Source of the DNA: Asterochloris sp. CNOR1
Lineage: Eukaryota > Chlorophyta > Trebouxiophyceae > Trebouxiales > Trebouxiaceae
Assembly (NCBI GenBank): GCA_963969365.1
Contig: OZ017759.1
Coordinates: 1,302,001 to 1,366,000 of the forward strand
Length of the DNA stretch: 64,000 bases
Reading direction: 5' to 3'
The notes beneath the pieces are model-generated. The model searched no databases, was not told where the DNA came from, and worked only from the letters and a program-made list of their open reading frames with translations. A program made the translations under genes and the position numbers. Positions 1-64,000 of this stretch are shown one piece after another. Position 1 is the first letter of the stretch, and every line of letters begins with the position of its first letter.

Positions 1-956
1 TGTGGCAGTGTTGACTACAGTGTGCAACAGGCTTACAGGCACCATGACCTGAGCACAACGGGGTGTGGAAGCAAGAGAGGCATGATCTGATGCTTTTGTG
101 CATGATGCAGTTTCCAGCAGCCTGCTAATGGGTTGCCAACGACTGGTTGGGTAGCTTGGAGTGCTGGCCTATGCCTTGAGCATAAGAGTTGGAGGCCTGG
201 TGCCAGACTCCAGCACTGCAAACATGTCACGGTTCATACTGGCTGCAGGCCTTTCTCGTCCCCAGCAAAGTCGCCAGCCGAGTATAGGTTGTCTGCTGGT
301 AGACACTATAGCCCATTGGCACTTGGGCTGTCCGGGGTACCATGCGGCACGCCTGGGCATGCTGCAACACCGGACTTTGACCAGGTTGGATGTGGCAAGC
401 ACCTGCGCGGCAGCATCAGTGTAGAGGCTGCAGGCATGGGCAGACGTTCACAGGAGGCATCTGTTCATGAGCTGTTGGGGTCCACAGGCAGTGTTCTGCA
501 CTGCATTTGGCTGCATTCTCCACCTACATGTGAAATGTCACCCTCTGCAGCCTGATGAGTACCTTGGCTACATTTGCAATCTGCCACTCAACAGCCAGGA
601 CAACCTGAGAGCAGTAACACTGCAGTCCAGCCTCCACCTGCCACACATGGGTGATACATTGGCACCAAGCAGCCTCCCTGCAGCCCAGGGCACCCCAGCT
701 GTACCTTCCAGGCGGCAGCAGCAGTGAATTCGCCATTGTTTCTTCCGCAGAAAGGCGCAGCAGGCCGCCGCAGGAATGCGGGGTTGCCAGGTACTCCCTG
801 CAGCACACTTTGACCAGCAGCAGTTCAAATGGTGGCGGGTTGACTAATACAGGTGCCCTGCTGTGCAGGTCAACTCAGTGCTACACTGTGCAGGTCTCTC
901 AGCGTAATGGTCATGTTAGCAGGAACAAGGTTGTCGTGGGTGTTTTGCCATGCAGG
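1..956 (+). other. Upstream region or 5' part of the kinesin gene, unresolved
   Basis: I could not fix a gene in this stretch. A possible short exon at about 750-800 follows a TTCCGCAG acceptor. Three copies of a CAGGTCxCTCAG-like motif at about 866, 891 and 952 resemble the acceptor and start of the exon at 957. The region may be intron or 5' leader of the kinesin gene, whose start may lie left of the window. Confidence 0.35.
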
Positions 957-3900
957 TCACTCAGCAGTATATCTCAGGTGGCAATAGCAGCCTGAAGTCA
1001 GCTGCGGGGAAGGGTGTGGCGGCCGCTGTGGGCGTGACGCGGCTCATGCAGCAGTGTACACAAATGCTGCGGGACAGGATGTGGAGCGAAGGTGGGCGAA
1101 AAGCATCTTGCTTGTTATGGAGCCAATGCAGCAGGCATGTAGATGCTGCAAGCAGGCTGCAAACCTGGTGAACAGGCATTTGATGAGCAGTAGGGCATGT
1201 GGATGTCGTCAACAGGGTGTAAAGCTGGGGCAACAGGCCAGCTGTCATTGTTCCTGTGCAAACTTCTGCAAGCACTGCTCATGCTAGCAAAGTGGCCCTT
1301 TGCTGTTCATCCTGCTGCACACCTCACCCTTCAATGGGAACAATGCTGCCTGTATGCATGCCCTGGTCTGCTTGGCAGATTGCTGTTGGTGCTGCTCATG
1401 AAAGGTCAGCATTAGCACTGGCCAGCAGCACAATGACGGGGAGGTTGTGAGGGCCTGTGCAGTGCCCACTCTGGGCAAGCCAGTGGTGCTGCTGCAGGCA
1501 CCCAAAGCAGTTGCCAGCAGCTCTGCCAGGCCAGCGGTGGTATGTGTTGGTGGTTTTGTCGCATTGTACTCAGGCATGCTGCAGTGAATGCTGACGCAGG
1601 CGGGCCCAACAGCCGACTGGCGACCCCGCCCGTGCAGCACCGCTTTGCAGCTTCTGGAGTGGCACCCTCGCCAGATAATGCACTGGAGGCAATGGGCCCG
1701 GTGCTGGAGTCCGTCCTGGGCAGCTTGACCCAGGTGGGTCCGTCTTCCTTAGTTGGAGGAGTTTTTGCTTTGTTGCAGAGCTTGAGCCCCAGTGCTGGAG
1801 TTTGCCTGGGTCAGCTGGCTCACGTATGTCAAAACCCTTGACCACCACTCAGCTCAAAGGTGTCTGCTCCTGGCAAAGCTGGGCCCGGTGGCCCCCCCCC
1901 CTCCTGGCCAGTCTGACTCAGGCGGGACAGTCTCTGGCATCACCTGGCTGCTGGAGCCTGTGCAAAATGGCAGAGCATGGGTGCAGCGCTCTCTCTTGGG
2001 CTGTCAGATTCTGGTGGGTCAGCAAGCCCTAGCATCAGGGTCTGTGCTTCAAGGCAAGCATGGACGCAGTGTCGCACCCTGTCCTGGGCAGTCTGAGTCA
2101 GGCAGATCAGCGTGTCACAGCTTCAGGGTATGTAATTTGTGGCACAGTTTGGCGCTCTGTTCTGCGCAGTCTGGCTCTGGTGACCAGCTTGCCAAAGCTT
2201 TTGGGTCTGTGCTTCACAGCAAAGCCCATCGAGGAGCAGGCTGACGCTGCTGTTGGTGCTCATGCACCACATGTATCCCAGGCGTTGCATGAGCCAGTTG
2301 CGAATGGTTCACAAGATGCATACCAGCTGGGGCTGGCAGCTTAGCGCCAGCAGTTTGCAGAGTCAATATGCACCTGGCCTCATGGCCCAAAGCAGCGGCT
2401 GTCAAGACATACATTGCCCGTAGCAGCATGAGAACTGCCTGCTTCCCCAGGGCCACAAGATGAAAGCTGCGCACACAGCCCCTGACATGCACTTCACAGG
2501 TGATGTCTGTTTCTGCAGGAGTATGAGAAGCGGTTGCTGGCAAAGGACCATGAGGTCAAAGCTGCACAGATGCAGATTGAGCACCTGCGCTCAGAGGTGT
2601 TGGAGGCCAAGAGGGTCATGGCAGAGGGGTCTAACCTGCTGCCTGCGCCTGAGCCCACAGCAGGTGAGCACAGTGCTGCTTGAAGGCCCTTACAAGATTG
2701 GAAACTGGTCATGGCAGAGCTTGATACTGCTGCCTGCGTCTAGGACTACTGCAGGTGTGCACAGTGCACTTTGAAAGCTCTAAAACATTTGAGAGGTTGT
2801 CATGGCAGACAGGTCCAATTTGCTGCCTGCGCCTGAGCGCACTGCAAATGAGCACAGTACAGTGTGAAGGCTTCCATGAAATGGAGTCATGGTCATAGCA
2901 GAGGCGTCCAATGTGCTACCTGCGCATGAGCACCCTGTGGGGCAGCTGGCTAATGCTTAAGAAGCTGCATGGATGTGACGTCTGGTGTTGCTGCTATCAA
3001 GTGGGTGGCCTTCACCGCAAGGGCCACCTTGCATTTGCCAGCCGCCTGGCTGGGAGTTTTGGGGAGCTTAGTGACCAGCTGAGTTGTGAGCGACCGTTTC
3101 CACAAATGTTGCTGCTATCATGTCCATCTCCAGCAACAAACACGTTCACCATGTTGCAGGTATGACTGAAGAGGAGCGGCAGGAGCTGGAGTCAATGAGG
3201 CAGCATGAACAGCAGCTGTGTGAGCAGCTGGACAAGTGAGTACCCATGTCTGCTCATTGTCTGCCTGCGGGCAACTGAGAATGAGTGTGAGGGTCTGCCC
3301 CACAGCTGCCTGTGAGCGTGTAAGGCAGGTGTGTCTGGGAGACACAGAGGATCAGCAGCTGTGTGAGCCACTGGACAAGGGAGTGCCCACAGCTACTATG
3401 CACACAGTTGACGTGGGCCATTGAAGCTGCATGGGAGTCCCTGTGTAGCTGTGGCTGATGGGCCAACAGAACAAAGCAGCAAAATCTCTGCTACTGGCCA
3501 GTCACTGTTATTCAGCAATGCTCAAGCCTGTCAGCCTCTTACTTGATCATCTTGCCTACCAGGCAGATTTTGAAGTTGTCCAAGCTGCAGCTTGTGTGCA
3601 GGCTTGATGCTGAGCTACATGCCTCACAAGAGGTTGCGGCGCAAACAGAGGCAGAGAGGACTGCGCTGCTGGATGAGTTCCAGCAGCTCCAAGCCCAGGT
3701 GCGGCCATAAGGTCTTACTGTGTGGCTGCACAAACTGGCTAGGTTCAAGGTTTTAACTGAGCGCAGTGGAAGCCTAGCAGGCGTGGAGCTCCGCTGCTGC
3801 CCTTGTGAGGAGGACAGCTTGCTTCACAGCTGCACTGGCTGTGGCAAGGTGCAGATCCATGCTTTTCCAGAATGTAGGCCTGCTGCATAGCTGCACTGTC

Positions 3901-6900
3901 CTGTCAAAGTGCTGACTTCATAATATCTTGCCAGTCAGGCGTGCTGCACAATCATCCTCCAGCCCCGTCTGGCCCCGTGCCTTTCCCTGAAATCATTGGG
4001 CTTGCTTGAGCGGAACAGGGGCTTGATCAGGAGATCCGCTGGCAGACATGGAAGTCAGACCCCATAACCGGCATGTAAATGGCCACTTTGTGGTCAGGCA
4101 AGTCCAGAGTTGCAAATCAAGGTTTGCAGGCAGCATGACCAGGCCTGACACCTCCAACGGCTTCACTACGCTTACACATGTATGCAGTGCAGGTGGATGA
4201 GCTGTCTGAGGTGGCTTTCAAGCAAATCACCATCTTGGGTCAGTGCCCAACTGCCATGTGACAACATGCATGAATGTTGCAGGGGGATATGCTGTCTAGG
4301 CAGCTGACAAGTACACTAGCAGCACCCTGCAGACCAGCAACACCCTGCAGCTTGCAGGTACACCTTGTTCCAGATTCCTGACAGCAACTCATGATGCATC
4401 ATCATGCAGTGGATGAGCAGTACTAATTGGCTGGTGAGTACAGCACCATTCTGGGGCAGGGGCTGCTGTCATCTGACAGCATGCATGCATGCTGCAGGTG
4501 GATGAACTGTCTGAGGTGGCTGACAAGTACAGCACCACTCTGGAGGAGAACCGGCGCTTATACAATGAGGTGCAGGACTTGAAAGGCAACATCCGCGTGT
4601 TCTGCCGCATCCGCCCGTCGGGCTGCACGGGTAGCGCCGACCACAGCTGCGTGGACGCTGGCGTGGAGGGGGAGGTCAGTTGAGCTTTCGTGTGATGCAG
4701 TGCGCAGGGAGCAGGTCTGTGTACTCCTCAGTTGGGTGCATTGCAGCGCGATCCCAGCTAGGCGGACCTCGCCTTGGGGGTGTTGGGGGCAGTGGGGTTG
4801 TTGCTGCTGCCTGGTCTGCACAGTCAGCCTGTGCGCCCTCTGGTGAGGGGGGAAAGGTCACTTGCATGACTTGTGCTCCACTATGAGACGGCAGCAAATA
4901 CACTGCGGTATGAGGGTGCTGGTGCTCCTCAACCAGGCCCTTGGGCTGCACTAGCAGCTCTGCCCGCGGCTGCATGGATACTGGCATGGAGGCGGAGGTC
5001 ATTGGAGTCAGATATGCTGCCCAGCGGAGGGCATTGACCTGCCTGTGCGCTGCCAGTATGCCTGTGCACATCTGCTATGCTTCCGGCTGCAAGGCTAGCT
5101 CCCGCTGTGGCTGCATGCAGCCTGGGGTGTAGTGGAGGGTCAATCGAATCCATTGTGCTGTCATGCAGAGGGAAGTGCCAGCAGTGCTGCTCTGCAAGCA
5201 TGCATCATGAACAGTGGCTGCGCTCTGCAGCCTGCTTGAGGAAGACAGCCCGTGGCAACCTGTTGCATGTGCATCACATCTGGTTATCATGTGGATGGCG
5301 GCTCCAAGTCTCTCCCATGGGCACTTGAGCTGGGGCCAGCTTAGACCTGCTGCCTTGGCCAGGTGACAGGGGACAGGCCGGAAAAGCGTGTGCTGTTGTT
5401 GATGGGCACGTCTACTTGGCAGTAAGGACCATGGGGTCCTTATGCTTTCATCAGAGTCAGGCCTGGTACATAGGCTTGAAAGCCTGCTTTGGCTCTTGCC
5501 ATTCACTCTTCCCTCTGGCTGTGACATGTGCTCCTTCACTGTGCCGCTTGCTGTGGTGATAACTTGCAAGCTGCACCTCACATAGTGCACTACTAGGTGA
5601 GGACAGTCCTGCCCTGTGCCTGCGCAGGCAGCCAGGCCCAGCAGTTGTATGTCGTGCGGTTCGAGTCCACCTGATATCCACAGTTGTCCACATTGTGCAG
5701 TTGTCCAGATTGTGGCTGTGCAGGTGGCCATCTCCAACCCACGCAACCTGCTCCGCAAACAGTACAAGTTTGACAAGGTGTTTGGCCCAGACAGTACCCA
5801 GGAGCAGGTGTATGAGGACACCAAAGCCCTCATCAGATCTGTGCTGGATGGTGGGTGAACCATGGCTGCTCCTCAGGCAATGGCTGGGAAGTGACTGGCC
5901 GCGAGGTATTGCATCAGATCTATGCTGGATGCTGGGTGAACATTGACGGCTTTGTCGTGCCTCATCAGACATCTGCCGGGGCCTTGCCCCCCAGTTGCAT
6001 CATCAGACCTGTGTCAGATGCTTGTTGCAGTTGGGACTTACGGCTGGGGAGCCCCTGCCTATCAGGATGCCTCACCAGACATGTGCGGGGTGGTGGTGCA
6101 GTGCAAATGCTCTCTACTGTCACTGCAGCCAGGCAGGCAGCACTTGCAATGTCTGCCGGACCTGGCCACAGTCTAGCTGTTCTGGACGCTGGCCGCTGCA
6201 GCCTGTAGCAGATATCAAAACATCTCAATGGTCAGCGGTTTAGCACCTGTGTCCTGTCGTGTATCAAAGATGGGGCAAGCAAGTTTTCTCAGCACATCTT
6301 TCTCAGCTTGTACAGAGCTGTCAGAACTGGGCTTTTACCTCAAGCACGACGTCGAGCAGCCATCATTCTAAGGGCACTGTCAGCTGTCACCTCAAGAGCA
6401 GCCATCCTCTTGCAGCTGCACATCAGCATTGAACTTGCAGCAGGGCCTTGCTCAGCACGAGACCCTTGCTTGCTGAAAGAGTCAGCCTACAGCAGGATGC
6501 AATGCTATGCGAATGTCTCTTGCAGCCCACAATCCAAGTTTAAGTGCCTGCAGGGCACGCTGTATGCTTACATCACAGCTTCACATGGTGCTAGCTCTGT
6601 TGGCTCATCCACAAAGCCCTCCAGATCACACAATGGCATGTGGTGCCTGCAGGCTACAATGTATGCATCTTTGCCTATGGACAAACTGGCTCAGGCAAGA
6701 CACACACCATGGCGGGCACCAACATAGAGCACTACAGTGGCCGAGGCATCAACTATCGGGCCCTTGATGACCTGTTCTCCCTGAATGAGCAGCGTAAGGG
6801 GGAGGTGAGCATTAAGCACCACCACTTCTGCTGTTTTCAATCATGACCAGCAATTGAAACCACTAGACCAAGAGTGCAAGGCAGGCTTGTGAGCTGCTGG

Positions 6901-9900
6901 CCCAAGCAGCACAGGACCCGCTGCAATTCCGCAGACATGAGCCGATCTCCCAATGGTGCCCTGCACTGCGCCTGCATGGCAGCTGCTAGTCTGCCCCCTA
7001 GAAGTTCTCAAGATTGTGGCAGGTATATTCCAAGCTGCAGGTAGACTCAACACTTTGTATTGGCCTTCTGTGCAAAAGTTGAGGCCGCCTGTGTGCTTCT
7101 CAGCACAATGCTTGTTGTGATTGCAGCGTATGTCACATGTTGTTAGCTGTGTTGACAGCGTAAGTACCAGACCTAGGTGCAGATGCTGAAGATCTACAAT
7201 GAGCAGCTTCACTGTCTCAGCCTCTTAGCGTATGATGAGTCTCCTGTTGGTGCAGTGTGGGGCAGCAGCTGGACGCAGCAGATGTGCTGCAGTCTCCTAA
7301 ATGTCATGTTCCTCAGTCAAGATTTTGCTGCAGTTGCTCGTGAAAGTTGACATTGCTGCTGCGATTCCCCTGCAGTGTGAGTACCAGATCCTGGTGCAGC
7401 TGCTGGAGATCTACAACGAGCAGCTGCGCGATCTGCTAGATGAGAGCAGAACCCACAAGCGACTGGACATCAGGAACACTGAGCGCAGTGGGCTCAACGT
7501 GCCGGACGCCATTCAGGTGCTGATTGGCAGCTGGGCTGTGTCAGTTCTGAGTCTAGGTGACAAGCAGGTGCAGTAGGCTGGCCTTTGCCTGCAGGCGCTG
7601 GCAGCTGGTGCAGCACCACAGCTGTGATCAGGAAGTATGAATGCAGCTTGGGAGAGGGGGTTCCCTCCTGTGGGCTACATGCATCTGCCAGGGCAGCTGC
7701 CACATTGCCTCTGCTGGGAACTAGGAGCGGCCTGTGCCTCAGTCTCACATCAAAGGCGCCAGCGCTCACAACTTGAGGCATCACCTTAGCACCTCTTTTC
7801 TTGAGAAGTCTGAGTGACAAGCAACTGCCTCAGTGCTGCCGCAGGCGCCAGTCACACCTAGAAGGATCTGCTGGACGTCATGCAAATGGTGCCAGGAGCA
7901 GAGCTGCACCTGTGCTTGACCAGACATACGTGTTAGCAGGTGCCTGATCACTGCTGCAGGTGCCTGTGCACACGACAGAAGATGTGCTGGAGGTGATGGC
8001 AACTGGGGCCAGGAACAGGGCTGTGGCAGAGACCAAGATGAATGAGCGCAGCAGCCGCAGCCATTCGGTGCTGACCATCATGGTGGACGGAGTCAATAAT
8101 GTGACGGGCATTCGCACTCATGGCTGCCTGCACCTGATAGACCTGGCAGGTGGGCTGGATGGATGCTGTCTCTGTCGCCTGCAGCAGAGGCATGCTAACC
8201 CAGTTAGCTGGGCTGGCAGCTGCACCCATAGCTGCCTGCCCCTGATCGACCCGGCAGGTTGCTTGCCGAGTGCTGTATCTGTCAGCTGCAGCAGGGCTGC
8301 ATTGGCTGCCTGCTCTTCAAGCCCTGGCAGATGAATGAGTGCTGGCATCACTCTTAGCCACCTGCTAAGGCTCTGGGGACCTGCGTGGCCACCATGCTGT
8401 GTAGCTTTGCCATCCATTGCCTCATTGTGAAATTGACTGGTGCCAACTGTCAGGACAACGTGCTAGCTGGCAGCGCATCCTGTGGGCTGGCAGCCGTGGC
8501 TTACTGTTCTAAGCTGCATCACTGCGGCAGATGGGCTCACCCTGTGGTGCCGTTGAGCTGGGGGCATGCCTGTGCTGCAGCAGGGCTGCAAACAGCTGAG
8601 GTGCCACATCATATCAGGGTGTGCTGGCTGTTGCAGAGAAGCTAGTTGGGTCTGGCACCCCATACGGCAGCTGCCTGCCTGGGGGTTGCTCCTCAGGCTA
8701 CAACTCTGCTCTGCCTTGTCTCAGGCAACAGAGGTGCCTACCTGCAAGCACTTTCTCAATGAAGGCTCTACGCGCTGGTGCAGGCAGTGAGCGTGTAGGC
8801 AAGAGCGAGGCGACTGGGGACAGGCTAGAGGAGGCCAAGCACATCAACAAGTCTCTGTCAGCACTAGGTCAGCTGGCACCTGTGTTGATGCCACCAAAAC
8901 AGGATGCAGGCAGCACCCTGTGCGTGCATGGAGGCTCTGTGCACAGAGTGTCGCACATGTCTTTGCCGGTGATAGCAGCCCAGTTGCATACAAGACAACA
9001 TCTGATGCAACAGAGCGCACGCTGGGTGGCTGCTCTGATTCATAACTGCCCCAAAAATGGGCAGACATTATGTTGCCTGAGCCTGTTATGCTCAATACTT
9101 GAGCACCACTAGCTCGCTCTGCAAAGGTGTGTGAATAGGACCACTGCAAGCAGCAACCTGGGCACGCCACTTGCATCGGTCACTTGAATGCCTTGGTACC
9201 CTATGAGCATTGACATGCATCTGGGGGCTGCTGGATCATTGCCTGGCCCCTGTGGCTGTAGGCAGCATCTACATGATGCAGCCTATCTGCTTGCCATCAG
9301 GCCTGGAAGCATGGCTGCTGTGCCCGACCACTTCCCACCACTTGGGTGCAGGTGACGTGATGAGTGCACTGGCCAGCAAGCAGGGCCACATCCCCTTTCG
9401 CAACAGCAAGCTGACCCAACTACTGCAGGACTCCCTGTGCGGGCAGGCCAAGGCCATGATGTTCATGCACATTGCACCAGAGGTGAGTGCAGAGCTGAGG
9501 CCATGATGCTCATGCATGAGCTATGCATGAGCTATGTGGGCAGGCACTGAGCGCCGTAAGGCCAAGATGCTCGTGCCTCAAGCAGCAGAGGTGTGTAAGG
9601 GACTTGCACTGGCTCCACAAGAGCCCAAGACAGTGCTGATAGCGCCTTACCACCTGCAGGTCTTCTCTGTCACCTGGAGAGCTGCAGTATGCTAGGCTTC
9701 AACTGGCCCACTATAGATATGACAATCGAGTGCCTGCAGGTGTCCTGTCATGGCACCAGCACCAGCATATTGACCTGTGGCTGCTGCACCATAGAGGAGA
9801 CACTGACTATCTGCAGGCGTCCTCTCACGGGGAGAGCACCAGCACGCTCGCCTTTGGCAGCCGTGTCTCAGAGGTGACCCTGGGGCAGGCCAAGAAGAAT

Positions 9901-12900
9901 AGCGAGAGTGCCCAGATCTTTGAGGCCAAGGATCAGGTCATCAGGTACGCTGAGATCTGATGAGGGGCATGGTGCTTATGCGCTCATGAGTTCATCAGGG
10001 CTTGTCCTATGCACCAGCGAGAGCTGTCAGGACTCAAACGCTGTCAGTATTATGTATCATTTGATTTTCAGCCAAACCATGATGTTTAAAGCAAGGGGCC
10101 TGATGGGGCCCTGCACCTGTGGAGCTTGATCAGGACATGTCGCGGCAAGCTGAAAGATGTTATGGCCTGGCCTGCACGCCAGCTGCACATGATAGCATCC
10201 AATGTGCACACTGAAAGGCCCAACACACAGGCACTGTCCATAGTGCCAGCAGCGCTCCAACCATGGTCTAGCTCCTGCAGCTGTTTGTAAGGCACGCCCC
10301 AAGCCCTGCAGCAGGGATGCATGTGGAAACCAGCACAACATGCATGTTCTGCTGGGGAAGGTCTGCGTGCCGTGCTGCAGACTGGATTGCAAGGGCATGG
10401 AAGATGCATATGCTCCACCTGCTGCAGGAGGTCAGTTGTGAGGTGGCCCACACGTGTCCCCAGCGAGCATGTATGCGCCCATGTGTACTGACTCGGTGCG
10501 AACCTTCTGGATGTGTCTGCTGCAGACTGGAGCGCGAGGTGGACAATGCCCGAACTGAGGCGCAGAAGGTGCGCAGCGTGCTGGCGGCCGAGCGCACAGC
10601 CTGCGCCAACGCGCTGGCAGACCGCAGCAGAATGGAGGCAGAGCTGGCGCAGATGCGGGTGGGTGCCTGGTACAAAGCGCGGCCTGAAAAATGCCACAGT
10701 TAGTGCCAGATGAGTCACACAGTTCTGCCGTCAGCATGTGCAGCCCATCACATTCCTGTCCTTCCATAGGCAGCGCAAGCAGGGTGCATCCTGCAGCAGG
10801 ATGAAGGCAGAGCTGGCATAAATTTGGGTGGGGCCATGTGTGGCCGATTTTGTGACAGGACACAGAGCGTGTCTAGTGATGCCTTGGTGAGGGCAGCAGG
10901 ATAGAGACAAAGCTGGCGCTGGTGCATCCTGGCATCTCTTCACCATGTGTGACTTATCCAGCTGCTGTCTAAAAGCACAAAAACATAGCACCAGCGAGGG
11001 GCAAGATCAAACGGAGGCAGGGCTGGCGCAAATGGCTGCTTGACTGTGCTTTGCGGCTGCTGATTGGCTGCAGCCTCTGACCACACGCAGGGCGGCAGGA
11101 TCTGCGATGTCTGGCTATCCACCATCCAAGCAGAACCATGCTTGGCAGCTGCAAAAGATGCAAGCCGAACTGCAGCAGGGTGCATGCAGGACCAGCACAA
11201 AAGCCGCGTGTGCTGCGACGCTGCTGTGTAGATGAAGCTGGCAGGGACAGGGCCATCAACAGCACACTGCATACAACAGGCCGCAGCCACGGCTCTTGTG
11301 ATGTGCACGCATTCTGTCCTCTGCTGTGCAGATGGAGCTGGCTGCTGCCAGGCGGGCAGGAGCAGCATCGCCCATGTCAGTGGCGTCCACTACCACCAGC
11401 GCTGCCACGGACGGCGATGCAGCCCTTATTTCCGCAGTACGTACCAGGACGCCTGCAGGGCCCAGCGGGCTCAGCAGCACAGAGCTGGGTTTGGAGAGGC
11501 TGCAGTCACCGGTGTCCACGCCACCCACGTCCAAGGTGCACAGCAGGGCTGTCAGACAAAGGGGCAAGGCACAGGCAGCTATGCTGATGCTGGATCGCGC
11601 AGTGTCAGTTCCATTCAGCAGCTGTCTGCGCTCAGCAACTGTCCTCGCAGGCTGCAATTCGTGTGCATCACCTCCCTGGACAAGCTGCGTCCAACCTCAT
11701 GGACCTGTGCCAATGCGGGGTGCCCTGGCAGCCAGGGCCACAAATTCCTCCGTGCCTGCATCATGCACATCGCATGCTGTCGGCCCAACTCAAGATGTGC
11801 GTCCATGCCTGCAGCCTGCCTCACGCATTCCCTCGCCCAGCCCCAACCTGCGGCGCTCAAGGTCAGGCAGTGGGCGACTGGCAGCCTCTGCTAGCGCAAC
11901 GGTGCTGCCAGCTGCCCTGGAGAGTGCTAGGGCCCCAGGCAAGCCCCAGGGAAACACAAAGGCTCTCTGTACCTCTTCAGAGGCAATGTCTCAACGTGTT
12001 TGCTTTGCCAGTGCCGCCACACCTACTTTGCTGGCGGTAAGAGCAACTCATCAGAGGTCAGTGTTGGTGAACAGAGTGCTAGCTTTGCATGTGGCAAGGG
12101 GTCCATTATCTCATTATTGTTTTCATGCAGGGGCTGGGGAGGCGGGTCGCTTGAAACGTCCCGCAGGGGGCGGGCTGGTGCGCAGGAGTGTCAGCGGGAG
12201 CACAGCTGCTGAGCTGTCGAGGGGGCTGGCGTCAGCGAGGGCACCTGTCTCTGCGCGGGGGACGAGCACTGCCGATGCACGGTGGGGACTAAGGGTTCCT
12301 GTGCTGCCAGAGAGGCTCTGGCAGAGAAAGCTGCTGAGCAAGCTGGGGCATGTGCCTCTGCGCAAACAATGGTGTCATTGTCAGTCAGCAAGGTGACTTC
12401 ACAGAGGAATGTCCTCTGTGTGCGAGTTTCAGTCCACCTCCCAGACAGGCAAGCCAACAGCACTGATCTCAGTGTGCAGGGGTCAACCTGCCCGTCCGTC
12501 AGGCAGATTGTCAGCATCAGTCGGCGGGAAGCGGGCGACAGGTAGCACCCTGCTCGCGTCTGGGCCAGCTGGAGCACGGCGCAACATTTCTGGCTCCTCC
12601 TCTGAAGACAAGCTGGGCACCTCTGGGGCACCCTCAGGTGAGACACGCGTCCATCAGCATGCCGTGCTTGGCATCCACAGAGCCATTCTGGGCATCTCTT
12701 GGGCACCCACAGGTGACGATTGCGGTACATGATTGCACCTGCACGCTGTATACAGCCTACCTGCAAGGCTCGCCCCCTCTGGAGCCCCTGCCCGCCCACG
12801 GCTTCGCACATGCGTGGCCTCCATGCAGCACACAGCGTTCCAAGTCTGCAGATAGAGTGGGCACCTCTAGGCCCCCCCTGATGTCAGCCTGCCTGGCCAA

Positions 12901-13457
12901 CAGGCTCGCCCGGCCCCCTTCCAGACGGCAGCTGCCACTGAGTCTGCTTGACATCAAGGTGCCTGCAAAAAGGTGCTGCATGTGCCTCACTTTCCTGGAC
13001 GAGCTGTGCAGGCCCTTGTGGCATCAAGCCTCACTGGCCTGCAGTGCACTGCCAAGCACAGGCAAAGGGCTGTGAATCTGAAAGAGACCTAAGGACACCT
13101 GTTACCTTACCATCGCTTCACTGAGCTCACGGCAGCTACAAGGTGTGCACTTGACTGCAGGTGCAGGGGACCCACAGTCGCTGTTGCCCTCCCAGTGCTC
13201 ACAAAGCGTTGAAGCATTCACAGTCTGTGCACCGAAGTGCAGGTCTCAGGGACCCAGGGATGGCTGTTGCGCTGCCCACGCCTCGCAAAGGGGCAGCCGC
13301 TGCCCCATCCTCAGCCCGTCAGAGCATGAGGGACAGTGCTGCACCGGACAACAGTCTCAGCACACAACCTGAGGATGACCCTCTCACAAGCAAGCCCATG
13401 GCCACCCCCCGGCGAAGCTCTGACGGCGTGCGCTTGGTATCTGGGCGCTGGATGTGA
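957..13457 (+). CDS. Kinesin-14 family motor protein, intron-rich; 5' end and tail not fully resolved
   Basis: Microtubule motor ATPase. Exons that join in phase: 2519-2663, 3160-3235, 3602-3698 (charged coiled coil), 4498-4674, 5724-5850, 6653-6804, 7376-7516, 7960-8149, 8784-8867, 9352-9482, 9817-9944 (motor), 10526-10658 (coiled coil), then a Ser/Pro/Ala-rich tail from 11332; the last exon 13243-13457 ends in TGA. Motor landmarks are the neck-to-motor junction [19 protein letters not shown]-loop GQTGSGKT, switch [10 protein letters not shown], switch II LIDLAGSE built across an intron, [10 protein letters not shown] and IPFRNSKLT. The neck next to a motor start of the form [11 protein letters not shown] is typical of kinesin-14, usually minus-end directed. 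Coding on both sides of the motor resembles plant kinesin-14s with an internal motor. Probable upstream exons lie at 957-1090 and about 1585-1731. The start codon may be in the first kilobase or beyond the window. The exons inside the 11.3-13.2 kb tail are unresolved; its frame is open from 11332 to about 12396. Confidence 0.9.
1735..2200 (+). repeat. Degenerate tandem echoes of the kinesin exon ending near 1731
   Basis: The exon end reading GTCCTGGGCAGCTTGACCCAG followed by GTGGGT recurs in drifted form at about 1790-1830, 1900-1925, 1990-2022, 2075-2110 and 2155-2190. Each copy keeps a core like CTGGGCAGTCTGA-(C/G)TCAG and a downstream GTG or CAG. Spacing is roughly 80-115 bp. The copies have drifted from the exon sequence, so they look non-coding. 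Confidence 0.7.
2664..2935 (+). repeat. Three decaying copies of a kinesin coiled-coil exon end
   Basis: The exon end that encodes [16 protein letters not shown] (to 2663) is followed by copies near 2708-2765, 2797-2855 and 2889-2935. Each has a version of GTCATGGCAGAG, TGCTGCCTGCGCCTGAG and a trailing (A/G)CTGCA. Flanking intron bases such as GAGCACAGT are copied too, so the unit spans the exon-intron border. Confidence 0.8.
4185..4470 (+). repeat. Three echoes of the kinesin exon that starts at 4498
   Basis: The exon start GTGGATGAACTGTCTGAGG, with its TGCAG acceptor, has copies at about 4190-4240 (nearly identical over the first 24 bases), 4280-4330 and 4408-4460. The upstream intron flank TGACAxCATGCATGxATG is also shared between the 4260-4280 and 4476-4492 regions, so acceptor and exon were copied together. 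Confidence 0.85.
4675..5140 (+). repeat. Echoes of the exon end at 4674 within a kinesin intron
   Basis: The exon end encoding [17 protein letters not shown] has a clear copy at about 4947-5003 (a TGCACTAGCAGCTCTGCC start and a GGCATGGAGGCGGAGGTCA end). A weaker copy lies at about 5090-5145. The copied unit includes the donor GAGGTCA. Confidence 0.75.
7155..7215 (+). repeat. Echo of the kinesin exon at 7376
   Basis: This segment matches the exon start at 7376 closely, including GAGTACCAGATC, GGTGCAG, GAGATCTACAA and GAGCAGCT equivalents. An in-frame TAG replaces the Leu region, so this copy is not coding. Confidence 0.85.
8150..8335 (+). repeat. Echoes of the switch II exon end in a kinesin intron
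   Basis: The exon end for [11 protein letters not shown] (8119-8149) is followed by a near copy at about 8224-8262 in which CATAGCTGCCTGCCCCTGAT and GACCCGGCAGG are clear. A weaker copy lies around 8300-8332. The intron bases after the donor are copied too: GGGCTGGATGGATGCTGTCT against TTGCTTGCCGAGTGCTGTAT. Confidence 0.75.
10659..11035 (+). repeat. Three echoes of the kinesin exon ending at 10658
   Basis: The exon end AATGGAGGCAGAGCTGGCGC with donor GTGGGT recurs at about 10796-10832, 10886-10925 and 11008-11035. Each copy keeps GAxxCA(G/A)AGCTGGC. Spacing and drift are irregular. Confidence 0.8.
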
Positions 13458-13845
13458 AGCAGTACTTTGCCAGGGGTAACAGTGTTCACATGTTAGCTGC
13501 TTGGCACCCCTGTAGCTAGCCAAATGGGTAACTGTGTGACAAGATCTGGTAATGCATCTTGAGTCCCAATGAAATCATGTGCCTCAACTACCACCTGAAT
13601 GCATGCTTTTTGTGGAGACCTGACAGTTGAACCTGAGGCAGGCCCTTCAAGTCACAGCGTCTGTGCCTGCTCATATGTCATGATGGTGCCATCGCGCTGG
13701 CCCATTTATAAGCATTTGTCATCTGGCCTCAGGCCTGACGCTGCTCCAGTCCACGACAGGACTTGAGTCAACCTGCCCATCGGCACAATGAATGCCATGA
13801 TGGCACAATGCAACCAAGTTGCCGGAAGTCAAAGTTTAACGGTCC
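13458..13845. other. Kinesin 3' flank and MECR 5' flank; no gene seen
   Basis: This spacer lies between the kinesin stop codon and the MECR start codon. It should hold the 3' UTR of one gene and the promoter and 5' UTR of the other. I see no clear element in it. Confidence 0.5.
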
Positions 13846-16800
13846 ATGACCTACATGGGCCTTGCCATGCTGCTACAACCACGGTTTGTGAGATTGCCTC
13901 CCGCGACGAGGGCAGTCAGCATCAGCAGATCTGTCACAGCCATGTCTCAGAGGTGGGCATGTGCAAATCTGTGTGCATGCATTAGCTCATGTGCCTGGAA
14001 AGCCTGTGCCACAGTATGTGTTTCCTGTGACTGTAGCGCTATGCACGGCAGATATACTCTGGTCTTGCAGGTTTCAATTAGCTTCTGCGCTGCTGCTGCC
14101 TGAGCATGGGGAGCCTCTGAATGTGCTCAAGCTAGAGCAGCAAGAGCTACCACAGCTCGGCGCTGACGATGTGAAAGTCCACATTCTTGCAGTGAGCCCC
14201 CTACACTTTATGCATGGTGCTGTACTGCAGTCCAGTAAGTGTTGCAATGCCCCTGGCAGCCTGTTTCCCCTTGCTGCCGTGGGCCCCTGCACGCCTGTGA
14301 TGAAGGACGCTGCATTGCATGGCAGGGCATGTTGACTTAGCCTGTCAGCCTGCTTTGCTTGGTGCCCAGCATCTAATGGGCATGACAGCTATGCAGTCGG
14401 TGTCTTTGAGTCAGCACACTGCCTCAGTGTCTCAGCTGAATGGGAGCATGACAGGCTTTACCATGTTCAAGTGTGGCCTTTTACAGCAAGCTGCGTACCT
14501 CCTTTGCAGAGCCCCATCAACCCCAGCGACGTCAACGTGGTGCAAGGGAAGTACCCCATCAAGCCCAAGCTGCCTGGGGTGCCCGGCAACGAGGGTGTTG
14601 CACGAGTTGTGGAGGCAGGCAGCAATGTGAGTGAGCACGGAGATCATGAGCATGTACATGCATGCCAGCAAGTCTATGCTATTCAACACCAACTTCTGTT
14701 GACCTGTCTCAAACTTGGGTGTGGGCGGCTGCCTGCGCTGCCGGCTAGTCCCATCTTGGATTGAATTGCAGCTTGTACAGCAACCTGGCTGCATGTCCCA
14801 CAGTGCCAGCTCAGCAGTAGAAGGATGTCCACAACTGGCATGGAGGGACCCGATGTGGCTGAGGAAGCTGACCAAAGGCCGCAGGGTACATGTCTGAAGC
14901 ACTACAAAAGGGTTGTTTGTCCACAGACATGATCTGTGTCCTCCTGTGAGCACTAATGTAGCAGCTGGCTTGGTGGCAGCAAGCTGAAACAACTGGTGTG
15001 CATGTGGGCTGCAGGTCACCAGCCTGAAGCAGGGCAGCCTGGTCGTCCCCCTCGCAGCTGCAATGGGCTTCTGGCGCAAGGCAGCAGTCATGCCAGCTGC
15101 AGACCTGTATGAGGTCCCTGGTGACATGCTAATTGAGGCTGCTGCCACCCTGTGCATCAAGTGAGCCTCTGGAGAGCTCTGTGAACTCTATGAACGTGCG
15201 CAGGACATGGCAAGATTCAGCAGAGAGACCACAGTTGGCTGTGGTCGCTGTGCAGCAGGAGCACTGTGCCTAATGTGCTTGCCATCAAGGACTTCACACC
15301 GTATGCAGCATGGCTGTGGGTTTATGCCCATGGATGCAGCTCATGCATCTAGTGTGCCGCATGTGTCCATCAAACCTTGTTGTCTGAGCCAGTCGGCAGT
15401 CCTTGAGCAGGGCAGGCACTCTTTGTGACAATACTGGGTGGCACCCCTTGAGGCCATGCCTGCACCTGGAGGGCTGCCATGTGGCATGATCCGTAACGCA
15501 GGACTTTTGCGGCTTGCCTTGTGAATTGCAGACACAGGGCTGGAATCCAAAATGCAGGCAGCCGTCTTGCGTCAAACTCAGTGAGCTCCTTGCTGCTTCC
15601 TCACCTGTTGGTCCGGCTGGTGCAGTACTGGGTGCATGCTGAAGGCATAGAGCTTAGTGGGAGCTTCTCCCTCAGAAATGCGTATGCTGGGTCCTGCACC
15701 TAGAAGGCAGCGCTTAGAATGTGCTAATATGCTCCTCAACAATGATGACCTTCAAACACTCTGGGCTGCAGGGGATTGTGGCCCACACAGTCAAGGCAAG
15801 GTCACTGTGTGGGCCTGATTCCCCTTCAGCCCGGAGTATTTGGGCCTGCAGCTGTACTCAGCTGTTTTGTGCCTTCACCACAAAAGCAGCCACCCCCAGC
15901 GTACAGTGAAGCACCCTGCTGTATTCTTGGCTGCAGGCTGTCATTTGCTACACCCCCTGTGGTGGATCTTGCTGGCGGTGTGCTAACTGTCTTACCTAAG
16001 CACAAAAGTGACATCCTTACCTGCAGCCCCCCCTCGGCGCTGCGCATGCTTGAAGAGTATGTGGATCTGCAACCAGGGGATGCTGTCATCCAGAATGGGG
16101 CCAACAGTGCAGTTGGGCAGGTGGGCAGGCGAGTATAGAGCAGGAGGACAGCTGCATTCACTGGAGTGCGCATCTCATCCAGAAAGAGCATGGCACTACA
16201 TATCGGTCACAAGTGCAAGATTACAACTTTGTGGCTGGCAGTCACTGGCCTGGAAGCTTGACTGAAGCTCAGCGTGGCCTCGGCTTTGAGCCTGGACCCC
16301 TGCCATCTGGGAGCAGCACAGCCTGTCGGGGCATACGAGCCACAGCTTGGGTGCCGGCATGCATCATTGCAGCAGATCAAGCAGGCCCACTTCCTCGCCT
16401 TGACCCCTGGCCGCTACCTGCAGCTGGTGATTCAGATTGCCAAGAGCAAGGGGGTCCACAGCATCAACATTGTGCGGGGGCGGCCAGAGGCAGCAATGCA
16501 GGCCGTGGAGGAGCACCTCAAGGGGCTGGGGGCAGATGTGGTGACCACAGAAGAGAAGCTGAGGGAGGCGTTTGGTGCGTGATTTGGTAGCAGGCTTCAA
16601 GGGGATGCACAGGAGCACGCATTGTCGCATTGTATCAGATCTCCGTGCATTCAAGCTGAATGCAGGGCAGCTGCACGTATGAAAGAGGGCTGGATGATGC
16701 TGCAAGCTCCACTGAAATGCTGGGAGAGGCCTGCATTGATTGTGTCTTGCACATGATGGAGCAGCATGTGCATGCATCCACGGTCACAGTAGCTGCTCTG

Positions 16801-18733
16801 AGTCGCGTGAAGGTCAATCAAGGTGCCAGCAGCGTCATGCATGGCAGTCAAAGCGTTTCACGCATCATAGCGGATAGCAAGCCTGGTTGGGGTTGGCGCG
16901 CCTGTGGTTGTGCAGGCGCCAGGCGCTGCTGCACATCGTCTTACCAGCCGCAGTGTCACCGCAGTGCCTGAGCGGCTCTGGGTGCAGCTGTGCCCTGCCC
17001 TTCTTGCGGGACCAGGGGCTCACCAGCCAAATATCTGGCAGCGTCGCTCGTGTCTGCAGCGTGCATTGGTCATGACTCTGGGTCATGGGGCAATCAGCAG
17101 CATGATCAAGTGCAGCTTGCCCTGCAGCATGGGCGCAGAGTCTGCCCGTGGTCTTAGTATGCACAAGTCAGCCTGACAATGCTTGTTACTAGCAGTGCCA
17201 GTGCACACAGGCTGCGCCGTTGCGTCTGCAGGCTATGCCAAAGCTCGGCCTAGAACAGGCGGATCAACTGCTGCTGTGCCAGGCCCTGTGTCTGCAGATG
17301 CCTGAACGCCTAAGCAGACCGGCACTCACGCTGTTGCTGCTTGTAGGGCAGGCTGGGCTCCTAGCCGCCAAGCTGGGCCTGAACTGCTTGAGAGGTGATA
17401 CACGTGGCCATGCTTGGCCTCAGACACCGTACCTGTTTGCTTGCAGGGCAGGCGGGCCTGCCGGCCCCAAAGCTAGGCTTGAACTGCGTGGGGGGCAGCG
17501 CCTCAGCTGCAGTGGCCAAGATGCTGGCAGCAGGGGGCACCATGGTTACTTATGGTGAGCATGTGGCCTGTGAAAGCTGCGCACGCCTCTCCTTGGCATG
17601 TGGGTGGCACAGGCTGCATTCAACACCCCATATGTTGGGAATGTCAGCTCTGGTGTGCGCTCACAAGCGTCTCATCACGCTGAGCATGCTATGCGCATGC
17701 TCAGCAGGCAGAATACTGGATAGACATGGCAAGTACCATGACGCTGGACTTTGACTAATTGGATGGCAATGCAGAATGGACACCCTCTGCTTTCACTATT
17801 GGCTTGACCAAGCCTCAACCTTGCATGCGAACTGTTTCAGTGTGGCTGCTGCAGATGCCATGGGGCCCCCAGGCTGAGACGTGCTGTGCATGTGAAGTGC
17901 ATTGCAAGCAGGACGCCCTTTGCTCTCGTATGTCGCTACGGGTCAGCATGTAAAGTGCTGTGCTGCAGCTGTGGCTGCTGCAGGCCCCATGGGCAATCCA
18001 GGCTAATCTGCTGCTGTGCGGTGCAGGCGGCATGAGCATGCAGCCTGTGACAATACCCACAGGCCTGCAAATCTTCAAGGGCATCAAGGCGATGGGCTTC
18101 TGGCTGAGTAAGTCTGTCCTGCCATGCAGTTGTCTGTTCGCTGCCTGCTGCCTGCTAACTGCGCCCAGTGAACTGGTCCGCAAGCCAATTCAGCGCAGAT
18201 GCATTTTGGCTGTGCCTACCCCATCTCGCAGCAGTCCTCACAGCAGCCATGGCAAACTTCGGCAAGCTGCAGCTCATTGCTCCCAGAGTTAGTGCCACAA
18301 GGTGCTCCGGACCACAGGGGAATTCATGCTCAGCAGTCTGAAGCCAAAGATTACACTGGTGACTGCAGGTGGCGGCAGTGCTGAGCAGCCTAAAGCCAAG
18401 CGCCAGGTGCTGGACAAGCTGGTTCCCCTGGTGCAGAGCGGGGCCATCAAGACGAGGTGACCTCATTTGCATCTCCCAGCAGACTGGTGCACATGCAGTT
18501 GCTCTCCATGTCACTGCAATTCAGCGGCACATGTGCAGCCTGCTGCCATCTTGCAAGCGCATGTGGGCTGTGAGTGCCAGCTTCAAGGGCATCTAGCCTG
18601 TGAAGTGCAGATGTGTTGCTGCTTCGGCTGCAGGACGCAGGATGTGCCACTGTCAGCCTGGCGAGAGGCCTTTGAACAGCACGCCAGGGGGACACAAGGG
18701 GCAGTGAAGACGCTCCTGAGGCCTCAGGAGTGA
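13846..18733 (+). CDS. MECR: Mitochondrial enoyl-[acyl-carrier-protein] reductase (trans-2-enoyl-CoA reductase), MECR/ETR1 family
   Basis: NADPH-dependent reductase that catalyses the last step of mitochondrial type II fatty acid synthesis, which feeds lipoate production. Ten exons join in phase to a 370-residue protein: 13846-13952, 14071-14191, 14510-14626, 15015-15160, 16027-16120, 16424-16574, 17447-17554, 18027-18107, 18369-18456, 18634-18733. The length matches animal MECR (about 373). Exon 1 is Arg/Ser-rich and lacks acidic residues after its first codons, like a mitochondrial presequence; ATGs at 13846, 13855 and 13867 are all possible starts. Family landmarks are [16 protein letters not shown] with the conserved Tyr, [26 protein letters not shown] at the nucleotide-binding turn, [16 protein letters not shown] and IKAMGFWLS. 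The introns carry clear exon echoes (17.2-17.45, 17.84-18.0 and 18.3-18.37 kb). Confidence 0.96.
17225..17446 (+). repeat. Two echoes of the MECR exon at 17447
   Basis: Copies of the exon start (GGGCAGGCGGGCCTGCCGG through AAGCTAGGCTTGAACTGC) lie at about 17346-17395 and, weaker, at 17232-17262. The 17346 copy keeps its TGTAG acceptor and reads openly as [14 protein letters not shown] before a GT, so it resembles a second version of the exon. Confidence 0.85.
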
Positions 18734-19097
18734 TTTGTGTGTCCAATAGCTATTCTGACCATGCAACCAGTGTTGATCATGTAGCCGAATGTCATCTACT
18801 CTGGCCTTGTGCCTACAAGACGCAATCCTTCTGCCATGCAGCTCTTGCCTGTACATGCACTGCACCATAGTTGAGTGAACAGATGGGCCTGCAGTAGCCT
18901 GGCCTGCAATGTGCTCAATCCCTGCCCCTCCTCTGGAAGTCTTTGCCGATAAGCTTTGCTTTCTCCTGCCAGGTCTCAAGATGTCAACCAGTGGGGCTTA
19001 CAGTATAAAACCTCAAATACAAAAGCTTCAACAAGCTGCAAGGATACACTGGGATCTGAGCTACGTGATTAAAGGGGGAGCAGGAAAGGGAAGGGGA
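18734..19097. other. Convergent spacer between MECR and polyubiquitin 3' ends
   Basis: Both neighbouring genes end here, tail to tail. The stretch should hold both 3' UTRs. I see no further gene in it. Confidence 0.5.
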
Positions 19098-21460
<2,363 letters not shown>

Positions 21461-21462
21461 AG

Positions 21463-21671
21463 AAGCCACAGCCAGGCAGGCCCCAGGGGAGGCAGGTCTC
21501 GTCCCTGCACTGCAAGCTCTCTTAGGCATGCAGCACAGTGCGGCCATCCTATACGAATCCCCAGGCCACAAGATCGTCACCTGGGCAGCAGAGACGGTGG
21601 AGGGAGCCATTGAGATGTGCGGCCAGGATGTGATAATCTGCAGTGTGTCCAACCTGCTGGTGTTGCAGCGG
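21463..21671 (+). CDS. Unassigned exon of an unknown protein
   Basis: An open exon after a CACTGCAG acceptor and before a GTATGT donor. It contains a protein-like run with ALLGMQHSAAILYESPGHK, then AAETVEGAIEMCGQDVIICS and VSNLLVLQR. I do not recognise the family. A part of a WD/trafficking protein such as RIC1 crossed my mind, but I cannot support it. The rest of the gene (21.1-22.2 kb) was not resolved, and the exon could belong to a short gene upstream of the TVP38 gene. Confidence 0.4.
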
Positions 21672-22211
21672 GTATGTAGGATTTCCTCAACAGGCGGTCC
21701 ACAGGTGAGGTGGCTACAGCCAGTGTTCTCATGATTGCTGTGGGTGGCCCACTGCACAAGCAGAATGCGAGGAGATGGTGCAGTTGGTTCAGAGGAACAA
21801 CAACCCCACTGACAGCTACACTAGCAGCTAGCTAATGTTTACAGTGGCACAAGCTTTCTTTCTGGCTCAACCGCCAGATGATTTATTGCAAGGATCACCA
21901 TTTACAGTAGTGCATCAGCATTGCATATCGCTGCTGTACCGTCAAAGCAGACTGGCAACATTACAGCTCCATTACTCCCAGCAGAGGATTGCTTTCACCT
22001 TACATTGGAGCATTGGCGAAACCACCGGAACGAGAAAAAGATAGCACAGCTTGACATCGTTGCCAGCCTCCAGCTGTCAGGTGCAATTGGCAACACTGCT
22101 CCCCAGCAGCAGTCACCAGGAGCTTGTCGCTGCCCACAGTGTGCAGCCCAAATCCATCCACATGAGGGATTGGTCCTGCGCACAGCATGAGCGCTCCAGC
22201 TCCGCACCTGC

Positions 22212-25200
22212 ATGATGGCAGCCCTGCGTGCCAGCAGCTCCAGCGCCGCGCATCTGCCACCAGCCGGGAGCTCCTGCTCCCCCCAATTCAGCTACAAGCT
22301 GAGAGCAGCAACCTTTTTTCAGCCCTGCCCTGCTCGCCGCAGGTGTGCACGCCGTGCATGCAGAGCTGCCATGTTGCATGGTGCTGTCACTGCCACTGTA
22401 CCCTAGTTGTGCCAGCTCTTGCTCTTCTGCAATCAGATCGCAGCTTTACATTTTGCATGGCACTAGATCCACTCTGCCGGCTCGCCGCCCATGGCATTGC
22501 ACCTTCCAGCTGTCACAGAACAATGGCCGTCCTAATGTGCAGCACGCTGTGCTGAGCCAGTCGACACAGGCCATGACATGGAGCCCCAGCCTGCTGATCA
22601 TTGTGCTCAATGACCCTGCAGACACTTAGTCCACCACGCCTGGTACCGTGGCAGCCGTCAGGGCACAGCTTGCAGGGGCTGCCCATCCCTGGAACCCTGC
22701 AGCAGAGGGTCTCCAGCGACCTCCCAGGCTGGTCTGCAGCCTCACCACAGTCTCAGGGCCTGCTGTCCAGGGTGAGCAGTGGCTGTGGGTGTACCTCCAG
22801 CACAGCTTGCCAGTCAGCTACTGTTTGGCCTCACTGCAGCACAGTGGCAGGCCAGCAGCTGGGCAGAGCGCCACGCGCGTGTAGCTGTGCGGTGCAAGCT
22901 GTGTGAGGCTGTCCTGTCACATGCAGAAGACAGAAATGAATTTGCTGGACCCCAGCTGCTCACATAACAGCGCTCATGGCTGCTGCTGGACCCTGCAGGC
23001 TGCCAGTGCCCGGCCAGCCACCACTGAGTGGCAGCGCCCACACTTGGATTGCACCCTCTCGGCCAGCCTCCACTCGCCAGGCATTGTCACCAGCAGCTCA
23101 TCAGGCAGCCCCAAACCCCTCCTGGTGGCGGGTCCACCTGGCACCAGAGGCATGGCACGGTGGCTCTGGTGCACGGGCGAGGCCGTGCCTCGAGTGATGC
23201 TGCTTGTCCTCCTTGTGGTGGCCATCGTGCTGGCGGCCACAACCCTGGTGAGGCTCACAGCATTGCGGGAGTCTCTCGCATGGTGCATTTTCAAGTGCGC
23301 AAGTCATGCTGCCATAGTGCTGGCTGCCACACTCTGGTGAGTTATGCGGCACTGCAAGGTGCATGGGCGAGGCAGTGCCGCGAGCCGTGCTGCTCGTGCT
23401 GGCCATGGTGTTGGCCGCCACCACTCTGGTGAGCCACGCTGCACTGCCAGTCACGCTGCTGCTGGAATCTGACCGTGGTGCCATAGGCAAGGCAATGCCA
23501 TACGTCATGCTGCTGATTTGGCTCATCTGGTCATAGAGCTGGCTGCCAGGACCCTTGTGAGCTCCGCAGCACTGCAAGTCACACTGCTGCTGGCAGATGT
23601 TAGCTGTCATGCATACGCAAGGGAGTGCTACACGTCATGCTGCAGGTGCTGCTCAACTTGGCTGCAATGTGTGTGGTGAGGTGTGCACCCTGCCATCCTG
23701 TGTGTCCTTGTCTGGCTGCCCTGGAATCCAAGGTGAAGGCAATGCTTGCCATGGCATGCAGCCCTGCATCTGGGTCGCAACTGGCGCAAGGCTGCCCCTC
23801 ACTTTGCGATGATGGGTGCCCAGCGTCAGTATGTTTGAGAGCTGTGAGAGCTGTTGTGTTGGCAACATGGCACGCTGCATTGGCATGTCACCAAGCTGTT
23901 CTGCGTGCTGGACAGCAGCACTCTCCAAGGAGTATATAATCTGCTGGCCTCTGCGCCATCAAAAGACCTGCAGATGAGGCATGAGCTGCTGCGCATTTTG
24001 TAATGCTGTAGTGACGCACCTGCCGGCCAGCGCAGCTGAGTATTTGCGCTGCAGCTGCATGCAGCATTGGCTGCAGGGGCGGAGCCAATCCATTCCTTCA
24101 CATCACAGAGGCCCCCTGCTGGCACCAGCCCTTCTGTAATGCCTTGGAGGCAGTGAACTACAGGCACTCCTTGTGGATACAGCAATGCTGAGGCTGCCCT
24201 TGCGAGGGTTCTGTCTCCTTTGTGTAACACCTACTGGACAGCCCTTCAGCAGGGAGTCTTTGCAGCAGTCCTCCCTGTGGAAGCCACCCTGGCAGTCGCG
24301 CTGGAGGACAGCAGTCGGATGCAGGCAGCCCTCCTTTGGACAGGTTTCAAGCATGAGGCTGCCCTGCTCATGCTGTGCTGATGTGCCATCCCTGCAGGAC
24401 AGCAACAAGGTGGAGGCAGCCCTCCTGTGGATGGACGAAGCCCCCCTCCAAGGCAGCATCTGCTTTGTCCTGGGCTACACAGTGGCCGTGGTGCTCCTCT
24501 TCCCCGGTTCCATTCTGGCTCTGGCAGCCGGTGCCATGTTTGGGGTCGTGCTGGGGTCAGTGGTGGTATGGCTGGGCACCCTGCTGGGGCAGACACTGTC
24601 CTTCATTGTGGGACGCTACCTGCTGAGGCACCTGGTCATGGAGTACACGGCCAAGCAGTACCCCAAGTGGGCTGCCATCGACACAGCTGGTGAGGGGCTG
24701 CAGCAAATGCCATGATTTGATCTGATCCTGTCGCTGTGCATGCACTGCCCATCAGTGCCCCAAGTGGGCTGCCCTCGATACAGCAGGTGAGGTCTTTGGC
24801 ACATGCACACTTACTAGCGTGTTCTGCCTGAGAGGTCAAGGGCAAGCAGGTTCACATTTGTTCTTAGCAGGTGCCGATTGCAGCATGTTGGGTTCCTGCC
24901 TGAGCCCTGTAAGTGCCCAGCTAACAGCATTTCGGCCGCCCCTGACATGAGAGCTGCAGGCTGCAGCGACTGCCGCCTGTCTGGCAGTTGTGCGGTCTGG
25001 CATGGGTGCAAATGCGCCCAGGTACAGGACAGCTCAAGCTTCTGCTACTACCCTGAGAGCTGCATTGGCTAGGACCTGCGGAAAGGCACTAGCGTCTCAC
25101 TTAGACCTGTTGCCAGACACCCAAGACTCACCTCTAGCCAGCCCTGCTCTGGCCCTGTGCACTCTCAGGTGTGTGTGTCTGGTTCTGCAGTGTCTCGCGA

Positions 25201-26344
25201 GGGCTGGAAGCTGATCACGCTGCTGCGCCTGAGCCCCATCGTGCCCTGGAATATGCTCAACTACGCCCTTGCCATCACAGGCAAGCTGAGCATCTCAGGC
25301 AGGGCTGCTGCAGCCCTCAGCACGCCCTTGCCGGCATGTGCTGCAGCATGCCCTGGCTATGTCATGAAGCAGCCCGCTCTCCGCAGCATGGCGGCTGTCT
25401 TCTTAGCTGGCAGCATCCGCCCCAGCATGTCTGGCAGCGCTCGCCCCATGCATTGCAGCCTCAAGAGCACTGCCTGCCCCTTCCAGCGCAGCCCTGCTGC
25501 CGTGACCAGCTGCAGCCTGCTGTGCATCGCAGCACTGACTGAGAGTGCGGTCCTACCCTTGTGCAACAACCCCTGCAGGCCTTGCAGCCCTGACTGAGGG
25601 CCAGTCGTGACCCAGCGCTGCCACCCCTGCAGGAGTGGGCATCTGGCCGTATTCTGTGGCCTCCGCCATTGCTGTGGTGCCTTGGAATGTGACCTTTGTG
25701 TACTTTGGGTCCCTGGCTCACACACTGGCAGACGTGCTAGAAGGCCGGGCAGGCCCTGGCAGGCGTGCTAGCTTTGTCCTTCTCGCCATCTCAGGGATCA
25801 CTCTGGCTTTGGCAGTGGCCTACACCACTGTGATAGCCAAGTGAGTCCCTGCTGTGCCCACCATGTGTGAATGCATGGCAGCCTTGCTGACGCTGCCAAC
25901 TGTGCAGGTCACCTGCTGCTTAAAACCAAGCCCATTTCATCTCAGCGTGTCTGCAGGAGTGCACACGTGCCTATAAGGCAGTCTTGTGTGCATGCAGGCA
26001 GGCCATCAGGGAGGCACTGCTCGAGACAGCTGGGGGCTCTGATGAGCTATCTGCCAGTCACCTTGACAGCTTGAGCTTGATTGGCGCTGCTGAGGAGGTG
26101 CGCTGTCACTGCATCACTCACCTGGGTTGCTGATACCCAGCTGCTCTCCCAAAGCACCTTGCTGAAGCCCTTGTTGACCAATGTGCAGGAGCAGGAGGAT
26201 GTGGAAATGGCCAATGGCAGCAGAGGCAGTCCCAGCCTGCCTGTGAGCACCGCAGATTCTGCCAGCGTGCTCTCGCCAAGACTATCAGAATCCAGAACTA
26301 ATGCAGGCAGGCGCCCAGGAGCAACGCTCAGTCAAGACCTGTGA
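22212..26344 (+). CDS. TVP38/TMEM64-type VTT-domain (SNARE-associated/DedA) membrane protein
   Basis: Multi-pass membrane protein of the VTT/DedA superfamily, whose members act in membrane trafficking and lipid handling. Certain exons: one ending at 23247 (first membrane span, VMLLVLLVVAIVLAATTL), 24398-24689, 25191-25280, 25633-25840, 25998-26097 and 26189-26344 (TGA). The core reads LFPGSILALAAGAMFGVVLG, GQTLSFIVGRYLLR, AVSREGWKLITLLRLSPIVP, then VASAIAVVPWNVTFVYFGS, matching the family order. The tail is acidic and Ser-rich. A likely first exon starts at ATG 22212 and is Ala/Ser/Arg-rich without acidic residues, like an organelle transit peptide; its junction to the second exon is not settled. 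The intron after 25280 appears to be GC-AG. The intron after 23247 is full of degraded copies of the first-span exon. Confidence 0.88.
23248..23790 (+). repeat. Tandem copies of the first-membrane-span exon in a TVP38-gene intron
   Basis: The parent segment (about 23170-23247) starts GTGCACGGGCGAGG and ends CCACAACCCTG with GTGAGG. A close copy at about 23359-23430 keeps the frame, reading GEAVPRAVLLVLAMVLAATTL, and a GTGAGC donor. Poorer copies lie at about 23310-23340, 23485-23562, 23633-23682 and 23735-23760. Confidence 0.85.
24745..24800 (+). repeat. Echo of the TVP38-gene exon end and donor at 24689
   Basis: The exon end AGTACCCCAAGTGGGCTGCC, ATCGACACAGCTG, and donor GTGAGG are repeated at about 24755-24794 with few changes. 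The copy lies inside the following intron. Confidence 0.9.
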
Positions 26345-27058
26345 GGCCACCAGTCACAAGCATCTGAACCTCCCCTTTTCCTTCAAGATTCAAGAGAGAA
26401 CGCATGGTTTGAGGGATGAGAGAACTGTGACAGGTTGCAAGAAAGACTCTTGATGCAAACATGAAGCAGGGGCCTTCTATCAGGGGCATCAAAGCTTCAT
26501 GCGATGTAAATGCACAACATTCTGCTATGGGCCTACCAGGTTCACGCAACATGTTGCCTGCCTGATGCAAGCGGAAACACACAGGCTGAAGCTGAAACAA
26601 GTGCAAAGCTCTAGCTTGCACACAGCACACTGGGATGCGTTCATTGGAAGCAGGCTGCAAGATGAGACTCGTCTTCACAGGCTGTCCAGGCTAAGGATGA
26701 TGGGCAAGGCTTATACATTGAAGGCTGCTCCTGGGAATTTGGGTGGTTTGGGGTCGTTACTGCCGGGCCTGTAAGGGAACGGTACATGAATTGGGGCAGG
26801 ACTGCCTTGCTTCCTTGTTGGGTAAAGGCAGTAGGCATGTGTGAGTGCTGTACACTGAACAGAGTGGCCAGCAGCTCACCAGTTTTTGTGAATGCTGATG
26901 AAGGCTGACACCAGTCCTGCCAGAGAAATGAACGCTGGGTGATTGAACGGTCCATTGCTGTCTACAGGACGGCACAGGCTAAGTGTAAGGGTGTGCCAGC
27001 ATGATGAGCTGATGCAGCATGCCTAGCCACAAGCCACAAGAGTGTCAGCTGGGCTTGG

Positions 27059-29860
27059 CTACTTTCGACTGTCAGACCTGACAACAACAGCAGCATGCAG
27101 ATCAGCTGAAGGGGCCAACAAGGCTGCCACACTCTCTACGGAACAGGGAGAATAGCAACAGCAATGGCCCAACTCCGCTCCACATGATTCAAGAAGCCCA
27201 GCAGCCTGAGGCTCAGGCTGGCTTGCCAGATACCCCTCTCGGTTGCTCGGCAGGAGCACAGCAGCTGCAACAAGCACAGCCAGCCAACCAGTCACAAACC
27301 CCAAGCTCACCTTGGATGTCATTCAGGGCCATGAGCCCGTCTGATATGTCCTGGACCACTGCCAATGTGCGCAGCAGGCGTCGCGATCGCAGCTGGGCCA
27401 CCTCCATCAGCAGGGCCTTGTCGTCCTCTGCATCCCCTTGCTGCAAGACAGGACACTCAGATGGTGTTCGAAAGGGGCACAAGGGCTGCCGCAGCTGCCT
27501 ATAGCAGCAATGCTTGGCTGTCATGTAAGGACTGCTGCAAGGCAGAGACATCCTGAGCAGCTGTCCTTGCTGCACAAGACTTGCAGACCCCACCAGCGCT
27601 GAAGTCGTGCAGGCTTCATTTGCATTTGGCCAGGCGAGAACTGAGTCCACATTGCAAATCCTGGTGGGAAAAGGAGCAGCATGCCACCCACAGCCATACT
27701 GGCAACAGTCGGCACAACAGGCTTTTGGCGTCCCGCAGCCCGCAGTTGAACCCGCCAACTTTCGAGTGAGCACCTCGGCCTTTGGCAGATTCCCCACATC
27801 TCTGATGTACATGTGTGTGTTACGGAAGTCCACAGCTCAGGCATCACAGCCATCCACACAGTGCATTGCGCAGTCTCGACAGACTGAACAGGCAGCGCCT
27901 CGTGCATTCCCCACTGTCTCTGCTGTGAGAAGAGTCTCCTCCTCCAGCACGACTAAGATGCACAGGCACTCGACCGCCCAGTACTTGCCAAAGCCTCACA
28001 TCTGTGTTGTCGGCGCTGCATCCCACAGATGGCTCCAGCAGCAGGATGACTCAGTGGCAGTCCCCTCTATACAAGGCGCAGCAGCTCAGCCTGCTTCTCA
28101 AGCAATCATGCCCACGTGGCCCACCTGTCTCCGCCTCAAGAGCTCCTGTGTGAGCAGAGTCTCCCTCTCCAGCGCAACCGAGATGCGCAGGCAGTTCAGT
28201 GTGACATTGCCCACATAGCCCACCAGCTCGCCCCATGCGCTGATGGTGCTGAAGCGCTTGGCATACCGCTTATCGATCAGACCTGCCTTCACCAGCCTGC
28301 AAAGGGTGTGATGCGCTTTCGGGGGCGACGCCGGCAAACTGTAGAGCTGTTGCGCAGTGTCGATGCTGTGTGCACAATATGACAGCGGCTGCAAGAAGAC
28401 AGGACAAAATTTCGCAACATGCAGTGCAGCCGCTTCTGGACAGCCGCTGACTCAGGGCAGCTGCTGCCTCAGCCGACAATTTAGACAGACACAAGCAATT
28501 TGCATGCAGATCGTGCTGCAGTGCAGCCTTGCAGCTGTGGAAGGGACCCTGCTGCAGCCCAGCCCACTCATCTTGGCTGCTGTTTCAGCAAGCTCAGGTG
28601 CGTCCCCTGGTGACTCACCATGTCAGTTGCTCAACAAAGTAGTACACCCCCTCCCCACCGCTGGCTAGCAGCTCCAGCGCGCCTGCCTTGGTCAGCACTG
28701 GCGTGCTGCGCAGGGTGTTGAGGTCAGACAGCCATTTCCCGAGGCGATAGGCCTTCCTGCAGGCAGCAGAAGCACCTGCTGAGTGCCGCCAGCACAGCAC
28801 TGCTTTGTGCAGCAAGCGGCCTGGCAACACGTCTTCCTGCAGGCCCTGCATGCAATAGGGTCTGTGTGCAGTTAAGGTGGGGCTTGGCAAGTGTAGCAAC
28901 TTGCCCAGGTAGCAGGCCTTGCTGCAGCAGAGTGCGGCTGCTGGCACGACACTGGAGAGCCAGTTGCCTGAGGAGAGTGTCACTCATCTGCAAGCAGGTG
29001 GCCAGGCAAGGAGCCATGCAAGCATGAGGCCTCAGCTCGCGTCCAGAGAGGCTGAGCTCATAGGCCGCACCGCCCCCTGCGGATTTCCTGGAGGTGCCTG
29101 GCACATGTATGAAAGACAGGTGCATGTTGGCAGCCAAGGTGTGCCTCGTTGACCAGAGATATAGCAGTGTGAAGTAGCAGATGCAGCTTGCTGCAGACTG
29201 TGCTGGTGCACTGTGTCCAGCGTCATAGGCTGGCTCGGCAAAGCAGCTGGCAGCTGCCTGCTGCATGCCACGAATTGGATAGACTATTCAGTTGGTGCCC
29301 TTCAGCTGGCTGTTGACTTTGTTTGATGAAAGCACTAGACATAGCGGCGCTCTGCAGGCGCACCTGCTGGTCCCAATGCTGCTTTCAAACTCCCTCAGCC
29401 TGCCTGTCAGCTCTGTGTCACTGTCCTTGTAGGCTGTGGCCAGTAGGAGCTTGGTGCTGTAGCGAATGGTCTTGAGAACCTGCAAAAGGGAGGTCGCCAT
29501 CTTGCAGGTGTTCTGCCTGCATCTAACGGTCATGTTCAACAGATATGCTTGAAGTGTATGCCCCACTTTGTCAATTCCATCCCGCTTGGCCAAAAAACTG
29601 CAGACACAATACAATGATCAGCATCAGACGAGTTTGAGCTACTGCACATCCTCATGTGGCAGCAGTGCAATCTGACGCAGCACACCTGACAGTCTTGTCT
29701 AATGTGTCGAACCCTGCAGGTGCATGCCTCATGCTGCCTGAATCCTGCCTGTATGAATGACGCCCTCAAGCGCCAACCTGGGATGCGTCAACAGAGACTC
29801 AGAAGAGTTCCAGCTGAGACTCTGGGGCCGAATGCGGAGAGCTGCCCTCTGCAGATATCC
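27059..29860 (-). CDS. PEX11: Peroxisomal membrane protein 11 (PEX11 family); first exon not resolved
   Basis: Peroxin that elongates the peroxisomal membrane and promotes peroxisome proliferation. Exons on the minus strand that join in phase: about 29855-29778, 29597-29567, 29479-29364, 28756-28619, 28296-28125, 27440-27311 and, less surely, 27135-27059. The product runs FLAKRDGIDKVLKTIRYSTK, then FESSIGTSRKAYRLGKWLSD, GGEGVYYFVEQLTWLVKAG, a second helical region with GYVGNVTLNCLRISVAL, and LLRTLAVVQDISDGLMALND. This order fits PEX11: an amphipathic N-terminal part, then KAYRLGKxxxDL, then the membrane-proximal helices. The final exon (ALLAPSADLHAAVVV) was chosen by phase and is tentative. 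The N-terminal exon with the start codon is unresolved; it should lie between 29.8 and 30.3 kb. Confidence 0.85.
27905..28000 (-). repeat. Echo of the PEX11 exon end at 28125
   Basis: The coding segment at 28143-28220 (as written on +: GAGCAGAGTCTCCCTCTCCAGC, ACCGAGATGCGCAGGCA) has a drifted copy at about 27925-27998 (GAGAAGAGTCTCCTCCTCCAG, ACTAAGATGCACAGGCA). It sits in the intron downstream, relative to the minus-strand gene. Confidence 0.85.
28895..28930 (-). repeat. Echo of the start of the PEX11 exon at 28756
   Basis: TTGCCCAGGTAGCAGGCCTTGCTGCAG here matches TTCCCGAGGCGATAGGCCTTCCTGCAG at the true acceptor (28736-28762), as read on +. Acceptor and exon start were copied together, upstream of the real exon. 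Confidence 0.75.
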
Positions 29861-30370
29861 CTCGTGGTCAGATCTTGATGAGGGTCCCTGAACTGTGCTG
29901 CAGCAACCTCAAGACCTGTGCCGCACACAAGTATTTTCAGCGTTGGTACTCGAGTGCCCACTAGTCAGTGCCCTGCCTATGCGACAGCTGCAGAGAATCC
30001 CATTTCAAAATGGGCAGACTACGCTGCCACCACCATGCACAACACCAGCACAGTGGCGATCAGCAGGGCATTGATGTTGCTAATTGTGAGTGCCTTCTGC
30101 TGAGGAACCTGTATTGTCTACAGCACCTGCAATTGCCTCGAAGCCGCTGCTCTGAATGAGCTTTCTTAAACCTTCTGCCTGCTCAGAAGCCGTCAGCTGT
30201 CTGCTTTGCTGACAGCTGTAGGCAACTTGTAAGTCCATGCATGATGGCTCTGCAACACAGACCTTCTGAGATCTCATGGTGCTTTGCTGCAATGTCGCTG
30301 CATGCATGGCTGCAAGACATCAGCGAAGCATCAGACCTGTTTGATGTCAAGTCTGCCACCCTGTGTTGCA

Positions 30371-30538
30371 GCTAGCGATGGCAGGAGCTGTCAGCGATGT
30401 TCATGGGACACTGCCTAAGCTTCTGGAGGCATGGATGCACGCTATTGCCACCATAGAGCTGGAGGCAGCTCAGAGAGCAGGAGAGCCAGAGGGGAGAAGG
30501 CAGCACTGCACTGCTGTCCACGTAGAATCTGATGAGGT
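30371..30538 (+). CDS. Probable exon of an unidentified gene divergent from PEX11
   Basis: Open exon after a TGTTGCAG acceptor, or starting at ATG 30379, and ending near a GTTAGT donor. It begins MAGAVSDVHGTLPKLLEAWM and continues with an Ala/Glu-rich helical stretch. I do not recognise it. Further exons might lie at 31.69 kb (GISFAGR before GTGCGT) and 32.19-32.3 kb (AEAEAAQREAAQQRVWEAAQ, helical), but the joins were not proven. Confidence 0.35.
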
Positions 30539-30539
30539 T

Positions 30540-31685
30540 AGTCCTGCTTTCTAGAACTCCGTCAGGTTTTTAAGCCCAGACTGAACACTGGCGGGGCGTC
30601 CTGGGGGGGGACTTCAAACAAGTTGGTCATCAGCATGATGGGACTGCTGCTGTCGACGCTGTCCACCCAGGTCAGCTGTGAAGTTGGGATCTACCAGGGC
30701 CACTGTTCCTGTCCTGAGCCATGATGGGTTATGTCCAGACAGTTGCAGCTCTGGCAGAGCCTGCCAAACCGCTTGTGGTGTCTGTTGATGAGTGGTTCGA
30801 CAGAAAGCAATAAGGACTCCAGGTGTCTCGTTCTTGGATAAGCTACTTTTTAACTAAAGGCACTGCAGCATCAGCACTTTGCCTGCTAAGCAGCTCCTGC
30901 CCCAGATTGTGCTTAACGCCACCGCCTATCTGGGTGCAGATAGCCCACTGCATTACATCGTGGCACCTCCTCATGAGCGATGAGGTTGAAACTTGGCCAC
31001 CTTCAGTTGCACCAAAATCTTTGCACTCTGGTCAGGGTGCAAAGAATCTGGTGCAATCAAAGCTGGCCAAGTATTCAACCTGATCACTCATGAGGCGGTG
31101 CCAGGATGTAATGCAGGGGGCTAATTGAGAGTCTACCTGAGACCCGGCGCAGCAAGGAGCTGATGTGTTAACCCAAGCACAAGCTCATGATGGAGTGCTG
31201 GGTTGGCGTCATCATACCACACGGTAGGGATGTGATGTATGGCAGCCATGATGCCTGTACATGTTGCTCAAACAGAGGTTTGTATGCTTCATGCCTTGAG
31301 AATCGGTTCTTGGCACACCAAGCTGAGTCAGGTAGGGCTTTGGGCCTCCAGCTTGTCACTCTGCCAGGGCTAGTACTGAGCAGGGTGGGCAGCTGTGGGC
31401 ATCACCTATGTCCTTGCCAGGGGTGGTTGTTGCCATGCAGGCCGGCTTAGAGATGCCAGATGATGCTTCATCTGCATCTGTCTGTTGCCTGGATGCCCCC
31501 CAAAGGCAGAGGCATGACCATGTCTGCTGCTCGCACTGCCTGGTCAAGCGTGCAGGTTGGGCACAACTCACACTCTCAGAAGCCACTTGAAGCTATGGTG
31601 TTGCCCAGCCCAAGACGGGGGGCGCTAGCATGCTGACTGGTGATGAGCACAGTAGTTGCCCTGACGGCGGTGCGCTTGACCCTGC
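30540..31685. other. Unresolved non-coding or intronic stretch
   Basis: No exon could be supported here on either strand. A minus-strand open run at 31168-31359 contains NRFSRHEAYKPLFEQHVQ, which looks protein-like but has no recognised family; a decayed transposase piece is possible but unproven. A G-run lies at 30604-30610. Confidence 0.3.
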
Positions 31686-31704
31686 AGGGCATCTCCTTTG
31701 CTGG

Positions 31705-31915
31705 GAGGTGCGTTCAGGAGGGCATGCGCCGCCCCATGCTCAGTCCTGCTGAGCAGGATCAGATTGGAATACCAATCAAGTTTCTCGACCTGGTCCCTGT
31801 GGGGCTGGGAGGTGCACCACAGGGACCACTTCGAGAAACATGACTGGTCTTCCAAGCTGATACTGCTCAGCAGGACTGAGCATGGGGCGGCGCATGCCCT
31901 CCTGAACGCATGCTG
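31705..31915. repeat. Long inverted repeat, arms of about 100 bp
   Basis: The left arm (about 31708-31806) contains TTCAGGAGGGCATGCGCC, CCCCATGCTCAGTCCTGCTG and TTTCTCGACCTGGTCCCTGT. The right arm (about 31815-31913) carries the reverse complement of each in reverse order (ACAGGGACCACTTCGAGAAA, CAGCAGGACTGAGCATGGGG, GGCGCATGCCCTCCTGAA). The spacer is only about 10 bp, so RNA from it would form a long hairpin. Confidence 0.92.
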
Positions 31916-33349
31916 TGAGGACGGACTCCCTGACTCCTTGACCAGACATGACTGGCAGGTGGGGCTGCCACGGTTTCAGAGCAGCTGTTCGACACAGACG
32001 CACAGCTGTGGACCCAAGGGCCAGTGCTTTAGCCAATGGGTTGCTGAGCACCAGCATCAGACTTATCCCGTCAGCTTCTGGCATCCATGTTTGCATGCCC
32101 GCCAGACAATGAGACCACAACTACACAAAGGTCCCTGCCTGACAGCTCTGCCTTCTGTCAACTGCAGCAGGCTATGGCTGCCACTGCTGGTGACAGCATG
32201 GCGGAGGCAGAGGCAGCACAGCGGGAGGCTGCCCAGCAGAGGGTTTGGGAGGCTGCCCAGCGGCGGAGGCTGTCCAGCAGATGGCTGCTCTTGGCCACAA
32301 TCAGCTTGACATGCCCGCCGTGACAACACCAGCAGCCCTGGTAATGGAGCCCCTCTTGCTAGCCTGCTGCAGATTCAGCTAGAAGACTACAGGCAGCGCC
32401 CCAGCTTCCAGGCAATCCTCAGGCAGCTTGTGATCTGTTTCTGTCCTGACTCGTACTGCTGAGCATACTGCAGACATGCATACCAGTTGCTCTATACGAA
32501 CACATTCAGATTGCAAGTGGTAGTAACCAATTGCTGAATGGCAAGGCATTTTGTGGATGTTTGAAATTTGGAACGCACTGCCTCCTAGAATAAGGAATAT
32601 GCTTCGAAAAGTCTCTGCCTCATGCACCCCTTCAGTCCAGCTTGAACTGCGACGGACATTTCAGACTTTTGTTGAAAGCTTCTGCGCGCTCAGACTGCAG
32701 CTGCATGCGCTGCTGTCTTGCCTGGGCAGCTCTACTGTCAATCTCTGAGTGCTTGTACTGGCCAGGCATGGTGGGCTGCTGCTGCACATCTGCTGGCTCC
32801 TGCGAAACAGTACTGAAAGCTGACATGGGGCTGACTGGCTGCAAGTATGCTGTCCCCGCAGGCAGCAGGCGCTGCACTACTGCCCGAAGCGAAGCCTGCA
32901 CGTCGCAAAGAGGAGTTGTCTCAATCTGGGCACACGAAGCAAACTGATTCTTTTTGAGATGGTGCTGGAATCTGGGTCAGAGAAGCACACCTGTTCTGAG
33001 GCCGGAGCATCTGCCAGGTCTCCCATTGCATCTGCTGCATCAGGTCCTTGCATCAGCTGGTGGCTGTCTGCCGTCTGCCCAGGAGCCTGCAGAGCACCAA
33101 CAAGTTGATCAGAACTGACAACCTGCAGCAGAGGTGCTTTACTCTTGTGAGCTGAGTGGGTGACTGATGGCGCCCAGGCAGACCTGGCATCAGATCAGAC
33201 ACGCAGCCAGTGCGGTGCAGACCTTCAGCGCAGGCGCATCATATCTGCTGGCACCCGAACAAGCCACAACTACGACTGCTGCTTCGATCTTGTTCACACA
33301 GGACTGCTGCACAAACTGGTGGCTGCCTCCATGCAGGCTTCTGCAGAGC

Positions 33350-36300
33350 GCCACAATCACGCCTGTACACGAAAACATTTCCACTGGGGCAGCTGCAGAT
33401 TAGGGCTCCCAGCTCTCAACTCTGCAACATGTAAGCCGTGCAACCCCACCTGCATTGCCTGCCGCCTCTGCACATGCTGCTGCGACAGCGTCTCCCAACC
33501 TGCCAACGCTCGCACGCCGCTGCTCTCCAGCGCATCGATTGCTGTGCTGGCTGGGTATGAATAGACGCGTGGTTGGATGCCTGCTCCTGGGTCCATGCCC
33601 CAGCTTGGCTGCAACTGGCTCTTCACTGCTGAGTTGGTGTACCGAGCGCCTGCAGTCAGGCAAGCAGTATTGACTCAGCCAGGCTGCTGCTGCTCAGGTG
33701 ATGTTGTTGTCTGCGCTTGTGAGGACATGCAAGCAGGCAATCTGCTACTGTGCTGTGCTGTCATGGCAAGTCTGTAAAGGAAGCATCAAGGAATTCTCAA
33801 GCATCTGGCGACTGGCACTGCACTGCTGCATTCGCTTCAAATATCAGGAGACCAAACAGAAGCCTACAGACCTCTAGAGGGTATCTGGCTCTACCGCATG
33901 GTGTCAATGAATCTGCTTAGCACCCTCAGCAAGCAAGACAGCGAATTCAGGCATGCCAGGGCTTTCTAGCAGCTATTGCAGGCCCTGCGGATGCTTCCAC
34001 ACGGCAGCTGCAACCGGCAGCCCTTTCTGCACCACATGCACTACATTCATGTAGATGGCGGCCTCTTGCCTTTGCACACGCGCCCCCGGGATGCTTCCAC
34101 AGCAAATGTAATCACACTGATCACACAACCTCACCTATTGGAAGAGTGGCCTCCTGCCTCTGCAGGCACGTCTCTGGCATGGCAGGCCACGCCTGTGGCT
34201 CAGGCACCAGGCCAATGGCCTGCAGGCCAAGCTCCTCCTCTGGGGCTCCCCTCAGCAGGGGTGCATCCCTCAGGGGCGGCGCGTATGAGGTGTAGGCAGG
34301 GGGGCTCTCCAACTCGTAACCCTGCAGCTTGGACTCCAAAGGCACCTGCAAACAGGTGCAACAAGCTCTGGACAAAGCAGAGCAGCAAACGCTGCTGGAG
34401 ACAGCTGCTAGGCCAGCCTTTTGATCTGTCAGTGCAGTGGAGGCCGTTTGTTGCAAGATATCTGTTTACGATGTATCAAGCTGTGTGCAATATGCAGCAT
34501 GTGGCTGCTACAAGCCAGCTCTGCCTGAAGCTGTGCAGCAGCACCAGCAGGCTTGTTAGCCACTGCCTGAATGTATGGGCTAACATGTCATGATGGCTTG
34601 TGGTGACATCGGCACAGCTGTCCTGTGTGGCATCTGAACATGCACTGGAAACCCAGGGCCCACACCTGAAGCTGCATGGGGGCCAGGCTGTCCATGTCGG
34701 GCAGCTCCAGCAGAGGCTGCACTGCCACAGGCGCGTGCTGCACAGAAGCCTGTTCCCGCAGCTGAGGCAGCGGGTAGGCGTGCACCTACATCAAGGAGCA
34801 GCCACTCATGCTAGCATGCTGGGTACATGGGGATGATGCGCATGCCTGGGGTGGCTGCAACTCTCAGAAGGGCGGCTGAGCGCTTGGGCTCTGCAGGTGA
34901 GGAATCTTGCTGTCTCAACAGACAATCAAGGCGGACCCCTGGGCGCAGTGGCCTTCACAGCATGCCATCAGAAAGGCAGCAGCAATGTGACCACGCTGTT
35001 GCTGACAAGCATGCTGTGCTGACAGACATGAATGAGCCTGGCACCCTATCACATGTGACTGGCCAGCGTTGGCATGCCAGCAATGCGGAGGATTCTACCT
35101 TTGCAGGGTCATAGAGGGCGGTAGCAGCAGACCCTGGCCGGGAGACCACCATGCCATGCCCAGGCCGCAGGCTGAGCGCATCCTGCAGTCCAGCTGCAAT
35201 CTGCAGGCATGGATGTCTGTCAGCCATCTGCACAGCAAGCTGGCAGCTGCAGGTGTTGGCATACACTTCTGAGCCTGAGTCTACCATGGCAGCTGACATC
35301 TGCAGCAAAGCAGAGCGAACTTGAAGGGACGCAGAGGTGCTGTCCACAAGCGCTGCCATTTCCAGCTTTCGTGCAGCCTGCTAGAACAGGTAGCATTGTA
35401 TGCAGCCCTGCAGTGGGCCACACAGCAGCTTGGGGAGGCATGTCGATGGTCTGCCACTCCCAGCATGGTTGCCTGTGCTGCCCAAGATGTGGCATGTCAG
35501 CATCAGCCACTGCTGTTGCCGGCCACTAGCACACCACCACAGGGCCTTGCCAAAACTCCTTATGCCGGGTCCTTGATGAAAGCCCCACACCTTGCCTTAT
35601 AAGCGAGTTCCCATCTGTGGAGCTGCTGCACCCCTTGGCCGCAGAACGCTGCTGTTGGCAGCAACCCACACATCTCCCCGTGTGCCAAAGTCATGCTGAG
35701 GAAAGGCACATGCCTTACATGCGATCATCTGCGCCCAGCTGCTGTCCCCCTTGGATGCTGGGTAGCTCACACACCTGCGTGGGATCGCGCATCTCCCCTT
35801 GTGCGAGAGTTATGATCCTTGCCAACCGGCGGGATGCCCTGAGTCTGTAGATCACATGGCGCCCCGCCTGCACAAATCGCTGCAGCAGGTGCTGCCGCTT
35901 GGCCCAGTCGTCAGAATCCACTAGATCCCAGCGTGGCTGGAAGGTGCCTGCTGCCTGCAGTGGGAATGTGAACCCTTCAAAGCTTGAGAAGATCTGCTGC
36001 AGTGACCGGGTCTCAGCATGGCATATGGCAAACAGGACCAGGCGCCTCGTGCCCAGTGCAGCACCATCCTCCCCTCAGCATGTCTGCAGCCGGTCCTAAC
36101 CTGCCCGGCAGTTGACGCAGCTGACAGTGGCACATGCGTCGCTCCACAAGGGTGCTTCTCCACTGTGCTCCTGCAACATGCACTCAAGTCGGCTTGAGTT
36201 TGCAACAGCACAGCAGCCTTGCAGCGTTTTGCTGCAGCAGTGGTCTGAGAGCTGGCAAAGAGTTGCATCGCATGAGTACAAGGGCACTGTGTGACAGCCT

Positions 36301-39300
36301 CTGCGCAAGCCATGTGAGCAGTGCAGGAACAAAGGCTAGCTTGCCAAGCAGCAGCCCTCAAGCTGCACCCCCACGCTATCACTACTTGATCTCCTGGCCC
36401 TGGGCCACTCTGCCAAGCCAGGCCTGGCTCATTGAGAGGTCCAGATGGCAGGCAGTGCCCAACCTGTCATCGCTTGCAGCTGTACAGCTTCCTCACGATC
36501 CCCAGCCTTGCTGCCTGGCCAGTCTCCAGGGATGCATTTGAGTAGCCTCCCACCTGTGTTTTGCCTGCAGCTGCACAGCTTCCTCATGCGCAAGCCGGTT
36601 GTGTGCCCTCGCCGCCTGTGTGGCCTTCACCTGCTCAGCTGTCAAGAGGTCTTCCCCTTGGTGCATGGCGCTGATGCTCATCCCCACACGGCTGCGGTGC
36701 TGCTCTGCGGCAGCCAGCTGCATCTTGAACAGCTCTGCCTGCGCAGCACACCCACAACAAGGTGACGTCCAACAAAGACGGGTTTGAACACAACCAGGGC
36801 GATGTGAACGGCTATGCAGTGGGCTGCTTTGAACGCTGCAGCGACAAGCGAATGCTGTGTGTCTGCGGGAGGCTTCAATGGCTGCAGCTGGCTACAGATA
36901 GAAAACCTGAGATCTGCAGAGCTGCGCAAATGCTGCACAATTGAATTTAGGAGCAGTCATGTCTCCAGGAAGTCACTTGCACGGCTTGCACCTGCTTGCC
37001 ATCCAGCGGTGCACACTGTGAAACAAGACCACAGACACCCCGCTCAAGGAGCATGCTGCAGCCCAGGCTGCTGCTGTTCCCTGCTATCCCTCACTAAAAG
37101 TGTGCACACTGCTGCACCTTGGTCTCCCTGTCCAGCTCAAGGTCGTCCAGAGCGTCAAGCCCCTGTGCTCGCGGTCTGGCCAGGGTTTCACGCAGGTGCT
37201 CCTGCCTGCTCCGCAGCTGACCCTTCTTTTCAGCCACAGCGTTCTGCAGCGGGCATGGCACTCACCTGTTGAGGCTATTTGCTGATCACATGTGCCATGT
37301 TCCTTCAACCAGCAGATGAGGTACAGGCAAGGCACAGAAGCCAAGCTGCAACCTCTAGGATGCAGGCAAGGATCTCAGCAAGGCAGCCCACCTTGATATC
37401 CCTTATCAGAAGCTTGCCCGGCTGCTGGTTCAAGAGATACGCCATGTCCGCATGGCGTTCAGGGTGGGCTGGCACATGCAACTCCCCAACGACTGCCTCA
37501 GGGGTGGGCGGCCTCAGCTGTGGCAGCTTGACCTGTATGGGGCCATCCCCTCTGCTGTCTCGCCCCAGGCTGCGCTGCAGGCGCTGCTGAGCCATCAGCC
37601 GAGTGTATGCATCGCCGCCACCTGCAGGGGGCAGCCAGTTGTAGCAGCAGGCACCTGCCACGTTGGGGTGGCACCAGTCGGTGTGATGCCCCATGCTGCG
37701 CTGCAGGTGCTGCTGAGCCATCGTGAGGTGCATATTGGCATCGCTGCCTCTTGCAGGGCCAAGCGATGACGTGCACCGCTGCCAGCGCTGCTGAGATCTC
37801 AGGCACATGCGGGCATGGGCAGGCCAGGCATTGTGCATTGCTGGGACTGCCTGCAGGATCACACAAATGTTGAGGGATGGCTGAGCGCAGCATTCTGCAA
37901 GAGCCTGTATTAGTGCCTGGCAACCAGAGAGCCATCTTGCAAAACCTTTGTTTTTCCAGTGCTGTTCATAGGTCTGAGCATGCAGCGGCACTAGGCAACC
38001 ATGTACGGGCGCATGCGCTGTGCCCCAATGCACTGGTCACCTGCTCCTCCCTTGCCAATGGCGCTCCGACCCAGGCTTCTTGCAAGTGCGGCACCCTTGC
38101 TCAGCTGCCGTGGCTGGTCTGTAGTAGCCAGCTTGTCCAGCAACATCTGCCGGGTCAGTCCAGGGAAAGCGGAGCCTGTGACGGTGCAGGTGATGGGCTC
38201 TGACTGGAAGTCTGCCACTTGAACCTGCACAGCCGCTAATATCCCGATCTGACAGCTGCTGTGCTGCCTGGCAAACCTGCTTGCACATCCATGACAACAA
38301 GCTAGCTGTCACTGCATAACAGCCTCAGTACGTTTCTCGACCTGTATGCAGGCATTCGGCAGCTGCTTGTGACCTTCACACTTACTGCTTGATCACAAGG
38401 ACTCAATGGCAGCTCAAGCAGCCTCTCACTGCTGCTATGGTGAACCTCCCAACTATATGCCTACAGACAGCAGGGTGGAAGCTCACCTGCAACAGTATGC
38501 TGTCTGTGGCCATCCTGCTGGGAGTGTAGTGAATGGCCACCTGCACTGCGCCATCAGCAGGCACCAGACCATGCAGAGGCTCCACTTCAAAGGCCAAATT
38601 CTCCTCCACAATTTTGACCTGAAGCAGGGCGGCGTTCAGTTGGCTTGCAAAGTCACTTGCCTGCTGTCTGGCACTTTCAGTTGCAGACTAGGCCGGGCAG
38701 GTTCACCAACGGCTGCCACTGATAGACAGGCGCAGTGGGTGCAGCAGGCACTCATCAGTGCAGCATGTGTGGTTAAGATGATCATCTGACATGCAGTGCA
38801 TGGATTCTGGCTGCCACTGCTGAGCAGCAGCAATGTTGCTGCCGACTGCCTGAGCTCCAGATGGCGAGCTATGTTCAGAAGTTGAACAGCACATTGGACA
38901 GGCTGCAGTGACTGAGTGTCCCCAGCTCACCTCAAACTCAAATTCAATGGGGATGCGGCACTGCATTGTGATGTGCCGGCTGGAGCGAGTGCCCAATGCA
39001 CACCTCCCAAAGTCCACACGCTTGGGGAACTGTGTGTGGTTGAGCATGGGGTAGGCATGAATGGGCACCAGCAGGTTCTGGCCCTGCAGCAGCAGTGGCA
39101 GGACTTGGCAAGCACACAAGGCCACTGACTTTCATCTATTGGAGACAAAGCTTCCAATGAGCACCAGGTGTGTTTGGCCCCGCTGAAGTAGTCCCAGGTT
39201 GCCAGGGTGTTGGCAGGCTGCCAAATGCCAGCAGCCCCATGAGGCTGGACACCAGCAGTGCCATGATGCATGGAGCCTGGATGGACATCAAATCAGCAGC

Positions 39301-40285
39301 TGAGGACTGCAAGACCTCTGCATGCTGCAGCCGGTTGTGCACATCTGGCTGGGGCCGCCCATTCTCCAGCACAGGAATGCCTCCCTCAATATGCAGCACC
39401 TGAAGAAGCAGAGGGCAGACTCCACCCTCTTTAGAGGCAGCACATGTTGCCAGCTACATTGCGCAAGACCCAGGACCTCTCATGTCATGCAGCGCCTCAG
39501 AAAACAAGCGCAGGTTGACAGATCTGCTGCCAGATGAGTTGCTGCACAAGATGACGCCAACCAGAGCACAAGCGAAGGCAGTCATGTATGCCACCAGCAG
39601 GCTGAATTAGCATCACCTCACAGTGCAGGCGCAGGCAGTCATAGTAGTAGCGCCACTCTGCAGCACAAAACTCCAGCTGCACCTCCTCTGACATGCCAGC
39701 CGCCAGCAGACCCTTCTTGTTGTTGCATGTGGCCTGCAGCAGGCACAGCACTCGAAACCTTGGCTGAGATTTGATGGTTGCTTCCAGTGTTGCTAGCAGG
39801 CAGCCGGCTTGCAGTGTAGGCTCGCGTCTAAGCAACTGTCAAATAGGGCCCCGATGGAGGTAACTGCTGCCGCGATTGAGCTTTGAGGATGCAGCAGGTT
39901 GCAAGTAGAGCTCTCAGAAATGCTCCCATCGCGGGTGTGAGTCTGTACCATTGCTGCAACAGGCTGCAGGCTTGCCTTGAAAAAAGGGGTGGTAGGAGGG
40001 ATGATGTGCAGCCCCCTGCTGGCAATCCCAGTGTTGCAGATGAGGACAGCCTGTTTGTGGACTGCCCCGGTCTGGAATCCGCTAAAGTGCACCACTGACG
40101 GCCTGGCCTCCAATGTGCCTGAGTTGCCAATTTGCGAGTACACTCCTGCACGAGCAGCTCAGCTTATGGGCAGGTCCATGTGCAGCACCTCATGATATTG
40201 CTCGAGGCCCGACTGGTCAAGACTCACGATTGTGCTCCAGCGGATTTACAATCTTGAGAGGAACATCCTGAACAACGTCCTTCAT
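33350..40285 (-). CDS. CFAP221: Cilia- and flagella-associated protein 221 (FAP221/PCDP1); 3' end approximate
   Basis: Axonemal protein of the central pair apparatus (C1d projection in Chlamydomonas; calmodulin-binding in that family). In-phase exons: 40285-40228 (ATG start, MKDVVQDVPLKIVNPLEHN), 40145-39976, 39733-39617, 39083-38931, 38618-38487, 38224-38041. These give ARPSVVHFSGFQTGAVHK, AAEWRYYYDCLRLHCEGQNL, LVPIHAYPMLNHTQFPKRVD and EVEPLHGLVPADGA, lining up in order with human CFAP221 ASH-type beta domains. Later exons fit the helical part: AYLLNQQPGKLLIRDIK (about 37400-37530), EKKGQLRSRQEHLRETLA (about 37118-37243), a Gln/Ala-rich exon at 36560-36735, and TFQPRWDLVDSDDWAKRQHL (about 35770-36040). 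Probable C-terminal exons lie at 35.1, 34.7, 34.2-34.35 and 33.5 kb; the stop is not fixed and could be as low as 32.6 kb. The intron after 39976 is GC-AG. Confidence 0.9.
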
Positions 40286-40531
40286 GTGGTTTACTGACGG
40301 AGCAATGAGTCCAATTAATATGGCCCGATCAAGGCGCCAGTCTCACCTCCTCTAGTGCCAGGGAGGGCATGCCGGCTGCTGCAATCTAAGAGGCACGCTG
40401 CTGTGAGCACAAACCTTACATGGAATATTTTCTTACGCGGCTCGAATGTTGCCGGTCAGCTGAGCTGCAGCCTGCACCCATTCCCTGTGCCTGCAAATTC
40501 TGATCAGGAGATACCACAAACACTGTGCACC
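40286..40531. promoter_or_regulatory. Putative bidirectional promoter between CFAP221 and ANKRD39
   Basis: Only 246 bp separate the two start codons, which point away from each other. Both products belong to families linked to cilia. No RFX-type X-box could be confidently called; a lone GTTGCC half-site at 40448 is weak. Confidence 0.55.
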
Positions 40532-41642
40532 ATGCCTCGCCTCAGGCCAGTGCAGGACTGCAGGCAGCACCCAGATGGCATCTGTGAATGTTACAGAGCT
40601 CCTCCCCAAGCAAGTCAGAGCATGGAGGAGCTAGATTATCTGAGAAGCGCATGCGCTGCAGCCCAGGAGGGCAACACTACCAGGCTGGAGGAGATCCTAC
40701 GCAAGTGCCCTGAGGCCCTGCAGGATGACGGCCACAGAGGTAGGCATGCTGAGCCAGCACGAGCAGTGGAGGCACGTCCGCCAACCACTTCGCATCGTGG
40801 CCTGCAGGCAGCACAGGCTACTCGCCGCTGCACTATGCTGCCAGGGGCGGGCATGGTGCTGCTGTCGACCTGTTGCTGAGGCAAGGTGAGGGACATTGAT
40901 CCCCCACCAACAGCGCCTGGGCAGGCTGCAGCAGCCGCCACAGTGGTCTGTGCAATACAGGTGCCTCAGTGAATGCAGCGACCAGTGCAGGACGTGCCAC
41001 ACCGTTGCACCGTGCATCCTACATGGGTCACCTTCACATCGTGGAGAAATTGTGAGCCCAGGTGCCCCTTGCTGTACCTGGCTGTCACATGAGGCGATGT
41101 GCACCAGGCCTCCCAGCTCTAAGCTGACCCGACTTCATTGATGTAGGGTTAGCCATGGAGCAGATGGAGATCTGCAGGACAGTGATGGGGAGACTGCCCT
41201 GCACAAGGCTGCTAAGCAGGTGGGTCACTGTCTGCGTGTTCCTGGCATTGAGTGTCCCAGCTGCTCCGTCCATCCCAGCATTGGTGGCTGCTCAGCAGGT
41301 GAAGAGACTGTCTGCATGCGCCTGGCACTGGAGTGTGAGCCTGGCTCAGCAACTTCATGAAGCAGCCCTGTCTGGATGAGGTCAAGGATGAGCATAACTC
41401 TCTGCCGACTCTTTCCAAGCGAAAGACTGGGGCTAAAGACAGAAATTTGACCTGAGACCTTGTGCATCTGTGTCACTGCCAGCTGCATGGCGCCGTGCCC
41501 ACCACTGGTAGTGTGCAAGCTCTACTACATTCATCTGCAGGGCCACCTTCAGGTTTACAACCTCTTGGCTCAGCATTTTCCAACTGCAGCCACCGTAAAG
41601 AATCGCCACAGCAAAAGACCCATGGACTGCCTGCCACCTTGA
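40532..41642 (+). CDS. ANKRD39: Ankyrin repeat protein of the ANKRD39 family
   Basis: Small soluble protein built of ankyrin repeats, conserved mainly in ciliated eukaryotes; its molecular role is poorly known. Five exons join in phase: 40532-40739, 40807-40884, 40961-41051, 41147-41219 and 41541-41642. The protein is 183 residues, the same length as human ANKRD39. An N-terminal Cys/His-containing stretch (CRQHPDGICECY) precedes MEELDYLRSACAAAQEGNT, as in the human protein. Repeats follow: STGYSPLHYAARGGHGAAVD, RATPLHRASYMGHLHIVEKL, DSDGETALHKAAKQGHLQVY. The end (RHSKRPMDCLPP) resembles the family's RKARLACDLLP motif but stops there. Divergent neighbour of CFAP221, convergent with the aldo/keto reductase gene. 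Confidence 0.95.
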
Positions 41643-41871
41643 CTGCCAACACTTGGCCTGCACATAAGTTTGGTTCTGGTTCTGGTGCTGTGAGGACAGC
41701 AGTGCGCAGTGGTGCACAGGCAGCCCAGATGCGCGCTTGTCAGGAGAGCACCGTCGAGGTGGCCGAGGATGTGCACATTTTCAAGCATTGTGCAAGAGGA
41801 GGCATTACTGACACAGGTGGTGGAGAGCTGTCATTGTGGAGGTCAAAGCATGGGTGTGAGAATGCAAGAGG

Positions 41872-44299
41872 TCACCAGTCACCCCCTCGCTCGTAAGTGT
41901 AACAATCTCCATGTGACTGATGACCACTGGCGAGGACAGCACCTATCCTCTGCTTGTCATCCCCGTCCAATGTGAAAGAGAACAGCTTCTGATGGTCAGC
42001 CACATGATTGGCATTTCTGGCGCCCAGGATGATTGCTGGCACAGCTGGCTTGTCCAGTACCCATCGCGCCGCCACATTTGAGATGCTGACTCCTTTCTTC
42101 TTCGCCACAGAGTGGAGCACCTGCTCAGCAGAGCCCAAGTGTTCCACAGTTACATCAGGGCATATGTGTTGAGGAGTCAGGGTTGGCTGCTTCTTTGCAT
42201 AAGCCAGCCACGCACCTGCAAAAGATTCTGGAACCAGTCCCACCCGCCATTTAGGCTGATCATGCTCGAGTACTTGCTGAGGCTGTAGGTGTTGACCTTC
42301 ACTCTGCAGCAGAAGAGGCAGTCCACCTGTACAACGTCAGATGCAGTTGCTGCAGAGAGCATGGCACTTCAATACCCACTTGGAGCTGGGCAGCCCCAGA
42401 TACTTGTCTGACAAAAATCCTCCTGCCAGAACGCCATACGGCAGAATGCCAATCCCATGCTGCAGGCAGAAATCTGACATGCCATTCTCTGGGCGCCGAT
42501 CAAGAAGACTGTATTGCACCTGCAGCACGCTGGTCTCCAGAGTTTCCAACCAGCAGCGACAGTGGTTCACATGGTGGAAGCAGACGTCATGCTGCAGACC
42601 TTCTGAAGCACCACAGGGGCGCCACAGCTTCTAGGTCTCCCTCCAGGCAGGTGCAGCACGGCACAAGTCTGGAGGCGCCAAAGCCGTATTGCTGCAATGA
42701 GTGCACTGACAGCCACAGGCAACTGATGCACCTGTTGGGAGCTGACCTGGTTGCTAACAAACTTGACGCCGCGGTCTTGCATGGCTTGGATTCTGGGGAC
42801 ATCAAAGTTTGTCAGCCCCAGGTGCTTGATGGTCCCCCTCTCCTGCTCATCTGCAAGCCGCTGGGCGGTGGACAGGTAACCTCTCTGGCTGTAGTCCTGC
42901 CAGTAAAACTGCACAAGGTCCAGCGCTGGGGTGCCAATGCGCTTGAGGGACTGCTGGATGGCCTGCATGCAGGGCAGTCAGCCTTGGAGCCCCAGCAGGA
43001 GCTACCTGGCAACACAGACCAGCCGGAATGGCTGCTCAGATGCGATGCATGCAGCAGAAATGTGCATCACCACTCAGAATGGGTGACACCACTCCATGAC
43101 CAAAAAACACAGATGTGCATGCACTGCCAGCACACGGCATTGCTGAGAGGACTTGATTACTGCGCAAAGCTTGAACATGCACAGCACACCTGAGAGCTTA
43201 CCTGGCGCACGTATTGCTCAGAGCCACCAGCAGACATGTCGCTGCCAAAGACACACAGCTTTGTTGCCACTGTGACGTCACTCTGGGGGTGCTGCTGCAG
43301 ATAGCGCCCAATCAGAGACTCACTGCATAAGGCCCCACATCAGAGTCAAGGCAGGCTCTGGGGATGTGTGCTGGTTGTATGGCAGGCTACTGGCCTGGTG
43401 CAGCACAATACACAGCCAAGCGCAGCTCCAACTTGCCTTGGGCCGTAGTGGTCAGCTGTGTCGAAAGTCTGGATGCCTGCATGCATGGCAGAGGAAGGCT
43501 GCTTACTGGGCAAGCTGGGCAGCTGGATCAGCCTAAGATGGCCTGGCATGACCACTACCATCATCGTGATTGCACTGCTGCAGAGCATGCAGGCAGGCAG
43601 GCTTGCCCTCTGCCAGGCCCCCAACAGTACTTACAGTGCTTGCGCATTGCCGACAGATGCAGCCAGCAAGCTGACATGAATGCTTTGCATGGGACATACA
43701 CTGCTGGCAGAGGCACCTGCATTCACAAAGGTCTGGAGATCGTCCACCGCTGCCTGGCTGCCTGTGCGGTCAGTGCCCTTCTCGCCATGATGACCTCCGC
43801 TGAGCTGCCAGCAGCCCTTGATCACCTGGACTGCAGGGCAGGACACACATGCCCTTCACTGTGGTACTGGTTGATGCAGCTGCAGCAGGGTAGCTGCACC
43901 TCACCAGGCAGCCTGAGCATGCCTTTGTCTGCGGCCATTGCTTTGCAGCAGGCAGAACGTTAGTGCAACGGCAGCACACTGGGCTGGTGGGCGACCCTGT
44001 CAATGTGGCGATCAGCTGCGTCTAAGCTCCTTCAGCCCAGGTGCCCTTGCCTGTGAAACGTTGAGGCCATCCATGAGATGCGCTTGTGGGATCTGTGAGA
44101 GGGTGTCCTTGGCTGGTGCTGCTGGTGCGTGGAGATAGGCTGCAGCCAATGATGCTCCACCAAGCAAAGCCTGCCGTCTGGTGAAAGCATCAAGCTGCTG
44201 CTGCTGGGTGCATGTGGAGGAGCATCTGACAATGTGGCGAGACTGTTTTCCATGCTTTGGCAGCAGAGCATGCTCGCTGCATCCCCTCAAGGCCAGCAT
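41872..44299 (-). CDS. Plastid aldo/keto reductase with Tat-like N-terminal signal
   Basis: NAD(P)H-dependent oxidoreductase of the aldo/keto reductase superfamily, of the plant plastid type; substrate unknown. Eight exons join in phase to 403 residues: 44299-44051, 43825-43717, 43476-43437, 43322-43202, 42962-42747, 42519-42380, 42303-42216, 42120-41872. The first 65 residues combine an S/R/Q-rich transit-like region with RRQALLGGASLAAAYLHAP, a twin-Arg followed by a hydrophobic run ending Ala-x-Ala. Domain motifs are IQTFDTADHYG (catalytic Asp and Tyr), VTVATKL (Lys), GTIKHLGLTNFD, GIGILPYGVLAGGFLSDKY, VSISNVAARWVL, AIILGARNANHV and the end GDCYTYERGGDW. The usual catalytic His position (QFHW in many relatives) reads QFYW. 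Two introns (after 44051 and 43437) begin with GC. Confidence 0.95.
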
Positions 44300-44496
44300 T
44301 GTTGCAGCACAGGTAGGTCAAAACCCCGCGCAGTGTTGACCAAGGCTGATCTGAGGACATGCAGGCGTTCACAGGGGTTGCTGGAATGAGACACCGCAGG
44401 CATCTGCTGGGTCTTCATGCAGCTTGTTTGACTCTCAGGATCCTCGGAAAAAACAGTCCCTTCTCATCGTTGGCACAGGGCTGACCATTGTTAGAC
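44300..44496. promoter_or_regulatory. Short divergent intergenic region, aldo/keto reductase and GH43-like gene
   Basis: About 197 bp lie between the two diverging starts, if the start at 44497 of the plus-strand gene is right. A shared promoter is inferred from the spacing only. Confidence 0.4.
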
Positions 44497-46803
44497 ATGT
44501 GGGCAGTACGCTTAGAGCTGCAGCGCACGATTGCAAAGCAGTGCCAACAGCCTGTGCCCCAGGCCAGGAGGCTGCTGAAAGCCCACACCCAAGCCAAGGT
44601 TGAAGCAAGGCATTGGGAGCACAGGCCCAGCATCAGCCATATGGGCAGCTCTCCAATTCTGCAGGCAGGCGGTTCGGATGCGGAAGATGGCCACAAGGTG
44701 CTGATGCCAACGCTTGAACTTCCTGTGATGAGGAGGGATCTCATGGTGGCTGATCAACTGCCTGCAGATTGGGAGGGGCTCTGCCCTGTGGTTTGAGGAA
44801 GGTGTGAGGTGGTCTGCAGCAGCAATGCAGCCTGGGTACCATAACATCGTGGCACTGGACTGCAACTCTCTGTCCCTGCGCCTGCAGATCAGGTTTTTCG
44901 CATGTATTACTTCGCCAACAGCCAGGCAGATGTGGACTGTGGTCTTGCCAACCCAGATTTTGCAGCAGGCTCTATATTCCTGGCAGGTAAGGCTCCGGGT
45001 CACCCGGGTTGCTAAGATCCATTCTGATGTTCAGATGAAGCATCTTTTTGCAGCTCACCCTGTCCGCTGGCAACGGTGACAGCTTGCCTCTCCATACAGC
45101 TGATGCGCAATCTCCAAGGCGTGCTTCATGTAGTCCTTGGTGCTCTTGCTGCATGCAGCTCCATCAAGGCTCCCTGCTATTGCTGTTGCAGAGTCTGAGG
45201 ACTGTATACACTGGACCAAGAAAGGTTCTGTGCTGCAGCCAGACAGGGAAGACCCAGACAGCTTTGACCATGGAGGGCTGGGCGTATGCAGCGTCGCACG
45301 CACTTCAACAGGGGACCTCTGGATGGCGCTTTTTGGTGTCCCAAGGCAGGTGCGCTGCAGGTACGCTGCAGGTGTGCTTGCTAGTACTCTCAGGCACCTG
45401 GCTCTCAGTGTGGCAGCTTGGCCGACCTGGTTCAATGGAGCAACGCAGGGATGTTGTGGCAGCAGTGTTGCCTTTATGCATATGTGCCTGAGCCGAGTTG
45501 CTGTTTGAAGTCCAGGAGCCTGCATCGTAGGTCATCCTGATGCAGCAGTGTGCTGCCCTTGCAGTGCTCGGTGCCTGGGTGTGCAAGGTGGTTGTGGCCT
45601 GAACAGTGGTACCTCCATGCAGTGGTGCCGGCTCCCATATCTTGGTGCTGCAGGGCTCAGATGCCACTGTCAGCATCGGCATGGCACACAGCAGGGACGG
45701 GGTGCACTGGGCCAAGGCGTCTGGCCAACATCCTGGCGGCAGCGTTCTGCAGCGCAGCACCACCCCAGACGACTGGGACAGCTATGCAGTAACCAACCCA
45801 TGCCTGGTGGAAGCCTCAAATGGCCAGCTGTTGATGTACTATCATTCTGGAAGACCCAGGCCTGCACAGTGAGTGCGCATGCTCTGGATGTATGCAGCAT
45901 GGCAGTCAGGATGCCATCACTGCCACCATACTTCTGCAGCTGGCCTGTGTCATGGAGCAAGCTCACGGCTGTGATGCTTGAGCCTGCAGCTGGCCAGAGC
46001 ACTGCAGGGTATGGCACAGCATAGTCCAAGACCACAGCGCAGCAAGTAGCGGAGCTGTGCAGATGAATCAAGCCTGCGGCAGTTATATGCTCAGCTTGGC
46101 CTGTAGATGTGTTCTGGCCTGCCACATTATTCCAGGTGCTGCTTGCAGAGGCAGCCCAGACAGGCCAGCACTGGTGTGGCAAATAGGACATGCAGTCTCA
46201 CTGGATGGCCAGACGTGGGAGAAATTAGGACCAATAATCTGGGCCAACCCTGAGGTCAGGCATGCAAGGCACAGTGCCAGTCATGTCTTAATCCCCTGGT
46301 GGCCCAGGCCCCGAGATGTGGGCTGAGCAAGGATGCAGGCTGCTTGCTCAAAGCTTGACAATGCGCACAGCGGTTCAGGTCATAACCGAACTCCTTGGGC
46401 GGTGCAGGTCACACAAGAGCTGAATGGCAGGGCAAGCCCCTTCATCTTGCCCAACCCCTATGCTGCCGGGTATCTGATGTTCTACCTGATGATCGATCAG
46501 GTGCCTGCCAGGCAGTATGCACACGGCTCTGTGGGACGATTTGCCATTGGTGTAGCCACCTCCCCTGATGGTGTGACCTGGAGTCGGCTTGGGGACGGCC
46601 CCATCATTGAGGGCACACCCGGGACATTTGACGAGCGCGGCGCTGGGCACCCCAGTGTTTTCCTCAACCCCCACAGTGGTCTGCTGCATATGCTGTATCA
46701 GGGCAGTCCCAACGCAGGCATAGGCATGGCTGTCATGGAGGAGCAGGGCAACCTTCGGCGCTGGCGCAAAGTCAGTCCCTCACGGCCGGAGCTTACAGCG
46801 TGA
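44497..46803 (+). CDS. GH43/arabinanase-levansucrase-invertase superfamily beta-propeller protein
   Basis: Predicted five-bladed beta-propeller related to glycoside hydrolase family 43 and similar enzymes; substrate unknown, and it may not be catalytic. In-phase exons: 44497-44697 (tentative first exon), 44768-44801 (only 34 bp), 44888-44986, 45192-45349, 45654-45868, 46149-46254, 46408-46803. Blade-type motifs recur: GSALWFEEDQVFRMYYFAN, SEDCIHWTKKG, GMAHSRDGVHWAKASG, LVEASNGQLLMYYHSGR, AVSLDGQTWEKLGPI, GRASPFILPNPY, FAIGVATSPDGVTWSRLGDG and GHPSVFLNPHSGLLHMLYQG. These Ser/Asp-x-Gly-x-x-Trp repeats are typical of the superfamily. No clear signal peptide was seen in the tentative first exon, which also matches no family part, so the start could be elsewhere. 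Confidence 0.85.
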
Positions 46804-47951
46804 AAGTACTGCCAGGCATGGGAGTTATGCAGATGTTTCTGCTGAATCAAACTGATGCAACAGGATCAAGCAAGGCCAATGTAGTATGATGCCCTTTAAT
46901 AAGCAAAGTAATAAAAGGGTGTGCAAAGCAATTGCAGCTGGTGAGAACAGGTGACCTCCGCTAGCCAGTGTTCAGTGGGTTTGCAAGAAGGTGGTAAAAG
47001 CACCGCTGACCCAAGCCTAGGCCCCAGGTGCATCCCCTGGTGCTGCTCAGCGTGATGGCCAGCGCATGCAGTGCTGCCCTGCACTTGCTATCTGGGATGG
47101 TGTGCGTGTGGAGAATGCAGTCGATTGTCTGCTGTCATGCTGTGCGGTGGGCGTGGCTGGATCAGAGGCCAGCAAATGCTGGGCAGCGCAGCACAGTGTG
47201 GTCTTCAACCCGGGTGGCTGAGGTTGACCTGCAGAAGCGGCAAGTGTGCTTCTCTTTGTTTTGCTGGCCCCGCAGCTTGTCATGGTGTGCTGCTCAGGTG
47301 CAGTCGGCAATGGCTCCGAAAATGATGCTGGCAAGAGCACTGTGCAGCTTTTGTCCTCATCAGTTGGTTAAGTAAGGCTGGGTGGCATAGGTGCCATGGG
47401 AGTCGCGCAGCTGCTCTAGGTGGTCAGTGTGGAAGCTGTGCGGTGTTCAAATGCCATGGCCTCTTTGCTGGGGGCTGTCTCAGCAGAGCTGTGAGCATCC
47501 AAGGGACCCAAAGCGGCCATTTCAGAATGCAATGCTGCAGCGGGCGGCATGGGGAATTTCATCAAACAAGGCGCAGAGTGGTGGACTGTGTGGCTGCATC
47601 AGATGTATGTTGGGAATGCGGCGCCTGACTGATATCAACATGCATCTGTCAATGCTGCATGCGGGTATGTGCCACATTCTGCTGAGGACATTGCAGCGCT
47701 TCATCGCCCAGCAGGTGACCTGCCGCAGGTGTGCACAGTAAGCTTGTGAACACGGAACTTTCTTTTAATTTTGCAGCCGCATGCATTTCATGCAGCTGCA
47801 CAATCGCCTTGCATCTTCAAAATCACTTCAATCGAAGCTGAGAAGCATCATCGACGGTCTTCAAGCCTCCCGAAATTGACTGACATGTGCACAGCCAAGT
47901 GCTCTGCTGAGCTTTTGAGACAGCATTGCAGCTGACGCTGATTCCAGGCAA
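46804..47951. other. Intergenic region with a decayed retroelement piece
   Basis: Lies between the GH43-like stop and the phytol kinase start. It contains the LINE remnant described separately. The rest shows no gene I can support. An A/T-rich patch with AATAAAA-like bases lies at 46895-46916. Confidence 0.5.
47030..47380 (-). mobile_element. Remnant of a non-LTR (LINE) retrotransposon, C-terminal zinc-knuckle region
   Basis: On the minus strand the 47165-47260 stretch reads EKHTCRFCRSTSATRVEDHT followed by VLRCPAFAGL and a stop. This Cys-x2-Cys ... His-x4-Cys-Pro pattern is the usual ending of many LINE ORF2 proteins. No reverse transcriptase core motif was found nearby. A weaker open run at 47522-47704 on the same strand may be more of the same element. 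It is a short 3' scrap, broken and probably old. Confidence 0.6.
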
Positions 47952-50614
47952 ATGTCAGGCATGGTGCTGGGCTCCAGCCCCTGCTCTGCAGCGCGTGCCA
48001 GCATGCCATCAGCAGCATGTTGGCAACAGGCAAATTGCCTGGAGAGCTCAGCAGCCCCTGCAAGCTGCCTAGGCACGCGCTGCCGCAACAGGCAGAGACG
48101 AACAGGCAAGCGAGGCAGGCGAAACCCTTTCACAGCAGCCGCGCTGCCCCCAGATGCATCGTTTCTGCCGCCAGACCCAGTGGGAATGCTGCTGCCTAAG
48201 TGGGCGACCTTCAGCCCGTGGCGTGACCCACTTGCTGCCTTGACTGCCGCTTGTGGCGCGCTGCTGTGGGTGAGCGACCGCATCATTCAGGAATGATGAA
48301 GACCCTCTGGGTATTTACATGCCTTTGATTCTGACTGCAATGCCCACCTGCATGCGGGGCTGCCCGAGTTCCTCCCAATCTCACAAGATCACTGCATTTG
48401 GTCTGTCAAATTTTCATGCGTCGTCGGAGTGATCAAGACCCATGGATGGAAGTAACCATCATGGGCAACATCAGATGTTCTGACACCAAGTGCTTTGGTG
48501 TCCTGTGCTGTGCTCCCTTGTGCAGGTGGAGCTGTGAAAGAAAGTGCCAGGTTCTCTGCAAGCTGGACAATCAAGTCCTGTACTGACTTGTCTGAGGACA
48601 TCCTCGGGGACATCTGGACTCTGCAGCTGAACCTGCAGGCACCCCTTGAGTGTGCAAGTGAACCTACAAAAAGACCAGGGCCAAGGCTTCAAAGAAGCCC
48701 GCAGCAGACTTTTGCCTGCCATCCACAGTCTCGGAAGCTTCATCCTACACCCAGAGGGGACCCACCTGCTGTGCTAGTCTGCATTTCAATGTGGATGCCA
48801 GCTAGGTGAAGCCCTGGGTGACCCTGACCAGCCTGCTGCACCTGGGTTGAGGTTGCCTGCCGTGCAGGGCCTTTTCATTGACTTTCTGAGGAGTGCTTAC
48901 TGTGCGGAGTGGCTGTTCAGCTTGCAAACTGCCCCCTTCTGCAATGTGCAGGTGAAGTTGTGGGAGACCTTGGCCAACCGCAGCGTGATGGATCAGAAGC
49001 TCAGCCGCAAGCTGGTGCACATCACTGCCGGGCCCCTGCTGGTGCTGACCTGGCCGCTCTTCAGGTCGGCTGCCTGCACAGTGCAGCTCTGCCGTCCGCA
49101 GGGACATCATGCAATAGGGCGCACCTGCAACTCATGGCAGGGCATATGCTTCTCTTTGCCACTGCCCAAGCTGGCATGATTGCGATGCGCAGCCTCTCAT
49201 GTACGGCCCCGGCACCAACTCAATGCACACAGAGCCATTGTTCTGATTGCAACTGACGAACCTTTGAAGGTGTTGTGGCTTCTCAAATATTGGCCTTTCT
49301 GCTATGCAGCTGGGCAGACTCTGCGCGGTGGTGGGCTGCCCTCACGCCTGCCCTCAACATGGCAAGGTGCGTCTGAGGCCTCTGAGGCTGCACAGGTGCA
49401 GCCTGTGCCTGCGTCACCTGCTCTGCTCATGTCTGCGGTGACTGAGTGGGAAACCACATCCTGTTGCAGCTCTTTCTGAGTCTTACAAACTGAGTGCACA
49501 CTGGTGGACTGCCAGCGGCTCTGTCTGCGCTGCAGGCTTCTGCTGGCCGGCACCGGGGTCACTGATGATGCAGGCACAGTCAGGGCCGTCACCAGGGAGG
49601 GCGACAGGTGACCAGGTTTTTGTTGCCCTGCATTGGACGAGTCCACTCCACTTTAGTGGGGTCCCCTCGACTTTTGCACTGCCATTGCACAAGTCCACTG
49701 CACTCCACATTTGTGGGGTCTACTAGACTTTTGTGGGATGTGGCAGAGCCTGCTGGTCCTTGGCCGCCAGCTGCCTGCCTTTGAAGCAGATGGGAGGCAA
49801 ACTGCATGTTGCTGTGCATTGTCAAGGGCTACTGCATAGGCTGCGGCTGCTGGTGTCCACACCAGACTGCCGGCCTGGTGCATGTCACTTTTGCTTAGCG
49901 CCTGACATATTGCAAAAGCAAACATGGCTCCAAAAAGCTTATACACCTCTTGCATGTTGCAGTGCTGCTGAAGCTGCCTGCTGGCGCTTCTGGAGCCCAT
50001 GTCACTGCCTGCAGGAAGGAGCTGCTGCGCGGCCCCTTGTACTACTGTATTATTCTGATTGGGATCACGCTGGGATTCTGGCGCCACCACCCCGCTGGCT
50101 TTGCCGCCATTGCACTCATGTGTGGTGGTGACGGGCTGGCTGACATAGCTGGCAGGCGCTTTGGCAGGGCCAAGCTGCCATGGAACCGCAACAAGAGTTG
50201 GGTAGGCAGCTTGGCCATGTTTGCAGGTGAGGGGCTGTCACACTTTGTACGGGCCTCCATGCTCATGTGGCATGTTTGCAAAGCCTCAGCAACACCAGAA
50301 TGAGAGTGCGGGTGAGGGGCTTTTCTCATGCATGCGCTGCCTGTGAGCTAAGGCCAGCTGCCATGTGCCGAGCAGATGGCTGCCCTGCTGCGTGTGCAGG
50401 TGGTTGGGTGATGGCCTATCTGATGCTGGCGCTCTTTGCATCGCTGGGTTTCTTCATGATCACAGTCCGAGCAGCCATCGTGGCCATCACCAGCATGTGC
50501 CTGGCCTCCACAGTAGTAGAATCCTTGCCTGTGAACCAGTGGCTTGATGACAATCTTTCTGTCCCCGTTGCGGCCATCCTGGTGGGCATTCTTCTCATCA
50601 GGCTCCATGTCTAG
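47952..50614 (+). CDS. VTE5: Phytol kinase (VTE5/FOLK family), plastid
   Basis: Integral membrane kinase that uses CTP to phosphorylate phytol from chlorophyll breakdown, supplying phytyl-phosphate for tocopherol synthesis; acts in the plastid envelope. Six exons join in phase to 328 residues: 47952-48269, 48952-49064, 49310-49366, 49536-49607, 50015-50226, 50400-50614. The first exon is Ala/Ser/Arg-rich like a transit peptide, then leads to a hydrophobic LTAACGALLW. Core motifs are QKLSRKLVHITAGPLLVLTW, VRAVTREGDRKELLRGPLYY, ALMCGGDGLADIAGRRFGRA and NKSWVGSLAMFAG, which match the CTP-binding kinase signature of VTE5 and dolichol kinase relatives, then VVESLPVNQWLDDNLSVPVA near the C-terminus. 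At least five membrane segments are expected. The farnesol kinase FOLK is the main alternative; the two cannot be separated by eye. Confidence 0.95.
49628..49745 (+). repeat. Two-copy direct repeat in a phytol kinase intron
   Basis: The unit (about 55-60 bp) starts at a short CATTG(G/C)AC(G/A)AGTCCACT core, continues with TTAGTGGGGTC or TTTGTGGGGTC, and ends with GACTTTTG. Copies are at about 49632-49676 and 49684-49733. Exon sequence is not obviously included. Confidence 0.7.
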
Positions 50615-50834
50615 TTTTTCCTTGATTGTGTGGTGACCCCTGCTCCCGCATGCAGCTGCATGCACTGGCGCAGCAGTGCTTGCGACTGCAGCACAGTTTT
50701 CCGCCCCATTCATGTTATCATGCTGCCTTTGTACTGACTTATAGAGTCAAGGATCTTCTCTGAATCCCAATACAATGCTTTTGAGCAGGCTGATGTGCCA
50801 GTGTCATGAAATGCAATCTCAGCGCGCATCAAAA
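50615..50834. terminator. Convergent 3' flank, phytol kinase and GTP cyclohydrolase II
   Basis: The two genes end tail to tail only 220 bp apart, so both 3' ends must be formed within this stretch. The UTRs may overlap as antisense. Confidence 0.45.
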
Positions 50835-53800
50835 TCATGGCTGCTGCTTGTCCGAGGGGAATTCAGGGGGAGGGGAAGGTTTCTCCTGGGTATCTGCTCT
50901 GTCTTGCCCTGCATCTGAAGGCAGCTTTGAGCTGCTGTCTGTGGTGGAAGACTGGGATGGCGACTGATAGTTTACCGCTTCCTTAGCTTGCAGCCTGTTC
51001 AGCAAGGGGCTCTCAGGGATGGGGCTGGGGCTGGTGCGCAATGGCTCGCCATCTGCAGGTAACAGCTGCAAACTGCACCATGATGCATGCTGCATGATGA
51101 CAGGCAGACTTGGTAGAGAACAGTGCCATGCAAGGCCAGAGACTGCTTGACTGTCTGTCCGATATTGAAGCTACCCTTGAGGCAGGTGTCAGGCTCACAG
51201 CTTACCCCCCAAACCCAGAAGGTCAGCTCGTCATGCAGAGTGCCATTCGTACGGTCCCAGCAAGCAGATGGCCCTTTCTTGACAAGCTGAAGGCCGCTCA
51301 GAGCTATCTTTCGGCGCGTTCAACAACACAATACGCTGTCCAGTACCGGCCAGGGCAAGTTGCAACAAGAAGCACCTTGCAGGAAGAGTCAGGCTCACCG
51401 TGGTTCCAGTAGCAAAAGCTGCCGTCAAAAACATGGCTCATGCGAGACTGCTTCACTTTGAGATAGCCTTCGCTATATTTCTGTGCCTGGACTATGCAGG
51501 GTATGCGTTCCAAAACTTGCACGCCAAGGCTCTGAAGGGTGCTGATCTTCCGAGGATTGTTGGTCTGCAGTAAGGAGGGACACTGCTTCAGGTCCCTGCA
51601 GGTGACGTCAGCTGGGCAGCAGCAGGCAGCTGCTGCCCCACAGAAGCAGTGGAGACACAGGCTGAACTCTTGACACAGCCCTGTATACATTGCGGGGACA
51701 TGTTCAATCTGCACAGGCCAGTGCTGCACCTGCCCGACATCGTGAAATCTTAAGGCAGATGGAGCTTGTGGCAATGGACAGTGCCGGCATCGCCAAAACT
51801 GCTCCTGACCATGAGTCTGCAGATGCCTTCCTCAGGCTGAGGTTCAGGCGTAGCATCTGATCCATGCGCTTGTAGCTGCCTGGGTGCAGACACTGCGGGT
51901 CCCCTTACCATGAGCAAGTGCTTGTCACGCCCCAGCTGTGCAGGACACACACTCTGCAAGTACAGGCCCCAGAACCACCCCAAGTGCATTGGTGACTCCC
52001 CGCCCTCGAGTCAAACGTCAGCCAACAGCCGCCAAACTGGAGCATCAGCATTGCACAGCGACCCTCACCATGAGTTTGATGCTTTTCACGCCCAAGTCGC
52101 GCAGGATGTTCCGCACAGAGGTGTACTCTCGGCAGTCGTCTGGCAGCCCCAGTGCCCTGTTTGCATCTACAGTGTCCAGACCTTGCTCCTGCAGAAAACA
52201 AACCTTCTTGCCATCATTGCAACTAAACAGCATGGCCGCGCATGTGGGCTGGCTCCTGCAGCCAGTGAGCCAACAGAGTCACTGCAGCTCACCAGCTTGG
52301 CCTCTTGGATGCCTTCCATGCTCCTACAGCTAATAAGCCTCAACTCTTATGCAGCCCAGCAGCAGTGGCGCATCATGCGCAGGGCCTGCCAGCTGCAGAG
52401 TCTGCCTGCTGCAGACTGTTCAGAAGGCTGTGACACTGTGCTAGTAATGAAAAAGGTCTTGGCCAACACCTCAGGTGTCTGGTTGCCACCCAGAACTACC
52501 TAAAGCAAAGTGCGGGATGCCCTTGCCAAAGTGCAGCAGCTGCTGCTGAGCTCACAAGGGTCATGCCAGGCATGCCCGGCCTTCACAGAGCATGGGCCTT
52601 GGCAGGTCTTGTTCTGGCAGGGCCAGGCAGCACCCCAAGCCTGGCAGGCCTTGCTTGAAGCACTGTCCCGACAGAGCCTGCCAGGACTGCTTCCATGCTG
52701 TGAAACCGCCTTGCACGCTTGTTGTGTCCCATGAGCCTTGCTCTGCCCCGGTTCCACAGGCAGCAGGCCTGGCACCCCTGGTGTGCCTCAGCAGCGCTCA
52801 CCTGCAGGGCGTATGCTGCTATCTTGTTGGCCAGGCCGATGCCGCGGCCCTCCTGCTGCAGGTAGATGATGATCCCGCAGCCAGCCTCCTGAATGTATTG
52901 CATGGATAACTGCAGCTGCTCTGCACAGTCGCACTTCAATGACCCCAAGACCTCTGCAGGCAGAGGCCCACTGTCAGCTGTCTGTCGAAGGCCGCCTTAC
53001 AAGTGCGTTCGTGCATATGCTATGCGGCAGCCACCACATGTATGCGGGTTGGCTGGTGCAGCATCAGGCTGGTCCATCTAAGCTGCTGATGCTGGTGCAG
53101 CAATGTGCATTGGTGTGCAAGGTCACAATGGCACGCTGCTCTCTGACTGATTGAGACACACAGAGCTGGGCTTGCCTGATGTGAAGCAGGCATCATGAAC
53201 TCTGACGGGCACCTGCGCGCGTTTGCACAAGGGCACTGTAAGGGCACAGCCCACAGATTCAGGAGTGGCAGGACGCCGTGCAGAAAGCCTGCAAAAGGTA
53301 AGGCATGGCCCCACCTCAGACTGTCCCTCTGGGTGCCCAGTGACTATGCAGCTGGGCTCTGAGCAGGTCTGTCCGCCATCAATCTGCACACAAGAGCATG
53401 GCCTCAGTTCATCGGGAGGTGGAGGTGAATGGCCCGCAGCAAGGCCTGTCTTTTCAGAAGCGGCAGCCGAAAACAACTGCACAACAGGCTATGATGTCAG
53501 AGCACTTCTGCTGGCAGCAGGTCTGCTCACAGAGTGCCTGTAAGCCCTGACTCTGAAGTCTCCATGTCGCGTAGGCAGCAGAGTCTCTGCTACAAAGACA
53601 GTCTTGTCACGGTCTGCCAGCTCTGCCAGCGACACTCCATTGCCAGCTGTTGCAGCTGCCGTGCTGCCATTGCCTGAGCCATAGCCAGAGAGGGTGGCCT
53701 GCACCCTTAAAGCCTCTTTGACATTGACTTTGGCTCTTCTTTGGGCAATCACATCCTCAAGTGAGCTGGTCACAAACAGTCTGTGCCTATGCCGGTGCCT

Positions 53801-53926
53801 GCCACTCCGAGTCTGCTGATGACACAAGCTCCAAAAACTGCGTGCCTGTTCAGATGCATGCCTGCCAGACGTGCTGCAGCTCTGGCTAGACTGTAGCCTC
53901 TGAGCCTGCTGCCAAGGGCACTGCAT
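50835..53926 (-). CDS. GTP cyclohydrolase II, plastid, stand-alone form
   Basis: First committed enzyme of riboflavin synthesis: opens the GTP imidazole ring, releasing formate and pyrophosphate, with a zinc cofactor. Seven exons join in phase to 385 residues: 53926-53531, 53383-53315, 53212-53176, 52953-52802, 52188-52069, 51564-51399, 51052-50835. The N-terminal 50-60 residues are S/R/Q/H-rich, like a transit peptide. The catalytic part has [20 protein letters not shown] (three zinc-ligand Cys), [48 protein letters not shown] and [21 protein letters not shown] Ser/Pro-rich tail follows. No 3,4-dihydroxy-2-butanone-4-phosphate synthase domain is encoded here, unlike plant RIBA1, which fuses the two. 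ATG 53926 is the first in frame. The intron after 53176 starts with GC. Confidence 0.95.
51800..52000 (-). repeat. Echoes of the GTP cyclohydrolase II exon end at 52069
   Basis: As read on +, CACCATGAGTTTGATGCTTT and CACGCCCAAGTCGCGCAGGA at the true exon end have a drifted copy at about 51906-51955 (ACCATGAGCAAGTGCTTGTC, ACGCCCCAGCTGTGCAGGA). A poorer copy at about 51808-51850 starts ACCATGAGTCTGCAGATGCC. Donor and exon end were copied into the downstream intron. Confidence 0.8.
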
Positions 53927-54113
53927 GAGGTTGTCAAAATTGCAATGCAAGCAAGATGTTCAGACGCAGAGTTTAGATTCCCGGCAACGTGCACAGCTGG
54001 GGGCCCACTAGTCAAATGCTCAGCAGGAACTCCAGTGGTAGCTGGCCACCACAGCAGCAGCCACAGGCTGCCATCAGCCATATGTAGCCTCTCATTGACT
54101 TTACAGCAATCTC
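53927..54113. promoter_or_regulatory. Putative bidirectional promoter, GTP cyclohydrolase II and YacP/NYN gene
   Basis: Only 187 bp lie between the diverging start codons, so core promoters must be shared or abutting. No distinct motif was identified. Confidence 0.5.
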
Positions 54114-57100
54114 ATGCAACAGAGCCTTCATGGCCAGACTTTTAGATGCTTCAGCCTTAGGGGATCTGCTGCGTTACACTCAGAGAAGGGGAAGGTGACA
54201 TGCCGTCACGACACCACTACATGTGCCAAAAAGGGTGGCAAGAAGAAAAAGAAACAGGGTGATGCAGAGCCTGAGCAGGTTTGTGCTGACACAGCAGGAG
54301 CTGCAGGCTGCCATATGCTGGTGGACCCTTTTCAAGCATAATTTTCTCTTGAATTCAGTAAACAGAGAGGCAAGCAGCTGTGGCCTGTGTGCAGGCACCA
54401 GGGGCCCCACCCCCGCCACGAGTGGACCCCAACCTGAATGTGCCCCTCAAGAGGCAGAAGCGCATAGGCCTGCTCAGGAAGGTGGGCAGAAGCATCGGTT
54501 GGGCGTTTGCGGACACTTCTCGTGGGCGGATAGCAGTGGCCTGGACTGCTGCGACATCAGTTGGCAGTTGAATGACAACATCGCCAATTGCCCAACACTC
54601 TGACATCATGTGGCAGCAGCTGCCAGCAGGGCCAGCTGCATCACACACCACCTGTCGACATCAGCCAGGTCTGCAGACGTCCATGTCCTGGTTGCATGAG
54701 GCACGTTCTGGTGACTGCTGTGCAGGCCGCTGCCAGGGAGCCTGCGACCAGCGTGCCAGCAATCCCTACAGCCTTCAGGAAGCGGCCCCAGACTCCAGAG
54801 GAGCGGGCTCTGGTGAGCACCAGCAGCGAGATGGGCCTAGGTTGATCTGAAAGCGCTGAAAGATGTTCAAGAAGACTGGCCAGGCACCGTAATGTCTGCA
54901 TCTCCAGTTGTGGGAGCTAGCGCTGAAAGATGTTCAAGAAGACTGGCCAGGCACCGTAATGTCTGCATCTCCAGTTGTGGGAGCTAGCGGAGCATCAGGG
55001 CCCAGGTTGTTTGACCTGCGCTGCAAGACCTTTTATGCATACTGGTGTGGCACCGCCATCTTTGCATCACCAGTGCTGGGGGGCCAGGGGAGCGGGCTCT
55101 CATCACTAAAACAGCAGCCAGCTTGGACCAATTCTGGTGAAGTCCCGGCAGGATGTTGCCATTGCTGGGCACAGCTGAGCGATCTGCGGGTGCAGTCGTC
55201 TGCCTTTTGCCAACTGCATCCTGAAATTTGGCTTCAGAAAGGCCATTGACATCCCCAGCACTGGAGAGCAATCCCTTTCAGCCTTTTGTGCTGATTGCGG
55301 CATCCCACTGCTGGCGGACAGCTCGGCTCAAGCGCATGTCTCGGCACCGCGGCTGCTGCTGCAAAAGAGCCTGTGCAGCAGGGAAGGCAGATTGCATTTA
55401 AAGTACAATGGGGAGGCAGTTTGCATTCGAATATACAACTGATCTATGCTGCTGCTGGGTGCAGGCTCAGAGGGAGGCCTGGGAAGAGGAGGAGCGCCGC
55501 AGGAAGTTCAAGGCCTCAACCAGAACGCTGCAGAACATCTATGGCACCAAGGTGGACGGTGTTTGCCCTTGCTGCCTGCACTGGGTCGCATGGCTGCCGA
55601 CCAGCACCCTACAAAACATGCATGGACCAACGCCTGCGATGCATAAGATGGTGTTGACAGGGCCACATGGGCTGCCTATTGCATGCTATGTCACGGGCAG
55701 CCGCGGCGGCGATGTGTGGACAGACCGCGTGTAGCGGTTGCATGGGTCTGCCTGCAGCCCTCTGCCGCCTGATATTTTGAGACAAGTCTGCAGTGGCGCT
55801 GACTAAAGTCGTTGGAGGTCCTGACATGTCTATTGCAATGTGTCGGAACATGGCCACACAGGCTGCCTGTTGCGTGCGCATGGCTGACTGCAGCGAGATG
55901 TGTGGCTGATTTTGCAGAGGCTGCACAAGTGAGCCCTGTGCTGTTTGGAACGGTGGTTGCGCTGCACCCATTGTGTGCCATGGTCTGATGAAGTGCACAG
56001 AGGCCCTAGTGCTTGGCAACATGCACTTGCATGCAGGTCTCTGGACGAAAACGCGCGTCCTGTGCTGCAGCCTTCACCCCTGTGCCATGCAGCCTTCTCC
56101 TGTTGAGCTGCCTCTCACTGCTTGCAGGGGGACGAGTGCCCCCCAGTCCTGCTGGTGGATGGCTACAATGTAGCCTTCCTCTGGAAACGCTTGTGGGCAA
56201 GCGACAGGCTTGGCCGGGCCACCAGCCTGGAGGATGGCAGGTAGTACACTTGCTTGGGTTGGTGCTGGGAGATACTCAGGTCCATGCGAGCCACTACTCA
56301 GCAGGAACAGCAATATGACATTCCTGAAGGTTTGTCGTGCTTGGTTTCATGCTGGGCATTGCTCAGGCCAGCTACCACTTAGTAGCCACAGCACCGGATG
56401 CCTTGAAAGCTGAGATGGGGGAGTGGAGCGCTCCCGAGGGTCGTCTGCTGTGCTCCCGAGTGTTGTCTGTTGCACACGACTAGCTTGTACCTGCAGGGAG
56501 ATCTTGGAAGCGGAGCTGGGGGAGTACAGTGCCCACAAGGGCATCAAGGTGGTCTGCGCCTGGGATGCCCAGCAGCGCGTCAGCAACCCCTCGGAGGGCG
56601 CTGCCAAGCCCAGCACAGTCCGGTGGGTTCTGCCAGCAAGCTTGCACAAACGATTCTCACCGAGGAGTAGTGTGGGCTCCTGCTGCTATACAAGAGTTAC
56701 ATTCTGGCGTGAAGGCTGCCTGCCATCAGGTGGTAACCTTGACTTCAGACACTGCTGGTCTTGCGATTGTGCACATGACATCTGCCTGGCTGTGGACTTC
56801 AGTGCACTAGCTCACAACCAGGGTCATGTACCACAGTTCCCTGCCATGTGGCGCTGGTGGCCAGGCTTTGTTTCCAAGCAATTTATTGCGCAATTTGCAG
56901 AGGCTTTGCTAGCACAGCACCGTGTCAGCAACCCCTCAGAGGGCAATGTCAAGCCCAGCACAGTCCAATAGGGCCTGCAAGCAAGCTCAGAAAGACTTCA
57001 CTACTGTTTCTGTTTCTAGGCAGATCCCTTTCTGGGGCATGTTTGCTGGTCTCAAGTGCTGTTGTGCACTTATGAAGGCAGCTCAATGACACAAAGCGCT

Positions 57101-58333
57101 CAGTATCTGGCAGTCAACCTCAAGCAATGACGGTGCCCTGCTGCAGAGAGCTGCAGCGCAATGGCATTGATGTGGTGTATTGTGGAGACCAGGAGGCTGA
57201 CTCCTTCCTGGTCTCTGAAGCTAAGGCAATGATGGCCACAGAGCAGACCCGGGAGGTGACCTTATGCTCCACTGGTAGCTGCTGTGCGCTGCAATGAGCC
57301 ACTAACTGCCACATCAGTCCACCTGACAAGCTGTCCTGCATTGCTCATGAGACTGGGCCAGGCATGTCTCAGAGGTCAACATGTTGCATCTACCTTTGCT
57401 GTCATGCTTTGCCTGCGGTCAGGGTGAGGCACAGAGGTATCAACACTCATGTTGAGGCAGACTGTGCCACAGATAGTTTGCTGCCAGACTGAAGCAGCTG
57501 CTTCTTTTGTACAGGTGCTGATTGGCACCAACGATAATGAGCTCCAGCAGCGCCTTCTGGGGAGCGGGGCATTTTCAATTCCTGCTGAATTTCTCATCAA
57601 TGACATCAGAAAGGTGAGGTAGATCTGACTTCGAGAGAAAAGCTCGTCAGACACCATCTCTACAAGGCTTGTTGGGGCACTGCATTCAATTGCCGCCATC
57701 AAGCAGCAGCACTGCCTCACTCCTGCCTGATCGCTTACTCATGCTCACAGATGCCACTCCATGCAAGCAGCAGCAGCATGCCAGTTCCTGATACGCACAT
57801 GAGGTGCACCCACAGCAAAGGCATCCGCTCTTGCACCACCAAGAATGATGCCCTTGGCAGTCAGTCAGTTGAACTTTATGTGGAGCTGGCACAGGGCCCA
57901 AGGCCTCTCCATCACTGGGACTCTCCATCACTGGGACTCCTATCACATTTGACAATCTTTCAACTGCCGGGCTGACAGAGACGTCAAGGACAATCTGACA
58001 GAACCCAGCCACAGGACCATATGGTGTCTTGCACTCAATGGGCTGCAACTATTGAAGCTACTTTCGCTGCAGGCTGACAGGGATTTCAAGGAGGAGCTGG
58101 CAGAGCGGGCAGCCAGGAAGGGACGGGGAACCCTCCAGGCTGCCCTTGCCAGCAGCAACCCATCTGCCTTCAAGGCGTTGTCTGACACCCGCAGCAAGAT
58201 GGCCAAAGCAGATCCAGAGTGGAAGAAACATAGAGCTGTGCTGGAGGGGGGCCGTGAGGCATGGAAGCAGGCCCTGAGCAAGCAGAGGGCAGTCACACAC
58301 CACAAGTCCAGCTATGATGAGGGTTTCTTCTGA
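54114..58333 (+). CDS. YacP/Rae1-like NYN-domain protein, probably plastid
   Basis: NYN (PIN-like) nuclease-fold protein of the YacP family. The Bacillus member Rae1 is a ribosome-associated mRNA endonuclease; plants have plastid homologues. Nine exons join in phase to 377 residues: 54114-54278, 54395-54481, 54726-54812, 55465-55551, 56128-56240, 56497-56622, 57147-57255, 57515-57613, 58073-58333. The N-terminus is transit-like and leads to a Lys-rich patch (KKGGKKKKKQ). The nuclease domain begins ECPPVLLVDGYNVAFLWKRL, then EILEAELGEYSAHKGIKVVC, VVYCGDQEADSFLVSEAKAM, VLIGTNDNELQQRLLGSG and FLINDIRK. The Asp residues of LLVDGYN and DQEADS fit the metal site. The C-terminal 86 residues are Lys/Ala-rich and helical. 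Exons 2, 3 and 4 are each exactly 87 bp. Confidence 0.93.
54852..54985 (+). repeat. Perfect 67-bp tandem duplication in a YacP-gene intron
   Basis: The unit starting AGCGCTGAAAGATGTTCAAG occurs at 54852-54918 and again at 54919-54985 with no mismatch that I can see. The first bases of a third unit (AGCG) follow. Perfect identity amid old decayed repeats points to a very recent duplication, or an assembly artefact. Confidence 0.97.
55585..55645 (+). repeat. Echo of the YacP-gene exon end at 55551
   Basis: ACCAGCACCCTACAAAACATGC and the following ATGG, CCAACG bases parallel the exon's ACCAGAACGCTGCAGAACAT, CTATGGCACCAAGGTGGACG. The copy lies just inside the following intron. Confidence 0.65.
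56885..57000 (+). repeat. Strong echo of the YacP-gene exon end at 56622
   Basis: GTGTCAGCAACCCCTCAGAG, AAGCCCAGCACAGTCC and downstream CAGCAAGCT-type bases repeat the exon end and its intron flank (56577-56660). The copy is about 320 bp further on, and an in-frame TAG follows it. Confidence 0.92.
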
Positions 58334-58632
58334 TGGTCCCCAATGCTGTCTGAAATTTCATCCATGCTAATCACATTCATACTCTGTCTAGGCAGGCAAA
58401 AAACTTGAGGCTAAGGCACTTGAGAGACACATCACTCTGCACGTGCTTTGTGTTAAAGCACTCCTTGATAGTCATGCAAACATTGACTCAGTGCTCATTG
58501 ACACTGCCATGATTCTGGCGAAACTGCTCCCTTGAACAAGACTGCTGTGCTGTGACTGTTGGTCAGGGCGCTTTGCCCACAATAAGTGAAATCCAGTCCC
58601 CTATGGCTGCTTTTTTAGCTGAATTGGGGCCC
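58334..58632. other. Convergent spacer between YacP and rhomboid genes
   Basis: Holds the two 3' flanks. No gene or clear repeat was seen in it. Confidence 0.5.
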
Positions 58633-61600
58633 CTATGCTCCACACTGCTGAGAAGGCAGCACATCAAGGTAAACATACACTGGCTCAGCGAGAAAGACAC
58701 CCAGCAGCACCACAGCTGCAAACACAATATATACCCAGCTGCATATCTGTCGTGCAGTCCTGATGTGTTGGCGTCTGCGCTGATTCAACTGCGTTTGGTG
58801 CTGCCGCCTGTGGGAAGTGCGCGTCCGCAAGTGAAGATGCTTGCGCTTCTTTGAGTGTGGATGGGCAGCAGTGCCAACTGAAGTATCGTGCTGCAGTCCG
58901 CTGTGGGGTATTGCGCTGCTAGCCTTCCCAAAGGCTGGCACACCAACGGCTGGCGTGGCAGGTGCGCAGCTGCAGGCCATTGCTGGCAGCTCTGTGGACA
59001 TCCTGGTGGCCCCCCTGGTCGCCTGGGCGGCTGCTGGCTGGGTTCTGGGCCCTGCACAGATGCAAGCCAATGACAAGCATGCCAACCCTCTGCGCAAGCA
59101 TGCGACTTGGCTGAATGCAGCCTGTGATGTCCCTGCTGCAAGCTTGCTGCACCACTTGCACTCACAGCTCTCCTCCTGTCCAGACAGGGTCACCCTGCGC
59201 CACGTGCCTGTGGCCTTGTGGGGAGTTGGCGTCTTCAGGTACCTGGCGAGCCGCTTAGCGGCACGCCACCTACAGAGGCACAGCCCTGTTACATGCTTGT
59301 GGCTATCGGGCTGTGCTGTGGCAGGTGAGAAGGGCAGCCAGCAGCACTATGGGCCTATGCTCTGCGCTTGAGGCCAGTCCAGGCAGCACATCAAGGTATG
59401 GGATGCCTCACGTGTAGAGCCAGCACTGCCCTCACCGCTTGTCCTGGAGGTTGGGCAGAAAGAGAAAGGCTGGCACCAGGCCACAGATGAACCCTCCCAG
59501 ATGCGAAAAGTTGGATACGTGAGAGTTAGCCTGCACACAATGTGGCCAGCACCTGGCTCACTTGGGAAGACCCACACTTTCATTGTTGCAATGGAGGCAC
59601 TACAGTACGGCAGCCCGGGGCAAGGGTTGTAGGACACTGGAAGAAGCGTGCCAGGATGCACCTTGGAACACCAGGTGGGCACCAAAAAGCCGCACAGCAA
59701 GGCAACCCCATTCCAGCCACACGGGCCGCCTCACCTGCAAAACGCTGGACACAATGAAGTAGATGCAGCTAGCTGTGACCCATAAGAGGCGCAGCCATGG
59801 CAGCGTCAGGGACCGAAAGTTGAGAAGCACATCGCCAGCGTACAGGCCCATCAGGCCAAAAACAATACCGCTGGCGCCCACCACCTGGCAATGCAGACAA
59901 TGGTGGCACACATTGAGTGCTTGCTGGTGACAGAACTGCGACAAGCGGGTCGGTGCGGTCAGATGTTAGTCTGTGACATTTCCAGCTGCCAAACAGACCC
60001 TGCGGAAGGAGATGCTCTCTGGGCACTGGGCAAGCGGCAATTGCCAGACAATACTGGTGTCAGCCACTTTGGATGATGAAGCAACATGTCTGGTGTCAGT
60101 CAGGATGATAGAGCAACATGGCTTGTGCTGCATGCAGCTGGCATTGTGGCCGAGTGCCTTTCACTGCGAGGGCAGCCCCATGCCCAGAGAGCTGTGTGAG
60201 TCCAGGTGCAGTCTCTGCAAATGCTGCATCTTTACAGAGACCGTTACAATCAGCAGTGTACAGGGATTGGTGTGAGCAACCAGCGTCGCACCCTTGTGAT
60301 GTGCCCACTGTGGCCTGCACTGACTCTTACCACAGTGCAGGGGTCCTCAAAGGCCCCAGACGTCAGCGAGGCCCCGGCCGCCGCCACCAGGCAGACGGCT
60401 GCCACGCGCCAGCCCCCGTAGGCACATTCCAGCTGCCCTGCCAAAGCCACCAGCAGCACCAGGTTGCCCATCAGGTGCTGAAAGCCAGTGTGGACGATTG
60501 CTGCACAAGAAGCAGCGAGAGTGTTGGCGCAGGGATTATCGATAGGACACCAGCTGCAGTGGATTCCCCAGCAGGTGCTGGGATGCAGGGCAGACCAGGG
60601 CTGGAGATGAGGGGAGGAGATGGATGCAGGCTGTGGGTACCCATCGAGTGCTTGAGCTTGTGAGCAGGGCCGCAGGGGCACAGCAAAGCCTTCTTTTGCC
60701 AGGAGGTCTGTGTCTGCAAGTGTACTGGGTCTTGGTGCAGGGACAACTGCCTGGCTCATCTTAGGCCAGCAAACTGGCTCAGGTAGGCCAGCAAACTGGC
60801 TCAGGCAGAGCACCTCGGCTGAGCTCACTCGACAAGCCCAGGTGCGGTGCATGCAAAATTTGAGAGGCACAGACAGTCATGGCTGCCAGTGAGATCATTG
60901 ACACGCCGCACTGTTCTGCAGGGCCTGCACCTGTGGTGGCCCAGCGCCACCACTGTCTCTGAGCCAGAAGGGGCCCCGACCTGCACGCAGCAGAGAATTT
61001 GTCTTGAACCACTAGTCTGCACTGTGCTGGCGCAGGGTGACAGTACAGACCTGGCCGATACACAGCAGCGCCTGTGCCAGGCTGAGGCACAGCTCAGGGG
61101 TCTGTTTTGATCAGGCAGGGAGGTCGAGTGCCAGTGTCACCTGCCTCCCCATGCCACCAGGGTTTCAGAGTCAAATGTCCTCCAGCCCGGCCTGAAGGAG
61201 AACCACAGGACCAGGGCATGGAGGCCAGAAGCCTGTATCTCGCCCAAGCTTGACCCTGTGTACAGCTGGGCTGAGGCTTGCACCGCCTGGCTGAAGGCTG
61301 CAGCAGGCACCTGGGCAGAGACCTGCATGAGGCTGGCCATCTGTGTAACACCGGCTGAGGACACCCCCTGCAGCTCCGTACTCAGCAGGAGGTGAGCAGG
61401 GTAGGCGCCTGCAGCCAATGCCAGCCAATGTTTTGGGGACCAGCTCAGGCTGCAGAGACCCAGGCAACAGCAGCTGTTGGGGGCAAAAGCTGGCATGGTG
61501 GCAGGCTTGGCACACATGCAGCACCCCGCCAAGATGCAAGACGTGGAGTGCAGCAGCAACAGCGTCACTTCCCCTCAGAAATGCAGGCTTGCTGTCACTT

Positions 61601-61775
61601 GAGGCTCACCAGCCATGAAGAAGAAGATGATGCACAGGGTGTATGTCATCAGACACGTCCACCAGGGAAAATGGCTGCCCCTGTTCTTGAGCACAGCACG
61701 ATCTGCAAATTGTTGCCAGGTCTTCACGACCACCCCCTGCCGCTTCAGCCCCTTTTGCAGCTCTGCAGGAAGCAT
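58633..61775 (-). CDS. Rhomboid-family intramembrane serine protease
   Basis: Membrane protease that cleaves transmembrane substrates. Exons on the minus strand include 61775-61610 (ATG start; first membrane span FPWWTCLMTYTLCIIFFFMA), about 61372-61145 (ends SETLVAWGGR), about 60520-60333 (HTGFQHLMGNLVLLVALAGQ, then GGWRVAAVCLVAAAGASL), about 59885-59742 (VVGASGIVFGLMGLYAGDVL with the catalytic Ser in GASG), and about 59530-59436 (SNFSHLGGFICGLVPAFLFL with the catalytic His). The last exon ends at 58633 after a Lys/Arg/His-rich stretch and a final membrane span (WVYIVFAAVVLLGVFL). An exon carrying the usual GxWWR loop between SETLVAWGG and HTGFQH was not pinned down. The active dyad is present, so this is probably an active protease rather than an iRhom. 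Confidence 0.88.
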
Positions 61776-62900
61776 CCTCTCCGCTTTAATTGTTGTTCAG
61801 GCATGTGCGGCACCGGGTTTGACTGCATCCTGCAACAACGTGCACATGGCAGGCATTCACCATCAGCCAGCCAGCACCTGATGCATGTTGGGCTGCAGCA
61901 GAGCACCCGCAAAAAAGGCTGCACCCTGAAACGTACTGCATGGGCCCACTCAGGCCAGCCAGCACCTGCTGGGCCGCTGGCGCAGCACTGCAGGTGTCTT
62001 TTCCTGCAGGCAGCTACCGTAGCTAGCCAGTCTGCAGCACATCACTTGGCCCAGTTGCTTCTTACAGCAGCATTTTGGTCCTGATGTTGAGTGTAAGCTC
62101 AGCCAGCCAGCAGTTGGAAAGGATACTGTAGCTGACATGCAAGTCTTTCCAAACTTCACTTGTTTCCTGGCACCTTCAGGTCTCAGGCCGACTATGCAAC
62201 GCACTACTGTTGTCCAAGCTATCCTCTACCAATGCCTGGTACTGCACCCTTATGAGCAGTGTACTGTTGCTGCTGTGCGCATTGCAGGTAGCAGATCGGT
62301 TCACCCATGCTCTGATCTGTTTTTGGCTGTGCGCAGGCACCTCACACCACCTGTGGACCACAGGCTGGGCCTGTGTTTGTCCCCGTCATCAGTTGGGTGT
62401 TGCTTCAGGCCATCGTCGCAGGCTGATTGTGGGACACATGAATGCTGTTCAGCCCATACATCTGATAGACCAGGCCCCCGCCGTGTCGTGGCGCCGCCTC
62501 AGGCCTTGCCCATGTAAGCCCCACCTGTGTACTGGCGCCTGTTCAGGCCGTGCACCACAACCATCTGTCGGCGCCTGGAGCCTGCAGCCTGAGTCAGCTT
62601 CCCGTGACGGCTTTTAGCACCACTCTGCTTGACGCGGGGCGGTCTGCAAACCAGCAAGTGAGGGCTGCCACATGTGGCAGCTGGCAACACTGTGTGCAGG
62701 CCAGCTTGACAGACTCGCCATAGGAAGCCCCTGAGAGGTTGCACATGTGCAACCGACAAGATCCCTTGCGGGCTTCTAGATGCCAGGGCAGCACTTGTTG
62801 ATGCCAACTCTTGGCGAACTTGCGCAATCTGTCATTGTGTGCATGTGATGCTGAACAAGGTGCCTTGATGTCAGGATGCCACACAGACCGCACCGTTTGG
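61776..62900. other. Rhomboid 5' flank and 3' part of the PAH gene, unresolved
   Basis: I could not place exons confidently here. Minus-strand open runs at 62600-62900 contain a Cys/His-bearing stretch (SWHQQVLPWHLEARKGSCRL), which could be a late exon of the PAH gene, but no join was found. Confidence 0.3.
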
Positions 62901-63842
62901 GCCAGTCACGCAGAAGCATCATGTTCTGCATGGCACTGACTCGCTTCAGCCCCAAGCTGTGGTGCGGCGGCCTAGTAGAGGCCTCTGCGCAGCCACTGCC
63001 TTGACGCTGGGTTACCGCTAACATGAACATGCTGTAGCCTCGCTGCAACTCTGGATGGTCTTTGAAGATCTTTCTGACCTGCAGCGCAGGGTCCTGATGA
63101 AGTGCTTGGGCAGGCCCCACCACGACAGGACTGTTGCCTGCGTAGTGAGCTCGGATGAGTGGCCAGTCTAGGGCGTGCATCTGCTGCCAGATGTGGTGAC
63201 GAGGAGGGCTGACGCAAGGTTGCGCCTGTGCAGTCTCAGCACACCTGCTGAGCAACCTCCCTGCCTGACAGCATGCGTGCCTGGTGCTGGTGCACGAGCT
63301 CCAGGAAATTGGCAAACCGCTCTGGGCGCCCCTGCAGCTCTGCTTGCACCTGCAGGGTGCACTCAAAGAGTCAGCTGCTGCTGGTCCCTGGACCACCTGC
63401 TTCTTTGCAGGTCAGGTGCAGAGACCACGTCTTGTGTGAGCCGGTTGTCTACAACGGCGGCTGCCGTGTCAGGGGCACACCCTTCCTCCATGAGTGCAGG
63501 TTGCTTGTAAGCAGCCATCTGCAGATTTGAGTGCCGTGGCAGCCTTCCTGTCAACCGCAGCCGCACCTGGGCCACATAGGCCTCCACCATGTGCTGGTGA
63601 GAGACCTGCCTGCGGCGGCGCTTGCAGCGAGCTGGCTGGCGCCGTGTACAGGCTGCTGTTTGACCAAACTGACATATTGGCTGCCTGGCGTGAAGCGTAG
63701 CAGAGGCTAAATGTCTTGCTGCCCTGCAGCTGCCAGGGTCCAGGGCTGCATGCTGGGCAAATGCTGGATCTGCCTGTAGAAAGGAGGCCACTGAGTCCTG
63801 GACCTGCATGTCCGGGGTGACCGTCATGAACTCGCATTCAAA
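62900..63842 (-). CDS. Paired amphipathic helix (SIN3-like) protein, partial
   Basis: A PAH domain, the protein-interaction fold of SIN3 corepressors, is split over three exons: about 63608-63568 (VSHQHMVEAYVAQ), 63349-63245 (VQAELQGRPERFANFLELVH and QHQARMLSGREVAQQ) and 63078-63016 (VRKIFKDHPELQRGYSMFML). The joins are in phase and reproduce the PAH pattern of two amphipathic helices, a linker, then (V)xxIFKxHPEL. An exon starting at 63842 after CCCCAACAG (FECEFMTVTPDMQ) lies upstream. The start codon and first exons are right of 63842 or outside the window. I did not find the SIN3 HDAC-interaction domain, so a smaller PAH-only protein is possible. Confidence 0.7.
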
Positions 63843-63849
63843 CTGTTGG

Positions 63850-64000
63850 GGGGGAGAGGATCACCGATATTTGCAGTATGAACAACATTTGAACAAACAC
63901 TTGATGCAGCCCACAGATCGGCCTGCAGCAGGGCAAAATAACGTATTGCTACTAGCCGGCACATGCCATTTTACTTCAGTGTCACTGGTTTATGGAAGTT
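63850..64000. other. Right edge, probably an intron of the PAH gene
   Basis: Lies upstream (minus strand) of the acceptor at 63843. No exon is visible in the remaining bases. Confidence 0.4.

Follow-up and report, generated by a model that had tools for sequence, protein, structure and literature searches.

Partial copies of exon edges in the introns of an Asterochloris genome, probably derived from small head-to-tail duplications

The DNA analysed here (the window) is a stretch of 64,000 nucleotides from Asterochloris sp. CNOR1, and contains genes for a kinesin, MECR, a VTT-domain (TVP38-like) protein, PEX11, GTP cyclohydrolase II and YacP. A sequence-only reading had proposed that introns in at least these six genes hold partial copies, or echoes, of neighbouring exon edges. 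The kinesin exons follow the JGI Asterochloris model P0001; gene models in general came mostly from a home-made HMM gene finder, which recovers roughly half the coding sequence that would be expected and takes some of the echoes for exons. Most of the individual echoes given below were drawn from the event set of an earlier low-complexity filter. The splice consensus in this DNA is strong, with TGCAG at acceptors and GTGAG at donors.

The kinesin gene (forward strand) is the strongest case: six of its eight motor-domain exons have from one to five echoes each, the range originally proposed, and 11 in total. TRF and a repeat search found that the 3' end of one exon (~2519-2663, as read directly from the sequence) and its donor are succeeded by decaying tandem copies up to position 2946; the TRF array (2614-2937, period 91-93, 3.5 copies) has a unit composed of exon end, donor and intron start. 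The exon at 4498-4674 in model P0001 is accompanied by three acceptor-edge echoes upstream (4188-4232, 4251-4297 and 4409-4459) and two donor-edge echoes downstream (4938-5007 and 5082-5147), all found by alignment, as was a donor-edge echo at 5912-5951, downstream of exon 5724-5850. Upstream of the exon starting at 7376, self-BLAST and alignment revealed an acceptor-edge echo (7156-7217; 81% identity) that keeps its CAG and contains one in-frame stop. The exon at ~7964-8149 has echoes on both sides, of the acceptor edge at 7820-7906 (self-BLAST) and of the donor edge at 8215-8294 (self-BLAST, alignment). A donor-edge echo downstream of exon 9352-9482 (9558-9596) scored 19, near the threshold, and an acceptor-edge echo upstream of exon 9817-9944 (9734-9805, by alignment) was also matched weakly by P0001 in tblastn (E = 0.98).

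Pairs were also present in four of the other five genes. In MECR (forward strand), sequence matches showed that 17433-17495, a segment across the start of the exon at ~17458-17554, has an upstream echo at 17331-17395, and that 17899-18043, reaching the start of the exon that ends at ~18112, has a weaker upstream copy (64%) at 17766-17911. The VTT-domain gene (forward strand) has a cluster of local copies at 23206-23651 around exon 23363-23428, an HMM call only, in which self-BLAST and alignment found, for example, 23399-23465 copied at 23527-23593; a donor-edge echo lies at 24743-24792, downstream of exon 24398-24666 (alignment). In PEX11 (reverse strand), the 3' part of the exon at ~28116-28298 has a downstream echo at 27924-27968 (sequence match). 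This echo was miscalled as an exon by the home-made gene finder; nothing in the Trebouxia homologue corresponds to the additional residues that it would encode. YacP (forward strand) contains a donor-edge echo (83%) at 56912-56987, downstream of exon 56497-56622 (self-BLAST, alignment), and two echoes from the event list: an upstream echo of the 5' part of the same exon at 56402-56440, whose match begins 6 nt inside the exon, and an acceptor-edge echo at 57970-58002, upstream of exon 58073-58253. In GTP cyclohydrolase II (reverse strand) no event inside the gene reached the event-list threshold, and there is a single weak pair (51902-51945 / 52062-52106, E = 2e-3), possibly an echo, at 51902-51945, of the donor edge of exon 52069-52188.

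Self-BLAST of the window at E <= 0.01 detected only direct repeats, with lags of 102-1170 bp, and five matches that are fully or nearly self-palindromic. Some palindromic hairpins occur in the window, and an Rfam scan of its whole length gave no match. In a wider survey of 24 stretches (the window up to 60 kb, plus 18 sampled Asterochloris stretches of 10 kb each, polyubiquitin array included), 95 direct self-HSPs were found against three in shuffled sequence, 83 of them at a distance of at most 600 bp, while inverted HSPs numbered 23 against 14 in shuffles. A lag scan, which also included the polyubiquitin array, placed most local direct-repeat lags at 60-400 bp with a mode near 100. In 50 kb of hold-out algal sequence 35 events were found (one of 36 having been dropped), compared with two segments in 50 kb of an E. 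coli control. The repeats are thus real and extend beyond the window. A length-independent low-complexity filter dropped five of 209 events, leaving 204, and exclusion of score-17 events and lags above 600 left 164; the polyubiquitin array was left out of these later counts. Lag-summed base autocorrelation, which cannot tell duplication from composition, was not used.

The proposed comparison of exon edges with own and foreign introns was carried out on 296 edges (of 335, polyubiquitin edges and edges near stretch ends being left out), each taken with 40 bp on either side and aligned to 600-bp flanks. At a score of at least 18, 43 of the 296 edges (14.5%) matched their own flanks, 7 of 2960 comparisons (0.24%) matched flanks of other genes, and none of the 296 matched its own flanks in reverse complement, so the CTGCAG-rich composition does not explain the echoes. 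The same figures weigh on the idea that the similarities reflect dispersed mobile elements (introners, MITEs) or chance resemblance of CTGCAG/GTGAG splice consensus, for which the strong consensus and the hairpins could be cited. Dispersed elements should recur between loci, but only three direct HSPs were found in 24 between-stretch comparisons, against the 95 within stretches, and two echo-bearing stretches searched against the genome matched their own locus only. We consider this explanation extremely improbable.

The arrangement of the echoes is the most informative feature. Upstream echoes carried the acceptor edge in 25 cases and the donor edge in one (4.8 and 2.5 under random placement), and downstream echoes carried the donor edge in 23 and the acceptor edge in one (4.9 and 2.6), that is, 48 cases against two of the opposite kind. 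The hold-out stretches showed the same geometry (five acceptor-upstream, five donor-downstream, none opposite), giving 58 of 60 one-edge cases when pooled. This is the pattern predicted by tandem duplication across one splice junction, as the full exon stays spliceable. Among the 46 of 48 edge pairs used for exon-side lengths and for the splice-dinucleotide, frame and codon analyses, the alignment reached further on the exon's side of the junction in 36 of the 44 pairs that were not tied.

Paired borders could also arise if the introns themselves were born by tandem duplication (the Rogers/Hellsten, AGGT model), the two members of a pair being the two borders of an intron and the lag its length. 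Similar 5' and 3' borders (score at least 18) were indeed seen in 4 of 160 introns and in only 1 of 3200 mismatched pairs, but four introns are few, and two of them (10655-10796 and 24667-24786) are probably products of echoes miscalled as exons. Moreover, the median exon-noncoding lag is 181 bp against a median intron of 382 bp, so most echoes do not fall at the intron-length lag, and this origin is very unlikely for the pairs as a whole.

The duplication process is general and not aimed at exon borders. Intron-intron pairs (0.49 per kb) and pairs in unassigned DNA (0.46 per kb) were equally dense, so the process is not exon-specific; the duplication part of the original proposal stands, but exon borders are not a special target. 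Exon-intron pairs reached 1.74 per kb of exon and exon-exon pairs 0.04 per kb; exon-noncoding pairs numbered 71 against 36.7 +/- 5.2 expected under random placement, and exon-exon pairs 3 against 9.7 +/- 3.1. A likely reason why exon borders are conspicuous is that the exon is conserved by selection and that this geometry survives splicing.

Adjacency was assessed in the best-preserved copies. Ten alignments reach both 60 nt and 85% identity; the homology length equals the lag in five of them and exceeds it in one (a three-copy array), three cover 0.5-0.9 of the lag, one of these being the same array at double lag, and one covers less than half. Among all 30 alignments of at least 85% identity, seven equal the lag and 17, mostly short matches, span less than half of it, so that adjacency is demonstrated for a minority of pairs; TRF detects tandem arrays only, by design. 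Outside called exons, repeat and TRF evidence identified a young, perfect head-to-tail duplication at 54852-54989 (unit 67 bp, 138 bp in total, no strand assigned) with a 4-bp repeat at its junction. Flanks beyond the matches retain homology, with 17.7% above the cut-off compared with 1.6% of controls (300 flank pairs, p = 8e-15; earlier-filter event set plus hold-out). Similarity beyond the predicted unit was also above control (14.5% against 5.8% at score 10), an excess that may stem from arrays with at least three copies.

Direct orientation, short lags, head-to-tail arrangement of several of the long recent copies, residual homology and, above all, the geometry of the echoes agree with the initial proposal of small tandem duplications followed by decay. 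We estimate at roughly 0.8 the probability that the echoes are decayed products of a general head-to-tail duplication with units mostly of 60-400 bp and a mode near 100. Segments of this size would be duplicated at the DNA level; a unit across an acceptor would place a copy of part of the exon upstream of the exon itself, which stays intact, and a unit across a donor would place such a copy downstream. Either way a complete exon with both splice sites would persist, and the mRNA could stay unchanged, the spliceosome presumably passing over the unpaired spare site by exon definition, whereas units inside exons would be purged. The echo and the intron flanks would then diverge freely while selection maintains the exon, and exon-anchored pairs may consequently stay detectable for about twice as long, an idea supported by aligned length and densities, identities being equal.

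The fate of the copies bears on whether they are used. Where the splice dinucleotide was aligned, AG was kept in 16 of 19 echoes and GT in 13 of 18, in agreement with the claim that copies usually retain their acceptor or donor. The companion claim, that copies mostly carry stops or lost frames, was not borne out: over the short aligned exon pieces a frameshift or stop was found in only 17 of 45 echoes, the other 28 being in frame and stop-free. These data could suit tandem exon duplication for alternative splicing, with the echoes as selected mutually exclusive or cassette exons. Splice dinucleotides were retained slightly above controls (29/37 against 101/169, p = 0.04), stops were fewer than expected (4 against 8.9, p = 0.06) and synonymous changes more frequent (85 of 247, against 67.7 expected; p = 0.015), and some echoes might for these reasons still be in use. 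However, the synonymous share (0.34, against 0.27 at random) is far under the level of two coding copies, 19 of 22 indels are not multiples of 3 and thus break the frame, and decay affects all codon positions (identity 0.76, 0.80 and 0.74). Both exon edges were spanned in only 2 of 60 exon-member rows, and the parent exon alone is represented in the JGI kinesin model and in the PEX11 protein of Trebouxia. Where both sides align, strict banded alignment gave equal identities for exon and intron (0.767 and 0.771); an apparent exon excess under lenient gapped alignment (0.75 against 0.70) disappeared under the stricter one. Transitions at CpG were at 0.24 against 0.09 elsewhere. Judging from these alignments, the echoes are decaying without clear coding constraint, and selected alternative exons are an unlikely account of them as a class.

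The copies had been described as grading from near-identical to barely visible, but they are mostly old and not evenly spread in age. Only 4 of 87 non-coding pairs scored at least 50, whereas 17-36 were predicted under a constant birth rate. For non-coding pairs with lags of 60-400 bp, modelling gave, for the 244 kb, ~190-340 events with an age of 0.15-0.4 substitutions per site per lineage and 4-38 younger ones; in the word analysis the free fit gave most weight to 50% identity, which composition can mimic, and the direction of age alone was used. Since young copies are few, this suggests an old duplication episode that has mostly stopped, and a level of duplication that was once far higher than it has lately been. 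Assembly collapse of young repeats is possible for perfect copies, although perfect repeats are nevertheless present (54852-54989 and the L011 inverted repeat). A single sharp burst is disfavoured, as exon-anchored and non-coding pairs share a score distribution (p = 0.60).

Few young copies need not mean an old wave if copies were born diverged, arose by copy-and-insert or were hypermutated early, and the many high-identity matches shorter than half the lag would fit such an origin. The existence of perfect and near-perfect tandem copies and the residual homology in flanks point the other way, and the balanced substitution spectrum (C>T 0.118, T>C 0.151) argues against RIP-like hypermutation. 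We regard origin in a diverged state as improbable. It was further claimed that introns are built from such copies. Copies are present, but those detected (155 events, mean 46 nt, in 244 kb) make up a few percent of the sequence, and larger shares come from models only. On these models it is conceivable, although we consider it less likely than not, that a prolonged period of ~100-bp tandem duplication, by now nearly silent, remodelled a large part of the non-coding DNA, that introns lengthened chiefly through copies of adjacent sequence and not through transposons, that any given splice junction stood a considerable chance of duplication, and that the responsible machinery or replication state was switched off in this lineage. 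To our knowledge, intron lengthening without transposons is poorly documented.

Close direct repeats and short local tandem duplications have reportedly been treated as a general class of insertions by Achaz and co-workers, by Thomas, and by Messer & Arndt. The Asterochloris repeats share their direct orientation, short distance, decay with age and occurrence in introns and unassigned DNA alike, but differ in that their unit length has its mode near 100 bp, the copies follow the geometry of splice edges and young members are scarce. Mutually exclusive exons and the tandem duplication of exons are said to have been described by Kondrashov & Koonin 2001 and Letunic 2002. As presented in PMC6071210, that process resembles the echoes in the local duplication of an exon with adjoining intron, but an echo mostly involves a single exon edge, and its decay shows no clear coding constraint. 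In a known tandem duplication across an intron-exon border, a small unit likewise carries the splice site along; that event created a new intron, whereas the Asterochloris copies are decaying echoes within introns, found at 43 of 296 edges tested. The Asterochloris glomerata genome (56 Mb, ~9 introns per gene, ~5% repetitive DNA; PMC6652019), which very probably belongs to this alga or to one closely related to it, was described in a main text from which the word 'tandem' is absent, as it is from the available text of the Trebouxia 'A48' genome paper (PMC12712428). Among top-ranked results in the open-licence literature, no account of widespread exon-edge echoes from any green alga was found; micro-tandem and border duplications are thus known kinds, while this density, geometry and age profile were not found in print within that literature.

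Exons serve here as fixed references, so that each echo records, with its orientation, a duplication beside it, and the acceptor-upstream/donor-downstream rule can be used to test cleanly what kinds of duplication are tolerated by splicing and whether exon or intron definition applies. Because the copies look old, homologous introns of Asterochloris, and perhaps of Trebouxia, should share echoes, and the timing of the episode could be checked in this way. For annotation, echoes with intact splice dinucleotides may be called as exons, as occurred in PEX11.

The genome comprises 56.4 Mb in 21 contigs, of which 18 measure 2.0-4.5 Mb and two others 43 kb and 110 kb; the published account of Asterochloris glomerata gives 56 Mb and ~9 introns per gene (PMC6652019). 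The kinesin of the window showed zero mismatches to jgi/Astpho2/3861 apart from the alignment ends, which identifies the alga as Asterochloris glomerata or a very close relative. The sample consisted of the window plus 18 stretches, each 10 kb long and cut from a different large contig at the same fixed coordinate; five further stretches were taken later as a hold-out. Exons were modelled with a splice-aware HMM gene finder trained on this same sequence, which learned GTGAG donors and TGCAG acceptors, and whose predicted proteins were recognised by Pfam as kinesin, ADH_N (MECR), VTT, PEX11, GTP_cyclohydro2 and NYN_YacP. Its coding share, 11.7% of the sequence, is about half of the amount to be expected from gene number and mRNA length as published, and its errors included missed MECR exons and echoes (partial copies of exon edges inside neighbouring introns) called as exons.

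Self-BLAST of 24 stretches (the first 60 kb of the window as six pieces, plus the 18 sampled) detected 95 direct HSPs, as against three in dinucleotide shuffles and three between different stretches. Of the 95, 83 lay within 600 bp, and 19 of the 24 stretches contained at least one such HSP. Inverted HSPs numbered 23, the majority self-palindromes, versus 14 in shuffles. A scan of lags, the distances between similar segments, gave 197 segments scoring at least 18 at lags 10-599 compared with two in shuffled sequence; their number peaked at 90-110 bp and fell to near background by ~600 bp. Duplication lag in the window and the 18 sampled stretches thus shows a clear mode near 100 bp. A 50 kb E. 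coli stretch yielded two segments, versus ~32 events per 50 kb in the alga. A match in their own flanks was found for 43 of 296 exon edges, compared with 7 of 2960 comparisons with flanks of other genes, and none of the 296 matched its own reverse-complemented flanks. The echoes described in the sequence-only reading are real.

The placement of the copies follows the splice junctions. Among 164 events (score at least 18, lag up to 600), echoes upstream of exons copied the acceptor edge in 25 cases and the donor edge in one (4.8 and 2.5 under random placement), while downstream echoes copied the donor edge in 23 and the acceptor edge in one (4.9 and 2.6); two others involved both edges and eight the exon interior. 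The hold-out gave five acceptor-upstream and five donor-downstream echoes, none opposite and four interior. When exons were defined by the independent JGI model, six of eight kinesin motor exons had echoes and all 11 echoes obeyed the rule; in MECR, with exons placed by homology, both local pairs lay upstream of exon starts. At least one echo was found for 37 of the 208 called exons. This pattern is the signature of duplicated units spanning one splice junction: such a unit would leave the intact exon connected to the other parts of the gene, with a partial copy on the intron side.

Tandem duplication is the simplest reading, with this geometry as its main support and adjacency proved for at most a minority of old pairs. 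TRF, which detects tandem arrays only (period 60-400, at least 80% match, polyubiquitin left out), found a 67 bp period at window positions 54852-54989 (2.1 copies, 100%), and periods of 119 bp in stretch L012 (2.0 copies), 68 bp in L017 (3.0), 65 bp in L007 (1.9) and 387 bp in L016 (2.0). Among ten alignments of at least 60 nt and 85% identity, homology length equalled lag in five and one was a three-copy array; of the remainder, three covered 0.5-0.9 of the lag (one of these was that array again, at double lag) and one covered less. Of all 30 alignments of at least 85%, 17, mostly short, spanned under half of the lag. Flanks outside the match were alike in 17.7%, versus 1.6% of mispaired flanks, and sequence past the predicted unit showed a smaller excess (14.5% versus 5.8%), as would be expected from arrays with at least three copies.

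Exons are not the target of the duplication: pair density was 0.49 per kb within introns and 0.46 within unassigned sequence. Per kb of exon there were 1.74 exon-intron and 0.04 exon-exon pairs. Counted by members, an intron-intron pair giving two, exon bases participate at about twice the rate of intron bases, which would be expected with one partner frozen and decay at half speed. In 36 of 44 untied cases the alignment extended further into the exon than into the intron, and identity did not differ between exon and intron sides where both align. Exon echoes, which splicing sorts and selection on the exon keeps visible, are one visible part of a general process of local duplication. The mechanism first proposed, tandem duplication followed by decay, was right in essence. 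Single cases of a similar kind are already known; what appears new is how dense the copies are, how strict their geometry is and how their ages are distributed.

For 46 of the 48 edge pairs, echo-exon identity within the exon part was 0.76, 0.80 and 0.74 at codon positions 1, 2 and 3, 19 of 22 indels broke the frame, and CpG transitions had 2.7 times the frequency elsewhere. Of 247 codons with single changes, 85 had changed synonymously, where chance would give 67.7 (p = 0.015); stops numbered four versus 8.9 (p = 0.06). Part of this deviation is to be expected, because the parent exon changes too, mainly at synonymous sites. On these figures decay is near neutral, and a few echoes may be used. 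Stops or frameshifts in the aligned piece affected only 17 of 45 echoes, not most copies as had been claimed. Splice dinucleotides were retained in 29 of 37 aligned cases, compared with 101 of 169 when identical dinucleotides at other places were scored, implying that spare sites are not under removal.

For 87 non-coding pairs at lags 60-400, simulation with a constant birth rate predicted 35.5 pairs scoring at least 50 if the whole lag was duplicated, 25.6 for 60% of it and 16.9 for 40%, while four were observed. By deconvolution, the number of births is 187-341 for ages of 0.15-0.4 substitutions per site per lineage and 4-38 for ages below 0.15, the ranges varying with the assumed duplicated fraction of the lag. 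The word-match excess pointed in the same direction as the pair scores, with a chi-square, on correlated errors, of 38.8 for a constant rate versus 8.3-9.3 for a stop at pairwise 0.2-0.3. Scores were distributed alike in exon-anchored and non-coding pairs (p = 0.60), and this favours a prolonged regime over one sharp burst.

In the earlier event set, at least one event was held by 46 of 105 called introns of at least 300 bp, 3 of 41 of 150-300 bp and 6 of 30 below 150 bp, some of the last lying between an exon and a miscalled echo. These counts are consistent with introns lengthened by duplication, but partly reflect the room available. Only 4 of 160 introns had similar 5' and 3' borders, the mark of an intron born by duplication, and two of the four are probably artefacts. 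Border-alike introns in L012 (217 bp, score 19) and L023 (85 bp, score 23) are candidates for birth by tandem duplication or for miscalled echoes.

Echoes can corrupt automatic gene models: a PEX11 echo at window positions 27915-27944 was called as an exon by the HMM, and its residues are absent from homologues. The HMM also predicted a four-unit polyubiquitin gene at 19098-20676 (minus strand), whose introns of 155-175 bp recur once per unit; a second ubiquitin-like tandem cluster lies ~126 kb away (OZ017759.1, 1449102-1455009). Palindromes at window positions 31709-31910, 30941-31123, 15753-15842 and 52555-52733 (the last weak), with arms of up to 97 nt and 92% complementarity, are long hairpins or small inverted-repeat elements. 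In stretch L011 (C6:500001-510000), an inverted repeat at 7057-8264/8793-10000 is 100% identical over at least 1208 bp; its arms are 528 bp apart, and it reaches the stretch end.
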